Below the pieces are notes generated by a model. It ran no database searches and had not been told where the DNA came from. It was given only the letters and a program-made list of their open reading frames with translations. 46,162 nucleotides of DNA from Bacteroidales bacterium. GTDB lineage: Bacteria > Bacteroidota > Bacteroidia > Bacteroidales > F082. Below, in pieces: positions 1 to 46,162 of this stretch. Position 1 is the first letter of the stretch. Every line of letters starts with the position of its first letter. The translations under genes were made by a program, and so were the position numbers. The stretch covers positions 1 to 46,162 of the forward strand of contig JAFUAA010000053.1 in the NCBI GenBank assembly GCA_017460915.1, given 5' to 3'.

Positions 1-72
1 CTTGTATCTTTGCCTTCCGACAACCACACCGTTCTTCGTGTAGCGGGCACTTTTGCACTTTGGACAATCCAT
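1..72 (-). CDS. IS1-family transposase, N-terminal fragment (InsA-like zinc ribbon)
   Basis: The frame reads from ATG at 72 down to the window edge and encodes 24 residues beginning MDCPKCKSARYTKNG and ending GRQRYK. The CPxC pair, the KNG and the GRQRYK motif are the hallmark of the N-terminal zinc ribbon of IS1-type transposase proteins (InsA), which binds the element's ends. The second CxxC of the ribbon would fall just beyond the edge. It is incomplete only because the window ends; whether the full gene is intact cannot be judged. Confidence 0.7.
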   Translation of the reverse strand, partial: MDCPKCKSARYTKNGVVVGRQRYK

Positions 73-98
73 GGTATTTACAATATTGGTTCAAGCCG

Positions 99-106
99 CA
101 AAGATA
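99..106 (-). promoter_or_regulatory. -7 box (TATCTTTG) ahead of the IS1-like transposase
   Basis: Read on the minus strand this is TATCTTTG, matching the Bacteroidota -7 consensus TAnnTTTG, about 27 bp upstream of the transposase ATG. No clear -33 TTTG is visible. Confidence 0.45.
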
Positions 107-150
107 CATATTATTTCCTATATTAGATTAACAATACCACTTTTTTTAGA

Positions 151-426
151 TTGAATGTTAGATATAAATCCGTCGAAAATGACCGTCAATTTGTGGCTTT
201 AGAGGAAAAGACCACTCCTCTTATACCCGACATCGTATTAAGCCGATTTTTCGTGATCAGGAATGAGATACTAACAGATTACGACTTTTTCGATGAACAT
301 TATTCCGAGTATCATAATAAAGGAGGGTTCTACGACATACCATGCCCAGACGCTGATGGTTATTTTTTTAGTTTTGACATTGAAGAAAAGGTGATTAAGA
401 CCTTTTGTGTTAGCCACTTTAAATAA
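151..426 (+). CDS. orphan protein, probably 5'-truncated by the adjacent insertion sequence
   Basis: A 91-residue frame starting at TTG (151) and ending at TAA 426. I do not recognise the family. It is rich in aromatic and acidic residues, with no signal peptide or membrane segment. The frame stays open upstream to position 127, inside the presumed IS end, and has neither an ATG nor a good ribosome binding site. The simplest reading is the 3' part of a gene cut by the IS1-like insertion, with the 5' part outside the window. It could also be a genuine small gene with a TTG start. From 427 to 544 I see no gene. Confidence 0.35.
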   Translation: MNVRYKSVENDRQFVALEEKTTPLIPDIVLSRFFVIRNEILTDYDFFDEHYSEYHNKGGFYDIPCPDADGYFFSFDIEEKVIKTFCVSHFK

Positions 427-544
427 TGCTTTTATGTGTTGCAACTGCCACAAAAATGACACAAAAACACCACTTAATAGATAAATCACTAAATCATAAA
501 CAATTGGCGGCCAAAGTCGTTTGGAAATTGAAATTTTGGGAGTT

Positions 545-573
545 TGTCACTGGTTCGAGTCCAGTACGTCCCA
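545..573 (+). other. tRNA 3' fragment (T arm and 3' acceptor strand), probable att scar
   Basis: Positions 549-565 form a perfect T arm: ACTGG, loop TTCGAGT, CCAGT. It is followed by ACGTCCC (566-572) and discriminator A573. A complete tRNA would start with GGGACGT, but neither that strand nor D and anticodon arms exist upstream. Similarity to a tRNA is lost just before GTCACTGG. A canonical terminator follows directly. A 3' tRNA piece with its native terminator is what remains on the distal side when an integrase inserts DNA into a tRNA gene. The tRNA identity is undetermined. Confidence 0.7.
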
Positions 574-581
574 CAAAACAC

Positions 582-619
582 AAAACCTGCTGAATTTCGG
601 CGGGTTTTCGTTTTTTTTA
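582..619 (+). terminator. intrinsic terminator of the disrupted tRNA gene
   Basis: CCTGCTG (586-592) pairs with CGGCGGG (598-604) around a 5-nt loop, with A:T extension on both sides, followed by a T-rich tract to 618. It lies 9 nt behind the tRNA fragment. Confidence 0.7.
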
Positions 620-640
620 CTCGTCCAAAAAACTTTTTCT

Positions 641-648
641 TATCTTTA
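641..648 (+). promoter_or_regulatory. degenerate -7 box (TATCTTTA) of the broken hydrolase gene
   Basis: TATCTTTA differs from the consensus TAnnTTTG only in the last base, and sits 22 bp before the lost start codon. The deviation fits a decaying gene but may be tolerated. Confidence 0.35.
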
Positions 649-670
649 CCGCCTCAAAACCACCATCACC

Positions 671-1411
671 ACGAAGAAGATCATCATCAGCTTATTCGCC
701 CTCTTGGGATTGGCCTCATGCAGCCAGCAAAGTTATGAATACGAAACCGACAGCTTCACCACAAAGAGCGGCAAAACAGTCAAATTCCACGCCCTGACTC
801 ACGCCAGCATCAGAATCGAATATGATGGCAAGGAAATCGTCATCGACCCCGTGACGAAGTTGGGCGATAAGACCATCGACTACACCACCATGCCCAAAGC
901 GGATTATCTCTTCATCACCCACGAGCATTTCGACCATTTCGACACCTTAGCCACCAAGCAACTCACGGGTGACAACACGCAGCTCATCACCAACCAACGC
1001 TGCGCCGACATGCTTGGCTACGGCAAAGTGATGGCTAATGGCGATACGCTTCAACCGGCCGAGGACTTTACTGTTGAGGCCGTCCCCGCCTACAACACCA
1101 CCCAATAGCACCTGCAATTCCACCCCAAAGGTCGCGACAACGGCTTCATCCTCACCATTGACGGCACCAGAATCTATGTTGCAGGCGACACCGAGGACAT
1201 CCCTGAAATGGCTGACATCCACGACATCGACATTGCTTTCATGCCTTGCAACCAGCCTTACACCATGACGGTCGAACAACTCCTAAATGCCGCAAGAATG
1301 GTCAAGCCGAAAGTGCTGTTCCCTTATCATTATGGCCAGACCAACGTCAGCGGCATCCCAACCCAGCTCGAAACTGAGGGCATCGACGTCAGAATAAGGC
1401 ATTACGAATAA
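671..1411 (+). pseudogene. UlaG-like metallo-beta-lactamase-fold lipoprotein hydrolase, broken by start loss and an in-frame TAG
   Basis: Read through its stop, the frame encodes about 246 residues. It begins with a lipoprotein signal (KKIIISLFALLGLASC), then the fold's first strand (HASIRIEYDGKEIVIDPV), the metal motif THEHFDHFD, the later AGDTED motif and PYHYGQT near the end, all typical of UlaG-like metal-dependent hydrolases. Two lesions are visible. The codon where ATG is expected (671-673) is ACG, with no usable in-frame start nearby. A TAG at 1106-1108 interrupts the family motif between AYNTTQ and HLQFHPKGRDNG, and the same frame continues intact to TAA 1411. Conserved downstream sequence argues for recent inactivation. 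A sequencing error at both sites is the main alternative. Confidence 0.8.
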
Positions 1412-1461
1412 GAAACGCATCCGAGTTTGCAAGGCGAACGCCAAACACGGAACAAGGGAAA

Positions 1462-1493
1462 AGCGAGCAAAAACCTCTGCTCGCTTTTTTTAT
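1462..1493 (+). terminator. intrinsic terminator after the hydrolase pseudogene
   Basis: AGCGAGC (1462-1468) pairs perfectly with GCTCGCT (1479-1485) around a 10-nt loop, followed by a T7 run. Confidence 0.8.
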
Positions 1494-1524
1494 TTGCCCG
1501 TCTCACACTAATTCCCTATCTTTG
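1493..1524 (+). promoter_or_regulatory. promoter of the aminotransferase gene
   Basis: TTTG at 1493-1496, a 20-bp spacer, then TATCTTTG at 1517-1524. This is a textbook Bacteroidota housekeeping promoter, about 37 bp before the start codon. Confidence 0.75.
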
Positions 1525-1561
1525 CCGTTCCAAATAAAACGACAAGATTTATCAAACAGAT

Positions 1562-2881
1562 ATGATGCAAAACAATATCGTACCCCAAGACATCGCAAAG
1601 AAACTCTTTGCTGAGAGCGGACTGCCGAGCATCGGCAAGGCCGGCATCCGCGAAATCAACAAGTTGGCCCGCGACATCGAAGCCGCCTGCGGCAAGAATT
1701 TCATCCACATGGAGATTGGCAACCCTGGCCTGCCCGCCGCCCAAGTCGGCGTCGAAGCCCAAATCAAGGCTTTGCAGGATGGCGTGGCCGCCAACTATCC
1801 GCCCATCGACGGCGCACCTATATTAAAAAAGGAGGCATCGCGCTTCATCAAGAACTTCCTTGACCTCAACGTGGATGCCGCCAACTGCGTGCCCACCGTC
1901 GGTTCCATGCAGGGCGCTTTCGCCTCGTTCATGATTGCCGGTCACACCAGCGTGAAGAAAAACACGATGCTTTTCATCGACCCGGGCTTCCCCGTCCACA
2001 AGTTCCAGAACAAGGTGTTGGACATCCCGATGGAGCATTTCGACATCTACGAATACCGTGGCGAAAAGCTGCGCGACAAGCTGGAAGAGGTGCTGAGCAA
2101 GGGCAACATCCACAGCCTGCTCTACTCCAACCCCAACAACCCGACTTGGGTGTGCCTCACCGACGAGGAACTGCGCATCATCGGCGAAATGGCCAACAAA
2201 TACGACGTCATCGTCATGGAAGACCTCGCCTACTTCGGCATGGACTTCCGCAAGGACTACAGTCACCCGGGCGTGGCTCCGTTCCAACCCAGCGTGGGCA
2301 AATACACCGACAACTACATCCTGATGATTTCCAGCTCGAAAGCCTTCAGCTACGCCGGCGAGCGCTGCGCCATCCTCGGCATCAGCGACAAACTGGCCCA
2401 ACGCCATTACGCCGACCTGAAAGCCTTCTGCGGACAGGACGTCTTCCTGCGTGCCATTCTCTTCGGTGCCTTGCACCCGCTGAGTTCGGGCACTTCACAC
2501 TCGGCCCAATACGCCTTGGCCGCCGTAATGAAGGCCGTCAACGACGGCACCTACAACTATCGTGAGGACGTGCTGGAATACGGCCGCAAGGCCGAGCTGA
2601 TGAAGAAAGCCTTCACCGACAACGGCTTCTACATCACCTACGACGAGGACTGCGGTGAGCCCATCGCCGACGGCTTCTATTTCACCTATTGCTATCCAGG
2701 TTTCACGGGCGCCGATTTGGTGGAGGAAATGATGTACTACGGCATCTCCGCCATCTCTTTGGACACCTGCGGCAGCACCAAGCAAGGCATCCGCGCCTGC
2801 ACTTCGCTGATTCAGCGCGAGGAGATCCCGGTTTTGGCCGAGAGATTAGCCGCCTTTGCCAAGGACCATCCAGTGAAGTAA
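1562..2881 (+). CDS. PLP-dependent aminotransferase, class I/II
   Basis: A 439-residue fold-type I aminotransferase, predicted to move an amino group between an amino acid and a 2-oxoacid in the cytoplasm. Visible landmarks are the N-terminal substrate strip (EIGNPGLP, near 51), NPNNPT at 190-195, the cofactor-binding aspartate in VMEDLAYFG (D221), and SSSKAFSYAGER with the Schiff-base lysine K260. Two adjacent ATGs (1562, 1565) are possible starts. The gene is single, with its own promoter and terminator, so context gives no clue to the substrate; the annotation should stay at family level. Confidence 0.9.
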   Translation: MMQNNIVPQDIAKKLFAESGLPSIGKAGIREINKLARDIEAACGKNFIHMEIGNPGLPAAQVGVEAQIKALQDGVAANYPPIDGAPILKKEASRFIKNFLDLNVDAANCVPTVGSMQGAFASFMIAGHTSVKKNTMLFIDPGFPVHKFQNKVLDIPMEHFDIYEYRGEKLRDKLEEVLSKGNIHSLLYSNPNNPTWVCLTDEELRIIGEMANKYDVIVMEDLAYFGMDFRKDYSHPGVAPFQPSVGKYTDNYILMISSSKAFSYAGERCAILGISDKLAQRHYADLKAFCGQDVFLRAILFGALHPLSSGTSHSAQYALAAVMKAVNDGTYNYREDVLEYGRKAELMKKAFTDNGFYITYDEDCGEPIADGFYFTYCYPGFTGADLVEEMMYYGISAISLDTCGSTKQGIRACTSLIQREEIPVLAERLAAFAKDHPVK

Positions 2882-2905
2882 ACCACAAGTTTCATCAAAC
2901 GACAT

Positions 2906-2940
2906 CTCCGCTTTTGGCTTTCAAGGGCGGAGTTTTTTTT
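2906..2940 (+). terminator. intrinsic terminator of the aminotransferase gene
   Basis: CTCCGC (2906-2911) pairs with GCGGAG (2927-2932), followed by T8. Confidence 0.8.
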
Positions 2941-2960
2941 CGCATATAAATCACTTTCCC

Positions 2961-2968
2961 TATTTTTG
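2961..2968 (+). promoter_or_regulatory. -7 box (TATTTTTG) for the small membrane protein at 3027
   Basis: TATTTTTG matches TAnnTTTG and lies 58 bp before the ATG. No clear -33 element. Confidence 0.5.
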
Positions 2969-3026
2969 CAATTCGCGTAAAAGAGAAGAGCGGAGCATCT
3001 GTTTGTATAAAAAAACATTCATAATT

Positions 3027-3167
3027 ATGAATTCTCTCTCTTTCATAGAATTGGACAATCTGAATCCTATCCTCCATTGGGTTATCCTCGTCGCTAGCCT
3101 CTCATTGCTTGCCTTGGGTCTTTGGTGGTTTTGGAAAAAGTATAGTTTTAAGGATGAATCCGACTAA
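3027..3167 (+). CDS. small single-pass membrane protein (46 aa)
   Basis: ATG 3027 to TAA 3167. About 14 polar residues are followed by a hydrophobic helix (roughly residues 15-36, ending in LWWFW) and a charged tail (KKYSFKDESD). The layout suggests one transmembrane helix with a basic cytoplasmic end. It lies between a TAnnTTTG box and the sigma factor group. A second tiny membrane protein of similar layout follows at 3414. I do not recognise a family. The coding call rests on the promoter, the membrane-protein pattern and the position. Confidence 0.55.
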   Translation: MNSLSFIELDNLNPILHWVILVASLSLLALGLWWFWKKYSFKDESD

Positions 3168-3343
3168 GCACCAAGAAAAAATGACGAAAATTCGGTTGTG
3201 CGCATTCATTGTGAGGGGGGCAATACGCGCCTATAGCAAAATGAAACAAGCGTGATAGCGAAGCCTTTTCGGAGAAGACTTTTTGTCCGAGAAAAATTTC
3301 AGATTCGATGTCACCTTTTGCCTTCCGAACTTGTTATAGTGGC

Positions 3344-3367
3344 GAACTGGTTCAGAAAACAAAAGTC
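3344..3367 (+). promoter_or_regulatory. candidate ECF-sigma promoter ahead of the sigma factor operon
   Basis: GAAC (3344-3347), exactly 17 bp, then GTC (3365-3367). ECF sigma factors commonly recognise an AAC-containing -35 and a GTC-containing -10 at about this spacing. It lies 47 bp before the first gene of the sigma operon, which would fit autoregulation. There is no TAnnTTTG box in this gap. The motif is short and could be chance. The rest of 3168-3413 shows no gene. Confidence 0.35.
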
Positions 3368-3413
3368 TAACAATTAAAAACAAATAGGGATTTTCCTTGA
3401 CTACAAAGGAGGA

Positions 3414-3563
3414 ATGAACCCAGATGACCTTCAACTAATTTATGTTGCGGGCTCCATCCTTATAGGTGTCGGCATCGCCTTCCTCATCAACTACAATGTG
3501 GGAAAACGGATGCTTACCAAAGAAATCGATGTGGAGGAAAACAACCTGACGGAACAGGAATAA
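3414..3563 (+). CDS. small single-pass membrane protein (49 aa), first gene of the sigma factor operon
   Basis: ATG 3414 preceded by a strong ribosome binding site (AAAGGAGG, 3405-3412), ending at TAA 3563. Residues 8-27 (LIYVAGSILIGVGIAFLINY) form one transmembrane helix, followed by a charged cytoplasmic tail. It ends 3 bp before the GTG of the sigma factor, so the two are almost certainly cotranscribed. The strong ribosome binding site makes this a convincing real gene. I infer a part in signalling or in tuning the sigma factor, without direct evidence. Confidence 0.7.
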   Translation: MNPDDLQLIYVAGSILIGVGIAFLINYNVGKRMLTKEIDVEENNLTEQE

Positions 3564-3566
3564 TCC

Positions 3567-4043
3567 GTGACACGCGAAGGATTCATAAAACTTGTGGAGC
3601 GAGAGCAAGAGGCCTTGCGAGGCTTCTTGCTCTACCTCTGCTGCGGCAACAAGGAGGAGGCCGACGACATCGCCCAAGATGCATTGGTGAAGGCTTATCT
3701 TTCGTCGGCTGGCTATCAGGAAAAGGGACGGTTCCGCTCGTGGCTCTTCAAAATTGCGCACAACACCTTCCTCAACCACAAGGCGAGCCTGCGCTACACG
3801 GAAAGCATCGAGGAAGCCAGGATGCTCATCAGCGACACCGCCGCTGACGCTTCCTTTGAACACCAAGACCTTTATGTTGCCCTGCGCACCCTGCCACCCA
3901 AAGAACGCTCGGCCATCACACTGTTCTATCTCAACGGGTACAATATCAAGGAGATAGCCACCATCACCGAGGCTTCGGAGGATGCCGTAAAGAAACAACT
4001 CTCGCGGGGACGTGACCAACTGAAAGAAAAACTGAAGCTATGA
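3567..4043 (+). CDS. ECF-family RNA polymerase sigma factor
   Basis: A 158-residue group 4 sigma factor that would redirect RNA polymerase to a stress or envelope regulon. Region 2 covers roughly residues 8-75, with ADDIAQDALVKAY (region 2.2) and RFRSWLFKIAHNTFLNH (2.3-2.4). Region 4 covers about 100-158, with LPPKERSAITLFYLNGYNIK and a helix-turn-helix ending EDAVKKQLSRGRDQLKEKL. The start is GTG 3567, 3 bp after the preceding stop. Its last bases overlap the ATG of the membrane protein at 4040, the usual layout for a sigma factor and its partner. A possible autoregulated promoter is at 3344. Confidence 0.92.
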   Translation: MTREGFIKLVEREQEALRGFLLYLCCGNKEEADDIAQDALVKAYLSSAGYQEKGRFRSWLFKIAHNTFLNHKASLRYTESIEEARMLISDTAADASFEHQDLYVALRTLPPKERSAITLFYLNGYNIKEIATITEASEDAVKKQLSRGRDQLKEKLKL

Positions 4044-4474
4044 ACAAAGACCAAGCCCTTGAGGAACTTTTCCTCGCCCAGAAACCTCATTTCGATGACA
4101 ACGAGAACTTCATGGCCTCGCTCACCAAGCGTTTGGATGCCGTGGAATACATCAAGCAGCACCAAGAAGCCACGATTCGTCGCTACAAGATGGCTATGGT
4201 GGTGGCCTTTGTCGTGGGCATCATCAGCGGTGCCATCACCATTGCGTTTTTGCTTTCCACGCCTGCCGTCGTTCCTTTGTTCACCTTCCAAGCACAAACA
4301 GGCATCCTTTCCTGGCTTTCCGCGAACTCCCGAATTCTTACCGCCACGGCACTTTCCTTGTTGGTTACTCTTGGGCTTATCAGTATTATCGGTAATATTC
4401 AGGATATTAGGAGTATGCGGGATATGCAATGTAATCAAACCCGCTTCAGCCAAAGGCCGAGAAAACGGTCGTAA
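4040..4474 (+). CDS. membrane protein paired with the ECF sigma factor (possible anti-sigma)
   Basis: A 144-residue protein overlapping the sigma gene by 4 bp (ATGA), so translation is coupled. Residues 1-48 are soluble and acidic, with ALEELFLAQKPHFDDNENFM. Two transmembrane helices follow at about 51-75 and 100-122, with a short basic tail. A cytoplasmic N-terminus joined to membrane helices and encoded directly behind an ECF sigma is the usual anti-sigma plan. It resembles the DUF5056-type proteins found beside ECF sigmas in Bacteroides, but I see no zinc anti-sigma motif. Its 3' end overlaps the convergent ATPase gene by 40 bp. Confidence 0.65.
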   Translation: MNKDQALEELFLAQKPHFDDNENFMASLTKRLDAVEYIKQHQEATIRRYKMAMVVAFVVGIISGAITIAFLLSTPAVVPLFTFQAQTGILSWLSANSRILTATALSLLVTLGLISIIGNIQDIRSMRDMQCNQTRFSQRPRKRS

Positions 4475-5574
4475 ACGATATAGCCCTCGGCGGTCTGATA
4501 GACCAAGTCTTTGTCCACCAGCACGATCAAGGCTGACTTGACGCTGCTGGCGCTGGGCAATTCAAAGCGCTTGATGAACTCATTACCCAACGGCTGCTCA
4601 ACGACCTCCGCGTGGGCAATGGCTTTCAACAGACTGAATTGGTTGTCGGTCAAAAACGAGGTGAGCATCTGATAATGTGGTGCCAACGCATTGACGTGGA
4701 ACATAATGGCCTCGACCGCCTGTTTGTCCGTTTCCACTTTCTTTCCTTGCTCGTACAGCCGATTCAAGATGGCTTGCAGGTACCAAGTGTAGCCATCGAA
4801 ACGCTGATAGATGTTATGAAACACTTGCTGGCTGAACGAGCCTTTCTTTGCCTCGAAAAATGCCTTGGCAAACTCATAGTAGGTCTCCTCTTGAAGCGGA
4901 TCCAGATTCATCAGTTGCGTACTTTGATAGAAAGGTCGGTTGGGCGCGCAAAACATCTCCTCCATCAAATGCTTCTTGCTGCCTGAAAAGATGAACTTCA
5001 CATGATGAATGAACTGGATATGGGAACGCAGCATAGCCTCGGTACCCGTTTCCGGATATTCCGTAATCTGCTGAAACTCATCGAAGGCCACATACACGGG
5101 CTTGTTCAAGTCGTTCAGATGGGTGAAGATGCTCTTGAGCGTGTATTCGGCCTGCACGGGAACCACGCTGACCGAAACGGTGGGCTTCCCCGTCATCAGG
5201 TCGGGGGTAATTGTGGGTCGCAGTCCCTTGAAGAAATCCAGCACCTTGTTGGCAAACGACTTCTCTCTTTCCAGTGCGTCTTCAATCACCGCCCTGCACA
5301 AGGTTTCCACAAACTCCTGTAGGTTTTTGGTCGAGAAAATGTCAATGTAAATACAAATTGCATCCTTGCCTTCCTCTTTGATTTGGTGAAAAACGTGGTT
5401 TATCAACCCAGTTTTCCCTATTTTTCTTGGAGAAATCAGGGTTAAATTGCGTCCATTATTAAGCGCAGAAATCATATTTTTCGACTCTTTTTCACGGTCA
5501 CAAAAATACTCTGGATCTTCATATCCTTGGTAAACAAACGGATTATCAAGCCGTTTCTGTTTTGTCTTTGCCAT
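4435..5574 (-). CDS. AAA-type ATPase (archaeal ATPase_2-like family)
   Basis: A 379-residue P-loop protein. The Walker A motif is SPRKIGKTG near residue 50, Walker B is VYVAFDEFQQI near 180, and a sensor-like IFSGSKKHLMEEMF near 215 follows. The last 80 residues resemble the winged-helix segment seen in this family. Such proteins are widespread in Bacteroidota and their substrates are unknown. I chose ATG 5574 (MAKTKQKRL), not the ATG at 5640, because the latter lies in the TATTTTTG promoter box. The leader between them has a nested inverted repeat. The 3' end overlaps the convergent membrane gene. Confidence 0.85.
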   Translation of the reverse strand: MAKTKQKRLDNPFVYQGYEDPEYFCDREKESKNMISALNNGRNLTLISPRKIGKTGLINHVFHQIKEEGKDAICIYIDIFSTKNLQEFVETLCRAVIEDALEREKSFANKVLDFFKGLRPTITPDLMTGKPTVSVSVVPVQAEYTLKSIFTHLNDLNKPVYVAFDEFQQITEYPETGTEAMLRSHIQFIHHVKFIFSGSKKHLMEEMFCAPNRPFYQSTQLMNLDPLQEETYYEFAKAFFEAKKGSFSQQVFHNIYQRFDGYTWYLQAILNRLYEQGKKVETDKQAVEAIMFHVNALAPHYQMLTSFLTDNQFSLLKAIAHAEVVEQPLGNEFIKRFELPSASSVKSALIVLVDKDLVYQTAEGYIVYDRFLGLWLKRV

Positions 5575-5588
5575 AACACTTGTTTTTT

Positions 5589-5637
5589 CATTGCGAAAAT
5601 CTCGTTGCGAACTTTTCGTAACGAACTTTACGCAATG
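5589..5637. repeat. nested inverted repeat in the ATPase gene leader
   Basis: Outer arms CATTGCG (5589-5595) and CGCAATG (5631-5637) are perfect. Inner arms CGTTGCGAA (5603-5611) and TTCGTAACG (5615-5623) pair with one mismatch. The structure fills most of the leader between promoter and start codon, so it may be an operator or an RNA hairpin. Confidence 0.5.
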
Positions 5638-5645
5638 CAAAAATA
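5638..5645 (-). promoter_or_regulatory. -7 box (TATTTTTG) of the ATPase gene
   Basis: Minus-strand TATTTTTG, 63 bp upstream of ATG 5574 and directly upstream of the nested inverted repeat. Confidence 0.55.
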
Positions 5646-5648
5646 GAT

Positions 5649-5696
5649 ATTTTTGGTTTATCAGCCATACTTTTTCGCTTTTTTTTCAAGAAAATC
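5649..5696. repeat. dispersed 47-48 bp repeat, copy 1
   Basis: Nearly identical to 13663-13709, with one substitution and one extra T in a T run. Both copies sit just upstream of a minus-strand gene (the ATPase here, the Crp/Fnr regulator there). Each contains TTTATCAGCCATAC and a T-rich tract. Confidence 0.75.
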
Positions 5697-5700
5697 GCCG

Positions 5701-5708
5701 TACTTTTG
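5701..5708 (+). promoter_or_regulatory. -7 box (TACTTTTG) of the GNAT gene
   Basis: TACTTTTG matches TAnnTTTG and leaves a leader of only about 10-20 nt before the start at 5722 or 5731. Confidence 0.55.
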
Positions 5709-5721
5709 CTGTCACATTCAG

Positions 5722-6249
5722 ATGAACACCATGCAATCCGAAAGAATCCTTCTCCGCCCTTGGCTCGAAAGCGATGCCGAGACTTTATACAAATACGCCA
5801 GCGACCCCGATGTGGGGCCGCGTGCCGGCTGGCCGCCGCACAAGTCAGCGGAGGAAAGCCTGGAAATCATCCGCACCGTTTTCCACAACGACCACACTTG
5901 GGCCATCGTACTCAAGGAAACCGGCGAGGCTATTGGTTGCATGGGCTATTATCCTCACGGCGAGAGCAATATCCATATCGGCGAGCAGGACGCGGAATTG
6001 GGCTATTGGGTCGCCAAGCCCTACTGGAACCAAGGCCTTTGCACCGAGGCGTTGCGGCTTATGATTGACTACTGCTTCAACCAAATGCGGTTCCAAACCC
6101 TTTGGAGTGATTTCTTCGTCAACAATACGGCATCGGGGCGTGTGATGCAGAAATGCGGCTTCCACGACACAGGCGAAACCAATTGGTGCAGCCATCTGTA
6201 TCACGGAGAGGAGGCTCCAGTAAAGATAATGAAGCTGGAAAAAGAATAA
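5722..6249 (+). CDS. GNAT-family N-acetyltransferase (RimJ/RimL-like)
   Basis: About 175 residues with the RimJ/RimL arrangement: ERILLRPW at the start, AIGCMGYY in the central strands, AELGYWVAKPYWNQGLCTEAL as the acetyl-CoA-binding segment, and NTASGRVMQKCGF near the C-terminus. It should transfer acetyl groups to a protein N-terminus or small amine. The start is ATG 5722 or the second ATG at 5731; there is no convincing ribosome binding site and the leader is very short. It is divergent from the ATPase gene and separated from it by the dispersed repeat. It stands upstream of the operator-controlled operon but is not part of it. Confidence 0.88.
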   Translation: MNTMQSERILLRPWLESDAETLYKYASDPDVGPRAGWPPHKSAEESLEIIRTVFHNDHTWAIVLKETGEAIGCMGYYPHGESNIHIGEQDAELGYWVAKPYWNQGLCTEALRLMIDYCFNQMRFQTLWSDFFVNNTASGRVMQKCGFHDTGETNWCSHLYHGEEAPVKIMKLEKE

Positions 6250-6262
6250 AAAAACGTTTGGA

Positions 6263-6276
6263 GTAACAAATGTTAC
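6263..6276. promoter_or_regulatory. Crp/Fnr-type operator GTAACAAATGTTAC (copy 1, flavodiiron operon)
   Basis: Perfect 6-bp arms GTAACA/TGTTAC around AA. The centre lies 29.5 bp upstream of the TATTTTTG box, so about -41 from the expected transcription start, the class II activator position. It covers the place where the -33 TTTG would be. The same 14 bp, at the same distance, precede hcp at 18813. The flanks are also shared: 44 of 49 bases from 6263 match. The most likely ligand is the HcpR-like regulator at 12998-13609; that link is inferred. Confidence 0.8.
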
Positions 6277-6298
6277 GCCCCTTTCCGTTGAAGGTGAA

Positions 6299-6306
6299 TA
6301 TTTTTG
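6299..6306 (+). promoter_or_regulatory. -7 box (TATTTTTG) of the flavodiiron operon
   Basis: TATTTTTG followed by a leader of about 25 nt. No TTTG lies 19-21 bp upstream, where the palindrome ends instead, which suggests activator dependence. Confidence 0.7.
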
Positions 6307-6334
6307 CAGCACTAAACAACTAAAAGACTGCAAA

Positions 6335-7021
6335 ATGAGTTACAACGACTGGAAAGACAAAACCGCCAACTTCAAGCAAATCGATGTGCGCGGTGTGCTA
6401 GGGAACTTCTTCCCCGGACTGAAAATGCAAGCCTCAAAAATGGCTGCTGGCGAAGGCATAACCATCATCCAAACCTTTGAGCCCATACCGCTTTACGAGG
6501 TAATGGAAGACCTTGGTTTTGAACACTATACCGAAAAGGTAGGCGAGGCCGAATACCACACCTATTTCTATCGCAAAGAAATGAAACAAGCTGAGAAAGA
6601 CATCCCGATGCGGCCTTACGCGCTCACCAATATGGCCTTGATTGACGACGACCTGGCCCAGACCGCCGTCAACTTCTGGGACCTGACTTGGAACGACAAC
6701 CGCCGTCACCTGCCTTACAAGATGCGCCTCTTGCTCTCGCTGACCAATGCCGTCGGTGCAGGAAGAATGCGCCAAGCCACGCGCGAGCTGGTGAAGGCAT
6801 ACATCCACGGCCTCGACAGCGCCGCCTTGGATGATGTGTTCGAACTGCTCGCCTGGAACCAAGGCATCGGCTATTTCAGCTCCGAAATCGGACCCTCTAC
6901 CCTATTTCAAGCCTACAAGACCATCAAACAGATGGAGAAAAAAGGCAACAGCCGCGCCGAAATCATTGAGGTGCTGAAAGAGAAATTCGGGGAGAAAAAT
7001 CCTGACATCAAGGTACAATAA
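6335..7021 (+). CDS. DUF2249 / AhpD-like two-domain protein of the NO-stress operon
   Basis: A 228-residue cytoplasmic protein. Residues about 15-85 (IDVRGVLGNFFP to YFYRKE, with FEPIPLYEVMEDLGF) match the DUF2249 fold, a TusA-like domain often encoded near denitrification and NO-handling genes. Residues about 100-215 resemble the all-helical carboxymuconolactone decarboxylase/AhpD family (ATRELVKAYIHGLDSAALDDVFELLAW) but lack the redox CxxC of AhpD. It is the first gene behind the GTAACA-TGTTAC operator and precedes a DUF1858 protein, a flavodiiron NO reductase and a ferredoxin. A role in nitrosative-stress response is inferred from this; the biochemical activity is unknown. Confidence 0.75.
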   Translation: MSYNDWKDKTANFKQIDVRGVLGNFFPGLKMQASKMAAGEGITIIQTFEPIPLYEVMEDLGFEHYTEKVGEAEYHTYFYRKEMKQAEKDIPMRPYALTNMALIDDDLAQTAVNFWDLTWNDNRRHLPYKMRLLLSLTNAVGAGRMRQATRELVKAYIHGLDSAALDDVFELLAWNQGIGYFSSEIGPSTLFQAYKTIKQMEKKGNSRAEIIEVLKEKFGEKNPDIKVQ

Positions 7022-7026
7022 CCATT

Positions 7027-7054
7027 GTAGAGACGCAAAATTTTGCGTCTCTAC
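7027..7054. repeat. perfect 28-bp palindrome inside the operon
   Basis: GTAGAGACGCAAAA and its exact reverse complement, with no spacer, lie between the DUF2249 and DUF1858 genes. GTAGAGACGC-type palindromes recur between genes in many bacterial genomes (REP-like). There is no T run, so it is more likely an mRNA-processing or stabilising hairpin or a mobile palindrome than a terminator. Confidence 0.8.
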
Positions 7055-7069
7055 CACAATAATACAATT

Positions 7070-7291
7070 ATGGAAATCACCAAAGAAACCAAATTAGCCA
7101 ACCTCATCGCCCAATATCCATGGCTGAAAGAGGAAATCGTGAAAGTGAACGAGAAGTTCAAGATGCTCAACTCGCCTATCGGCAAAATCATGATGGGCAA
7201 GGCCACCATCGCCGAGATGAGTAAGAAATCGGGGATGGAGGCGGAAGACATCATTGGCAGAATAATGGAATTGATCGAAAACCATAAATAA
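7070..7291 (+). CDS. DUF1858 domain protein
   Basis: A 73-residue protein made of a single DUF1858 domain: [19 protein letters not shown], then a short helix, [18 protein letters not shown] and a final helix. The domain resembles the N-terminal ScdA/RIC-type domain found in di-iron proteins that repair Fe-S clusters after NO damage. An upstream in-frame ATG at 7043 exists, but it lies inside the palindrome. ATG 7070 matches the family start. It ends 7 bp before the flavodiiron gene and is surely cotranscribed with it. A helper role in NO or Fe-S handling is an inference. Confidence 0.82.
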
Positions 7292-7298
7292 CGGAAAA

Positions 7299-8693
7299 AT
7301 GAGAAAACACGTAAAAGGACACGTCAGCTGGGTAGGTTACATCGACTGGGAACTGGAATCGTTCCACGGCGACGACTACTCCATCATGAACGGCTCAAGC
7401 CAAAACGCTTATCTGATCGAAGAAGAGAAAACCGTCCTCATCGACACGGTCTGGACGCCCCACCGCTTCGATTTCGTCGAAAACCTGAAAAAGGAAATCG
7501 ACCTGAACAAAATCGACTTCATCGTGGCCAACCATGGCGAGTGCGACCACAGCGGCTCGCTCACCGCACTGATGGAGGCCATCCCCAACACGCCCATCTA
7601 TTGCACCGCCAATGCCGTGAAAAGCATTGAAGGTCAATATGGCAAACGCGGTTGGAACTTCCACATCGTGAAGACTGGCGACAGTGTTGAAATCGGACGC
7701 GGAAAGAAACTGGTCTTCGTCGAGATGCGCATGTTGCACTGGCCCGACTCGATGGCCACCTACATGACCGGTGACGGCATCCTCTTCTCCAACGATGCCT
7801 TTGGCCAACACTACGCCGTCGAAGAACTCTTCAACGACAAGGCCGACCCATGCCTGCTCAACAAGGAGGCGATGAAGTATTTCGCCAATATCCTGAATCC
7901 TTTTGCCCCCATCCTGACCAAGAAATTGGAGGAAATCGCAGGTTTCAACCTGCCCATCGAGATGATTGCCCCGTCGCACGGTGCCCTCTGGCGCAGGAAC
8001 CCGCTGCAAATCGTGGAGAAATACGCGACCTGGGCCAAGACCTATCAAGAAGACCAAGTGACCATCGCCTACGACACGATGTGGGAAGGCACGACCAAAA
8101 TCGCACACCGCATCGCCGAGGAGATCCATCGCCAAAGTCCCAACACGGTGGTGAAGGTGTTCAACATCGCCAAAGCCGACAAGAACGAAATCATGACTGA
8201 GGTCTTCAAGTCGAAAGCCATCGCCGTAGGCTCACCCACCGTCAGCAACAGCATCCTTTCGTCCGTGGCGGGTTGGATGGAATTCCTCAAGCAACTGAAA
8301 TTCAAGAACAAGAAAGCTGCCGCCTTCGGCTGCTACGGCTGGAGTGGTGAATCAGTGAAACTATTGCAAGAGAAACTGAAAGATGCTGGTTTTGAGGTCA
8401 TCGACGAGAACATCCATGCCCCTTGGACACCCGAAGAGCAAGCCTTGGCAGGCATTCCTGAGTTGGTCAGGAATTTGCTTGGCCAAGCGGAAAAAGAAGA
8501 GCCTGCTGAGGTTGTGGCCAGCAACACCGATATGCCTAAATACCAGTGTGGTCCCTGCGGCTACGTCTACGACCCAACCAAAGGCGACCCCGACAGCGGC
8601 ATTGCCCCAGGCACACCTTTCGAGACCTTGCCTGACAATTGGCGCTGCCCCGTTTGTGGCGTAAGCAAGAATATGTTTCAAATGATGATGTAA
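7299..8693 (+). CDS. norV: flavodiiron NO/O2 reductase fused to rubredoxin (flavorubredoxin)
   Basis: A 464-residue three-module enzyme that reduces NO to N2O (or O2 to water) in anaerobes. The beta-lactamase-like domain holds all the usual di-iron ligands: H79, E81, D83 and H84 in HGECDH, then H147, D166 and H227. The flavodoxin domain (about 253-395) has the FMN loop following [12 protein letters not shown]. The C-terminal rubredoxin has C417, C420, C450 and C453, so electrons can reach FMN within one chain, as in NorV. It lies in an operator-controlled operon with a ferredoxin directly behind it. NO is the likely physiological substrate because hcp shares the operator. The symbol follows the domain layout, not proven orthology. 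Confidence 0.93.
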
Positions 8694-8705
8694 AAACCTA
8701 ACACA

Positions 8706-8888
8706 ATGAAGTACAGAGTAAACGACAGTTGCATCGGCTGCGGCCTTTGCGAATCCACCTGCCCCGAAGTGTTTTCCATCCAAGGCGATGTTGCCGTGGC
8801 CATCGAAGGCGATGTGCCAGAAAGTGCTTTGACTTCAGCCGCCGAAGCCAAGGACGGCTGCCCTGTGGGTGCCATTGAAGAAGCATAA
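8706..8888 (+). CDS. single [4Fe-4S] ferredoxin
   Basis: A 60-residue ferredoxin. Cluster ligands are C9, C12 and C15 in CIGCGLCESTCP, plus C52 in GCPVGAIEEA; C19 is an extra cysteine. The length and spacing match the one-cluster type known from Thermotoga. It starts 12 bp after the flavorubredoxin stop and ends the operon ahead of a strong terminator. It is probably the electron donor to the rubredoxin domain of its neighbour, which is inferred from position. Confidence 0.9.
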   Translation: MKYRVNDSCIGCGLCESTCPEVFSIQGDVAVAIEGDVPESALTSAAEAKDGCPVGAIEEA

Positions 8889-8912
8889 AGCAGTCTTTTT
8901 TTGATTCCACAC

Positions 8913-8952
8913 AAATCCGTAATCCAGGCGAAGGCTTAGATTGCGGATTTTT
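8913..8952 (+). terminator. intrinsic terminator of the flavodiiron operon
   Basis: AAATCCGTAATC (8913-8924) pairs with GATTGCGGATTT (8939-8950) over 12 bp with one G-T wobble, followed by a T run. Confidence 0.8.
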
Positions 8953-8985
8953 CGCTTCCTTACTTTCTATCTCATGAAAAATATC

Positions 8986-8993
8986 TATCTTTG
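8986..8993 (+). promoter_or_regulatory. -7 box (TATCTTTG) of the toxin-antitoxin remnant
   Basis: TATCTTTG matches TAnnTTTG and lies 27 bp before the ATG at 9021. Confidence 0.6.
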
Positions 8994-9020
8994 CCATCGA
9001 TAAAAGGAAAGGAACTGATT

Positions 9021-9365
9021 ATGAGTTACTCGGAAATGGCACAATTGGAACTGATGAATGCGGCCGCCAATGTCACCACTAAGGAAGACTTGGATGCTTT
9101 GAAACTGACTTTGTCGCTTTTCTTTGCCGAATTGGCGCAACGAGCCATCGACAAGCTGTGGGACGAGGGCAAGTTGGACCAAGCCAAGTTGGACGAACTG
9201 CGTGGACAACATTTGCGCAAGTTCGTGGATTGTGCCATTGCTGCAAGCGCCGACTACATCGTTACTGAAGACAATCATTTCAATCGGCTCAAATCGATTC
9301 CGTTCCCAAGGACGAGGATTCTGACTTTGGACGAATTCAATGCCGTTGAAAGGTACGACCTATGA
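9021..9365 (+). pseudogene. fused toxin-antitoxin remnant: antitoxin joined in frame to the end of a PIN toxin
   Basis: A 114-residue frame with a good ribosome binding site (AAAGGAAAGGA). Residues 1-66 look like a complete antitoxin of the type encoded before Bacteroidales PIN toxins (SEMAQLELMNAAANVTTKEDLDAL to DELRGQHLR). Residues 67-110 are the final third of a PIN-domain toxin (KFVDCAIAASADYIVTEDNHF to ILTLDEF). The first two thirds of the toxin, including its first catalytic aspartate, are missing. An in-frame deletion with its junction near 9219 explains this. The product cannot be an active nuclease. The antitoxin half may still be made and could bind DNA or neutralise related toxins. 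Confidence 0.75.
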
Positions 9366-9429
9366 AACATGGATCTCTGCCGTATTTGAAAAAAACACAA
9401 CAAAAACCTTGCAACTTTGAAAAATTGTG

Positions 9430-9437
9430 TACTTTTG
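9430..9437 (+). promoter_or_regulatory. -7 box (TACTTTTG) of the structured RNA
   Basis: TACTTTTG matches TAnnTTTG. No protein gene follows for 330 bp; a structured, terminator-ended RNA does. Confidence 0.6.
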
Positions 9438-9443
9438 CACCGA

Positions 9444-9708
9444 CAAAACACGAATAGTAACCCATAAAAACGAAACGAATATGCAATAAAAGCGCAGGAT
9501 TGCGTGAAATTGAAACTACATAAACAACAGCATTAAAACTGGATTCTTCTCCTATAAAATTTGCCGATTTTAAGAAGAGTTGAATGCATCCAATAGGTTT
9601 TAGTCAAGATGCTTACGTATTAGCGTGAGATTGACTTATTTCTTGTGGATGCAGGTTACGGCAAATACCTATAGGAGCGGGAAACGAGACGGTTTCACGC
9701 TTTTTTTT
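9444..9708 (+). ncRNA. rod-shaped non-coding RNA, candidate 6S RNA
   Basis: The region between promoter 9430 and the terminator at 9677 has no reading frame but folds into a long rod. The helices are CTCCTATA 9549-9556 with TATAGGAG 9670-9677, ATTTGCCG 9559-9566 with CGGCAAAT 9659-9666, TGCATCCA 9585-9592 with TGGATGCA 9646-9653, AGTCAA 9602-9607 with TTGACT 9631-9636, and CTTACG 9612-9617 with CGTGAG 9624-9629. The first four are perfect. A large asymmetric bubble (9567-9584 opposite 9654-9658) interrupts the rod, as in 6S RNA, which traps RNA polymerase. Alternatives are another conserved Bacteroidales RNA or a leader of the gene at 9771. The 5' end is approximate. Confidence 0.65.
9677..9708 (+). 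terminator. intrinsic terminator of the structured RNA
   Basis: GCGGGAAAC (9677-9685) pairs with GTTTCACGC (9692-9700) with one G-A mismatch, followed by T8. It ends the RNA 63 bp before the next gene. Confidence 0.8.
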
Positions 9709-9770
9709 GTGCTTGTTTGGAATAGGAACAAATCAATCAGACAAGTAATAACAACTAAAATCACAAAGAA

Positions 9771-10439
9771 ATGAAAAAGATTGGAATTATCATTCTAACA
9801 GCACTTGCTCTTATGGGTGGCTGTAAGACAAAAGAAAAGGTTCAAAAGCCTAAAGATGGAACTGTTGCGACAGACACAATCGCCTTGCAAGATTCAACGG
9901 CAATTACAACCGAAATTCCCGAGAGCGGTGTGGAGACCACACAAAGTGAAGATTTGGAAGAGCCTGTCGTGCCAAAAGAAAACACAACAGGCGAACCCAT
10001 AGTAGCGCACATCAACACAGTAGAGATATTGGCCACCATGCCTGAAACTGCCAAAGCAGAGGAAGCGCTTACGGCTTATGGGCAAGAGGTGGAAACCCAA
10101 ATCAAGGCCATGCTTGAGGAGTATCAGAAAAAGGTGGAGGAATTTGAGTCACAGCAGGATTCCCTGTCGGATTTGATGAAAAAGACCAAGGAAAACGAAA
10201 TCCTTGATTTGCAGAACCGCATTCAAATGTTCCAAGAGAATGCCGAGAAAGAGTTCGCCAGCAAACAAACTGCACTTTACGCGCCCATCAGGGAGAAACT
10301 GCAAAAGGCGATGAGAGTCGTCACTTTAGAGCAAGGGTATACTTACATGCTCGACATCACTTCTGGTGCCATTGTGTATATCGGCGACGATGCCATTGAC
10401 GCAACGCCATTGGTGAAGAAGAAACTGGGGTTAAAATAA
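9771..10439 (+). CDS. OmpH/Skp-like lipoprotein
   Basis: A 222-residue exported protein with a lipoprotein signal (MKKIGIIILTALALMGGC, lipidated C18). A Thr/Glu/Pro-rich linker follows (about 20-75). The rest resembles the OmpH/Skp periplasmic chaperone family: IAHINTVEILATMPE-like start (here IVAHINTVEILATMPE), a long coiled coil at about 95-175, and a short C-terminal segment. Classical Skp is soluble and has no linker, so this would be a membrane-tethered variant. It is the first gene of a three-gene unit; its TAA overlaps the ATG of the next gene by one base (TAATG). A role in envelope protein handling is inferred. Confidence 0.75.
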   Translation: MKKIGIIILTALALMGGCKTKEKVQKPKDGTVATDTIALQDSTAITTEIPESGVETTQSEDLEEPVVPKENTTGEPIVAHINTVEILATMPETAKAEEALTAYGQEVETQIKAMLEEYQKKVEEFESQQDSLSDLMKKTKENEILDLQNRIQMFQENAEKEFASKQTALYAPIREKLQKAMRVVTLEQGYTYMLDITSGAIVYIGDDAIDATPLVKKKLGLK

Positions 10440-11791
10440 TGGAATCAAACAAAAAAATGATGAAAAACATAAGATTATTATTGGTTTCTGCCCTGCTCGG
10501 TTTTGCTTCGAGCGGGGCTTGGGGACAAAACACGCAATGGGATGTTTACAATGTAATTCCATATTACAAGAACACTTCGTTTATCTTTGATTCACAAGAT
10601 GCCTGGGACGGATACTCTTTTTACAGCGAGTCACAAGGACTCAGGAAATATGATTCTGGGAAGAAACTTGGCTTTACCATTTATGATGATTATTCTGTGA
10701 CATTGGATTATTCTTCAACTATGCTTTTGTTCCGAGATGATTACAGATGGTCAAACATCCCAATACATATCAGCGGGACGGGAATAGTGAGATGGCAAAA
10801 TGACAGATTGGTAATTGACCTGAGTGTACAGACAAGCACCACTGGAGGGAGCGATCATGGGTCTAAATACGAAGGGACTAGACAAGGAGATGTTTATTCC
10901 ACAGAAGAGTATTCTTTCCCTTCCTATTCAGATACCAAGAAATACTCCTACGTTCTTGAATATGCAGACGGACAAGGTTTTAGGCTTATTGGCAACGATA
11001 TTATGTCCGTGATTACCGGAACTGACCATTTCTGGGCTGATAATGGAGTTTCAAGAGATGTGCCGATATACTATCAGATATGCCTCAAATTAACCCAACG
11101 ATTTTTCTATTTCAATGCAGTTGAAAAATCCCAAAGTGAATTGAATGAGCAAACTTCAGACCCATACGGAAAATGGCAGTGGAATGATGACAGAAGCGAA
11201 ATTCTCCTTGAATCAGCTCAAGAAGATGCAAATTGGGTCATTTGGAACCGTAAGAATAAAATAGGAAGTCTAAGAAACAGTATTGAAGATTTGGAGAATG
11301 ATACGACCTTGAGATGGGATTTGAAACAATCAATGATTGAAGGCACATACAGACAAATTCAAGAAATACAAGATTGTCCCATTACATGGGGTGTTGTCTT
11401 AAATAAAAACGGATCGGGATACAAAACTGAAATAACAGATGATGGAGAGGAATTGACTTATTTGATGATTCCATTTGATGGAGGATCGGAGCAAAGCTTT
11501 TCTTTTGTGGTAAATAGAGCGCAAGATGATTTAGATAATAATATGGCCAAAGCATTCCACGAAATACTTGCTAAAATGATTGATCAAGAAACCAATTATT
11601 CCAATCATCATACATATGAATATGTCCAATACGACCGCTTTATGGGCACACTGAAACGCGATGCGTCAATATTGAACCAAATCAAGGACAAACGCATCAT
11701 GATTGTGAACTACAAACAAAATGGCTCAGACAAAACTACCACGTTCCAATTGGAAGGCTTGGAAGCCATCTATAATGCGATAACACAATGA
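10439..11791 (+). CDS. secreted protein of unknown function
   Basis: A 450-residue protein with a signal peptide (KNIRLLLVSALLGFASSGAWGQ). The mature part is rich in aromatic, Asp and Ser residues and looks beta-rich. I recognise no domain. Translation may start at ATG 10439, coupled to the previous stop, or at ATG 10457/10460, which gives a more typical signal peptide. It overlaps the next gene by 4 bp (ATGA). Being held between an OmpH-like lipoprotein and a CsgG-like protein suggests a joint envelope function. Its A+T-rich codon use stands out from the GC-richer genes to the left, hinting at a different history. Confidence 0.7.
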   Translation: MESNKKMMKNIRLLLVSALLGFASSGAWGQNTQWDVYNVIPYYKNTSFIFDSQDAWDGYSFYSESQGLRKYDSGKKLGFTIYDDYSVTLDYSSTMLLFRDDYRWSNIPIHISGTGIVRWQNDRLVIDLSVQTSTTGGSDHGSKYEGTRQGDVYSTEEYSFPSYSDTKKYSYVLEYADGQGFRLIGNDIMSVITGTDHFWADNGVSRDVPIYYQICLKLTQRFFYFNAVEKSQSELNEQTSDPYGKWQWNDDRSEILLESAQEDANWVIWNRKNKIGSLRNSIEDLENDTTLRWDLKQSMIEGTYRQIQEIQDCPITWGVVLNKNGSGYKTEITDDGEELTYLMIPFDGGSEQSFSFVVNRAQDDLDNNMAKAFHEILAKMIDQETNYSNHHTYEYVQYDRFMGTLKRDASILNQIKDKRIMIVNYKQNGSDKTTTFQLEGLEAIYNAITQ

Positions 11792-12927
11792 AAACGATTA
11801 GATTCATCTTTATTGCGACCTTTTTGTTTGCGGTTTGGAACGCCCAAGCGCAAAACCGTTTGCGCATTGCCATTCTCGATTTGGATGCAGGTGTGAATCG
11901 CACCCAACAACAGGTGAATGGATTGGCGGATATGCTTTCGGTGGAACTGTTTAATTCGGGTTGTTTCACCATCGTGGAACGGTCAAAGGTCGAGAAGGTC
12001 ATTCGGGAGCAACATTTCCGGATGACATACTTGACGGATGCCCAAAGGAAGAAAATCGGTGGCACACTGAAAGTGGATGCAATTGTTACGGGGACGATTA
12101 ATTTCATTCCTCGTGACACTCATTATGGTTCTGACTATTCCTCAAAACACGATGTCGGCGAATACAATGTGGATATTCGTTTGGTCAGCGTGAACACGGG
12201 TGAGTGGCTTTCGGTGGCAGGCGGTGAGCAGAAAGGCTGCACGGAGCGTGAATTAATGCGCCGTGTGGCCATGGAATTGACCAACAATCTAGAACTTTCC
12301 AACCCAAATGTCGTAGCGGCATCCTCGCCTTATCTGTTGTACGATTATCTCTATGTCTATCCCGAGGATTTGGGCGTTTTCACTTCTGCACCAACCTTCT
12401 TAATTCAAGCAACCAACAAGAATAGTTCATACGGTTACAACGACTGGCGGTTGCCAACTCAAGAGGAGTTGGACGCGCTCAATTCCAACCGCAAAACCTT
12501 GAGGATGAACGGAAGGAATACTTACGCCCATGCGAACAGTTGGCGATATGGAGCAACAGAATTCAGTGTGCGTTTGGTGCGAACAGCGGTTCTTATGCAA
12601 CAGTCCTCAATCCCACAAGGTAGTGCTTATTTCGAAAGTACGACTTGCAATTGGGGAAGGATTAGCGTGTTGTCGGGCTCGGCTCGCGGACAGTTTGTCT
12701 TGCAGAATCCGACAAGCAGCAATGTGTACATTCAGAATGTCACCAACACAAGTTCGGCCTTGACCGTAAATGCCACATCGAGAGCCATTTGTCCTGGCGA
12801 ATCGGGAATTGTTGAGATTTGGTACAACCCCAACGGCAGACAAGGAATGTCAATCAACAACTCAATAAAAGTCACCTTAAGTGACGGGCAACAAATCACA
12901 TTGAATGTCAAAGGCTTCGTCGAATGA
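11788..12927 (+). CDS. secreted CsgG-like protein with Lcl-like middle and DUF1573-like C-terminal domain
   Basis: A 379-residue exported protein. The signal peptide (MKTIRFIFIATFLFAVWNAQAQ) is followed by a CsgG/LpoB-type domain (about 23-170: RIAILDLDAG, GLADMLSVELFNSGCFTIVERSKVEKVIREQ, KVDAIVTGTI). A short Lcl/DUF1566-like segment spans about 200-262 (YNDWRLPTQEELDAL, EFSVRLVRT). The last 85 residues (FVLQNPTSSNVYIQNV, IVEIWYNPNGRQGM) look like an ASH/DUF1573 immunoglobulin-like domain. The CsgG domain usually assembles in the outer membrane or periplasm. No lipobox cysteine is visible. The three-part combination is unusual. It is the last gene of the unit, overlapping the previous one by 4 bp. 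Confidence 0.75.
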   Translation: MKTIRFIFIATFLFAVWNAQAQNRLRIAILDLDAGVNRTQQQVNGLADMLSVELFNSGCFTIVERSKVEKVIREQHFRMTYLTDAQRKKIGGTLKVDAIVTGTINFIPRDTHYGSDYSSKHDVGEYNVDIRLVSVNTGEWLSVAGGEQKGCTERELMRRVAMELTNNLELSNPNVVAASSPYLLYDYLYVYPEDLGVFTSAPTFLIQATNKNSSYGYNDWRLPTQEELDALNSNRKTLRMNGRNTYAHANSWRYGATEFSVRLVRTAVLMQQSSIPQGSAYFESTTCNWGRISVLSGSARGQFVLQNPTSSNVYIQNVTNTSSALTVNATSRAICPGESGIVEIWYNPNGRQGMSINNSIKVTLSDGQQITLNVKGFVE

Positions 12928-12997
12928 AACGACCTTACACTAATCCATTTTGCCTATTGGTTGGACTCCATCAAACACAATATGCGTTTACTGTGCC

Positions 12998-13609
12998 TTA
13001 CTTCTTCCGAACTACCCCATTCTCCGTCCGTTCCACCAGACCCTCGTCTTGAAGGTCGGCGATGAGGCGGCTGAGCGAGGGGCGGGCCACCCCAAGCATC
13101 TCGGCGGCTTCGGCCACATTGGTGATGGCGCCATGCTGACGGATGTAGTCCAACACGCGGTCGCGGAGGCTCTTCACGGCGAAACTCCTCACCTTGTTGC
13201 TGAGGAAATGGCTGCGGTCGGAAAGGGCTTCCAGAAATCCGCGCAGCACCTCGGGGTGCGCCGTCATAAAATTGAAGAACGCCTCGCGGTGGATGTACCA
13301 CACCACGCCGTCGGTCGTCATCGAGACCTCGACGGGAATGGTGTTGTTTTTCGCGAAAAGGAATGCAGGTGCCAGAATCTTAGGCGCTTGCATTCTTTCT
13401 ATCACCACTTCCTTTCCGCTTTGCGCGCCCATCCGCGACTCGATGCCGCCCTCAGCGAGCAGCATCAACCATTCGCAGGTGTCGCCCACGCGCACCACCT
13501 TGTCGCCTGCCTTGTACGTCTTGCGGCGGTAAGGCAAAGCCAAAAGTTCCTCCAGCATCGCCTCCGTGCAAGAGGAAAACATCTCGAATCGTTGCAGTTC
13601 CTCGATCAT
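12998..13609 (-). CDS. Crp/Fnr-family transcription regulator, HcpR-like candidate
   Basis: A 203-residue regulator. Residues about 5-120 form the cyclic-nucleotide-type sensor barrel (YKAGDKVVRVGDTCEWLMLLAEGGIE is typical), then a dimer helix. Residues about 150-203 are a winged helix-turn-helix (NVAEAAEMLGVARPSLSRLI). There is no FNR-type N-terminal cysteine set. The start is ATG 13609, after GGAAG and downstream of a good promoter; longer frames would read through that promoter. It lies between the two GTAACA-TGTTAC promoters (6.7 kb from one and 5.2 kb from the other). In Bacteroidetes such a protein (HcpR) senses NO through haem and activates hcp. I infer the same role here. Confidence 0.82.
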   Translation of the reverse strand: MIEELQRFEMFSSCTEAMLEELLALPYRRKTYKAGDKVVRVGDTCEWLMLLAEGGIESRMGAQSGKEVVIERMQAPKILAPAFLFAKNNTIPVEVSMTTDGVVWYIHREAFFNFMTAHPEVLRGFLEALSDRSHFLSNKVRSFAVKSLRDRVLDYIRQHGAITNVAEAAEMLGVARPSLSRLIADLQDEGLVERTENGVVRKK

Positions 13610-13627
13610 CTTCCTTGGTTTTTGCAG

Positions 13628-13657
13628 CAAAATTAGGAATTTTCGCAATAGAACAAA
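13628..13657 (-). promoter_or_regulatory. promoter of the Crp/Fnr regulator gene
   Basis: On the minus strand TTTG (13654-13657), an 18-bp spacer, then TAATTTTG (13628-13635). The start codon is 19 bp downstream of the box. It has no GTAACA-TGTTAC site. Confidence 0.65.
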
Positions 13658-13662
13658 CTGGC

Positions 13663-13709
13663 ATTTTTGTTTTATCAGCCATACTTTTTCGCTTTTTTTC
13701 AAGAAAATC
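13663..13709. repeat. dispersed 47-48 bp repeat, copy 2
   Basis: Matches 5649-5696 apart from one substitution and one T-run length difference. It lies immediately upstream of the regulator promoter and 4 bp beyond the 3' end of the ABC exporter gene. Confidence 0.75.
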
Positions 13710-13712
13710 ACA

Positions 13713-15443
13713 TTAGATATTCCATTCAAGGGCGTTACGCTGAATATCCTGCATCCGCTTGTAGAAGCCGCCAGATGCGGTGAGCGAGGCGGGAGATCCT
13801 GACTCTTCTACCTTCCCTTCTTTCAGGACTACGATCTTGTCCGCACCAGCAACGGTCCGCATCCGATGCGCGATGATAATCACGGTCTTGTCCTTCACCA
13901 GACGGGACAACGACTCCTGAACGAAGGTCTCGTTCTCCACATCCAGAGAAGCGGTGGCTTCGTCCAGCAGGATGATGGGGGCGTCTTTAAGGAAGGCGCG
14001 GGCAATGGATATGCGCTGGCGTTCGCCTCCAGACAGCTCGCTGCCGTTCTCCCCGATGAGGCTGTCCCAACCATCGGGCAACTTCTCGGCGAAGACATCC
14101 ACGTGCGCCAGCCGTGCGGCGGCGATGACCTCCTCGTCGGTGGCGTCCTTCCGTCCGATCCGGATGTTCTCCAATACAGTGTTGTTGAACAAGATGACAT
14201 CCTGGAATACGATGGAATATAGGCCCATCAGTGTTTCAGGGTCAATTTTGGAGATATCCATCCCACCCACCGTGATGGAGCCTGAAGGGATGTCCCAGAA
14301 GCGGGATGCCAGACGGGAGATGATGGTCTTGCCGGAACCAGACGGGCCGATGAGCGCCGTCACCTCACCCTGCCAGGCCGTGAAGGTGACACCGTCCAGC
14401 ACTGTCTCAGACGAGTCGTAGGCGAAGCTGACATCCTTGAATTCTATGTCATAGCCTTTGTTGGAAAGAGCCTCCACGCCACGCTGCTCTTCATGGCAAA
14501 GGATCTCATCCATCCGTTCACACTGGATGCCAAGCGAAACGGTCGCACCCAGAGTGATCAATGAGTTGGACATGGGATCATAGAGCCGGGAAGCCACCAG
14601 CAGGAACATAAAGAAAGTCAGTACATCCAGACTTCCATGCGTAAGCAGATAGGCGCCGGTAAGGGCGACGGTGGCAATCCCCAGTTTCAGGACCATCTGT
14701 CCGCTGACAACGAAATAGGCCACGCCCAGTTCCGCCTGCACGGCACGCTTCTCCACGAGGTCTATTTTTGGCCAAAGGTCTTTCAGGTACTTCTCCTCGG
14801 CATCGTTTGCCCGGATATCCTGGAAAGCCTCCAATCCTTCTTGGATATGGTCGGCCAGATCCACCGTCGCCTGCACGTTGCGGCGGTTATAGCGGTTCTG
14901 GATTTTGGCGGAGAAGAGGACGATGGACATCGCTACAGGAATCACCCAGACGGCGGCAAAGGCCATCCTCCACTCGAAGAAGAAAAGGCTGACGCCGATG
15001 AGCGTGGTGGAAATCATCGAGCCGATGAGTTCAGGCACCCAATGGGACGTTCCGGTCTCGATGGTGGCCGCATCGGCCATGATGGTGCTGGTGAGGTCGG
15101 CCAAATCTTTCTTGCCGAAGAAGGACAGCGGGAGACGGCGCAGTTTCTCTGCCAGCGATATCCTCCGTCGGCCGCTTTCCATGTAAACGGTGGTAAACTG
15201 GAAGTTGTATTTGACGTATTCCATCGCGGTAATAGCCAACAGACAGGCACCGACTTTCCAAACATATCCCCAGACATTGAGAGGTGTTTCTTCCATCAGG
15301 TCTTTTACCAGACAATACATAAGGACAACTGGCAGCATGAGGACAATGTCCATCGCAGCACAGGCAACGCAGGATTTTACAAGATCTTTCGCTCCTTGCT
15401 CTGAAGCGGCATATTTATGGCGTATGGTGTTGATGATACTCAT
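13713..15443 (-). CDS. ABC exporter half-transporter, second subunit (fused permease and ATPase)
   Basis: A 576-residue type IV ABC exporter half: six transmembrane helices in residues about 20-320, then an ATPase with Walker A GPSGSGKT, signature LSGGERQR, Walker B IILLDEAT and the H-loop IIAHR. I chose ATG 15443 (MSIINTIRHKY), which overlaps the stop of the upstream gene (ATGA), not the ATG at 15482 inside that gene. With its partner at 15440-17200 it should form a heterodimer. The pair is closest in style to the IrtAB/YbtPQ group, linked to siderophore or lipid-peptide transport. The substrate is unknown. Confidence 0.9.
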   Translation of the reverse strand: MSIINTIRHKYAASEQGAKDLVKSCVACAAMDIVLMLPVVLMYCLVKDLMEETPLNVWGYVWKVGACLLAITAMEYVKYNFQFTTVYMESGRRRISLAEKLRRLPLSFFGKKDLADLTSTIMADAATIETGTSHWVPELIGSMISTTLIGVSLFFFEWRMAFAAVWVIPVAMSIVLFSAKIQNRYNRRNVQATVDLADHIQEGLEAFQDIRANDAEEKYLKDLWPKIDLVEKRAVQAELGVAYFVVSGQMVLKLGIATVALTGAYLLTHGSLDVLTFFMFLLVASRLYDPMSNSLITLGATVSLGIQCERMDEILCHEEQRGVEALSNKGYDIEFKDVSFAYDSSETVLDGVTFTAWQGEVTALIGPSGSGKTIISRLASRFWDIPSGSITVGGMDISKIDPETLMGLYSIVFQDVILFNNTVLENIRIGRKDATDEEVIAAARLAHVDVFAEKLPDGWDSLIGENGSELSGGERQRISIARAFLKDAPIILLDEATASLDVENETFVQESLSRLVKDKTVIIIAHRMRTVAGADKIVVLKEGKVEESGSPASLTASGGFYKRMQDIQRNALEWNI

Positions 15444-17200
15444 TTTATATTCCATTTGACTGATTTTACATACTGTTTCCACATAGCAGCGTACTTGCCA
15501 CCCTTTTCAAGGAGAGCCTTGTGCGTCCCGCTTTCCGTGATGCGGCCGTCCTCCATCACATAGATGCAGCCGGCGCCGGTTACGGAGGAGAGTCGGTGCG
15601 CAATCATGACGAGTGTCTTTCCAGACGCGGCCATCTCGGAGAAAGCCTGCTGGACACGGGTCTCGTTGTCCGGGTCGGCAAAGGCGGTTGCCTCGTCCAA
15701 GATGACGATGGGCGTATCCTTCAGCATCACACGGGCGATGGCCACGCGCTGCTGCTCACCACCAGAGAGATAAGTCCCTTTGGTGCCGATGACGGTGTCG
15801 ATGCCTTGGGGAAGCTTGGCGAGGATATCGTCGCACTGAGCCCTGTGCAGAGCGTCCAACACCTGCTCGCGCGTGGCATCGGGCTTGCCCAGGCGGACAT
15901 TTTCAAGGATGCTGGTCTTCATCAGGTGGCTATCCTGAAAAACGAAGGAAATACGGTTCATAAGGTCCTGCTTTCGGATATGACGGATGTCCACACCGCC
16001 GAGAGTTATGGCACCTTCCGTGACATCAAAAAAACGTGCCATCAGACTGGCCGTCGTGGTCTTTCCGCCCCCAGAAGGGCCCACAAGGGCGATTTTCTGT
16101 CCCGGCCTGACTGTAAGGGAAACACCGTCAACAGCATAACTGGAAGCCCCTGGATAACGGAAACGGACATTCTTAAGAGCCATCTCATTATCCTCCGATA
16201 ACATGGCTTCGGAAGGTTCAGACAATGGGTCGATTGAGAGAATCTGACCAGTTTTGTCCAGTGCTTCGGCCACAATCATTTCGTTCTCGCTGGCAAACAT
16301 GATGCGGTTGAGCGTGACGGCAATGGCAGGCGTAACAATAATATAATAAAGGAGGTTCATAAGGAACTGTCCATCCACTGCACCATCCTTGGCCACATAA
16401 AGCGTCAGGCCGATGAGGACGGCGAAGGAGGCATTGACCAGCACCGTGTAGAGCACCATCGGAATACGCAAATCCAGCGTGTAGGAAATCACCCATTTCT
16501 GGTACTGATCGATGGATTCCTTGAAGCGCTTGAAGGAGAAGACCGATTGGCCGAAGGTTTTCACCACTGGTATGCCGCGGACATATTCCACCGCCTCGTT
16601 GGACATGTTGTCCAGCGCCTTGTTGTATTGGCCCATTCTCTTCTTCAGAAACGGCCCAGTCATCAAGGTCATCATCACGATAAGGGCCAGCGCCACGGTG
16701 CCCAGACACAGGAGACCCATCCGCCAGTCAAATAGAAACATCAGCACGGCCAGGCCCAGCATGGTGGCGTACATGCCGGCCTTGTCAGGAAGTTGGTGCG
16801 CAAGGTAAGTCTCTGTGGATTGGGTGGATTCCTGCACCCATTTGCGGACTTTTCCGCTGCCAAGGGAGTCCAGAAAGCCGATGGGAAGCGTCGTGATATG
16901 CCGCATCAAGGCCTTCCGCATGTTTGCGGCAATCCGGAATGCCGCCATGTGGGAACACATCAGTCCGCCGAAGTATACGACAATGGAGGCAATCGCGAAT
17001 GCTACGGCCATCCAGCCATAGTAGGCAATCCGGCTGTAATCTCCAGCTGTCACATCCCGCAGGATGGCCCAGATATACAGAAAAGGAACAAGGGTCAGGA
17101 GTTGGCTGATGCCCACAATCACCATAGAAAGATAGGTCAGGACCTTTCTTTTTCCAGCATAAGCCAGGAGTTGTGGGAGTAGTTTTTCTTTCTTTTTCAT
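15440..17200 (-). CDS. ABC exporter half-transporter, first subunit (fused permease and ATPase)
   Basis: A 586-residue half-transporter with six membrane helices (about residues 20-315) and an ATPase with Walker A GPSGGGKT, signature LSGGEQQR, Walker B IVILDEAT and the H-loop MIAHR. The D-loop region EATAFADPDNE is of the sort seen in IrtA/YbtP-like transporters. It lies 19 bp after the methyltransferase gene and overlaps its partner by 4 bp, so methyltransferase and both transporter halves form one operon. No peptide precursor or siderophore synthase is nearby, so the cargo cannot be named. Confidence 0.9.
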   Translation of the reverse strand: MKKKEKLLPQLLAYAGKRKVLTYLSMVIVGISQLLTLVPFLYIWAILRDVTAGDYSRIAYYGWMAVAFAIASIVVYFGGLMCSHMAAFRIAANMRKALMRHITTLPIGFLDSLGSGKVRKWVQESTQSTETYLAHQLPDKAGMYATMLGLAVLMFLFDWRMGLLCLGTVALALIVMMTLMTGPFLKKRMGQYNKALDNMSNEAVEYVRGIPVVKTFGQSVFSFKRFKESIDQYQKWVISYTLDLRIPMVLYTVLVNASFAVLIGLTLYVAKDGAVDGQFLMNLLYYIIVTPAIAVTLNRIMFASENEMIVAEALDKTGQILSIDPLSEPSEAMLSEDNEMALKNVRFRYPGASSYAVDGVSLTVRPGQKIALVGPSGGGKTTTASLMARFFDVTEGAITLGGVDIRHIRKQDLMNRISFVFQDSHLMKTSILENVRLGKPDATREQVLDALHRAQCDDILAKLPQGIDTVIGTKGTYLSGGEQQRVAIARVMLKDTPIVILDEATAFADPDNETRVQQAFSEMAASGKTLVMIAHRLSSVTGAGCIYVMEDGRITESGTHKALLEKGGKYAAMWKQYVKSVKWNIK

Positions 17201-17219
17201 GTTATATGGTTATTTATTA

Positions 17220-18044
17220 CTATTTCTTCCCTTGCAAAATCGCAGAGCCTCTACCCATCATCCATGTGGATTCCCAAGGAGTCATGAACGTGCCGTCGTC
17301 GGTGGGAATGAGTTCCACTTCCTCATAACCCATGTCTTTCAATTTCTGCACGAAGGCTTGCATGTCCCCATAGTTGATGTGAGAGAAAATGTCATGTATG
17401 GCAAAGGTTCCGCCTTTTTTCAGTACGCGCAAGGTTTCTAAAAGGATGGCCTGCCTGTCACGGCTGGGAATATTGTGATAGACATAGTTACTCGTGACGG
17501 CATCAAACATTTCGTCGGGGAAGTCCAATCTCAAGGCATTGCCTTTGACGAATCGGATGTTGCTCACTCCTTCCGCTTTTGCATTTTCTTGGCAGAGCGA
17601 TTTGCTGTAAGAAGCGTATTCCTTTCCCCATCGGTCAATGCCCGTTATTAAGGCGTTGGGATTTCGCTTCGCGACGGCAATGGTCAATGCGCCGCTCCCA
17701 CAGCCCACATCAAGTCCCCAACCGCCGTAGGGCACGGTCACTCGTTCGGCAACGCCCTCGATAATCCGACGTGACATCTGTCGCTTGCCGTTGTAAGAAA
17801 AGGCACGATACATCAGCCACATCCACAGCGTGGCCAATGACAACACGATGGCAAGGACGAGGAACAGGATTTTCAGTACCGTCTTCAATACTCCGGCGGC
17901 AATCAGTCCGCTCATGCCGAAAACAAGGAACAGTACCAAACAGCCGAGACTGCCCGCTAGTGCCCCCACAACCAAGCCTTTGGGCATCCAGTTTTTGTAG
18001 TTTGGTTGCATAATCAGGTTACTTTTTCTGGTTTTTGTTTCCAT
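17220..18044 (-). CDS. membrane-anchored class I SAM-dependent methyltransferase
   Basis: A 274-residue protein. Two transmembrane helices occupy about residues 20-80. A Rossmann methyltransferase domain follows: motif I GLDVGCGSG, acidic loop ITGIDRW, motif IV-like FDAVTSNYVYHNI, and LRVLKKGGTFAIHD. Most enzymes of this family are soluble, so the N-terminal anchor points to a lipid, quinone or membrane-bound product as substrate. ATG 18044 is used; ATG 18011 would shorten it without losing the helices. It leads the ABC exporter operon, and modification of the cargo before export is a reasonable inference. Confidence 0.85.
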   Translation of the reverse strand: METKTRKSNLIMQPNYKNWMPKGLVVGALAGSLGCLVLFLVFGMSGLIAAGVLKTVLKILFLVLAIVLSLATLWMWLMYRAFSYNGKRQMSRRIIEGVAERVTVPYGGWGLDVGCGSGALTIAVAKRNPNALITGIDRWGKEYASYSKSLCQENAKAEGVSNIRFVKGNALRLDFPDEMFDAVTSNYVYHNIPSRDRQAILLETLRVLKKGGTFAIHDIFSHINYGDMQAFVQKLKDMGYEEVELIPTDDGTFMTPWESTWMMGRGSAILQGKK

Positions 18045-18163
18045 GTTGTTTGATTTTAGTTTATTATTGATTTGTTTGTTTCAATATACGAAGACAAAGC
18101 CCTGATAGCAACGTATCCCTTGGGGCATGTCATTTCATGGCGTGCTATTTTTGTTTTCGCTTG

Positions 18164-18171
18164 CAAAATTA
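18164..18171 (-). promoter_or_regulatory. -7 box (TAATTTTG) of the methyltransferase-exporter operon
   Basis: Minus-strand TAATTTTG, about 120 bp upstream of ATG 18044, which would leave a leader of roughly 110 nt. The leader shows no gene. Confidence 0.45.
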
Positions 18172-18240
18172 TAGAATGTGCAAATCGCTGGAAATCACCA
18201 TTTATGGGGATTTTTTGATTGAGGTTTCATCATTTTATTG

Positions 18241-18248
18241 TATTTTTG
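18241..18248 (+). promoter_or_regulatory. -7 box (TATTTTTG) of the second GNAT gene
   Basis: TATTTTTG matches TAnnTTTG and lies 15 bp before the ATG at 18264, so the leader is very short. Confidence 0.55.
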
Positions 18249-18263
18249 TGTCCAAAAAAAATA

Positions 18264-18761
18264 ATGATAAAGTTACGTCCATACATGAAATGTGATGCTG
18301 CCACTGTTGTTTCGTGGATTGGCGATGAGATTTCCTTCAGAAAATGGAGCTCGGTCCAGTTCGACCATTATCCCATTACGGCAGAGGACCTAATCCGCCA
18401 TTATGACGCTTTCGCCGATTCAGACAACTACCATCCGATGATAGCCTTTGACGAGACGGGCATCATAGGGCACCTGCTCATGCGTTTCACCGACGAAGGG
18501 AAATCCGTACTCCGTTTTGGCTTCATCATTGTTGACGACAAGAAGCGTGGCATGGGCCTCGGAAAACAAATGCTTGCATTGGCCATCAGATACGCTTTTG
18601 AGATACTGAAAGCGAAAAAGATCACGCTCGGAGTCTTTGAAAACAACGAGCCAGCACATCAATGCTACAAAGCCCATGGCTTTCAAGACACTGACATAGT
18701 GAAAACTCATCACATCCTGGACGAGGAATGGAAATGTCGCGAGATGGAACTGATCGGATAA
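18264..18761 (+). CDS. GNAT-family N-acetyltransferase
   Basis: A 165-residue acetyltransferase starting MIKLRPYMKCDAATVVSWI. The acetyl-CoA-binding segment is VDDKKRGMGLGKQMLALAIRYAFE, and ENNEPAHQCYKAHGF is the typical C-terminal motif. The ATG at 18219 is rejected because it lies upstream of the promoter box. It ends 51 bp before the operator of hcp and has its own promoter, so it need not belong to the NO regulon. The substrate is unknown. Confidence 0.88.
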   Translation: MIKLRPYMKCDAATVVSWIGDEISFRKWSSVQFDHYPITAEDLIRHYDAFADSDNYHPMIAFDETGIIGHLLMRFTDEGKSVLRFGFIIVDDKKRGMGLGKQMLALAIRYAFEILKAKKITLGVFENNEPAHQCYKAHGFQDTDIVKTHHILDEEWKCREMELIG

Positions 18762-18812
18762 GCAATGACGATAAAGCACAACCTCAAACCCTTGAAATCT
18801 TTTTTCCTACCG

Positions 18813-18826
18813 GTAACAAATGTTAC
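18813..18826. promoter_or_regulatory. Crp/Fnr-type operator GTAACAAATGTTAC (copy 2, hcp)
   Basis: Identical over 14 bp to 6263-6276, with the same 29.5 bp from centre to the TATTTTTG box. It too replaces the expected -33 TTTG. Placement before hcp, the classical target of HcpR regulators, is the strongest argument for the assignment. Confidence 0.85.
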
Positions 18827-18848
18827 GCCCCGTCCTGTTCAAGGTGGA

Positions 18849-18856
18849 TATTTTTG
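18849..18856 (+). promoter_or_regulatory. -7 box (TATTTTTG) of hcp
   Basis: TATTTTTG 29.5 bp downstream of the operator centre, with GCAGCA immediately after it as at the flavodiiron promoter. The leader is about 26 nt. Confidence 0.7.
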
Positions 18857-18885
18857 CAGCAATATTCATCAAAAACAGCATAGCA

Positions 18886-20547
18886 ATGAACGAGAAGATG
18901 TTTTGTTTCCAATGTCAGGAAACCGCCGGCGGCACCGGCTGCAAGATTTCGGGCGTGTGCGGCAAAAGCCCCGAGGTGGCTCACGCACAAGACCTGCTGA
19001 TTTATGTCCTCAAAGGTTTGGGCGTCATCGCCAACCACCACCAACACGGCTGCGGCCACGATTACTGCGATTTTCGCAAGAGCATCCACGCCTTCGTGAA
19101 CGACGCCTTGTTTTCGACCATCACCAACGCCAACTTCGATGTCGAGAGCATCTACAACCGCATCGACGAAGGCCTGAAACTGCGCGACACCTTCAAGGAC
19201 CGCGTTGTCAACAAGAAAGGCATCGCCCTGCCGAGCCTTGATGTGCTGGGATGGAACGGCACCCGCGCCGACTACGACGCCAAAGCCCAACAAGTGGGTG
19301 TGTTGGCCGAAGCCAACGAGGACATCCGCTCCCTCAAGGAACTGACGATATACGGCCTGAAAGGTATGGCCGCCTATCTGGAACACGCCGCCCGCCTCGG
19401 TCAGGTGGATGGCGACAACAACGAATACATCCTCCAAACCCTCGGTCAGTTGGCGACCTGCAACGATGCCGACGCCCTCACCGCCCTCGCGCTGAAGACG
19501 GGCGAATGGGGCGTGAAGGCGATGGCCCTGCTCGACAAGGCCAACACCACCGCCTACGGCAACCCCGAAGTCACGGAGGTGAACATTGGCGTGGGCAACC
19601 GCCCGGGCATCCTCGTCAGCGGCCACGACCTCAACGACATCGAGCAACTGCTCGAACAAAGCAAGGACGCAGGCATCGACATCTACACCCATAGCGAGAT
19701 GCTGCCTGCTCATTATTATCCTAAACTCAAGAAATACAGCCACCTGCGCGGCAACTACGGCAACGCCTGGTGGAAGCAACGCGAAGAGTTCAGCACCTTC
19801 AACGGTCCCATCCTCTTCACCACCAACTGCATCGTGCCGCCTACGGCCAATGCCAACTACAAAGACCGCGTGTTCACCACCAACAGCACGGGCTTCCCGG
19901 GCTGGAAGCACATCCCCGCCGATGCCAACGGCAAGAAGGACTTCAGCGAAATCATCGCCTTGGCCAAGACCTGCGCTGTGCCTACCGAGATTGAAACCGG
20001 CAAAATCGTTGGTGGTTTCGCCCACGAGCAGGTGTTTGCTGTGGCCAACAAGGTGGTGAAAGCCGTCAAGAGCGGCGCCATCCGCAAATTCATCGTTATG
20101 GCAGGTTGCGACGGCCGCATGAAGAGCCGCCAATACTACACAGAATTCGCCCAACGTCTGCCCAAGGATTGCGTCATCCTCACTGCAGGTTGTGCCAAGT
20201 ACAAGTACAACAAGCTCGGCCTTGGCGACATCAACGGCATTCCGCGCGTGCTCGACGCCGGTCAGTGCAACGACAGCTATTCATTGGCCCTCATCGCCCT
20301 AAAGCTTAAGGATGTGTTTGGCCTCGACGACGTCAACCAGCTGCCGATCGTGTATAACATCGCTTGGTACGAACAGAAGGCTGTCATCGTGCTGCTCGCC
20401 CTGCTTAGCCTCGGCGTGAAGGACATCCACCTCGGGCCCACTTTGCCGGGCTTCCTCTCACCCAACGTGGCCCATGTCTTGGTGCAGAACTTCGGCATCG
20501 GCGGGATCACCTCTGTTGACGAGGGCATGAAACTGTTCGGGATTTAA
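18886..20547 (+). CDS. hcp: hybrid cluster protein (hydroxylamine reductase family)
   Basis: A 553-residue Hcp (prismane protein). The N-terminal cubane ligands are C7, C10, C19 and C25 ([13 protein letters not shown] ... GVCGK, spacing CX2CX8CX5C). Downstream motifs of the hybrid Fe-S-O cluster region are present, including CNDSYS and the final LGPTLPGF. Hcp reduces NO to N2O and has hydroxylamine reductase activity; it protects anaerobes from nitrosative stress in the cytoplasm. ATG 18886 is the family start. It is transcribed alone, behind the GTAACA-TGTTAC operator and ahead of a terminator, and no hcr reductase gene is adjacent. Confidence 0.96.
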
Positions 20548-20567
20548 TCAATCGATCTTTTTAGAGA

Positions 20568-20605
20568 AAAAATCCACAATTCGGGCTTCCGTCTTGCGGA
20601 TTTTT
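20568..20605 (+). terminator. intrinsic terminator of hcp
   Basis: AAAATCCACAA pairs with TTGCGGATTTT across a 14-nt loop with one A-C mismatch, followed by a short T run. Confidence 0.65.
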
Positions 20606-20628
20606 CTGTTTGAAAGCAGATTTTTTCC

Positions 20629-20636
20629 TATCTTTG
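20629..20636 (+). promoter_or_regulatory. -7 box (TATCTTTG) of the small lipoprotein gene
   Basis: TATCTTTG at 25 bp before the ATG; a TTTG at 20609-20612 lies 16 bp upstream, slightly short of the usual spacing. Confidence 0.5.
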
Positions 20637-20660
20637 CGATTCGAAACCAGAATTGCATCG

Positions 20661-21044
20661 ATGCGCCTTTTAGCCGCCATATTATTCCTTTTCCTTGCCA
20701 ACTTGAGCGGTTGTCTAAACCATTCCGTTCCAACGGAAAATGAATGTCCAAAGACGGGAGCCACTGTCCTTGTCGATGATATAGAGGCCGACTTGATGAA
20801 CCTTTACAACGCCACAGCCGCGACCCGCTATGCCGTGCAGCAGGAAAGCGCGGCTTGCGCCTCAGGTTTCTGCATGCGCGTTTTGCCTAATCGCACCCGA
20901 ACCGTCAGCAATACCAGCACGAGGCAGGTATTGCTTTCGACGCACAAGCCCGTCGTGTCAAAGCTAATGCATCATGTTATCAACCATTTAATTGCGTTCC
21001 CGAAGGAATACCACATATTCCAGTTGAGACGCATCCTGATTTAG
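20661..21044 (+). CDS. small putative lipoprotein, unknown function
   Basis: A 127-residue protein with a lipoprotein signal (MRLLAAILFLFLANLSGC). The mature part has no domain I recognise; it has four cysteines, including CASGFC, which could be disulfide-bonded outside the cytoplasm. The ATG at 20661 follows a promoter box at 20629; the earlier ATG at 20610 would start upstream of that box. No operon partner is evident. The last third is basic (HKPVVSKLMHHVINHL, QLRRILI), and a frameshifted or drifting C-terminus cannot be excluded. Confidence 0.55.
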   Translation: MRLLAAILFLFLANLSGCLNHSVPTENECPKTGATVLVDDIEADLMNLYNATAATRYAVQQESAACASGFCMRVLPNRTRTVSNTSTRQVLLSTHKPVVSKLMHHVINHLIAFPKEYHIFQLRRILI

Positions 21045-21076
21045 ACGTTTCCATTTTTTTTTCGTCCATTTCCCAT

Positions 21077-21140
21077 GTAGGGACACAGCGCGTGTGTCCG
21101 CTGGGATTATCGTACGCGGACGCACGCGGTGCGTCCCTAC
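21077..21140. repeat. REP-like imperfect palindrome (25-bp arms)
   Basis: Arm 21077-21101 starts GTAGGGACACAGCGCG; arm 21116-21140 is its reverse complement at 22 of 25 positions. A 14-bp spacer separates them. GTAGGGACGCACCGCG-type palindromes are a common dispersed class in Bacteroidota. It occupies most of the gap 21045-21209, in which I see no gene. Confidence 0.75.
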
Positions 21141-21209
21141 AGCGGCTGCCAGGTGTGACAGCCCCACAACAACATCTAAACAATTCAACATCAAAAAAAC
21201 AACGAAAAT

Positions 21210-21584
21210 ATGGAAACAACACAAATCGCAAACATAGCAAACTACGAACACCCCGAACTGAAACGCCAAGGCTTCTTCCGGCGTTGGTACTACACGCCCA
21301 CGCAAACGCCAGTGAGAAAAAAGGAACACTACTTCACTGACGATGTGGAAGACCTGAAAGTCCTCCTTGAGCAACATTGCTTCAATGAAGTCAAGAACCT
21401 GCATTGCAAGACACTCACGCCCATCGGATTGTTGGTGGTCAGCACCAGGGACGGGCAATTTGCAGCGGTGCAAGTCCGCAAATACGAGCCTTACGAGTTC
21501 AAGCCGGCTTCCGAAAACATGGTCTTTAATGGCACTGATGCAGAAGCCTTTCTCAAAGCATTTGATGGATTGAAACCAAATTGA
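21210..21584 (+). CDS. conserved-looking small cytoplasmic protein, unknown function
   Basis: A 124-residue soluble protein starting METTQIANIANYEHPELKRQGFF. There is no signal peptide or membrane helix. It has alternating charged and aromatic segments (KYEPYEFKPASENMVF) that look like a small alpha/beta fold. I do not recognise the family. It ends 7 bp before the antiporter gene, so the two are probably cotranscribed and functionally linked. No ribosome binding site or promoter is obvious; the palindrome lies directly upstream. Confidence 0.6.
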   Translation: METTQIANIANYEHPELKRQGFFRRWYYTPTQTPVRKKEHYFTDDVEDLKVLLEQHCFNEVKNLHCKTLTPIGLLVVSTRDGQFAAVQVRKYEPYEFKPASENMVFNGTDAEAFLKAFDGLKPN

Positions 21585-21591
21585 TTGCGTC

Positions 21592-23094
21592 ATGAAAGTT
21601 GAATTATTCCTCTTGGTTCTATCAACCCTTTTCTTTGCCAGCATTTTGGCAGGCAAGGCGGGCAGCCGTTTTGGCGTGCCTGCCTTGCTATTGTTTCTCG
21701 GCGTCGGGATGCTTTTCGGCAGCGACGGACTTGGGATTCACTTCGACAACATCAAAGTGGCACACATGGTTGGCACCGTGGCATTAAGTGCCATACTCTT
21801 TTCAGGCGGCCTCGACACCAAGATTTCCGACATCAAGCCGGTGCTCGGGCCAGGCGTGATGTTGGCCACCGTTGGTGTGTTGTTTACCGCTGCAATTACG
21901 GGTTCGATGCTCTATCTCCTTATCGACCCCCATTTTGGTGTTGGCCTGTTGGGATGTCTTTTGTTGGCCGCCACCATGAGCAGCACAGACTCGGCATCGG
22001 TTTTTTCCATCTTGCGCGGCAAAGGACTGCATTTGAAGCACGACTTACGACCCACCTTGGAGTTGGAAAGCGGTGCCAACGACCCTATGGCATACGTGCT
22101 GACGACCACCCTCATCTCGCTCGTGTTGCAAGGTGGTGAGCCACACTTCGGAAGTGCCTTGTTGAACCTTACGCTCCAACTCATCATCGGGGCTGCTGCG
22201 GGTTGGAGCTTGGGCAAAGGCATGGTTTGGGTCATCAACAGGATCAATATGGACAATCAGGCACTCTATCCTATCCTGGTGCTGTCAGGCAGCTTCTTTG
22301 TTTTTGCCGCCACCTACTATATGCATGGCAACAGCTACTTGGCCGTTTATGTGGCAGGCTTGGTGGTGGGCAATAGCCGTTTCGTCCACAAACGTTCCAC
22401 CCGGAATTTCTTCGATGCTGTGTCGTGGCTGGCACAACTATCCATGTTTCTCACGCTCGGTCTGCTCGTCAATCCGTCGGAATTACGCGAAGTGTGGCTA
22501 TTGGGGCTTATTATCAGCTTCGTGATGATATTCGTCTCCCGTCCGATTGCGGTATTCCTCTCGCTATTACCCTTCCGTCACTATGATTTCCGTGACCGAC
22601 TTTTCGTTTCATGGGTAGGGATGCGTGGTGCCGTACCCATCATCTTCGCCATACTTTGCCGGGCATCCAATGTACCTCACAGCGATGTGATGTTCAACAT
22701 CGTTTTCCTTTGCACTTTGGTCAGCCTCATCGTCCAAGGCACTTCACTGTCTTTGGTGGCACGATGGTTGGATGTCTCCGAAGCCCCCAAAGACAGCCTG
22801 CGCAACCGCTCACAAGATTTCGACATCGATTTCCCAGAAGAAATCAAATCAGCCATCATCGAAGCGACCGTGACTGAAGAGATGCTCTCCATTGGCACCC
22901 GCATGATGGACTTTCGCTTACCCGAAAAGACACTGGTCATCATGGTGAAGCGCGGCGACAATTACTTTGTGCCCACAGGCAAGACACTGCTCCATGTCGG
23001 CGACCGACTTATGATTCTCAGCGACAATCAGGCCGAGCTGGAATATGCCCTCGGTGTCATGGGAATTGCGCCATCATCTTCACCAGAACCTTGA
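21592..23094 (+). CDS. potassium/proton antiporter (NhaP2/CvrA type)
   Basis: A 500-residue CPA1 cation/proton antiporter of the inner membrane. About 12-13 transmembrane helices cover residues 1-395, with the family motifs LFSGGLDTKI, SSTDSASVF, ESGANDPMAY (the ND pair expected at the ion site) and WVGMRGAVPIIFA. The C-terminal 90 residues (DFDIDFPEE to DRLMILSDNQAEL) form a TrkA-C-like regulatory domain, typical of NhaP2. It would exchange K+ (or Na+) for protons for pH and volume control. It lies 7 bp after the small unknown gene. Its end is 6 bp from the convergent hydrolase gene. Confidence 0.9.
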   Translation: MKVELFLLVLSTLFFASILAGKAGSRFGVPALLLFLGVGMLFGSDGLGIHFDNIKVAHMVGTVALSAILFSGGLDTKISDIKPVLGPGVMLATVGVLFTAAITGSMLYLLIDPHFGVGLLGCLLLAATMSSTDSASVFSILRGKGLHLKHDLRPTLELESGANDPMAYVLTTTLISLVLQGGEPHFGSALLNLTLQLIIGAAAGWSLGKGMVWVINRINMDNQALYPILVLSGSFFVFAATYYMHGNSYLAVYVAGLVVGNSRFVHKRSTRNFFDAVSWLAQLSMFLTLGLLVNPSELREVWLLGLIISFVMIFVSRPIAVFLSLLPFRHYDFRDRLFVSWVGMRGAVPIIFAILCRASNVPHSDVMFNIVFLCTLVSLIVQGTSLSLVARWLDVSEAPKDSLRNRSQDFDIDFPEEIKSAIIEATVTEEMLSIGTRMMDFRLPEKTLVIMVKRGDNYFVPTGKTLLHVGDRLMILSDNQAELEYALGVMGIAPSSSPEP

Positions 23095-23100
23095 GCCTTC

Positions 23101-24132
23101 TCATTGCTTTATGACCTTTATTGCTCCAACACTTTCTTCCGTGACGACCCTCAACATGTAAAGTCCCCGCGAAACTCCAAGCATGGACAAAGCACAAGAA
23201 GGTCCAATTACCTTTCTCCTCCACCGTTTCCTGCCCAATGCATCATAAAGAATGACTTCGGCGGACTGGCCTTCAGGCAGATGCATCGTCATCACTTCAT
23301 CAACTGGATTTGGGCTTACCGACACTCCAGACAAAGGCTTTTCAGCATACAAAGCATTGGGCAATGGGCTTTTCCATTTCCAAATCGAGTCGTAAACCAC
23401 GGCATGCGCCGCCGAACGGATGACATAAGCTTGCCTAGCGCCCAGTCCTGCATCAAATCTGATGCTGTCAGGGTCGCGGCCAAACAGCATCGTGTAGAAC
23501 GCGCAAGCAGCGGCATAGCTTCCCGCCACCGAAGGATGGCTCTCGTCCATCTGATAGAGCTCGATTTCGCTATGATGGTCGCGGAGGTAATGCCACACGC
23601 GCCCCACGGGACACACCGAAGCGGCGTTGTCCTCGCCCATCTGCATATACCTTGCACATAATAGGCTGTCCATGCCCTCGTAGGTGTCCATCGGCGGGTA
23701 GCCAAACTCCGTGTCTCCGTTCTTCCGGCCCCAAGTCATGAAAAACATCGTCTCGGCATCGGGGTTGCGAGCATACACCGAATCCACCAATTGCTTCGCA
23801 TAAGGAAACACATACTGCTCCACCGAATCCATCGGGAAAGCGGGCAACTGACTCTGTTCCTGCATGATAACGTAATCCCAGCCACCTTCGCAAATCATCG
23901 CCATCGACTGGTTATGGCAATGCAACTCGAAGGTGCAAGCCCCAGGAGTGCTGCTGCGAAACTCCATCGTATCGTCCATACTTTCGGCCATGTTGGCCAC
24001 CATCTGCGGTAAGTTGTTGACTTGTGTATAGCTGTTTCCGACAAAAAGCACTCTAAGCGGTTCCTGCGACTGCACGCCAACGGTCACCAAAACGAGCAAT
24101 GCAAGCAACATCGATTGAATCAAGGTTTTCAT
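23101..24132 (-). CDS. secreted SGNH/GDSL hydrolase with type IX secretion tail
   Basis: A 343-residue exported protein. The signal peptide is MKTLIQSMLLALLVLVTVGVQSQ. The SGNH domain has the nucleophile in LFVGNSYTQ (S34) and the catalytic pair in DESHPS (D196, H199), probably a DUF4886-like esterase. Residues about 271-343 (VSVSPNPVDEVMTMHLPEG to MLRVVTEESVGAIKVIKQ) match the type IX secretion sorting domain, so it should cross the outer membrane and be attached at the surface. It is a single gene with its own promoter. An esterase acting on polysaccharide decoration is likely, but the substrate is not visible. Confidence 0.88.
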   Translation of the reverse strand: MKTLIQSMLLALLVLVTVGVQSQEPLRVLFVGNSYTQVNNLPQMVANMAESMDDTMEFRSSTPGACTFELHCHNQSMAMICEGGWDYVIMQEQSQLPAFPMDSVEQYVFPYAKQLVDSVYARNPDAETMFFMTWGRKNGDTEFGYPPMDTYEGMDSLLCARYMQMGEDNAASVCPVGRVWHYLRDHHSEIELYQMDESHPSVAGSYAAACAFYTMLFGRDPDSIRFDAGLGARQAYVIRSAAHAVVYDSIWKWKSPLPNALYAEKPLSGVSVSPNPVDEVMTMHLPEGQSAEVILYDALGRKRWRRKVIGPSCALSMLGVSRGLYMLRVVTEESVGAIKVIKQ

Positions 24133-24150
24133 TCATTTCCAATTTGAATG

Positions 24151-24158
24151 CAAAGATA
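24151..24158 (-). promoter_or_regulatory. -7 box (TATCTTTG) of the SGNH hydrolase gene
   Basis: Minus-strand TATCTTTG, 18 bp upstream of the ATG at 24132. Confidence 0.6.
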
Positions 24159-24294
24159 GGCATTTTATTTATAATCCGTCTAAATTAATCGTTTTTTCAG
24201 AAATAAAGTGAAAAGGCAGGCTCCATTTGCCCAAAATTGCCTAATTTCGTGGCTCAATAAAAAAAGACACAACAAATTCTAAAAACTAATCAAT

Positions 24295-24519
24295 ATGGCA
24301 AAATTCAGAGGAGCCATCGTGGTTGACACTGAGCGTTGTAAAGGCTGTGGCGTTTGCATCACGGCCTGCCCCTGCGGTGTCATCGAATTGGCAAAAGAAG
24401 TAAACGGAAAAGGTTACAATTATGCATTCATGGCCAATCCCGAAGCGTGCATTGGCTGCGCCAGCTGCGGCATCACCTGCCCCGACGGCGTGATCAAAGT
24501 GTACAAGAAAGCCCTGTAA
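24295..24519 (+). CDS. 2-oxoacid:ferredoxin oxidoreductase, ferredoxin (delta) subunit
   Basis: A 74-residue protein with two [4Fe-4S] sites: C15, C18, C21, C25 (CKGCGVCITAC) and C52, C55, C58, C62 (CIGCASCGITC). It passes electrons from the catalytic subunits to ferredoxin. It is the first gene of a four-gene operon (delta, alpha, beta, gamma), 36 bp before the alpha subunit. No canonical TAnnTTTG box is visible upstream; the nearest candidate is the degenerate TAATTTCG at 24242. Confidence 0.9.
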   Translation: MAKFRGAIVVDTERCKGCGVCITACPCGVIELAKEVNGKGYNYAFMANPEACIGCASCGITCPDGVIKVYKKAL

Positions 24520-24555
24520 CCCAACCAATTGTCTAACATTTAAAAAATTTACATA

Positions 24556-25641
24556 ATGGGAGAATTAAAACTGATGAAGGGTAACGAGGCATTGGCCGAA
24601 GCCGCCATCCGCTGCGGCGCCGATGCTTATTTCGGATATCCTATCACCCCCCAGTCGGAAGTGATCGAGTATCTGTCGGAACAGAACCCTTACGAACGTA
24701 CCGGTATGGTCGTTCTTCAAGCAGAAAGTGAATTGGCAGCCATCAATATGGTGTATGCCGCTGGTGCAGCTGGCAAACGTGTGATGACCTCTTCCTCCAG
24801 CCCAGGCGTGTGCCTGAAGCAGGAAGGTCTGGCCTACATCGCCGGTGCCGAAGTGCCTTGCGTCTTCGCCGACGTGGTGCGTGGCGGCCCGGGTCTGGGC
24901 ACCATCCAGCCTTCGCAAGCCGACTATTTCCAAAACACCAAGGGCGGCGGCAACGGCGACTATCGCAACATCGTCCTCGCCCCCGCTTCCGTCCAGGAAA
25001 TGGCTGACTTCGTGCCGCTGGGCTTCGAACTGGCCTTCAAGTACAGAATGGCAGTGTGCATCCTCTCCGACGGTGCCATCGGCCAGATGATGGAAAAGGT
25101 CGTCCTGCCTGAGCAGAAAGCCCGCCTCACCGAAGAGGAAATCAAAGCCAAATATCCTTGGGCACTCACCGGCCGCAAGCGTGGCACGCAACACCGCGTC
25201 ATCACCAGCTTGGACCTCGACTCAGCACGCATGGAAGAACACAACCGCGCCTTGCAACGCAAGTACGCCGAAGTGACCGCCAACGAAATCCGCTACGAGA
25301 TGATTGACTGCGACGATGCAGAATACGTATTCGTCGCCTACGGTTCCAGCGCCCGTATCGCCCAGAAGTCGGTGCAACTCGGTCGCGCCGAAGGCCTGAA
25401 GGTCGGTCTGCTCCGTCCCATCACCCTATGGCCCTACCCCACCCAAGCCATCCGCAACCTCATCGACAAGGGTGTCAAGGGATTCCTTTCCGTCGAATTG
25501 AGCTGTGGTCAGATGATCGAAGACGTGCTGCTGGCCTGCAACGGTCGCGCCAAGGCCGAACACTTTGGACGCGTCGGTGGCATCATCCACACCCCGGAAG
25601 AAGTTCTCGAAGCTATGAAGAAACAAATTATAGGAGAATAA
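24556..25641 (+). CDS. vorB: 2-oxoacid:ferredoxin oxidoreductase, alpha subunit (VorB-type)
   Basis: A 361-residue alpha subunit of a CoA-dependent 2-oxoacid oxidoreductase. It opens with the family motif LMKGNEALAEAAIRCGADAYFGYPITPQSEV and has MTSSSSPGVCLKQEGLAYIAGAEVPCV. The sequence style matches proteins called 3-methyl-2-oxobutanoate dehydrogenase subunit VorB in Bacteroidales, which suggests branched-chain 2-oxoacids, although 2-oxoglutarate cannot be excluded. The enzyme makes acyl-CoA, CO2 and reduced ferredoxin. It lies 4 bp before the beta subunit. Confidence 0.9.
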   Translation: MGELKLMKGNEALAEAAIRCGADAYFGYPITPQSEVIEYLSEQNPYERTGMVVLQAESELAAINMVYAAGAAGKRVMTSSSSPGVCLKQEGLAYIAGAEVPCVFADVVRGGPGLGTIQPSQADYFQNTKGGGNGDYRNIVLAPASVQEMADFVPLGFELAFKYRMAVCILSDGAIGQMMEKVVLPEQKARLTEEEIKAKYPWALTGRKRGTQHRVITSLDLDSARMEEHNRALQRKYAEVTANEIRYEMIDCDDAEYVFVAYGSSARIAQKSVQLGRAEGLKVGLLRPITLWPYPTQAIRNLIDKGVKGFLSVELSCGQMIEDVLLACNGRAKAEHFGRVGGIIHTPEEVLEAMKKQIIGE

Positions 25642-25645
25642 GACA

Positions 25646-26455
25646 ATGGCAGAAATCACATTACAAGATATCATCCAGCCTGAAAACTTGGTTTACGAAA
25701 AATCAAAGCTGCTGACTGAAAAACCTTTCCACTACTGCCCCGGCTGCGGTCACGGCACGGTGCACCGCATCATTGCCGAAGTGCTCGAAGAGCTCGGCGT
25801 TGACGACCGTACCATCGGCGTTTCGCCTGTCGGTTGCGCTGTTATGGCCTACGACTACTTCGATGTTGACTTCGTTGAAGCCGCCCACGGTCGCGCTCCG
25901 GCGTGCGCCACGGGTATCAAGCGCGTGTGGCCCGACAAGGTCGTGTTCTCCTACCAAGGCGACGGCGACTTGGCTGCCATCGGCACCTGCGAGACCATCC
26001 ACACCTGCAACCGTGGTGAGAACATCACCATGATCTTCGTCAACAACGGTATCTACGGCATGACTGGTGGCCAGATGGCTCCCACCACCCTCGTGGGCAT
26101 GAAGACCGCCACAACGCCTTACGGCCGTATGCCTCTGTGGCCCGACGGAACGCCTAACAATGGCTTCCCGCTCCAAATCACCCAACTGATTTCGCAACTG
26201 CCTGGCACACGCTATGTGACCCGTCAGGCCGTGTTCAGTGCCGCTGCCGTGCGCAACTGCAAGAAGGCCATCAAGAAGGCTTTCAAGAATCAGATTGAGA
26301 ACAAGAACGGTGTCAATTTCGTTGAAATCGTTTCGAACTGCAACTCCAACTGGAAGATGAGCGCTGTCGACGCCAACAAGTGGCTGCAAGACAACATGTT
26401 GCCCGTCTATCCTTTGGGCGACCTCAAGGACAATTTCGAGCTGATTAAAAAATAA
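25646..26455 (+). CDS. 2-oxoacid:ferredoxin oxidoreductase, beta subunit (thiamine diphosphate-binding)
   Basis: A 269-residue beta subunit carrying the thiamine diphosphate site: FHYCPGCGHG (residues 28-37), GDGDLAAIGTCETIH (105 on) with the metal-binding NNGIYGMTGGQ. It forms the catalytic heart with the alpha subunit. The stop at 26455 is followed by a REP-like inverted repeat before the gamma gene. Confidence 0.92.
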   Translation: MAEITLQDIIQPENLVYEKSKLLTEKPFHYCPGCGHGTVHRIIAEVLEELGVDDRTIGVSPVGCAVMAYDYFDVDFVEAAHGRAPACATGIKRVWPDKVVFSYQGDGDLAAIGTCETIHTCNRGENITMIFVNNGIYGMTGGQMAPTTLVGMKTATTPYGRMPLWPDGTPNNGFPLQITQLISQLPGTRYVTRQAVFSAAAVRNCKKAIKKAFKNQIENKNGVNFVEIVSNCNSNWKMSAVDANKWLQDNMLPVYPLGDLKDNFELIKK

Positions 26456-26468
26456 ATGACTGCGGCCC

Positions 26469-26510
26469 TTCGACAAGCTCAGGGATCTTAGGGTCGTTGA
26501 GCCTGTCGAA
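26469..26510. repeat. inverted repeat TTCGACAAGCTCA / TGAGCCTGTCGAA
   Basis: Arms 26469-26481 and 26498-26510 pair at 12 of 13 positions with a 16-bp spacer. Sequences of the form CTTCGACAAGCTCAGGG are a well-known dispersed palindrome in Bacteroidota. It lies between beta and gamma subunit genes of the oxidoreductase and lacks a T run. Confidence 0.75.
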
Positions 26511-26550
26511 ACGCCCGATTCAAGAATTAAAACCTAAAAACGACAAAGCA

Positions 26551-27096
26551 ATGACAGAAGAAATTATTATAGCCGGTTTCGGCGGACAAGGTGTCTTGTC
26601 AATGGGTAAGATCCTTGCTTACAGTGGTATCATGCAGAACAAGGAAGTCAGTTGGATGCCATCCTACGGTCCCGAGATGCGTGGCGGCACGGCCAACGTG
26701 ACCGTCATCGTCAGCGACGAGCGCGTGTGTTCCCCCATCCTCAACGCCTTCGACACTGCCGTCATTCTGAATCAGCAGTCGCTCGACAAGTTTGAGGACA
26801 AGGTGAAGCCAGGTGGTTACCTGATCTACGACCCCAATGGCATCACTCACAAGCCCACCCGCAAGGACATCCACATCTACACCATCGAAGGTGCCCAACT
26901 GGCCTCCGACATGGGTAACAGCAAGGTGTTCAACATGATCATCCTCGGTGCTTTCCTGAAGCTCCGCCCGATCATCGACAACAAGAACGTGGAAGAAGGC
27001 TTGCGCCACAGCCTGCCTGAGCGCGCCCACAAGCTCATCCCGCTGAACATGCAGGCCGTCCAGGTCGGTATGGACAACGTGAAGGCTGAAAACTAA
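26551..27096 (+). CDS. 2-oxoacid:ferredoxin oxidoreductase, gamma subunit
   Basis: A 181-residue gamma subunit with the typical start EEIIIAGFGGQGVLSMGKIL, followed by WMPSYGPEMRGGTANVTV. It starts at ATG 26551; a frame from 26497 would read through the inverted repeat and is not likely. It completes the four-subunit enzyme. The gap of 95 bp to the beta gene is the largest in the operon and is filled by the inverted repeat. Confidence 0.92.
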   Translation: MTEEIIIAGFGGQGVLSMGKILAYSGIMQNKEVSWMPSYGPEMRGGTANVTVIVSDERVCSPILNAFDTAVILNQQSLDKFEDKVKPGGYLIYDPNGITHKPTRKDIHIYTIEGAQLASDMGNSKVFNMIILGAFLKLRPIIDNKNVEEGLRHSLPERAHKLIPLNMQAVQVGMDNVKAEN

Positions 27097-27114
27097 TCCT
27101 TTGATTCACAATAC

Positions 27115-27146
27115 GAAAAAACCGCTCTTGATGGAGCGGTTTTTTC
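27115..27146. terminator. bidirectional terminator after the oxidoreductase operon
   Basis: CCGCTC (27122-27127) pairs with GAGCGG (27134-27139), flanked by A6 and T6, so it can act in both directions. Confidence 0.85.
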
Positions 27147-27170
27147 GTTTTTTTCCAGACCCAAACCAAC

Positions 27171-27198
27171 GAAAAAAGGCCGCCCTTAGGCAGCCTTC
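27171..27198 (-). terminator. terminator of the ribosomal protein operon
   Basis: On the minus strand AAGGCTGCC pairs with GGCGGCCTT across a 4-nt loop with one mismatch, followed by T6. It lies 20 bp past the rplQ stop. Confidence 0.8.
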
Positions 27199-27217
27199 TT
27201 TTGTCTGTAAAGATGTT

Positions 27218-27721
27218 TTATTCCTTGGTCTCTTCAGGAGCTTCAGCGGTAGGAGCCTCAGCTTTCGGGGCAGCCTTCTTGCTGCTACGACGAGTGCTCT
27301 TGGCTTGCTTCGGCTTTCTTTCGACGTTGAGGAGGTTCTCATTGTAGTCAACGAGTTCCATCATAGCCATCTCGGCTGCGTCACCTTTACGATTCTCAGG
27401 CATACGGATGATGCGGGTGTAGCCTCCAGGACGATTGCCCACTTTGGGACCCACTTCACGGAAGAGCTCGGTCACAGCATACTTGTTTTGCAGGTAGCTG
27501 AACACCATGCGGCGGTTGCCCGTGCCTTGCTCAGTGGTCGTGTTGTTTTCCGGTTTCGAACGCGTAATCAACGGTTCCACATACATGCGCAGAGCCTTGG
27601 CCTTGGCGGTAGTGGTGATGATACGCTTATTGAGAATCAGCGAAGAAGCCATGTTGGAAAGCATAGCTTTACGGTGAGCGCTTTTTCTTCCTAAGTGATT
27701 GAATTTCTTATTGTGTCTCAT
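27218..27721 (-). CDS. rplQ: 50S ribosomal protein L17
   Basis: A 167-residue L17. The core starts [21 protein letters not shown], has [19 protein letters not shown] and ends its conserved part near residue 115. The last 45 residues are a Lys/Ala/Pro/Glu-rich tail typical of Bacteroidota L17. It is the final gene of the 32-gene ribosomal run, 4 bp after rpoA, and is followed by a terminator. Confidence 0.97.
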
Positions 27722-27725
27722 CTTC

Positions 27726-28718
27726 TTATTCCTTATCTAATTTATATTTGCTGACATTCATACCGAACTCGAGGCCTTTGCTTCTGACCAACTCGTCAAG
27801 TTCTGTGAGCGACTTCTTACCGAAGTTGCGGAACTTGAGAAGGTCTTGCTTGTTGAAGGCAACCAGTTCACCAAGCGTTTCAACCTCAGCAGCTTTCAAG
27901 CAGTTCAGAGCGCGCACCGACAGGTCGAGGTCAACGAGCTTGGTCTTGAGGAGCTGACGGGTGTGCAACGAGCCTTCATCGAAATCTTCCGTCACGGTCT
28001 TTTCGTCGGGAACGAGGTTGATGTTCTCGTCGGAGAAGAGCATGAAGTGATAGATGAGGATCTTTGCGGCTTCTTTCAGGGCATCTTTAGGATTGATAGA
28101 GCCATCGGTGTCGATTTCGATGACGAGCTTTTCGTAGTCCGTCTTCTGCTCGACACGCCAGTTTTCCACCTTGTAGCTCACGTTGCGGATAGGCGTGTAG
28201 ATGGAATCGATGGCGATGGTGTCGACAGGAGCGCCTGCCACCTTGTTCTCGTCAGCGGGAACATAGCCCCTACCCTTGTTGATGTTGAGTTCGATTGTCA
28301 ACTTCACCGAAGGTTCGAGATTGCAGATGACGAGTTCCGGATTGAGCACTTGGAAGGAGCAGAGATACTTGTTGATGTCACCAGCCTTGAATTGCTCCTG
28401 GCCCGTGATGGTAAAGCTGACCTTCTCGTGAGTTTCCGTGGGGACGACTTGTTTGAGGCACACTTGTTTGAAGTTCAAGACCATATCGGCGACGTCTTCG
28501 ATGACGCCGTCAATAGAGGCGAACTCGTGGGTGACACCGTCAATGTGGATAGAAGTGATGGCGAAGCCTTCGAGCGAAGACAGCAGTATCCTTCTAAGCG
28601 CATTACCAATGGTGATGCCGAAACCTGGTTCAAGAGGTCGAAACTCGAAAATGCCTTTGGTATCGGAGCCTTCAACCATGATAACCTCATCGGGTTTTTG
28701 AAACGCTAATATTGCCAT
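27726..28718 (-). CDS. rpoA: RNA polymerase subunit alpha
   Basis: A 330-residue alpha subunit. The N-terminal assembly domain (to about 230) contains [14 protein letters not shown] and [10 protein letters not shown]. The C-terminal domain (about 250-330) has the helix-hairpin-helix segment [19 protein letters not shown] and [14 protein letters not shown]-like sequence (here [14 protein letters not shown]) for DNA and activator contacts, which matters for any class II activator such as the inferred HcpR. It lies between rpsD and rplQ as in most bacteria. Confidence 0.97.
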
Positions 28719-28752
28719 ATTTAATTTATTTACCAGGTTAAAAAATCAACAA

Positions 28753-29361
28753 TTACTTAGAATACAATTCAACGATGAGCTGTTCGTTGATGTTCTCCGG
28801 AATCTCTTCGCGAGTCGGATAGTTCAAGAACTTGCCGCACATCTTTTCGCCATCCCACTCCATCCAGGCAAAGTTGCTGCCTTGACGGCCTTCAAGCGAA
28901 TTGGTGACGACTTCCAGGCTCTTGGATTTCTCACGAACGCCAATCACATCGCCGACTTTCACCAAGTAAGACGGGATGCTGAGCACGCTGCCGTTGACAA
29001 CGATATGACGATGGTTCACAAGCTGACGGGCGGCGGCACGAGTGGGAGCGATTCCCAGACGATACACCACATTGTCGAGGCGTGATTCCAAAAGTTGCAT
29101 CAGAATCAGACCCGTGACACCTTCCTTGCGGCGGGCGAGGTCGAAGGTCTTGCGGAATTGTCTCTCGAGAACTCCATACGTATATTTAGCCTTTTGCTTC
29201 TCCTTGAGCTGGACGCCGTATTCCGAAACTTTCTTTCTTCTGCTGTTGGCGCCATGCATTCCAGGAGGATAATTTCTCTTTTCGAAGTACTTGTCTGAAC
29301 CGAAAATGGGTTCACCGAACTTACGAGCGATTTTCGTTTTTGGACCTGTATATCTAGCCAT
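28753..29361 (-). CDS. rpsD: 30S ribosomal protein S4
   Basis: A 202-residue S4 with the usual start [19 protein letters not shown] and the S4 RNA-binding domain at about 90-155 ([29 protein letters not shown]). It binds 16S rRNA early in 30S assembly. There are no zinc-ligand cysteines at the N-terminus. It lies 26 bp after rpsK. Confidence 0.97.
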
Positions 29362-29387
29362 AATTCAAGTTTTTTTATTGTTCGACT

Positions 29388-29777
29388 TTACACTCTTCTA
29401 CGTTTTGGAGGACGGCAGCCATTGTGCGGCAACGGGGTGACGTCGATGATTTCGGTCACCTCAACACCCATCGAATGGATGGCACGAATGGCGGATTCAC
29501 GTCCCGAACCAGGTCCCTTCACATACACTTTAACTTTACGTAATCCCAAGTCATAGGCAGTCTTGGCGCAGTCTTCAGCAGCCATCTGAGCAGCGTATGG
29601 TGTGTTCTTCTTCGAGCCTTTAAAGCCCATCTTACCTGCTGATGCCCAAGAAATGACTTGTCCTTCATTGTTGGTCAGAGAAACGATGACGTTGTTGAAC
29701 GAAGCTTTCACGAAAGCCATGCCCGTTGCCTCGATCTTCACAACACGCTTCTTTGTAACTTTGTTGTTTTTTGCCAT
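29388..29777 (-). CDS. rpsK: 30S ribosomal protein S11
   Basis: A 129-residue S11 with a basic N-terminus ([17 protein letters not shown]), the central [21 protein letters not shown] segment and the C-terminal [13 protein letters not shown] signature. It forms part of the 30S platform. Located between rpsM and rpsD. Confidence 0.97.
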
Positions 29778-29822
29778 TTTTTAATTGTGTGGTTTTTAAT
29801 TTGATATGATCCAACTACAAGA

Positions 29823-30200
29823 TTACTTCGTAGCCTTCTTCTTGTTAGCGACAGTCTTTTTGCGGCCCTTACGGGTGCGAGCGTTGTTCTTGGTGCTTTG
29901 GCCACGCACTGGAAGGCCTGCACGGTGACGGACACCTCTGTAGCAACCGATATCCATCAAACGCTTAATGTTCATCTGAACTTCACCGCGAAGTTCACCT
30001 TCGGTCTTGTACTGCTCGGCGATGATGTCGCGAACAGTCTTTTGTTCGTCGTCAGTCCAGTCCTGGACCTTCTTGGCGGGTTCGACACCGGCCTTGGCCA
30101 AAATCTCCTTCGAGAGTGATCTTCCAATGCCGTAAATGTAGGTTAACGAGATTTCACCGGCCTTGTTGCTCGGGATATCTACACCAGCGATTCTTGCCAT
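29823..30200 (-). CDS. rpsM: 30S ribosomal protein S13
   Basis: A 125-residue S13: [26 protein letters not shown] at the start, [17 protein letters not shown] and [12 protein letters not shown] near the end. It sits in the head of the 30S subunit and contacts 50S and P-site tRNA. It lies 37 bp after rpmJ. Confidence 0.97.
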
Positions 30201-30237
30201 ATTTTCTTTTTTCTTTAGATTAAATTTTCAACCAAGA

Positions 30238-30354
30238 TTAACCCTGACGCTGATTCTCTTTAGGGTTCTTCTTATTAATCACATACACTCTGCCCTTGCG
30301 CTTGACAATGATGCAGTCGGCAGATCTTTTCTTTACAGATGCTTGAACTTTCAT
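30238..30354 (-). CDS. rpmJ: 50S ribosomal protein L36 (zinc-free form)
   Basis: A 38-residue L36 starting [14 protein letters not shown] and ending NPKENQRQG. Of the four zinc ligands of the C+ form only C14 remains (Ser at 11, Asn at the later Cys and His positions), so this is the C-minus, zinc-independent type common in Bacteroidota. A longer frame to 30717 overlaps infA and is not real. Confidence 0.93.
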
Positions 30355-30380
30355 TTCAATATACTTTTGTAGTTTGCTCT

Positions 30381-30602
30381 CTAACTCTTGTACCTGAAGG
30401 TGATACGGCCCTTTGTCAGATCGTAGGGAGACATTTCCAACTTGACTTTGTCGCCAGGTAGAATTTTGATGTAGTGCATACGCATCTTGCCGGAGATGGT
30501 GGCAATGATCACCAAACCGTTCTCCAACTCGACACGAAACATGGCGTTGCCCAATGCTTCCACTACCGTGCCTTCCTGTTCTATTGACATTTGTTTTACC
30601 AT
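30381..30602 (-). CDS. infA: translation initiation factor IF-1
   Basis: A 73-residue S1-fold protein: [46 protein letters not shown] and [15 protein letters not shown]. It blocks the A site during initiation. It has its own promoter at 30706 rather than following map, and begins a second transcript unit of infA-rpmJ-rpsM-rpsK-rpsD-rpoA-rplQ. Confidence 0.96.
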
Positions 30603-30705
30603 ACTTTATTCTTTCAAATACTGTTATAGTTGTTGTTTGTTTTCTCTGTCCCTCACTAAGTTGAGACCCGATTTTAACTCTGTTGAACCTAGCGATTTCG
30701 GGTTG

Positions 30706-30713
30706 CAAAAGTA
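30706..30713 (-). promoter_or_regulatory. internal promoter -7 box (TACTTTTG) for infA onwards
   Basis: Minus-strand TACTTTTG, 104 bp upstream of infA, inside the 275-bp gap between secY and infA. The leader of about 95 nt shows no gene. Confidence 0.6.
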
Positions 30714-30791
30714 GCAATTCTTTTCCAATTGGCGGACTTTTTTCTCAATTTTCTTCATCCTGACCGTTTTGGCGTCGAATCTCACCATCTC

Positions 30792-30830
30792 TTCGGGAAA
30801 CCTTCGGAGCTGTTCCGAAGGTTTCCCGAA
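30792..30830. repeat. 17-bp perfect hairpin behind secY
   Basis: TTCGGGAAACCTTCGGA (30792-30808) and its exact complement (30814-30830) enclose a 5-nt loop. It lies 48 bp beyond the secY stop but has no T run in either direction, so it is either a weak or Rho-assisted terminator, a 3'-end stabiliser, or an inserted palindrome. Confidence 0.75.
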
Positions 30831-30877
30831 AGTTTGGCATGCCTTGCTTCAACGAGCTAAGGACATTGGGGGTGTCA

Positions 30878-32239
30878 TCACATTCTGCCAACACGACCCT
30901 TGATGCGGCCGGTCTTGGTGAGACCATCGTAATGGTGCATCAGGAGGTGGCTTTCAATCTGTTGCAAGGTGTCGAGCACAACGCCCACAAGAATCAGCAG
31001 AGAGGTTCCTCCATAGAAATGGGAGAAGCCCGTGGTGACATTCATAAGCGAAGCGACGATGGCAGGCATGATGGCCACGATGCCGAGGAAAATGGAACCC
31101 GGCAGGGTGATTCTCGACATGATGGTGTCGAGGTATTCAGCCGTCTTCTTACCAGGTTTCACGCCCGGGATGAAGCCTCCGTTCTTCTTGATGTCTTCCG
31201 CCATTTGGTTGGTGTTCATCGTCACAGCCGTATAGAAATAGGTGAAAGCGATGATCATGAGGAAGAACACAAGGTTGTACCAGAAACCGTTGATGTTGGT
31301 GAAGGCAGCGGCGAAACCCGTGAGAGCGTCCGTCTGTCTGAAGCCGGCGATGGTAATAGGCAGGAACATGATAGCCTGCGCGAAGATGATAGGCATAACG
31401 CCTGCGGCATTCACCTTCAGCGGGATGTACTGACGCACACCACCGTACTGACGGTTGCCGACAACGCGCTTGGCATACTGTACCGGAATCTTGCGGGTGC
31501 CTTGCACGAGGGCAATGGTGCCCACCATGACAAAGAACAGCACGACAAGCTCGATAACCAGAACCAGAAGGCCTGTACCGCCTTGGCTGAAACGGGTAGC
31601 CACCTCGGCGACAAAAGCGCCGGGAAGGCGTGCGATGATACCAATCATGATGATGAGAGAGATACCATTGCCAATGCCTCTGTCGGTAATCTTTTCACCA
31701 AGCCACATGATGAACAGGGTGCCAGCCACCAGCAGGATAACTGACGAGATCCAGAAGAAGGCTCCAGGGGCGGAACCATCAAATGGGGTCACCGCGGTAA
31801 CGGCGCCTGCCATTCTGAACTGCTCAATGACGTTACGGATGTAGCCAGGAGCCTGGACAATCACGATGATCACCGTCAGGTAACGCATGATTTGGTTCAG
31901 CTTCTTGCGGCCGCTCTCACCTTCCTTCTGCAGGCGCTGGAAGTAGGGCACTGCCATGCCCAGCAATTGGATGATGATAGATGCGGTGATGTAAGGCATG
32001 ATACCCAAGGCAAAGATGGATGCATTGCCGAAGGCACCGCCCGAGAACATGTTCAACAAACCAAGGAGACCGCCCTCGCTGCTTCTCTGAAGGACAGAGA
32101 GCTGGCTCGGGTCGATGCCAGGGATGACGACAAACGATCCGAAACGATAGACCAAGATGATGAGGATGGTAAACAGGATGCGTTTACGCAGTTCCTCGAT
32201 CTTGAAGATATTCCTTATGGTTTCAAACAATCTATTCAT
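30878..32239 (-). CDS. secY: preprotein translocase subunit SecY
   Basis: A 453-residue channel protein with ten transmembrane helices that forms the SecYEG pore in the inner membrane. Signatures include FRFGSFVVIPGID-like start (here YRFGSFVVIPGID), LGIMPYITASIIIQLL and the C-terminal GVVLDTLQQIESHLLMHHYDG. I chose ATG 32239, which overlaps the rplO stop by 4 bp (ATGA). It ends the upstream half of the ribosomal run; map, which usually follows secY here in Bacteroides, is absent. Confidence 0.96.
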   Translation of the reverse strand: MNRLFETIRNIFKIEELRKRILFTILIILVYRFGSFVVIPGIDPSQLSVLQRSSEGGLLGLLNMFSGGAFGNASIFALGIMPYITASIIIQLLGMAVPYFQRLQKEGESGRKKLNQIMRYLTVIIVIVQAPGYIRNVIEQFRMAGAVTAVTPFDGSAPGAFFWISSVILLVAGTLFIMWLGEKITDRGIGNGISLIIMIGIIARLPGAFVAEVATRFSQGGTGLLVLVIELVVLFFVMVGTIALVQGTRKIPVQYAKRVVGNRQYGGVRQYIPLKVNAAGVMPIIFAQAIMFLPITIAGFRQTDALTGFAAAFTNINGFWYNLVFFLMIIAFTYFYTAVTMNTNQMAEDIKKNGGFIPGVKPGKKTAEYLDTIMSRITLPGSIFLGIVAIMPAIVASLMNVTTGFSHFYGGTSLLILVGVVLDTLQQIESHLLMHHYDGLTKTGRIKGRVGRM

Positions 32240-32688
32240 TTCGTTTCGTATTTTTCGCAAGTCCCACCAACGGCTTCGATCATCTCTTTAGCCTTGGCGG
32301 AAAATGCGTGAGCCCTAACTTCCAATTTTGCAGTCAATTCACCACGGCCGAGAATCTTGACGAGTTCTTTCTTGTGGGTGACACGGTTTTCAACAAGCAC
32401 TTCGGGTGTGATCACCGTGATGCCTTTGTCAGCAAGTTTCTGCAAAGTTGCGAGGTTGACCGGGCAATACTCAACGCGATTCATGTTCTTGAAACCGAAC
32501 TTAGGAACCAAACGGGCGAGAGGCATCTGACCGCCTTGGAAGCCGATCTTACGCTTTGCACCGGAGCGAGCTTGAGCGCCCTTGTGACCGCGCGTTGACG
32601 TGCCGCCTCTTCCTGAGCCTTGGCCACGGCCTAATCTTTTCTTTTCCTTTGTAGAACCTTTTGCTGGTTTGAGATTACTTAAATCCAT
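32236..32688 (-). CDS. rplO: 50S ribosomal protein L15
   Basis: A 150-residue L15 starting MDLSNLKPAKGSTKEKKRLG with the glycine/arginine-rich GRGQGSGRGGTSTRGHKG segment and QGGQMPLARLVPKFGF. A late assembler of the 50S subunit. Overlaps secY by 4 bp. Confidence 0.97.
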   Translation of the reverse strand: MDLSNLKPAKGSTKEKKRLGRGQGSGRGGTSTRGHKGAQARSGAKRKIGFQGGQMPLARLVPKFGFKNMNRVEYCPVNLATLQKLADKGITVITPEVLVENRVTHKKELVKILGRGELTAKLEVRAHAFSAKAKEMIEAVGGTCEKYETK

Positions 32689-32716
32689 GATAATGTAGAT
32701 TTGATGAGTTCAACAA

Positions 32717-32899
32717 TTAGATTTCTTCGATCTTGATAAGGTGGGCGACTTTATTCACCATACCAGCCATGCAGGGGTTGTCCATGTCGACCTCGACAGA
32801 CTGGTGCATCTTTCTCAGTTTAAGCGACTTCAAAGTGTCCTTTTGATCTTGTGGTCTTCCGATACCACTTCTGACTTGGGTGATTCTTACTTTCTTCAT
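32717..32899 (-). CDS. rpmD: 50S ribosomal protein L30
   Basis: A 60-residue L30 ([25 protein letters not shown], ending [10 protein letters not shown]), the short bacterial form of the L30/L7 fold. It lies 12 bp after rpsE. Confidence 0.96.
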
Positions 32900-32911
32900 C
32901 TTTCAAAAGTT

Positions 32912-33430
32912 TTATCCGTTAAACACAGTATCCAAATCCACACCTCTCAATTGGGCGACGGTATAGGCATCGCGCATCTTGGTCAGAGCGTCGAAAGTGG
33001 CTTTCACAACCGAGTGAGGGTTGGACGAGCCCTTCGATTTGGCCATCACGTTTTTCACGCCGACGCTTTCGAGGACGGCACGCATGGCACCGCCGGCGAT
33101 GACGCCGGTACCGGGAGTAGCGGGCTGGATGTAAACATAAGCGCCGCTATACTTACCGTATTGCTCGTGGGGCAGTGTGCCGTTGAGCACTGGAACCTTG
33201 ACGAGGTTCTTCTTGGCATCGTCGACACCCTTCTGGATGGCAGCGGTGGCTTCCTTGGCCTTGCCAAGACCGTAACCGACGACACCGTTCTCATTGCCGA
33301 CGACAACCAGTGCTGCGAAAGTGAAAGTACGACCTCCTTTGGTCACCTTGGTGACGCGGTTGATGCTAACGAGACGTTCCTTGAACTCGATTTCGCTAGA
33401 CTTTACTCTTTTTACATTAACTTCTGCCAT
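32912..33430 (-). CDS. rpsE: 30S ribosomal protein S5
   Basis: A 172-residue S5. The double-stranded RNA-binding domain is at the N-terminal half ([22 protein letters not shown]), followed by the S5-C domain with [15 protein letters not shown]. It is involved in decoding accuracy and mRNA entry. It lies 5 bp after rplR. Confidence 0.97.
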
Positions 33431-33435
33431 GACAA

Positions 33436-33792
33436 TTAGAATTTTAATCCTCCATTACGAGCGGCGTCGGCCAGCGACTTCACTCTACCGTGATACAAAT
33501 AACCATTACGATCGAACACGACGGTCTCGATGCCAGCGGCCTTGGCCTTCTCGGCAATCAGGGCACCCACCTTGGCGGCTTGCTCGGTCTTCGTAATCTT
33601 TTCATTTTCGATGCCGTCCTCGCGCGAACTGGCTGCTGCCAGCGTCTTGCCGACCTCGTCGTCAATCAGCTGCACATAGATTTGCTTGTTGCTTCTGAAG
33701 ACAGACATGCGGGGGCGCTGGGCCGTGCCAGAGATCTTCTTACGGATGCTCTTCTTGATGAACTGTCTTCTCTCTTCTTTAGTTTTTGCCAT
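33436..33792 (-). CDS. rplR: 50S ribosomal protein L18
   Basis: A 118-residue L18 with [20 protein letters not shown] and a C-terminal [20 protein letters not shown]. It binds 5S rRNA together with L5. It lies between rplF and rpsE. Confidence 0.97.
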
Positions 33793-33824
33793 TTTATTAC
33801 TATTTCTTACTGAGGTATTAATGA

Positions 33825-34382
33825 TTACTTACCAGCAGCTTTACCTGCCTTACGTCTCAGGACTTCGCCTTCGAACTTGATACCCTTACCCTTATAAGGT
33901 TCAGGCTTACGCATCGAGCGGATCTTTGCGGCCACCTGACCAAGAAGTTGTTTGTCGTAGGAACGCATCTTCAGAATGGGGTTCTTACCTCTTTCGTTGA
34001 TGGTTTCAATCTTAATCTCGGGAGGCATCTCCATGAAGATGTTATGGGAGAAGCCCAGAGACATTTCGAGGATTTGTCCTTTGGCTTCGGCCTTGTAGCC
34101 GACGCCGACAAATTCCTGCACCGTTTCAAAACCTTCGCTCACGCCCTTCACCATGTTGGCGAAGAGGGCACGATAGAGGCCGTGCATGGCACCCGGCTTA
34201 CCAGCGGTGGTAGCCTCGTTGGGTTTCACGTGCAGTTGGCCGTCTTCGATTTCTACGTTCACGCTGTCGCCGAACTTCTGCGAAAGTTCACCTAATTTAC
34301 CTTTGACCGTCAAGACACCGTCTTTGACGTCGACTGTAACGCCAGCGGGGATGGCGATAGGCAATTTACCAATTCTTGACAT
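33825..34382 (-). CDS. rplF: 50S ribosomal protein L6
   Basis: A 185-residue L6 with two repeated L6 domains: [17 protein letters not shown] at the start, [18 protein letters not shown] in the middle and [12 protein letters not shown] near the end, the family signature. It binds 23S rRNA near the factor-binding site. Confidence 0.97.
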
Positions 34383-34403
34383 ACTTTCTATCTCCTATTC
34401 TTT

Positions 34404-34808
34404 TTAGCTAACGTAACAAATCACTTCACCGCCGATGTGGAGCTTGCGGGCTTCCTTGTCGGTCATCACACCCTGCGAGGTGGAGATGATGGCGATACCG
34501 AGGCCATTCATCACACGTGGCAGGTTTTCGCTGTCTGCATATTTTCTCAGGCCAGGACGCGAGACGCGGTCGATGGTCGTGATGGCAGGCAGTTTGGTCA
34601 CAGGATGGTACTTAAGAGCGATCTTAATGACATTCTGCGATTTCTTTTCGCCTTCTTCGAACTTGTAGTTGAGGATGTAGCCTTTCTCGAAGAGGATCTT
34701 CGTGATGGCCTTCTTCATGTTCGAAGCGGGGATCTCAACGATTCTATGCTTGGCACTATTCGCATTGCGGATGCGAGTCAGATAATCTGCTATAGGGTCT
34801 GTATTCAT
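34404..34808 (-). CDS. rpsH: 30S ribosomal protein S8
   Basis: A 134-residue S8: [18 protein letters not shown] at the start, and the C-terminal [20 protein letters not shown] signature. A primary 16S rRNA binder; in other bacteria it represses the spc operon. Confidence 0.97.
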
Positions 34809-34828
34809 CTTTCACTTAATCTTAATGT

Positions 34829-35098
34829 TTACCAACTAGCTTTCTTAACGCCCGGGATGAGGCCTTTGAGGGCCATCTCACGGAAATCGATACGCGAAAT
34901 GCCAAACTGACGCATGTAGCCTTTCGGGCGACCGCTCAGCTTGCAACGGTTGTGCAGGCGGACGGGGCTCGAGTTCTTCGGCAGTTTCTGCAGGCCTTCG
35001 TAATCGCCGGCAGCCTTGAGGGCTGCGCGCTTCTCAGCGTACTTCGCGACCATCTTTGCTCTTTTGCGCTCGCGCGCTTTCATTGACTCTTTTGCCAT
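34829..35098 (-). CDS. rpsN: 30S ribosomal protein S14 (zinc-free long form)
   Basis: An 89-residue S14 starting [17 protein letters not shown], with [20 protein letters not shown]. It lacks the CxxC...CxxC zinc site of the short form, so it is the C-minus type. Three bp after rplE. Confidence 0.97.
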
Positions 35099-35101
35099 AG
35101 T

Positions 35102-35659
35102 TTACTTGTTTTGATTTTTAAAGGGAAGACCAAAATGTTTCAACAAAGCCAATGCCTCTTGGTCGGTCTTGGCTGAAGTGACGAAGGTGATGTTCATACC
35201 GTTCATCTTGACCACCTTTTCGATGTCGATTTCGGGGAAGATGATTTGCTCGGTGATACCGAAGCTGTAGTTGCCACGGCCGTCAAAGCCTTTGTCGCTG
35301 ATACCCCTGAAGTCGCGCACACGAGGTAGGGCCACGCAGACCAAGCGTTCGAGAAACTCGTACATCTTGTCGCCGCGCAGCGTCACGTGGACGCCAATCG
35401 GGTTGCCACGGCGCAGTTTGAAGTTACTGACGTCGTGTTTGGATATGGTCGGAACGGCTTTCTGGCCGGTGATGGCGGACATTTCCTCCACACCGACGTC
35501 GATCAGTTTCTTATCGGCCAAAGCTGCGCCGATGCCCTGATTGAGTGAAATTTTCAGAAGCCGTGGAACCTGCATCACGCTCTTGTAGTGGAATTCTTCC
35601 ATCAATGCAGGCACGATTTCACTCTTGTATTGTCCTCTAAGTCTGGGTTGATAGTTCAT
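35102..35659 (-). CDS. rplE: 50S ribosomal protein L5
   Basis: A 185-residue L5 with [30 protein letters not shown] and the C-terminal [20 protein letters not shown]. It binds 5S rRNA and P-site tRNA. Two bp after rplX, indicating tight coupling. Confidence 0.97.
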
Positions 35660-35661
35660 GA

Positions 35662-35979
35662 TTACTTAATGATTTCACCTGTTTTCTTTGAATAACGGAC
35701 CAATTTGCCGTTCTCATCTCTTTTACGACCAATCCTAGAGGGTTTGCCATTCTTGTCGACAACCATCAGGTTGGAGATGTGGATAGGGGCTTCCTGCTTG
35801 ACGATGCCACCTTGGGGGTGTTCGGCGTTGGGGCGGGTGTGTTTGGAGATGATTCTAACGCCTTCGACGATAGCTCTGTTCTTCTTCACATCTACCCTCA
35901 AGATCTTGCCTTGCTTGCCTTTGTCATTGCCTGAAAGGACCAGTACGGTATCGCCTTTCTTTACATGTAATTTACTCAT
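35662..35979 (-). CDS. rplX: 50S ribosomal protein L24
   Basis: A 105-residue L24 with the KOW motif at the N-terminus ([20 protein letters not shown]) and a central [15 protein letters not shown]. An initiator of 50S assembly. Confidence 0.97.
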
Positions 35980-36004
35980 TTTCTTTCGTTTTTAAAAGTT
36001 AGAA

Positions 36005-36373
36005 TTACAGCACTTCCGGAGCGAGCGAAACTATTTTCATGAACTGCTTTTCACGCAACTCTCTGGCCACTGGCCCGAAGATACGGGTGCCGATGAGTTC
36101 ACCGGCTTGGTTCAGCAGCACGCAAGCATTGTCATCGAAGCGGATGTAGGAACCGTCGGCACGACGGGTTTCCTTCTTGGTGCGGACTACGACTGCCTTC
36201 GAGACGGTACCTTTCTTGACGTTGCCGCTCGGGATGGCGCTTTTCACGGTGACGACGATGATGTCGCCCGTGTGGGCGTAACGCTTCTTGGTTCCACCCA
36301 ACACTCTGATGCAGAGGACTTCCTTTGCACCGCTATTGTCAGCTACTGCGAGTCTGGTTTCCTGTTGTATCAT
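36005..36373 (-). CDS. rplN: 50S ribosomal protein L14
   Basis: A 122-residue L14: [19 protein letters not shown] at the start, [20 protein letters not shown] as the family signature. It forms an intersubunit bridge. Its start lies 1 bp beyond the rpsQ stop. Confidence 0.97.
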
Positions 36374-36374
36374 T

Positions 36375-36629
36375 TTACTTAGCCCTTTCGATAATTTCTA
36401 CTAGTCTCCAACATTTTCTCTTGCTCAGCGGACGGGTTTCCATAATGCGCACGGTGTCGCCGATGTTGCATTCTTCTTTCTCGTCATGAGCCATAAAACG
36501 GCTCGTCTTCTTGATGAACTTGCCGTAAATCGGGTGTTTCTCACGGCGCTCAATCTCCACGACGATGGATTTCTGCATCTTGTTGCTGACGACCACGCCG
36601 ATTCTTTCTTTTCTAAGGTTTCTTTCCAT
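36375..36629 (-). CDS. rpsQ: 30S ribosomal protein S17
   Basis: An 84-residue OB-fold protein: [18 protein letters not shown], then [18 protein letters not shown], the family signature. A primary 16S rRNA binder. Confidence 0.97.
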
Positions 36630-36647
36630 TGTATCTGCGTCGTTTAA

Positions 36648-36851
36648 TTATTTATTACCTTCAAGTTCACGTCTTCTCAGTTCGGTCAGATAACGGGCAA
36701 TGTTCTTGCGAGTTTCACGGATCTGATTGGGATTGTCGAGCGGCGAAACGGCGTGGTTGAGTCTCATCTTCACCAGTTGCTCGCGGGCCTGCTCCAAACG
36801 GTCGGTCAGGTCGGGCGTGCTCATCTCTCTGATTGATTCTTGCTTTTTCAT
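36648..36851 (-). CDS. rpmC: 50S ribosomal protein L29
   Basis: A 67-residue helical hairpin protein (STPDLTDRLEQAREQLVKMR, NPNQIRETRKNIARYLTEL) near the peptide exit tunnel. It lies between rplP and rpsQ, as in most bacteria. Confidence 0.96.
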   Translation of the reverse strand: MKKQESIREMSTPDLTDRLEQAREQLVKMRLNHAVSPLDNPNQIRETRKNIARYLTELRRRELEGNK

Positions 36852-36869
36852 TGTGTATTATCCTCCAAA

Positions 36870-37289
36870 TTATTCGACGTAATCTCTTCTAACAACAAAC
36901 TTCGTGGTGACGGGCAGCTTTTGGGCAGCCAGACGAAGAGCCTCCTTGGCGATGGCCATCGGCACACCTTCGGCTTCGAACAGCATGTGACCCGGAGTAA
37001 CACGAGCTACAAAGTATTCGGGATCACCCTTACCTTTACCCATACGGACGTCCAAAGGCTTCTTGGTGATGGGTTTGTCAGGGAAGATGCGGATCCAGAT
37101 TTGGCCTTCACGCTTCATGTAACGGGTGACGGCCTGACGGGCGGCTTCGATCTGACGGGCAGTAATCAGAGCCTCATCCAGTGTCTTGATTCCAAAAGAG
37201 CCGAAAGCAAGCTGGTGAGCGCGGTGGGCGTTACCCTTCATCTTGCCTTTCTGTGGCCTTCTGTACTTTTGTCTTTTAGGTTGTAACAT
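36870..37289 (-). CDS. rplP: 50S ribosomal protein L16
   Basis: A 139-residue L16: [19 protein letters not shown] at the start, and [20 protein letters not shown]. It positions A-site tRNA and is needed late in 50S assembly. Confidence 0.97.
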
Positions 37290-37319
37290 ACTCAGTCAAC
37301 TTTTAAAGATTTAACACGA

Positions 37320-38048
37320 TCATTTACGTTTGCCTTCGCCACGGCGGGGGCCACGACCGGCAGGGCGCGGGGCGCCTTGCTTCTTAGCGGGAGCGCTAAC
37401 GGTGGTGGGAACCAGTTCGGGCTTGCCATAAATTTCACCTTTGCAAATCCACACCTTGATGCCGAGACGGCCGTATGAGGTATGGGCTTCTACCAAGGAG
37501 TAGTCGATGTCGGCGCGCAGCGTGTGCAACGGGATACGGCCTTCCTTGTAAGACTCGGAACGTGCGATTTCGGCACCTCCGACGCGACCCGAGATCAAAA
37601 TCTTGATACCCTCGGCACCCATTCTCATGGTGCTGAACGCGGCGGTCTTGATGGCGCGGCGATATGACACGCGGCCTTCAATCTGCTTGGCGATGGTGCT
37701 GGCCACGATGTAGGCGTCAAGCTCAGGTCTCTTGATTTCGTTGATGTTGATTTGGATTTCCTTGCCAGTGAGTTTCACCAGTTCTTTCTTCAGCTTGTCG
37801 ACTTCCTCGCCGCCCTTGCCGATGATCATACCCGGACGAGCAGTGAAGATGGTGACCGTGACATATTTCAAGGAACGTTCGATGGCGATCTTTGAGATGC
37901 CGGCTTTGCCGAGACGGGCGGTCAGATACTTGCGGATCTTGTCGTCTTCAACGAGCTTGGCCGAAAAGTCTTTTCCGCCATACCAATTGGAATCCCATCC
38001 TCTGATGATTCCCAGTCTAAGACCTATAGGATTAGTTTTCTGTCCCAT
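37320..38048 (-). CDS. rpsC: 30S ribosomal protein S3
   Basis: A 242-residue S3 with [18 protein letters not shown], the KH domain [18 protein letters not shown] and the C-terminal signature [14 protein letters not shown]. The end is a basic, proline/glycine-rich tail. It contributes to the mRNA entry site. Confidence 0.97.
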
Positions 38049-38072
38049 TATTTAACTCTTTTTGTTCTCCAA

Positions 38073-38480
38073 TTATTCTTCGTTAGCAATTCTGCTGTCC
38101 ACAATTATCGTAACGTGATTCGAACGCTTGCGGATGTGGAATGCACGTCCGTGAGGAGCGGCCTGGATGCGCTTCAGCGTGCGACCTTCGTCGACCCAGA
38201 TTTCTTTCACGTAGAGGTTGCTGTCCTCAACACGTTTGCCTTCGTTTTTGGCCTCCCAGTTGGCGATTGCCGAACGAAGCAGCTTGTAGACTGGCTTCGC
38301 AGCATCCTTCGTCGAATATTGCAAGGAGTGCAATGCAAGCTCCACCTTCATGCCTCTGATCATGTCAGCCACAAGGCGCATCTTGAACGGGCTGGTCGGC
38401 AGGTCGTTCAAACGAGCCATGGCGACACTCTTGCGGGCTTCCTTCAAAGCCTCTGCTCTGTTATGTTTTCTTGCTCCCAT
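38073..38480 (-). CDS. rplV: 50S ribosomal protein L22
   Basis: A 135-residue L22; DLPTSPFKMRLVADMIRGM opens the domain, and RIQAAPHGRAFHIRKRSNHV is the family signature including the loop lining the exit tunnel, where macrolide-resistance changes occur in other bacteria. Confidence 0.97.
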   Translation of the reverse strand: MGARKHNRAEALKEARKSVAMARLNDLPTSPFKMRLVADMIRGMKVELALHSLQYSTKDAAKPVYKLLRSAIANWEAKNEGKRVEDSNLYVKEIWVDEGRTLKRIQAAPHGRAFHIRKRSNHVTIIVDSRIANEE

Positions 38481-38492
38481 TGTTTCCTAGTA

Positions 38493-38771
38493 TTACTTGT
38501 TACCTTTATCTTTACTACCAGCATGACCTCTGAAGATACGCGTCGGGGCGAACTCGCCGAGCTTGTGGCCCACCATGTTCTCAGTCACATAGACCGGGAT
38601 GAACTTGTTGCCATTGTGGACGGCGATGGTTTGACCGACGAAATCAGGAGAAATCATCGATGCTCTTGACCAAGTCTTGATAACGGTCTTCTTGCCGCTT
38701 TCAACGTTTTCCATCACTCTCAGTTGGAGTTTGTAGTGGATATACGGACCTTTTTTTAGTGATCTACTCAT
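38493..38771 (-). CDS. rpsS: 30S ribosomal protein S19
   Basis: A 92-residue S19 starting [20 protein letters not shown], with [20 protein letters not shown], the family signature. It sits in the 30S head with S13. Confidence 0.97.
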
Positions 38772-38797
38772 AGTTTTATGCGATTTTCCTGATTAAA

Positions 38798-39622
38798 TTA
38801 CTTCTTTCTTCTGTCGATGATATACTTGTTCGAAGCAGCTTTCGGCGAGCGGGTCTTGTAGCCCTTTGCCGGCAAGCCCTTGCGTGAGCGCGGGTGACCG
38901 CCAGAGGCACGGCCTTCGCCACCACCCATCGGGTGATCGACCGGGTTCATGACAACGCCACGGTTGTGGGGACGGCGACCAAGCCAACGGCTACGGCCTG
39001 CCTTACCGCTCTTCTCAAGGTTATGGTCGGCGTTCGAAACGGAGCCGATGGTAGCCTTGCAAGCTTGGAGGATCATACGGGTTTCGCCTGAGGGCATACG
39101 CAGGATGGCGTACTTGCCATCGCGGCTCATCAGCTGGGCATAGCTGCCGGCGCTGCGGGCCATCTTGGCACCTTGGCCGGGACGAAGCTCGATGTTGTGG
39201 ATAATCGTACCGAACGGAATCTCGCTCAGGTAAAGGGTGTTGCCCACGTTGGGTTGGATGCCCTTGCCGGAGAGGATTTCCTGGCCGACCTTAAGGCCGG
39301 CAGGGGCGATGATGTAACGCTTCTCGCCATCCTTGTAGAACACAAGGGCGATGCGAGCCGTGCGGTTCGGGTCATATTCAATGGTCTTCACAACGCCCGG
39401 AATACCGTCCTTGTCGCGCTTGAAGTCAATGATTCTGTACATTCTCTTGTGGCCGCCGCCTCTGTAGCGAACGGTCATCTCACCACTTGAGTTACGACCA
39501 CCCGTGCTCTTCTTGGGTCTCAGTAACGACTTCTCGGGTTTGTCGGTCGTGATCTCGTCAAAAGCGCTAATCACTTTGAAGCGCTGACCTGGTGTCGTCG
39601 GTTTGTATTTCTTTAAAGCCAT
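38798..39622 (-). CDS. rplB: 50S ribosomal protein L2
   Basis: A 274-residue L2 with the peptidyl-transferase-region signature [17 protein letters not shown] and the conserved histidine within it. ATG 39622 ([13 protein letters not shown]) fits the family; a TTG two codons upstream is not needed. It overlaps none of its neighbours and follows rplW by 2 bp. Confidence 0.97.
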
Positions 39623-39624
39623 GA

Positions 39625-39915
39625 TCAAATGTTGCTATAAAAGTCAATTGTATCACCTTCTCTCAATGTCACGATAGCTTTCTTGAAAGCAGCAGTCCTG
39701 CCCGTGATGACACCGGCCTTCGTGTAACGTGACTTCTTTTTTCCATCGTAGTTCATCGTGTTGACGGCGACAACCTTCACATCGTAGAGCTTTTCGATGG
39801 CATCCTTGATCTGATATTTGTTGGCGTTCTTGTCGACGATGAAAGCGAATCTGTTCAGCTTCTCGCTGATCGCGGTCATCTTTTCAGTAATGACGGGTTT
39901 CTTTATGATAATCAT
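39625..39915 (-). CDS. rplW: 50S ribosomal protein L23
   Basis: A 96-residue L23 ([37 protein letters not shown]), the docking site for signal recognition particle and trigger factor at the exit tunnel. Its stop is 2 bp from the rplB ATG. Confidence 0.97.
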
Positions 39916-39934
39916 CTCTCGTGCATTTTAATGG

Positions 39935-40570
39935 TTAAAACTCTCTGTTCAAGACATCCACGATAGGCTGCAGGGCACTTTCGGTGAGGAAAATGTTCTT
40001 GGCCTTCAGAATATCATAAGTATTCAGGTTGCGAGCCAACATGACCTCGGTGCGTTGGATGTTCCTAGAGGACAGGACCACATTCTTGTTGGGCTCGGCA
40101 AACACGAACAGGTTGCGGTTGCCGTTGACCTTGAACGAGTCGAGCACCTTGACCATCTGCTTGGTCTTGATGGCGTCGAAGTTGAAGTCCTCGACGATGC
40201 GGATGGCGCCGTCGTTGACTTTGGACGACAGAGCCGACTTGCGGGCCAGCACCTTCACCTTCTTGTTCAGTTTGAAACGATAGTCGCGCGGCTTGGGACC
40301 AAACACGCGTGCACCGCCTCTCAGCAGGGGTGAGTTGATGTCGCCACGGCGAGCGCCGCCCGTACCCTTCTGGCGGAAGAGCTTGCGGGTGCTGCCCGAC
40401 ATCTCGCTGCGTTCCTTCGACTTGTGAGTGCCTTGACGTTGGTCGGCAAGGTATTGTCTCACTGCCAGATACATGACATGCTCGTTCGGCTCGATGCCGT
40501 AAATGTCGTCATTCAGCTGAACCTTACGGCCAGTATCTTCACCTTTGATATTATAAACTGTTAACTCCAT
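39935..40570 (-). CDS. rplD: 50S ribosomal protein L4
   Basis: A 211-residue L4 with the tunnel-lining loop [16 protein letters not shown] and HEPRD-like [11 protein letters not shown]. In enterobacteria L4 also represses the S10 operon. Its start overlaps the end of rplC by 10 bp, indicating coupled translation. Confidence 0.97.
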
Positions 40571-41190
40571 CTCTCAATCTTTAGATAACCGTTGTTGTGG
40601 CCCGGAACGGCGCCTTTCACTACTAACAAATTCTTCTCGGGAACGACCTTCATGATCAAAAGGTTCGTCACCTTCACTTTCTTGTTACCCATTTGACCAG
40701 CCATACGCAGACCCTTGAACACTCTCGAAGGATAAGCGCAAGCGCCGATTGAACCAGGTTTTCTCAAACGGTTGTGTTGACCGTGAGTTGCTTGACCAAC
40801 GCCATTGAAATGATGGCGTTTCACTACGCCTTGGAAGCCTTTACCTTTGCTGATGCCACTGACATCAACGAATTCGCCTTCCATAAACACATCGACGGTG
40901 AGCGTTTCGCCCAATTGTTTTCTGTGGCCTTCTTCGAAACGCGTAAACTCGCGCACCAGCTTCTTAGGAGTCGTGCCGGCCTTGGCAAAGTGACCTTGCT
41001 CGGCTTTCGAGGTGTTCTTCACCTTCTTCTCGTCGAAACCTAACTGGATGGCGCTATAACCGTCTTTCTCTACTGTTCTGACTTGGGTGACGACGCATGG
41101 ACCTGCCTCAATGACAGTGACGGGAACCATCTTTCCGGCCTCGTCGTAGATGTTCGTCATCCCAATCTTTTTTCCTAGTAATCCTGACAT
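40561..41190 (-). CDS. rplC: 50S ribosomal protein L3
   Basis: A 209-residue L3: [17 protein letters not shown] at the start and the central [20 protein letters not shown] signature, where methylation and pleuromutilin-resistance changes are known. Early binder in 50S assembly. Confidence 0.97.
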
Positions 41191-41231
41191 GCTGTTTTAG
41201 CTTTTTAATTTGTTGTACTAGATAGGTTTAA

Positions 41232-41537
41232 TTACAATTTGATTTCTACTTCCACACCGCTGGGGAGCTCCAGCTTCATCAGTGCGTCGATTGTCTGCGA
41301 AGTCGAGTTGTAGATGTCGAGCAAACGCTTGTAGGTCGAAAGCTCAAACTGTTCTCTCGATTTCTTGTGGACGAAGGTCGAACGCAGAACCGTGTAGATC
41401 TTCTTGTTCGTCGGCAACGGAATAGGACCGCTGACGATGGCTCCAGTCGCCTTGATGGTTTTTACGATCCGCTCGGCTGACTTGTCAACCAAGTTGTGGT
41501 CGTGCGACTTCAGTTTAATTCTAATTCTCTGGCTCAC
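41232..41537 (-). CDS. rpsJ: 30S ribosomal protein S10
   Basis: A 101-residue S10: [39 protein letters not shown] signature. It is part of the 30S head and, as NusE, of antitermination complexes. Located 27 bp after fusA, so the str and S10 operons are joined here. Confidence 0.97.
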
Positions 41538-41564
41538 AATATTGTTGTTTATTGAATTGTTTGC

Positions 41565-43688
41565 TTAAATGAATAATAGTCCTTTTGCCTTCTTGATCAC
41601 CACATCGGCAATGGCTTCAGGGACTGGGGCGTAGTGGCTCAGCTCCATGTTGAAGTTGGCACGGCCCGACGACATCGAGCGCAGCTGTGTGATGTAACCA
41701 AACATCTCGGCCAGCGGCACGTCGGCCTTAATCACCTGGAAGCCAATGTTTGCAATGACTTCACGCAATATTGATCTCTTTTTGTTCAAATCGCCCGTCA
41801 CGTCACCTAAGTACTCGTCGGGGCAATGTATTTCAACTCTCATGATAGGTTCCATCAGCACAGCACCGGCCTTGAGGCCAGCCTCCTTGAAGGCGATGTG
41901 CGCTGCACTCTCGAACGAGAGAGCATCGCTGTCGACCGCATGGAACGAACCGTCAGTAAGGGTCACCTTGAGGTTCTCCACCGGGAAGCCTGCCAAAACG
42001 CCGTTTGACAAGGCACCCTTGAAGCCCTTCTCGGTGGCTTGGATGAACTCGCGAGGGATGACGCCACCCTTCACTTCGTCGACGAACTGCAGTCCCTGCA
42101 CGCCATCATCGGCCGGACCCATTGTGAACTCGATATCGGCAAACTTACCCTTGCCACCAGTCTGTTTTTTATAGACTTCACGATGCTGAATTGTTTGAGT
42201 AAAGGCTTCCTTGTATGCGACCTGTGGACGACCGGAGTTGACTTCGACGCCAAACTCTCTCTTCAAGCGGTCCAAAATAATATCAAGGTGCAATTCGCCC
42301 ATACCTGCCAATATGGTCTGGCCCGAGTTTTCGTCGGTGTGCACGAACAGCGTAGGATCTTCCTCAACCAGTTTGGCCAAGGATTGATCGAGCTTGTCGA
42401 GGTCTGCTGTAACTTTGGGTTCAATGGCGATGTTGACCACTGGCTCGGGGAACTTGATGTTCTCGAGAATCAGCGGCTTGTTCTCAACACAAAGCGTATC
42501 GCCCGTGCGGATGAGCTTGAACCCGACGGCGGCACCAATGTCGCCTGCCGAAATCTCATCCAGGGGATTCTGCTTGTTGGCATGCATCTGAACGATCTTG
42601 GCGATGCGTTCGCGCTTGCCCGTTGAGACGTTCAGCACCATTTCGCCAGCTTTCAACGTACCGGAATAGACGCGGAAGAAGCAGAGGCGGCCAACGAAGG
42701 GGTCGGTGGCAATCTTGAACGCCAAGGCGCAGAAAGGCTCCTTGGGGTCGGCTTTGCGCACTTCCTCTTGTTCGGTCTTCGGATTAACACCCTTCACATG
42801 GTCGATGTCGAGCGGGCTAGGCAGGTAGTTGACGATAGCGTCAAGCAGTGGCTGCACGCCCTTGTTCTTGAACGACGAACCGCAGAGCACGGGACAAATG
42901 CGAAGGTCAAGCGTAGCCTTGCGGATTTGAGCGATGAGTTCTTCTTCCGTGATGCTGTCGGGGGCTTCCATGTATTTCTCGAACAAGGCTTCGTCGTCTT
43001 CGACGGCTCCCTCAATGAGGCGGGTGCGGTAGTCCGTCACCATGTCCTTCATGTCGTCAGGGATTTCGATTTCGTCGTAGACAGAGCCATTGTCTTCTTC
43101 TTCCCAAGCGTACGCCTTGTTTCTTAGCAAGTCGACAACGCCGATGAACTCGTCCTCGGCGCCGATGGGCAATTGCACCGGAATCGGGGTGGCGTGAAGC
43201 CTTTCCTTGATTTGGTCCATCACCTTAAAGAAATCGGCGCCTGCGCGATCCATCTTGTTGACGTAGCAGATACGCGGGACGTTGTATTTGTTGGCTTGGT
43301 GCCAAACGGTTTCCGACTGAGGCTCGACGCCGCCCACGGCGCAGAAGATGGCGATGGCGCCATCCAGCACACGCAACGAGCGTTCCACTTCGACGGTGAA
43401 GTCGACGTGGCCAGGGGTGTCGATGATGTTGATTTTGTAAGCCTCATTATTGAGGTGCCAGAACACCGTCGTTGCAGCAGAGGTGATGGTGATGCCACGT
43501 TCCTGCTCCTGTACCATCCAATCCATGGTGGCGGCGCCGTCGTGGACTTCACCTATCTTATGGCTACGGCCAGTATAATAGAGGATACGCTCAGTCGTCG
43601 TCGTCTTACCGGCGTCGATGTGTGCCATGATGCCGATATTACGCGTGAGGCTGAGGGGATTCATCATATTTTCCTGTCCGTTTTGCAT
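41565..43688 (-). CDS. fusA: translation elongation factor G
   Basis: A 707-residue five-domain GTPase that drives translocation. The G domain has AHIDAGKTT (P loop), RGITI in switch I, DTPGH and NKMDRAG. Domain IV has the characteristic GKFADIEF region. ATG 43688 follows a good ribosome binding site (AAGGAAGTAGGA); ATG 43664 is an alternative. The sequence is typical of the housekeeping EF-G, being encoded between rpsG and rpsJ. Confidence 0.97.
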
Positions 43689-43706
43689 AATTCCTACTTC
43701 CTTCTA

Positions 43707-44174
43707 TTAGAATCTGAAATGCGAGAATGCCTTGTTGGCATCTGCCATTCTGTGGATTTCTTCCTTCTTCTTGAATGCAGAACCTTCTTCCTTGTAAGCT
43801 GCCATGATTTCCGAAGCGAGCTTCAGAGCCATCGATTTCTCGTGACGTTTGCGGGCATAACCAATCAGGTTCTTCATACCGATGCTCTGCTTACGGGCAG
43901 GACGGATTTCTGAAGGAATCTGGAAGGTAGCACCACCAATACGACGGCTTCTTACTTCCACTTGAGGGGTAACGTTGGCCAGGGCCTTCTTCCACACCTC
44001 AACTGGATTCTCATTGAGCTTACTTTCAATGATGTCCATTGCTTCGTAGAAAATCTGATAAGCCAAATTCTTCTTACCCTCGAGCATGATGTTGTTCACG
44101 AACTTCGTGACTTGCACATCACCGTACTTCGGGTCGGGAAGGATAATTCTCTTCTTTGGTTTAGCTTTTCTCAT
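43707..44174 (-). CDS. rpsG: 30S ribosomal protein S7
   Basis: A 155-residue S7: [22 protein letters not shown] at the start (read as two pieces), [20 protein letters not shown] and [11 protein letters not shown]. It nucleates 30S head assembly; in E. coli it represses the str operon through the rpsL-rpsG gap, which here is only 30 bp. Confidence 0.97.
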
Positions 44175-44204
44175 GTCTTTAAGTCTTTCTGTTTTGACTA
44201 ATCG

Positions 44205-44591
44205 TTATTTCTTTGCGGCTTGTTTGGGTCGTTTAGCACCGTACTTGGACCTGCGCTGGCGGCGGCCATCCACGCCCGAGGTGTCCAAAGCTCCACGGAT
44301 GATGTGATAACGAACGCCCGGCAAATCCTTCACACGACCTCCTCTGATCATGACGATAGAGTGCTCCTGCAGGTTGTGGCCCTCACCCGGGATGTAGGCG
44401 TTGACCTCCTTTTGGTTGGTCAAACGAACCCTAGCGACCTTACGCATTGCTGAGTTAGGCTTCTTAGGGGTCGTCGTGTAAACACGCACGCACACGCCAC
44501 GGCGTTGCGGACTGGCATCCAATGCTGGTGACTTACTCTTGTCGATCAATTTCTTGCGCCCTTTGCGCACTAATTGTTGAATAGTCGGCAT
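44205..44591 (-). CDS. rpsL: 30S ribosomal protein S12
   Basis: A 128-residue S12: [40 protein letters not shown] and [20 protein letters not shown]. Both lysines linked to streptomycin sensitivity (in TPKKPNSA and GRVKDLPG) are wild type. First gene of the 32-gene run, preceded by a long leader. Confidence 0.97.
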
Positions 44592-44855
44592 TTTTAATTT
44601 GTTAGGTTTAATTTATTAGTTATTTAATCCTTTGATTAGGAATTATTTACAAACTCATACCAAACTGGCCGAGGGTGCACTTTTCGAGATGTAGTCAGGG
44701 AACACTATAAGCCCTTACGGCTTAGAAGTCTATAAACCCACGACGCAACTTAGACGCTTGACTTTCCCGTCACATCGTGTAGAAACCTATCACGTTTAAC
44801 TTATCAGGTTCCTAACTATATCATTTTCAAGGGCAAGCCCTCTTTCAATTCAGCG
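44592..44855 (-). promoter_or_regulatory. long structured 5' leader of the rpsL operon
   Basis: About 260 nt separate the promoter box at 44860 from rpsL, with no reading frame of note. Short hairpins are visible, such as TAAGCC (44708-44713) with GGCTTA (44719-44724) and AGGG...CCCT at 44830-44841. Most Bacteroidota leaders in this window are 10-110 nt, so this one stands out. An autoregulatory leader bound by S7, S12 or another ribosomal protein is possible. Confidence 0.5.
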
Positions 44856-44859
44856 GGTG

Positions 44860-44867
44860 CAAAAGTA
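44860..44867 (-). promoter_or_regulatory. -7 box (TACTTTTG) of the rpsL operon
   Basis: Minus-strand TACTTTTG, the only consensus box upstream of rpsL. Sequence 44870-45005 beyond it is A+T-rich and holds no gene. Confidence 0.65.
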
Positions 44868-45107
44868 CGACAATTTTCTGAATTGGCAATCTTTTTTCTG
44901 ATTTTTTTCGAAAAATATTCCACATTTAATCGTATATTATTGATTTACTGATAAATAAATAACAAAAGAAAAACCAAATCGTTTAAAAAAAACGTCTTTC
45001 TTGCCTTGATAATGAGCAAAAAAGACGCTGATTGGCTCAGAAACAGGTCTCCTGAAGATTCCAAATCGCACTTTCCTCGGCTTGGGATGACAAAGGTGAC
45101 CGTTGTC

Positions 45108-45437
45108 TCAATACTTCACGAAACGGTCCTCGCCATTGCTCAAGCCGAGCAACGGACTGCGCCCGAAGAGCAAAAACACCTTGTGTTCCCAAATGAGTTC
45201 CCAAAGGACGCGGCTCACGCGCACTTGGTCTTCAGGGGCAAGCTCTTCGCTGGTGTAGACCGTATTCTCAGAATCGGCCACAGCGTGGTCGTTGATGGCC
45301 TGCTGGCGGATTTGGTAGCACAGGTTGACGAAAGTGGTGCCCGTAGTTGTGTCACGGCCTTCAATGATCATCAAGATCCTTTGCCTCAACTCCTCGTTGT
45401 TGTAGAGGATGTGTACTGGATTTGCATCGTAATTCAT
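45108..45437 (-). CDS. small protein of unknown function (109 aa)
   Basis: A 109-residue soluble protein starting MNYDANPVHILYNNEELRQRILMII and ending NGEDRFVKY. The middle (TTGTTFVNLCYQIRQQAIND) and the tryptophan-containing helix (VSRVLWELIWEHKVFLLFG) suggest a helical, winged-helix-like fold, but I do not recognise the family. A good promoter box (45463) lies 26 bp before the ATG. A plus-strand frame across the same region is less plausible, since its codons lack a ribosome binding site and it would swallow this promoter. Confidence 0.65.
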   Translation of the reverse strand: MNYDANPVHILYNNEELRQRILMIIEGRDTTTGTTFVNLCYQIRQQAINDHAVADSENTVYTSEELAPEDQVRVSRVLWELIWEHKVFLLFGRSPLLGLSNGEDRFVKY

Positions 45438-45462
45438 GGTTGTTATGTATTGGTTGATGGTG

Positions 45463-45470
45463 CAAATATA
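45463..45470 (-). promoter_or_regulatory. -7 box (TATATTTG) of the gene at 45108
   Basis: Minus-strand TATATTTG, matching TAnnTTTG, 26 bp upstream of ATG 45437. Confidence 0.55.
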
Positions 45471-45552
45471 AGGATTATTTCGAAATGCGCAACATTTTCA
45501 TCTGACACGAACACTTTTTTGCACCTTATAATAATATATCGCGCCGATTTCG

Positions 45553-45560
45553 TATCTTTG
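45553..45560 (+). promoter_or_regulatory. -7 box (TATCTTTG) of the small membrane protein at 45591
   Basis: TATCTTTG, 31 bp before ATG 45591; divergent from the minus-strand box at 45463. Confidence 0.55.
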
Positions 45561-45590
45561 TGGCGAATTTTGAATCCAAAGAAATCAGAT

Positions 45591-45752
45591 ATGATAAACA
45601 GCGAAACTTGGACTCTGGTCATCGTTTGGACCATCGGCGTGGTGGCATTTTTTGTGCTATGGGCGGTTTTGGCCAAGGTGATACAAAAGGTTAGCGAGAA
45701 AAGGAGGAAAGGTGAAAACGACAGCGAGAGCACCCCGCCAGACACGGTTTAG
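45591..45752 (+). CDS. small single-pass membrane protein (53 aa)
   Basis: MINSETWTLVIVWTIGVVAF starts a 53-residue protein with one transmembrane helix at about residues 7-28, a basic stretch (KVIQKVSEKRRKGE) and an acidic, Ser/Pro-rich tail. The positive residues after the helix predict the C-terminus inside the cell. It has its own promoter box, and no recognisable family. Confidence 0.55.
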   Translation: MINSETWTLVIVWTIGVVAFFVLWAVLAKVIQKVSEKRRKGENDSESTPPDTV

Positions 45753-45873
45753 GGCGAAATGTAGCTGAATTTCCTTCTCAAGGTTTACGAATTTGGATAT
45801 TCGTAGGAGCGAAGGTGATGGAATATCGTTGTATTCTTCGTTTTCAAAAACATCCCAGATTCCCCGTGAGTGA

Positions 45874-46162
45874 TCTATCTGTGCAAAAGACAGAAAATGT
45901 CCAAGCAAGAAACTAATTATCAACAACCCGTTCTCCGAGAGTTTGGTCAATTCACTCGGCAACATCCCCCGAGTCGGTGTCGTTCCACGTTTCTCAGACC
46001 TTGAAGTCATCGCCTTGAGCATGACCGCAGAGGCGTTTGGGATAGACAGCGAGAACAACCTGTTCCACCAGCTATCCAACTCCAAAGACGAGATTCCGAA
46101 TCTTATCTCCAGGAGGCAGTACAACGACCGCCGCAAGCTGACGGCTGGCCTTTGCGAGGAGA
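45874..46162 (+). pseudogene. IS982-like transposase, N-terminal part, possibly frameshifted
   Basis: An open frame from after a TGA at 45871 to the window edge encodes SLVNSLGNIPRVGVVPRFSD, LEVIALSMTAEAFGIDSENN and IPNLISRRQYNDRRK, matching the N-terminal half of Bacteroidota IS982-family transposases. No start codon lies in this frame; the natural-looking ATG at 45897 (followed by TCCAAG) is in another frame, so a 1-bp indel near 45900-45935 is likely. The remainder is outside the window, and the element's left end is not resolved. A 7-bp inverted repeat (TACGAAT/ATTCGTA, about 45787-45806) lies just upstream. Confidence 0.65.

What the first reader, a model, noticed from the sequence alone, without database searches (positions are those of the whole stretch)
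6263..20547. Two identical Crp/Fnr operators tie a flavodiiron operon and hcp into one nitrosative-stress regulon
GTAACAAATGTTAC occurs at 6263 and 18813, both with the centre exactly 29.5 bp before TATTTTTG, both replacing the -33 TTTG, and with 44 of 49 flanking bases shared. I noticed no third copy. One drives DUF2249/AhpD-DUF1858-flavorubredoxin-ferredoxin, the other hcp. A Crp/Fnr regulator lies between. HcpR regulators of hcp are established in anaerobes; that this protein binds this motif, and that the operon of small unknown proteins belongs to the regulon, is inferred.
Basis: partly seen in the sequence, partly recalled or inferred. Interest (0 to 1): 0.82.

Follow-up and report, generated by a model that had tools for sequence, protein, structure and literature searches.

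The report
Shared nitric-oxide switch for two operons
In a gut-type Bacteroidales bacterium one DNA switch, very probably read by the nitric-oxide sensor HcpR, stands before both the defence gene hcp and an operon of poorly known redox proteins; relatives of that operon's first protein occur in other gut bacteria, often under a different switch set at the same distance.

Summary
GTAACAAATGTTAC at 6263 and 18813 are the only exact GTAACANNTGTTAC sites in the 2.98 Mb assembly, each centred 29.5 bp before TATTTTTG. One PF00027 (Crp/Fnr sensor) protein was found, that of 12998-13609; its best solved relative is P. gingivalis HcpR, and its recognition helix has the proline of the HcpR2 group, whose published motif is GTAACnnnnGTTAC. 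The link to hcp is thus known (2005); the operon is the new part. In 99 genomes of the genus all 74 strict site-plus-promoter matches lie before hcp, the DUF2249-DUF1858 operon (once a remnant of it) or hcpR; 22 of 22 full-length DUF2249 genes have one. DUF2249-DUF1858 is the constant core, ferredoxin common, the flavodiiron gene occasional; in 4 of 26 Bacteroidota loci hcp follows in the same run. The DUF2249 protein recurs at 65-81% identity in other phyla: 0 of 54 loci have this motif, 24 carry TGTATCN4GATACA, and 22 of those have a -10 box at the same 29.5-bp distance. The 44/49 promoter identity is peculiar to this species, probably a copied promoter. Binding, NO induction and the DUF2249 function are untested; Pfam does not support 'AhpD'.

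The parts
6263..6276 (+). HcpR2-type operator GTAACAAATGTTAC of the DUF2249 operon
   Evidence: present at 22 of 22 orthologous full-length genes in the genus
6299..6306 (+). -7 box TATTTTTG, 22 bp after the operator; no -33 TTTG
6335..7021 (+). DUF2249 protein, 228 aa, with a conserved C-terminal half that matches no Pfam family
7070..7291 (+). DUF1858 protein, 73 aa
   Evidence: E 3.6e-07, just under the curated cut-off
7299..8693 (+). flavodiiron protein with C-terminal rubredoxin domain (flavorubredoxin type), the only PF19583 match in the genome
8706..8888 (+). ferredoxin, 60 aa
12998..13609 (-). HcpR, Crp/Fnr regulator, 203 aa, the only PF00027 match in the genome
13628..13635 (-). -7 box TAATTTTG of hcpR with a TTTG 22 bp upstream and no HcpR site; probably HcpR-independent expression in this species
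18813..18826 (+). HcpR2-type operator GTAACAAATGTTAC of hcp
   Evidence: 29 of 29 hcp genes of the high-identity clade that have their 5' end and their own promoter carry it in the genus
18849..18856 (+). -7 box TATTTTTG of hcp; no -33 TTTG
18886..20547 (+). hcp, hybrid cluster protein
   Evidence: TIGR01703 711.8 bits, cut-off 360.8

Best explanation
The regulator at 12998-13609 is an HcpR of the HcpR2 group. When it senses NO, most likely through heme, its dimer binds GTAACANNTGTTAC. It covers the place where a Bacteroidetes promoter would have its -33 box and contacts RNA polymerase beside the -7 box TAnnTTTG, from a centre 29.5 bp upstream of that box (roughly -41, the class II position; the transcription start is not mapped). 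It thereby switches on two units together: hcp, and the DUF2249-DUF1858-flavodiiron-ferredoxin operon. The flavodiiron protein and Hcp would reduce NO, the ferredoxin would feed electrons, and DUF2249 plus DUF1858 would be accessory proteins of that pathway. Shown by sequence: the sites, geometry, gene linkage and conservation. Inferred: binding, activation, the NO signal, and all enzyme roles in this organism.
For: Only one PF00027 protein found in the genome; best solved relative P. gingivalis HcpR 9day, E 5.7e-23; the heme-linked Met68 of that protein aligns with M60 here (residue numbers of the chain converted by my own count), invariant in 10 of 10 aligned HcpRs. Helix residues R-P-S-L-x-R are invariant, and the published HcpR2 motif with Pro at position 181 is GTAACnnnnGTTAC. 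Only these two of 52 near-sites in the genome have the promoter geometry. In the genus 74 of 74 strict matches lie before hcp (29), the DUF2249 gene (22), the ferredoxin of an operon remnant (1) or hcpR (22); the backward control pattern gave 10 matches in the same 99 genomes. Gap 22 in 52 of 52 such structural-gene sites but 17-23 on the hcpR side. Site and HcpR co-occur: 29 both, 3 site only, 9 HcpR only, 58 neither. In 4 of 26 Bacteroidota loci hcp follows DUF2249-DUF1858 in one run. In another family of the order a site precedes a ferredoxin and a DUF1858-DUF2249-DUF2249 fusion.
Against: No binding or expression data for this organism. His149, the other proposed heme contact of P. gingivalis HcpR, aligns with Arg here. 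3 of 32 genomes with the site lack a detected HcpR, and 9 of 38 with HcpR lack the strict site, though several are fragmentary. The 99 genomes are related, so the counts are not independent. Outside the genus, in the rest of the family, the pattern is no commoner than its control (16 against 14 places), though half of those regions hold hcpR. One search limited the gap to 17-27, and two further sites before DUF2249 (L068, and L085 where the gene is cut) have no strict box; the protein-anchored set (25 of 27 sites at 22, gaps 0-59 scanned) is free of the limit. Flavodiiron proteins can also reduce O2, so the signal could be broader than NO.
Confidence: 0.82

Rival explanations
1. HcpR represses both promoters: it blocks the -33 region and NO releases it.
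For: The operator covers the -33 region and neither promoter has another -33 box.
Against: With no -33 TTTG the promoter would be weak without an activator. The gap is fixed at 22 in 52 of 52 strict structural-gene sites but loose on the hcpR side, and the same centre distance recurs with another operator and -10 type in 22 of 24 sites. In B. thetaiotaomicron hcpR deletion abolished hcp transcription (PMC13370916, sections 6-8 and passages), and C. difficile HcpR activates frdX-hcp on NO (PMC12915319, passages).
Confidence: 0.08
2. An antisense RNA at the hcp promoter, like the reported SnoA of B. thetaiotaomicron, pairs with both near-identical promoters here and helps HcpR; the 44/49 identity is kept for that reason.
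For: The spacers of the two window promoters share 17 of 22 bases, the maximum among 378 cross pairs (mean 8.7; two pairs reach 17); SnoA is reported antisense to the hcp promoter.
Against: No TAnnTTTG box lies on the minus strand between 18171 and 20966. In 15 other genomes with both promoters on held loci the spacers share only 5-9 of 22 bases. The operon promoter of the nearest relative matches the window hcp promoter at 41 of 49, which fits copying.
Confidence: 0.05
3. The shared 49 bp are a recent copy of the operon promoter placed before hcp, so the identity by itself says little about function; the regulon is real for other reasons. Compatible with the best explanation.
For: Identity stops at both ends of the 49 bp; the best cross pairs are window hcp with the window (44) and L067 (41) operon promoters, while L067's own pair shares 31.
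Against: The direction of copying rests on one close relative.
Confidence: 0.65

Closest known systems
HcpR2 regulon, Rodionov et al. 2005 (PMC1274295)
   Same: Crp/Fnr regulator with Pro at position 181, motif GTAACnnnnGTTAC, hcp as target; HcpR regulons of other groups are said often to contain ferredoxin-like genes (passages)
   Different: There the HcpR2 regulons of most Bacteroides contain only hcp; here a DUF2249-DUF1858-flavodiiron-ferredoxin operon is included, and the 22-bp gap to TAnnTTTG is defined
B. thetaiotaomicron HcpR-SnoA-hcp (preprint PMC13370916)
   Same: HcpR required for hcp, heme binding, nitrite induction (outline, sections 6-8 and passages)
   Different: No canonical antisense promoter found at the window hcp promoter, no nrfA match in the genome, an added operon
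C. difficile frdX-hcp under HcpR (PMC12915319)
   Same: HcpR activates hcp and an Fe-S protein gene on NO (passages)
   Different: A two-gene unit; no DUF2249 or flavodiiron gene appears in the passages seen
DrpA/DrpB of Thermus and haloarchaeal DUF2249 proteins (PMC6282519, PMC11218638)
   Same: DUF2249 (and in DrpB DUF1858) domains tied to nitrogen-oxide respiration (passages)
   Different: Denitrifiers, with a proposed nitrate-sensing role; here a 228-aa protein with an extra conserved half, in anaerobes

Membership tests
HcpR2 group of Crp/Fnr regulators | cNMP-binding-type sensor domain plus Crp-type HTH | tested here: met
   PF00027 37.0 bits (cut-off 27.5), PF13545 29.0 (27.0)
HcpR2 group of Crp/Fnr regulators | no FNR-type four-cysteine cluster | tested here: met
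   only two cysteines, C14 and C45, in the 203 residues (alignment)
HcpR2 group of Crp/Fnr regulators | proline in place of Glu181 in the recognition helix | tested here: met
   G-V-A-R-P-S-L-S-R, P177 invariant in 10 of 10; the mapping to CRP numbering is my own
HcpR2 group of Crp/Fnr regulators | GTAACnnnnGTTAC before hcp | tested here: met
HcpR2 group of Crp/Fnr regulators | heme-dependent NO sensing | not testable with these tools
   only residue conservation: Met68 counterpart kept, His149 counterpart not
NorV-type flavorubredoxin (NCBIfam PRK05452) | score over the equivalog cut-off | tested here: not met
   611.7 against 711 bits; the domain set ODP-flavodoxin-rubredoxin is met
AhpD/CMD-like protein (claimed for the DUF2249 gene) | CMD or AhpD domain by profile | tested here: not met
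   no Pfam match up to E 10 in the C-terminal half; a fold comparison could not be run
HcpR-SnoA module | antisense RNA from within the hcp promoter | tested here: inconclusive
   no minus-strand TAnnTTTG between 18171 and 20966; no RNA data

The most novel reading that the evidence does not exclude
The DUF2249 protein, with DUF1858, ferredoxin and at times a flavodiiron protein or Hcp, is the core of an uncharacterised nitric-oxide defence cassette that has spread between phyla of gut anaerobes. In each host it is wired to a local HcpR-type regulator with its own operator (GTAACN4GTTAC in Bacteroidota, TGTATCN4GATACA in many Bacillota) and its own promoter type, but at the same centre distance of 29.5 bp. 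The DUF2249 protein would be a core NO-handling or repair component rather than a bystander.
Probability: 0.3. Interest if true: 0.65.

Novelty: new variant of a known kind. Interest (0 to 1): 0.5.

Why it matters
It gives an unstudied protein pair (DUF2249 and DUF1858) a specific, testable place in anaerobic nitric-oxide defence, and a test case for how a transferred gene set is rewired to a host's own regulator while the activator-to-polymerase distance stays fixed. Gut and rumen anaerobes meet NO and nitrite, and how they cope beyond Hcp is poorly mapped.

Tried and rejected
A third member of the regulon: none among the 52 near-sites of the genome. My first reading of them saw only 50, because the listing stops at 100 lines, and counted two twice; I fetched the rest of contigs C77-C79 and recounted 52 unique places. 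The two single-mismatch sites, G000:C1:16152 and C21:59111, have no -7 box at the right distance. Another Crp/Fnr protein: PF13545 has two more matches over its cut-off, but one frame is a 159-aa protein with a C-terminal winged helix and the other the end of an ATP-binding-type protein split over frames, with no sensor domain that I can see (my reading). nrfA as an HcpR target: no match in this genome. A GTAACN4GTTAC-like site (up to 2 mismatches) within 1.5 kb upstream of DUF2249 outside Bacteroidota: 0 of 54 loci. A first palindrome scan 300 bp upstream of those genes showed no common palindrome beyond three loci with TGTATCN4GATACA, because the DUF2249 gene is not first in most of those operons. 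My first -10 scan broke ties in favour of gap 21, so I repeated it without that bias. Sequence search for a solved relative of the DUF2249 protein: nothing credible (best E 0.6). Literature searches: nothing on this operon under HcpR in the passages I saw of the seven papers opened; the others were seen only as listings, so this is no proof of absence. One search was too broad to be of use.
Full report
Observation. Each centre is 29.5 bp before TATTTTTG, and neither promoter has TTTG in the -33 window. The 49 bp from the start of the motif agree at 44 positions; leaving out the motif itself, 30 of 35. In the window alone the motif count is unremarkable against shuffles when 3 mismatches are allowed (6 found, 2.86 expected). 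In the whole 2.98 Mb assembly (79 contigs, 95.7% complete) the two sites are the only exact GTAACANNTGTTAC. I read the surroundings of all 52 places with up to two mismatches, both orientations: only the two window sites have TAnnTTTG, or a form of it with one mismatch, at gap 22; one other place has TAnnTTTG at gap 28.

Regulator. The protein of 12998-13609 is the only PF00027 match in the genome. PF13545 (HTH_Crp_2) gave six matches, three over the cut-off, one of them this protein; the other two do not look like Crp/Fnr proteins. Its best solved relative is P. gingivalis HcpR (9day, E 5.7e-23; then 5v30/6np6). Met68, reported as important for heme binding in that protein (PMC12750200, passages), aligns with M60 here by my count of the chain; His149 aligns with an arginine. 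M60 and the helix residues R176, P177, S178, L179 and R181 are invariant in ten HcpRs from the genus and family. Rodionov et al. 2005 (PMC1274295, passages) define HcpR2 by a proline at position 181 and give its motif as GTAACnnnnGTTAC; a search for that string found only this paper. They state that HcpR2 regulons of most Bacteroides contain only hcp. In the window hcpR has its own TTTG/TAATTTTG promoter and no operator.

Comparison within the genus. I searched 173 genomes of the family for the motif followed within 17-27 bp by TAnnTTTG: 44 of 173 match. In the 99 genomes of the window's genus, 32 match with 74 places; the pattern read backwards gave 10 places in the same 99. Gene mapping by tblastn puts all 74 before hcp (29), the DUF2249 gene (22), the ferredoxin of an operon in which DUF2249 was not found (1) or hcpR (22). 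In the other 74 genomes of the family there are 16 places against 14 for the backward pattern, so no excess by number; of the 12 regions that hold them, 6 hold hcpR and 6 none of the query genes (L055, L060, L095, L096, L099, L100), which are probably chance. The gap is 22 in all 52 strict structural-gene sites of the genus; on the hcpR side it is 17 (4), 18 (14), 19 (2), 22 (1) and 23 (1). Two further palindromes before DUF2249, a second one in L068 and that of L085 where the gene is cut, have no strict box.

Anchored on proteins instead of the pattern: 22 genomes have a full-length DUF2249 gene (81-100% identical), and 22 of 22 have the site. Of 30 high-identity hcp genes of the genus whose 5' end is present, 29 have their own site; the thirtieth, G140 (L094), lies in the run DUF2249-DUF1858-ferredoxin-hcp behind one site. 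Six genomes of the genus (G085, G086, G087, G088, G090, G092) have a diverged hcp (57-61%), no detected HcpR and no site near it. In other genera, seven genomes (G158-G164) and G039 have an hcp without a site in the upstream sequence held (L122 holds only 5 bases upstream); G158-G164 do have weak Crp/Fnr-type matches in longer frames. G033 has the exact palindrome between hcpR and hcp, without a strict box on the hcp side. Site and HcpR (E 1e-30 or better) across the 99 genomes of the genus: 29 both, 3 site only (G057, G099, G127), 9 HcpR only (G044, G063, G084, G097, G101, G106, G115, G120, G130), 58 neither; Fisher p 6e-14, but the genomes are related, several are incomplete, and G044 and G084 are only 38-39% identical, so the number overstates independence. 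G063 has the exact palindrome without a strict -7 box.

Operon make-up. In the 26 Bacteroidota loci of the second collection DUF1858 follows DUF2249 in 26 of 26 and ferredoxin is found in 19 of 26 (three others end at the contig edge before it could be seen: L126, L139, L149). The flavodiiron gene follows in L124, L130, L143 and L145; L124 and L130 are the same contigs, by length, as L067 and L093 of the first set, the only two besides the window there. Hcp follows in the same run in L144, L147, L148 and L149 (L147 is L094). So DUF2249-DUF1858 is the constant part.

Wider. In 393 genomes of the order the stricter pattern (gap 22-23) matched 67, with 86 listed places against 10 for the backward pattern. 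I examined 26 of the new loci (L204-L229): 22 of 26 hold a relative of HcpR, Hcp, the ferredoxin, DUF1858 or DUF2249; L210, L215, L217 and L223 hold none. In L206 the site is followed by a ferredoxin and a DUF1858-DUF2249-DUF2249 fusion that runs on into a further domain. In L104 (G024) DUF2249 and DUF1858 are fused in a protein near a 50%-identical DUF2249 protein, without a site in the locus. Such fusions support a shared job.

Other phyla. A scan of one genome per species found 118 loci encoding a relative of the DUF2249 protein; the best 80 were kept. Of 27 sites there, 25 have TAnnTTTG at gap 22 only (gaps 0-59 scanned); L144 has CATTTTTG at that place, and L136 has an extra upstream site without a box. 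The other 54 loci carry labels of Bacillota, Spirochaetota, Synergistota, Chloroflexota and Planctomycetota, at 65-81% identity, and 0 of 54 have the Bacteroidota motif. Most are metagenome bins, so some labels may be binning errors, but named records such as Fretibacterium fastidiosum (69%) are among them. A tree of 81 proteins puts the 27 close Bacteroidota rows together with moderate support (85/86) beside 43 mostly Bacillota rows, with other phyla scattered among them (L104 lies far out; bootstrap not settled). This fits transfer between phyla; the direction is open.

The neighbours vary in these 54 loci: DUF1858 was found in 11, ferredoxin in 16, a flavodiiron relative of 80% or more in 8 (some partial) and Hcp in 4, although many contigs are short. 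In L177 the run is Fe-S protein, DUF2249, DUF1858, cupin, ferredoxin and a partial flavodiiron gene, divergent from a Crp/Fnr gene; L173 and L174 have full-length flavodiiron matches. The L177 regulator's best solved relative is again P. gingivalis HcpR, though narrowly (1.3e-13 against 5.1e-13 for the next). TGTATCN4GATACA was noticed in three loci and in five of six regions printed. Scanning all 54 loci, 24 have it, once each, always upstream of the DUF2249 gene, in 434 kb; those eight are included. Without tie-breaking, over gaps 5-40, 22 of 24 have a TATAAT-like box (5 of 6 or better) at gap 21, which puts the centre 29.5 bp before it; four sites also match at gap 8 and one at 9. The divergent side shows mainly gaps 19 (7) and 20 (15). 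So a different operator and a different -10 type share the distance seen in Bacteroidota. 30 of 54 lack this palindrome; five of these hold under 850 bp upstream (L169, L178, L180, L194, L196), L150 and L162 have another one, and the rest were not explained.

The 44/49 identity. Among 21 distinct hcp and 18 distinct DUF2249 promoters (378 cross pairs) the mean is 31.5 of 49, sd 3.4; the window pair is the maximum, and the next is the window hcp promoter against the operon promoter of the nearest relative (41). In 15 other genomes with both promoters on held loci (27 loci, 12 of them the same contigs fetched twice) the pair shares 28-32 of 49 and 5-9 of 22 spacer bases. A recent copy of the operon promoter onto hcp is the simplest reading.

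Mechanism. A dimer centred 29.5 bp before the -7 or -10 box, with a fixed gap and no -33 box, is the class II arrangement of Crp/Fnr activators (established knowledge; the transcription start is not known here). HcpR is required for hcp in B. thetaiotaomicron (PMC13370916, outline, sections 6-8 and passages) and activates frdX-hcp on NO in C. difficile (PMC12915319, passages). DUF2249 proteins are linked to denitrification in Thermus (PMC6282519, passages) and haloarchaea (PMC11218638, passages). HcpR1 of Desulfovibrio binds another motif, and flavodiiron proteins are discussed as part of NO defence there (PMC5701242, passages). The role of the DUF2249 protein is inference.

Verdict. The hcp half is known; the operon half, the strict geometry and the cross-phylum parallel were not met in my searches, which saw most papers only as listings.

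Noticed in passing
window 5653-6249 and 18219-18761; L067:12759-13337: A GNAT acetyltransferase gene lies directly upstream of each operator in the window, and in the nearest relative a 57% relative of the first one lies upstream of hcp, which hints at recombination between the two places.
   Followed up: no
L085:8186-8294: In G114 the operon promoter region runs straight into the 3' part of the DUF2249 gene, as after an internal deletion; DUF1858 and ferredoxin remain.
   Followed up: no
L083:3192-3583: In G109 the operon promoter is kept but only the ferredoxin was detected behind it; DUF2249 and DUF1858 were not found there.
   Followed up: no
L104:2699-7123: A related genus has a flavodoxin-like gene (my reading of the sequence), a 50%-identical DUF2249 protein and a DUF2249-DUF1858 fusion close together without an HcpR-type site in the locus.
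   Followed up: partly
L150 and L162, upstream of the DUF2249 gene: Another palindrome, ATGTGGTTnnAACCACAT, stands before the same gene in two Bacillota loci, suggesting yet another operator.
   Followed up: no
L108-L113: Six genomes of the genus carry a diverged hcp (57-61%) without HcpR or its site; five of them (not L112) share nearly the same sequence upstream of hcp.
   Followed up: no
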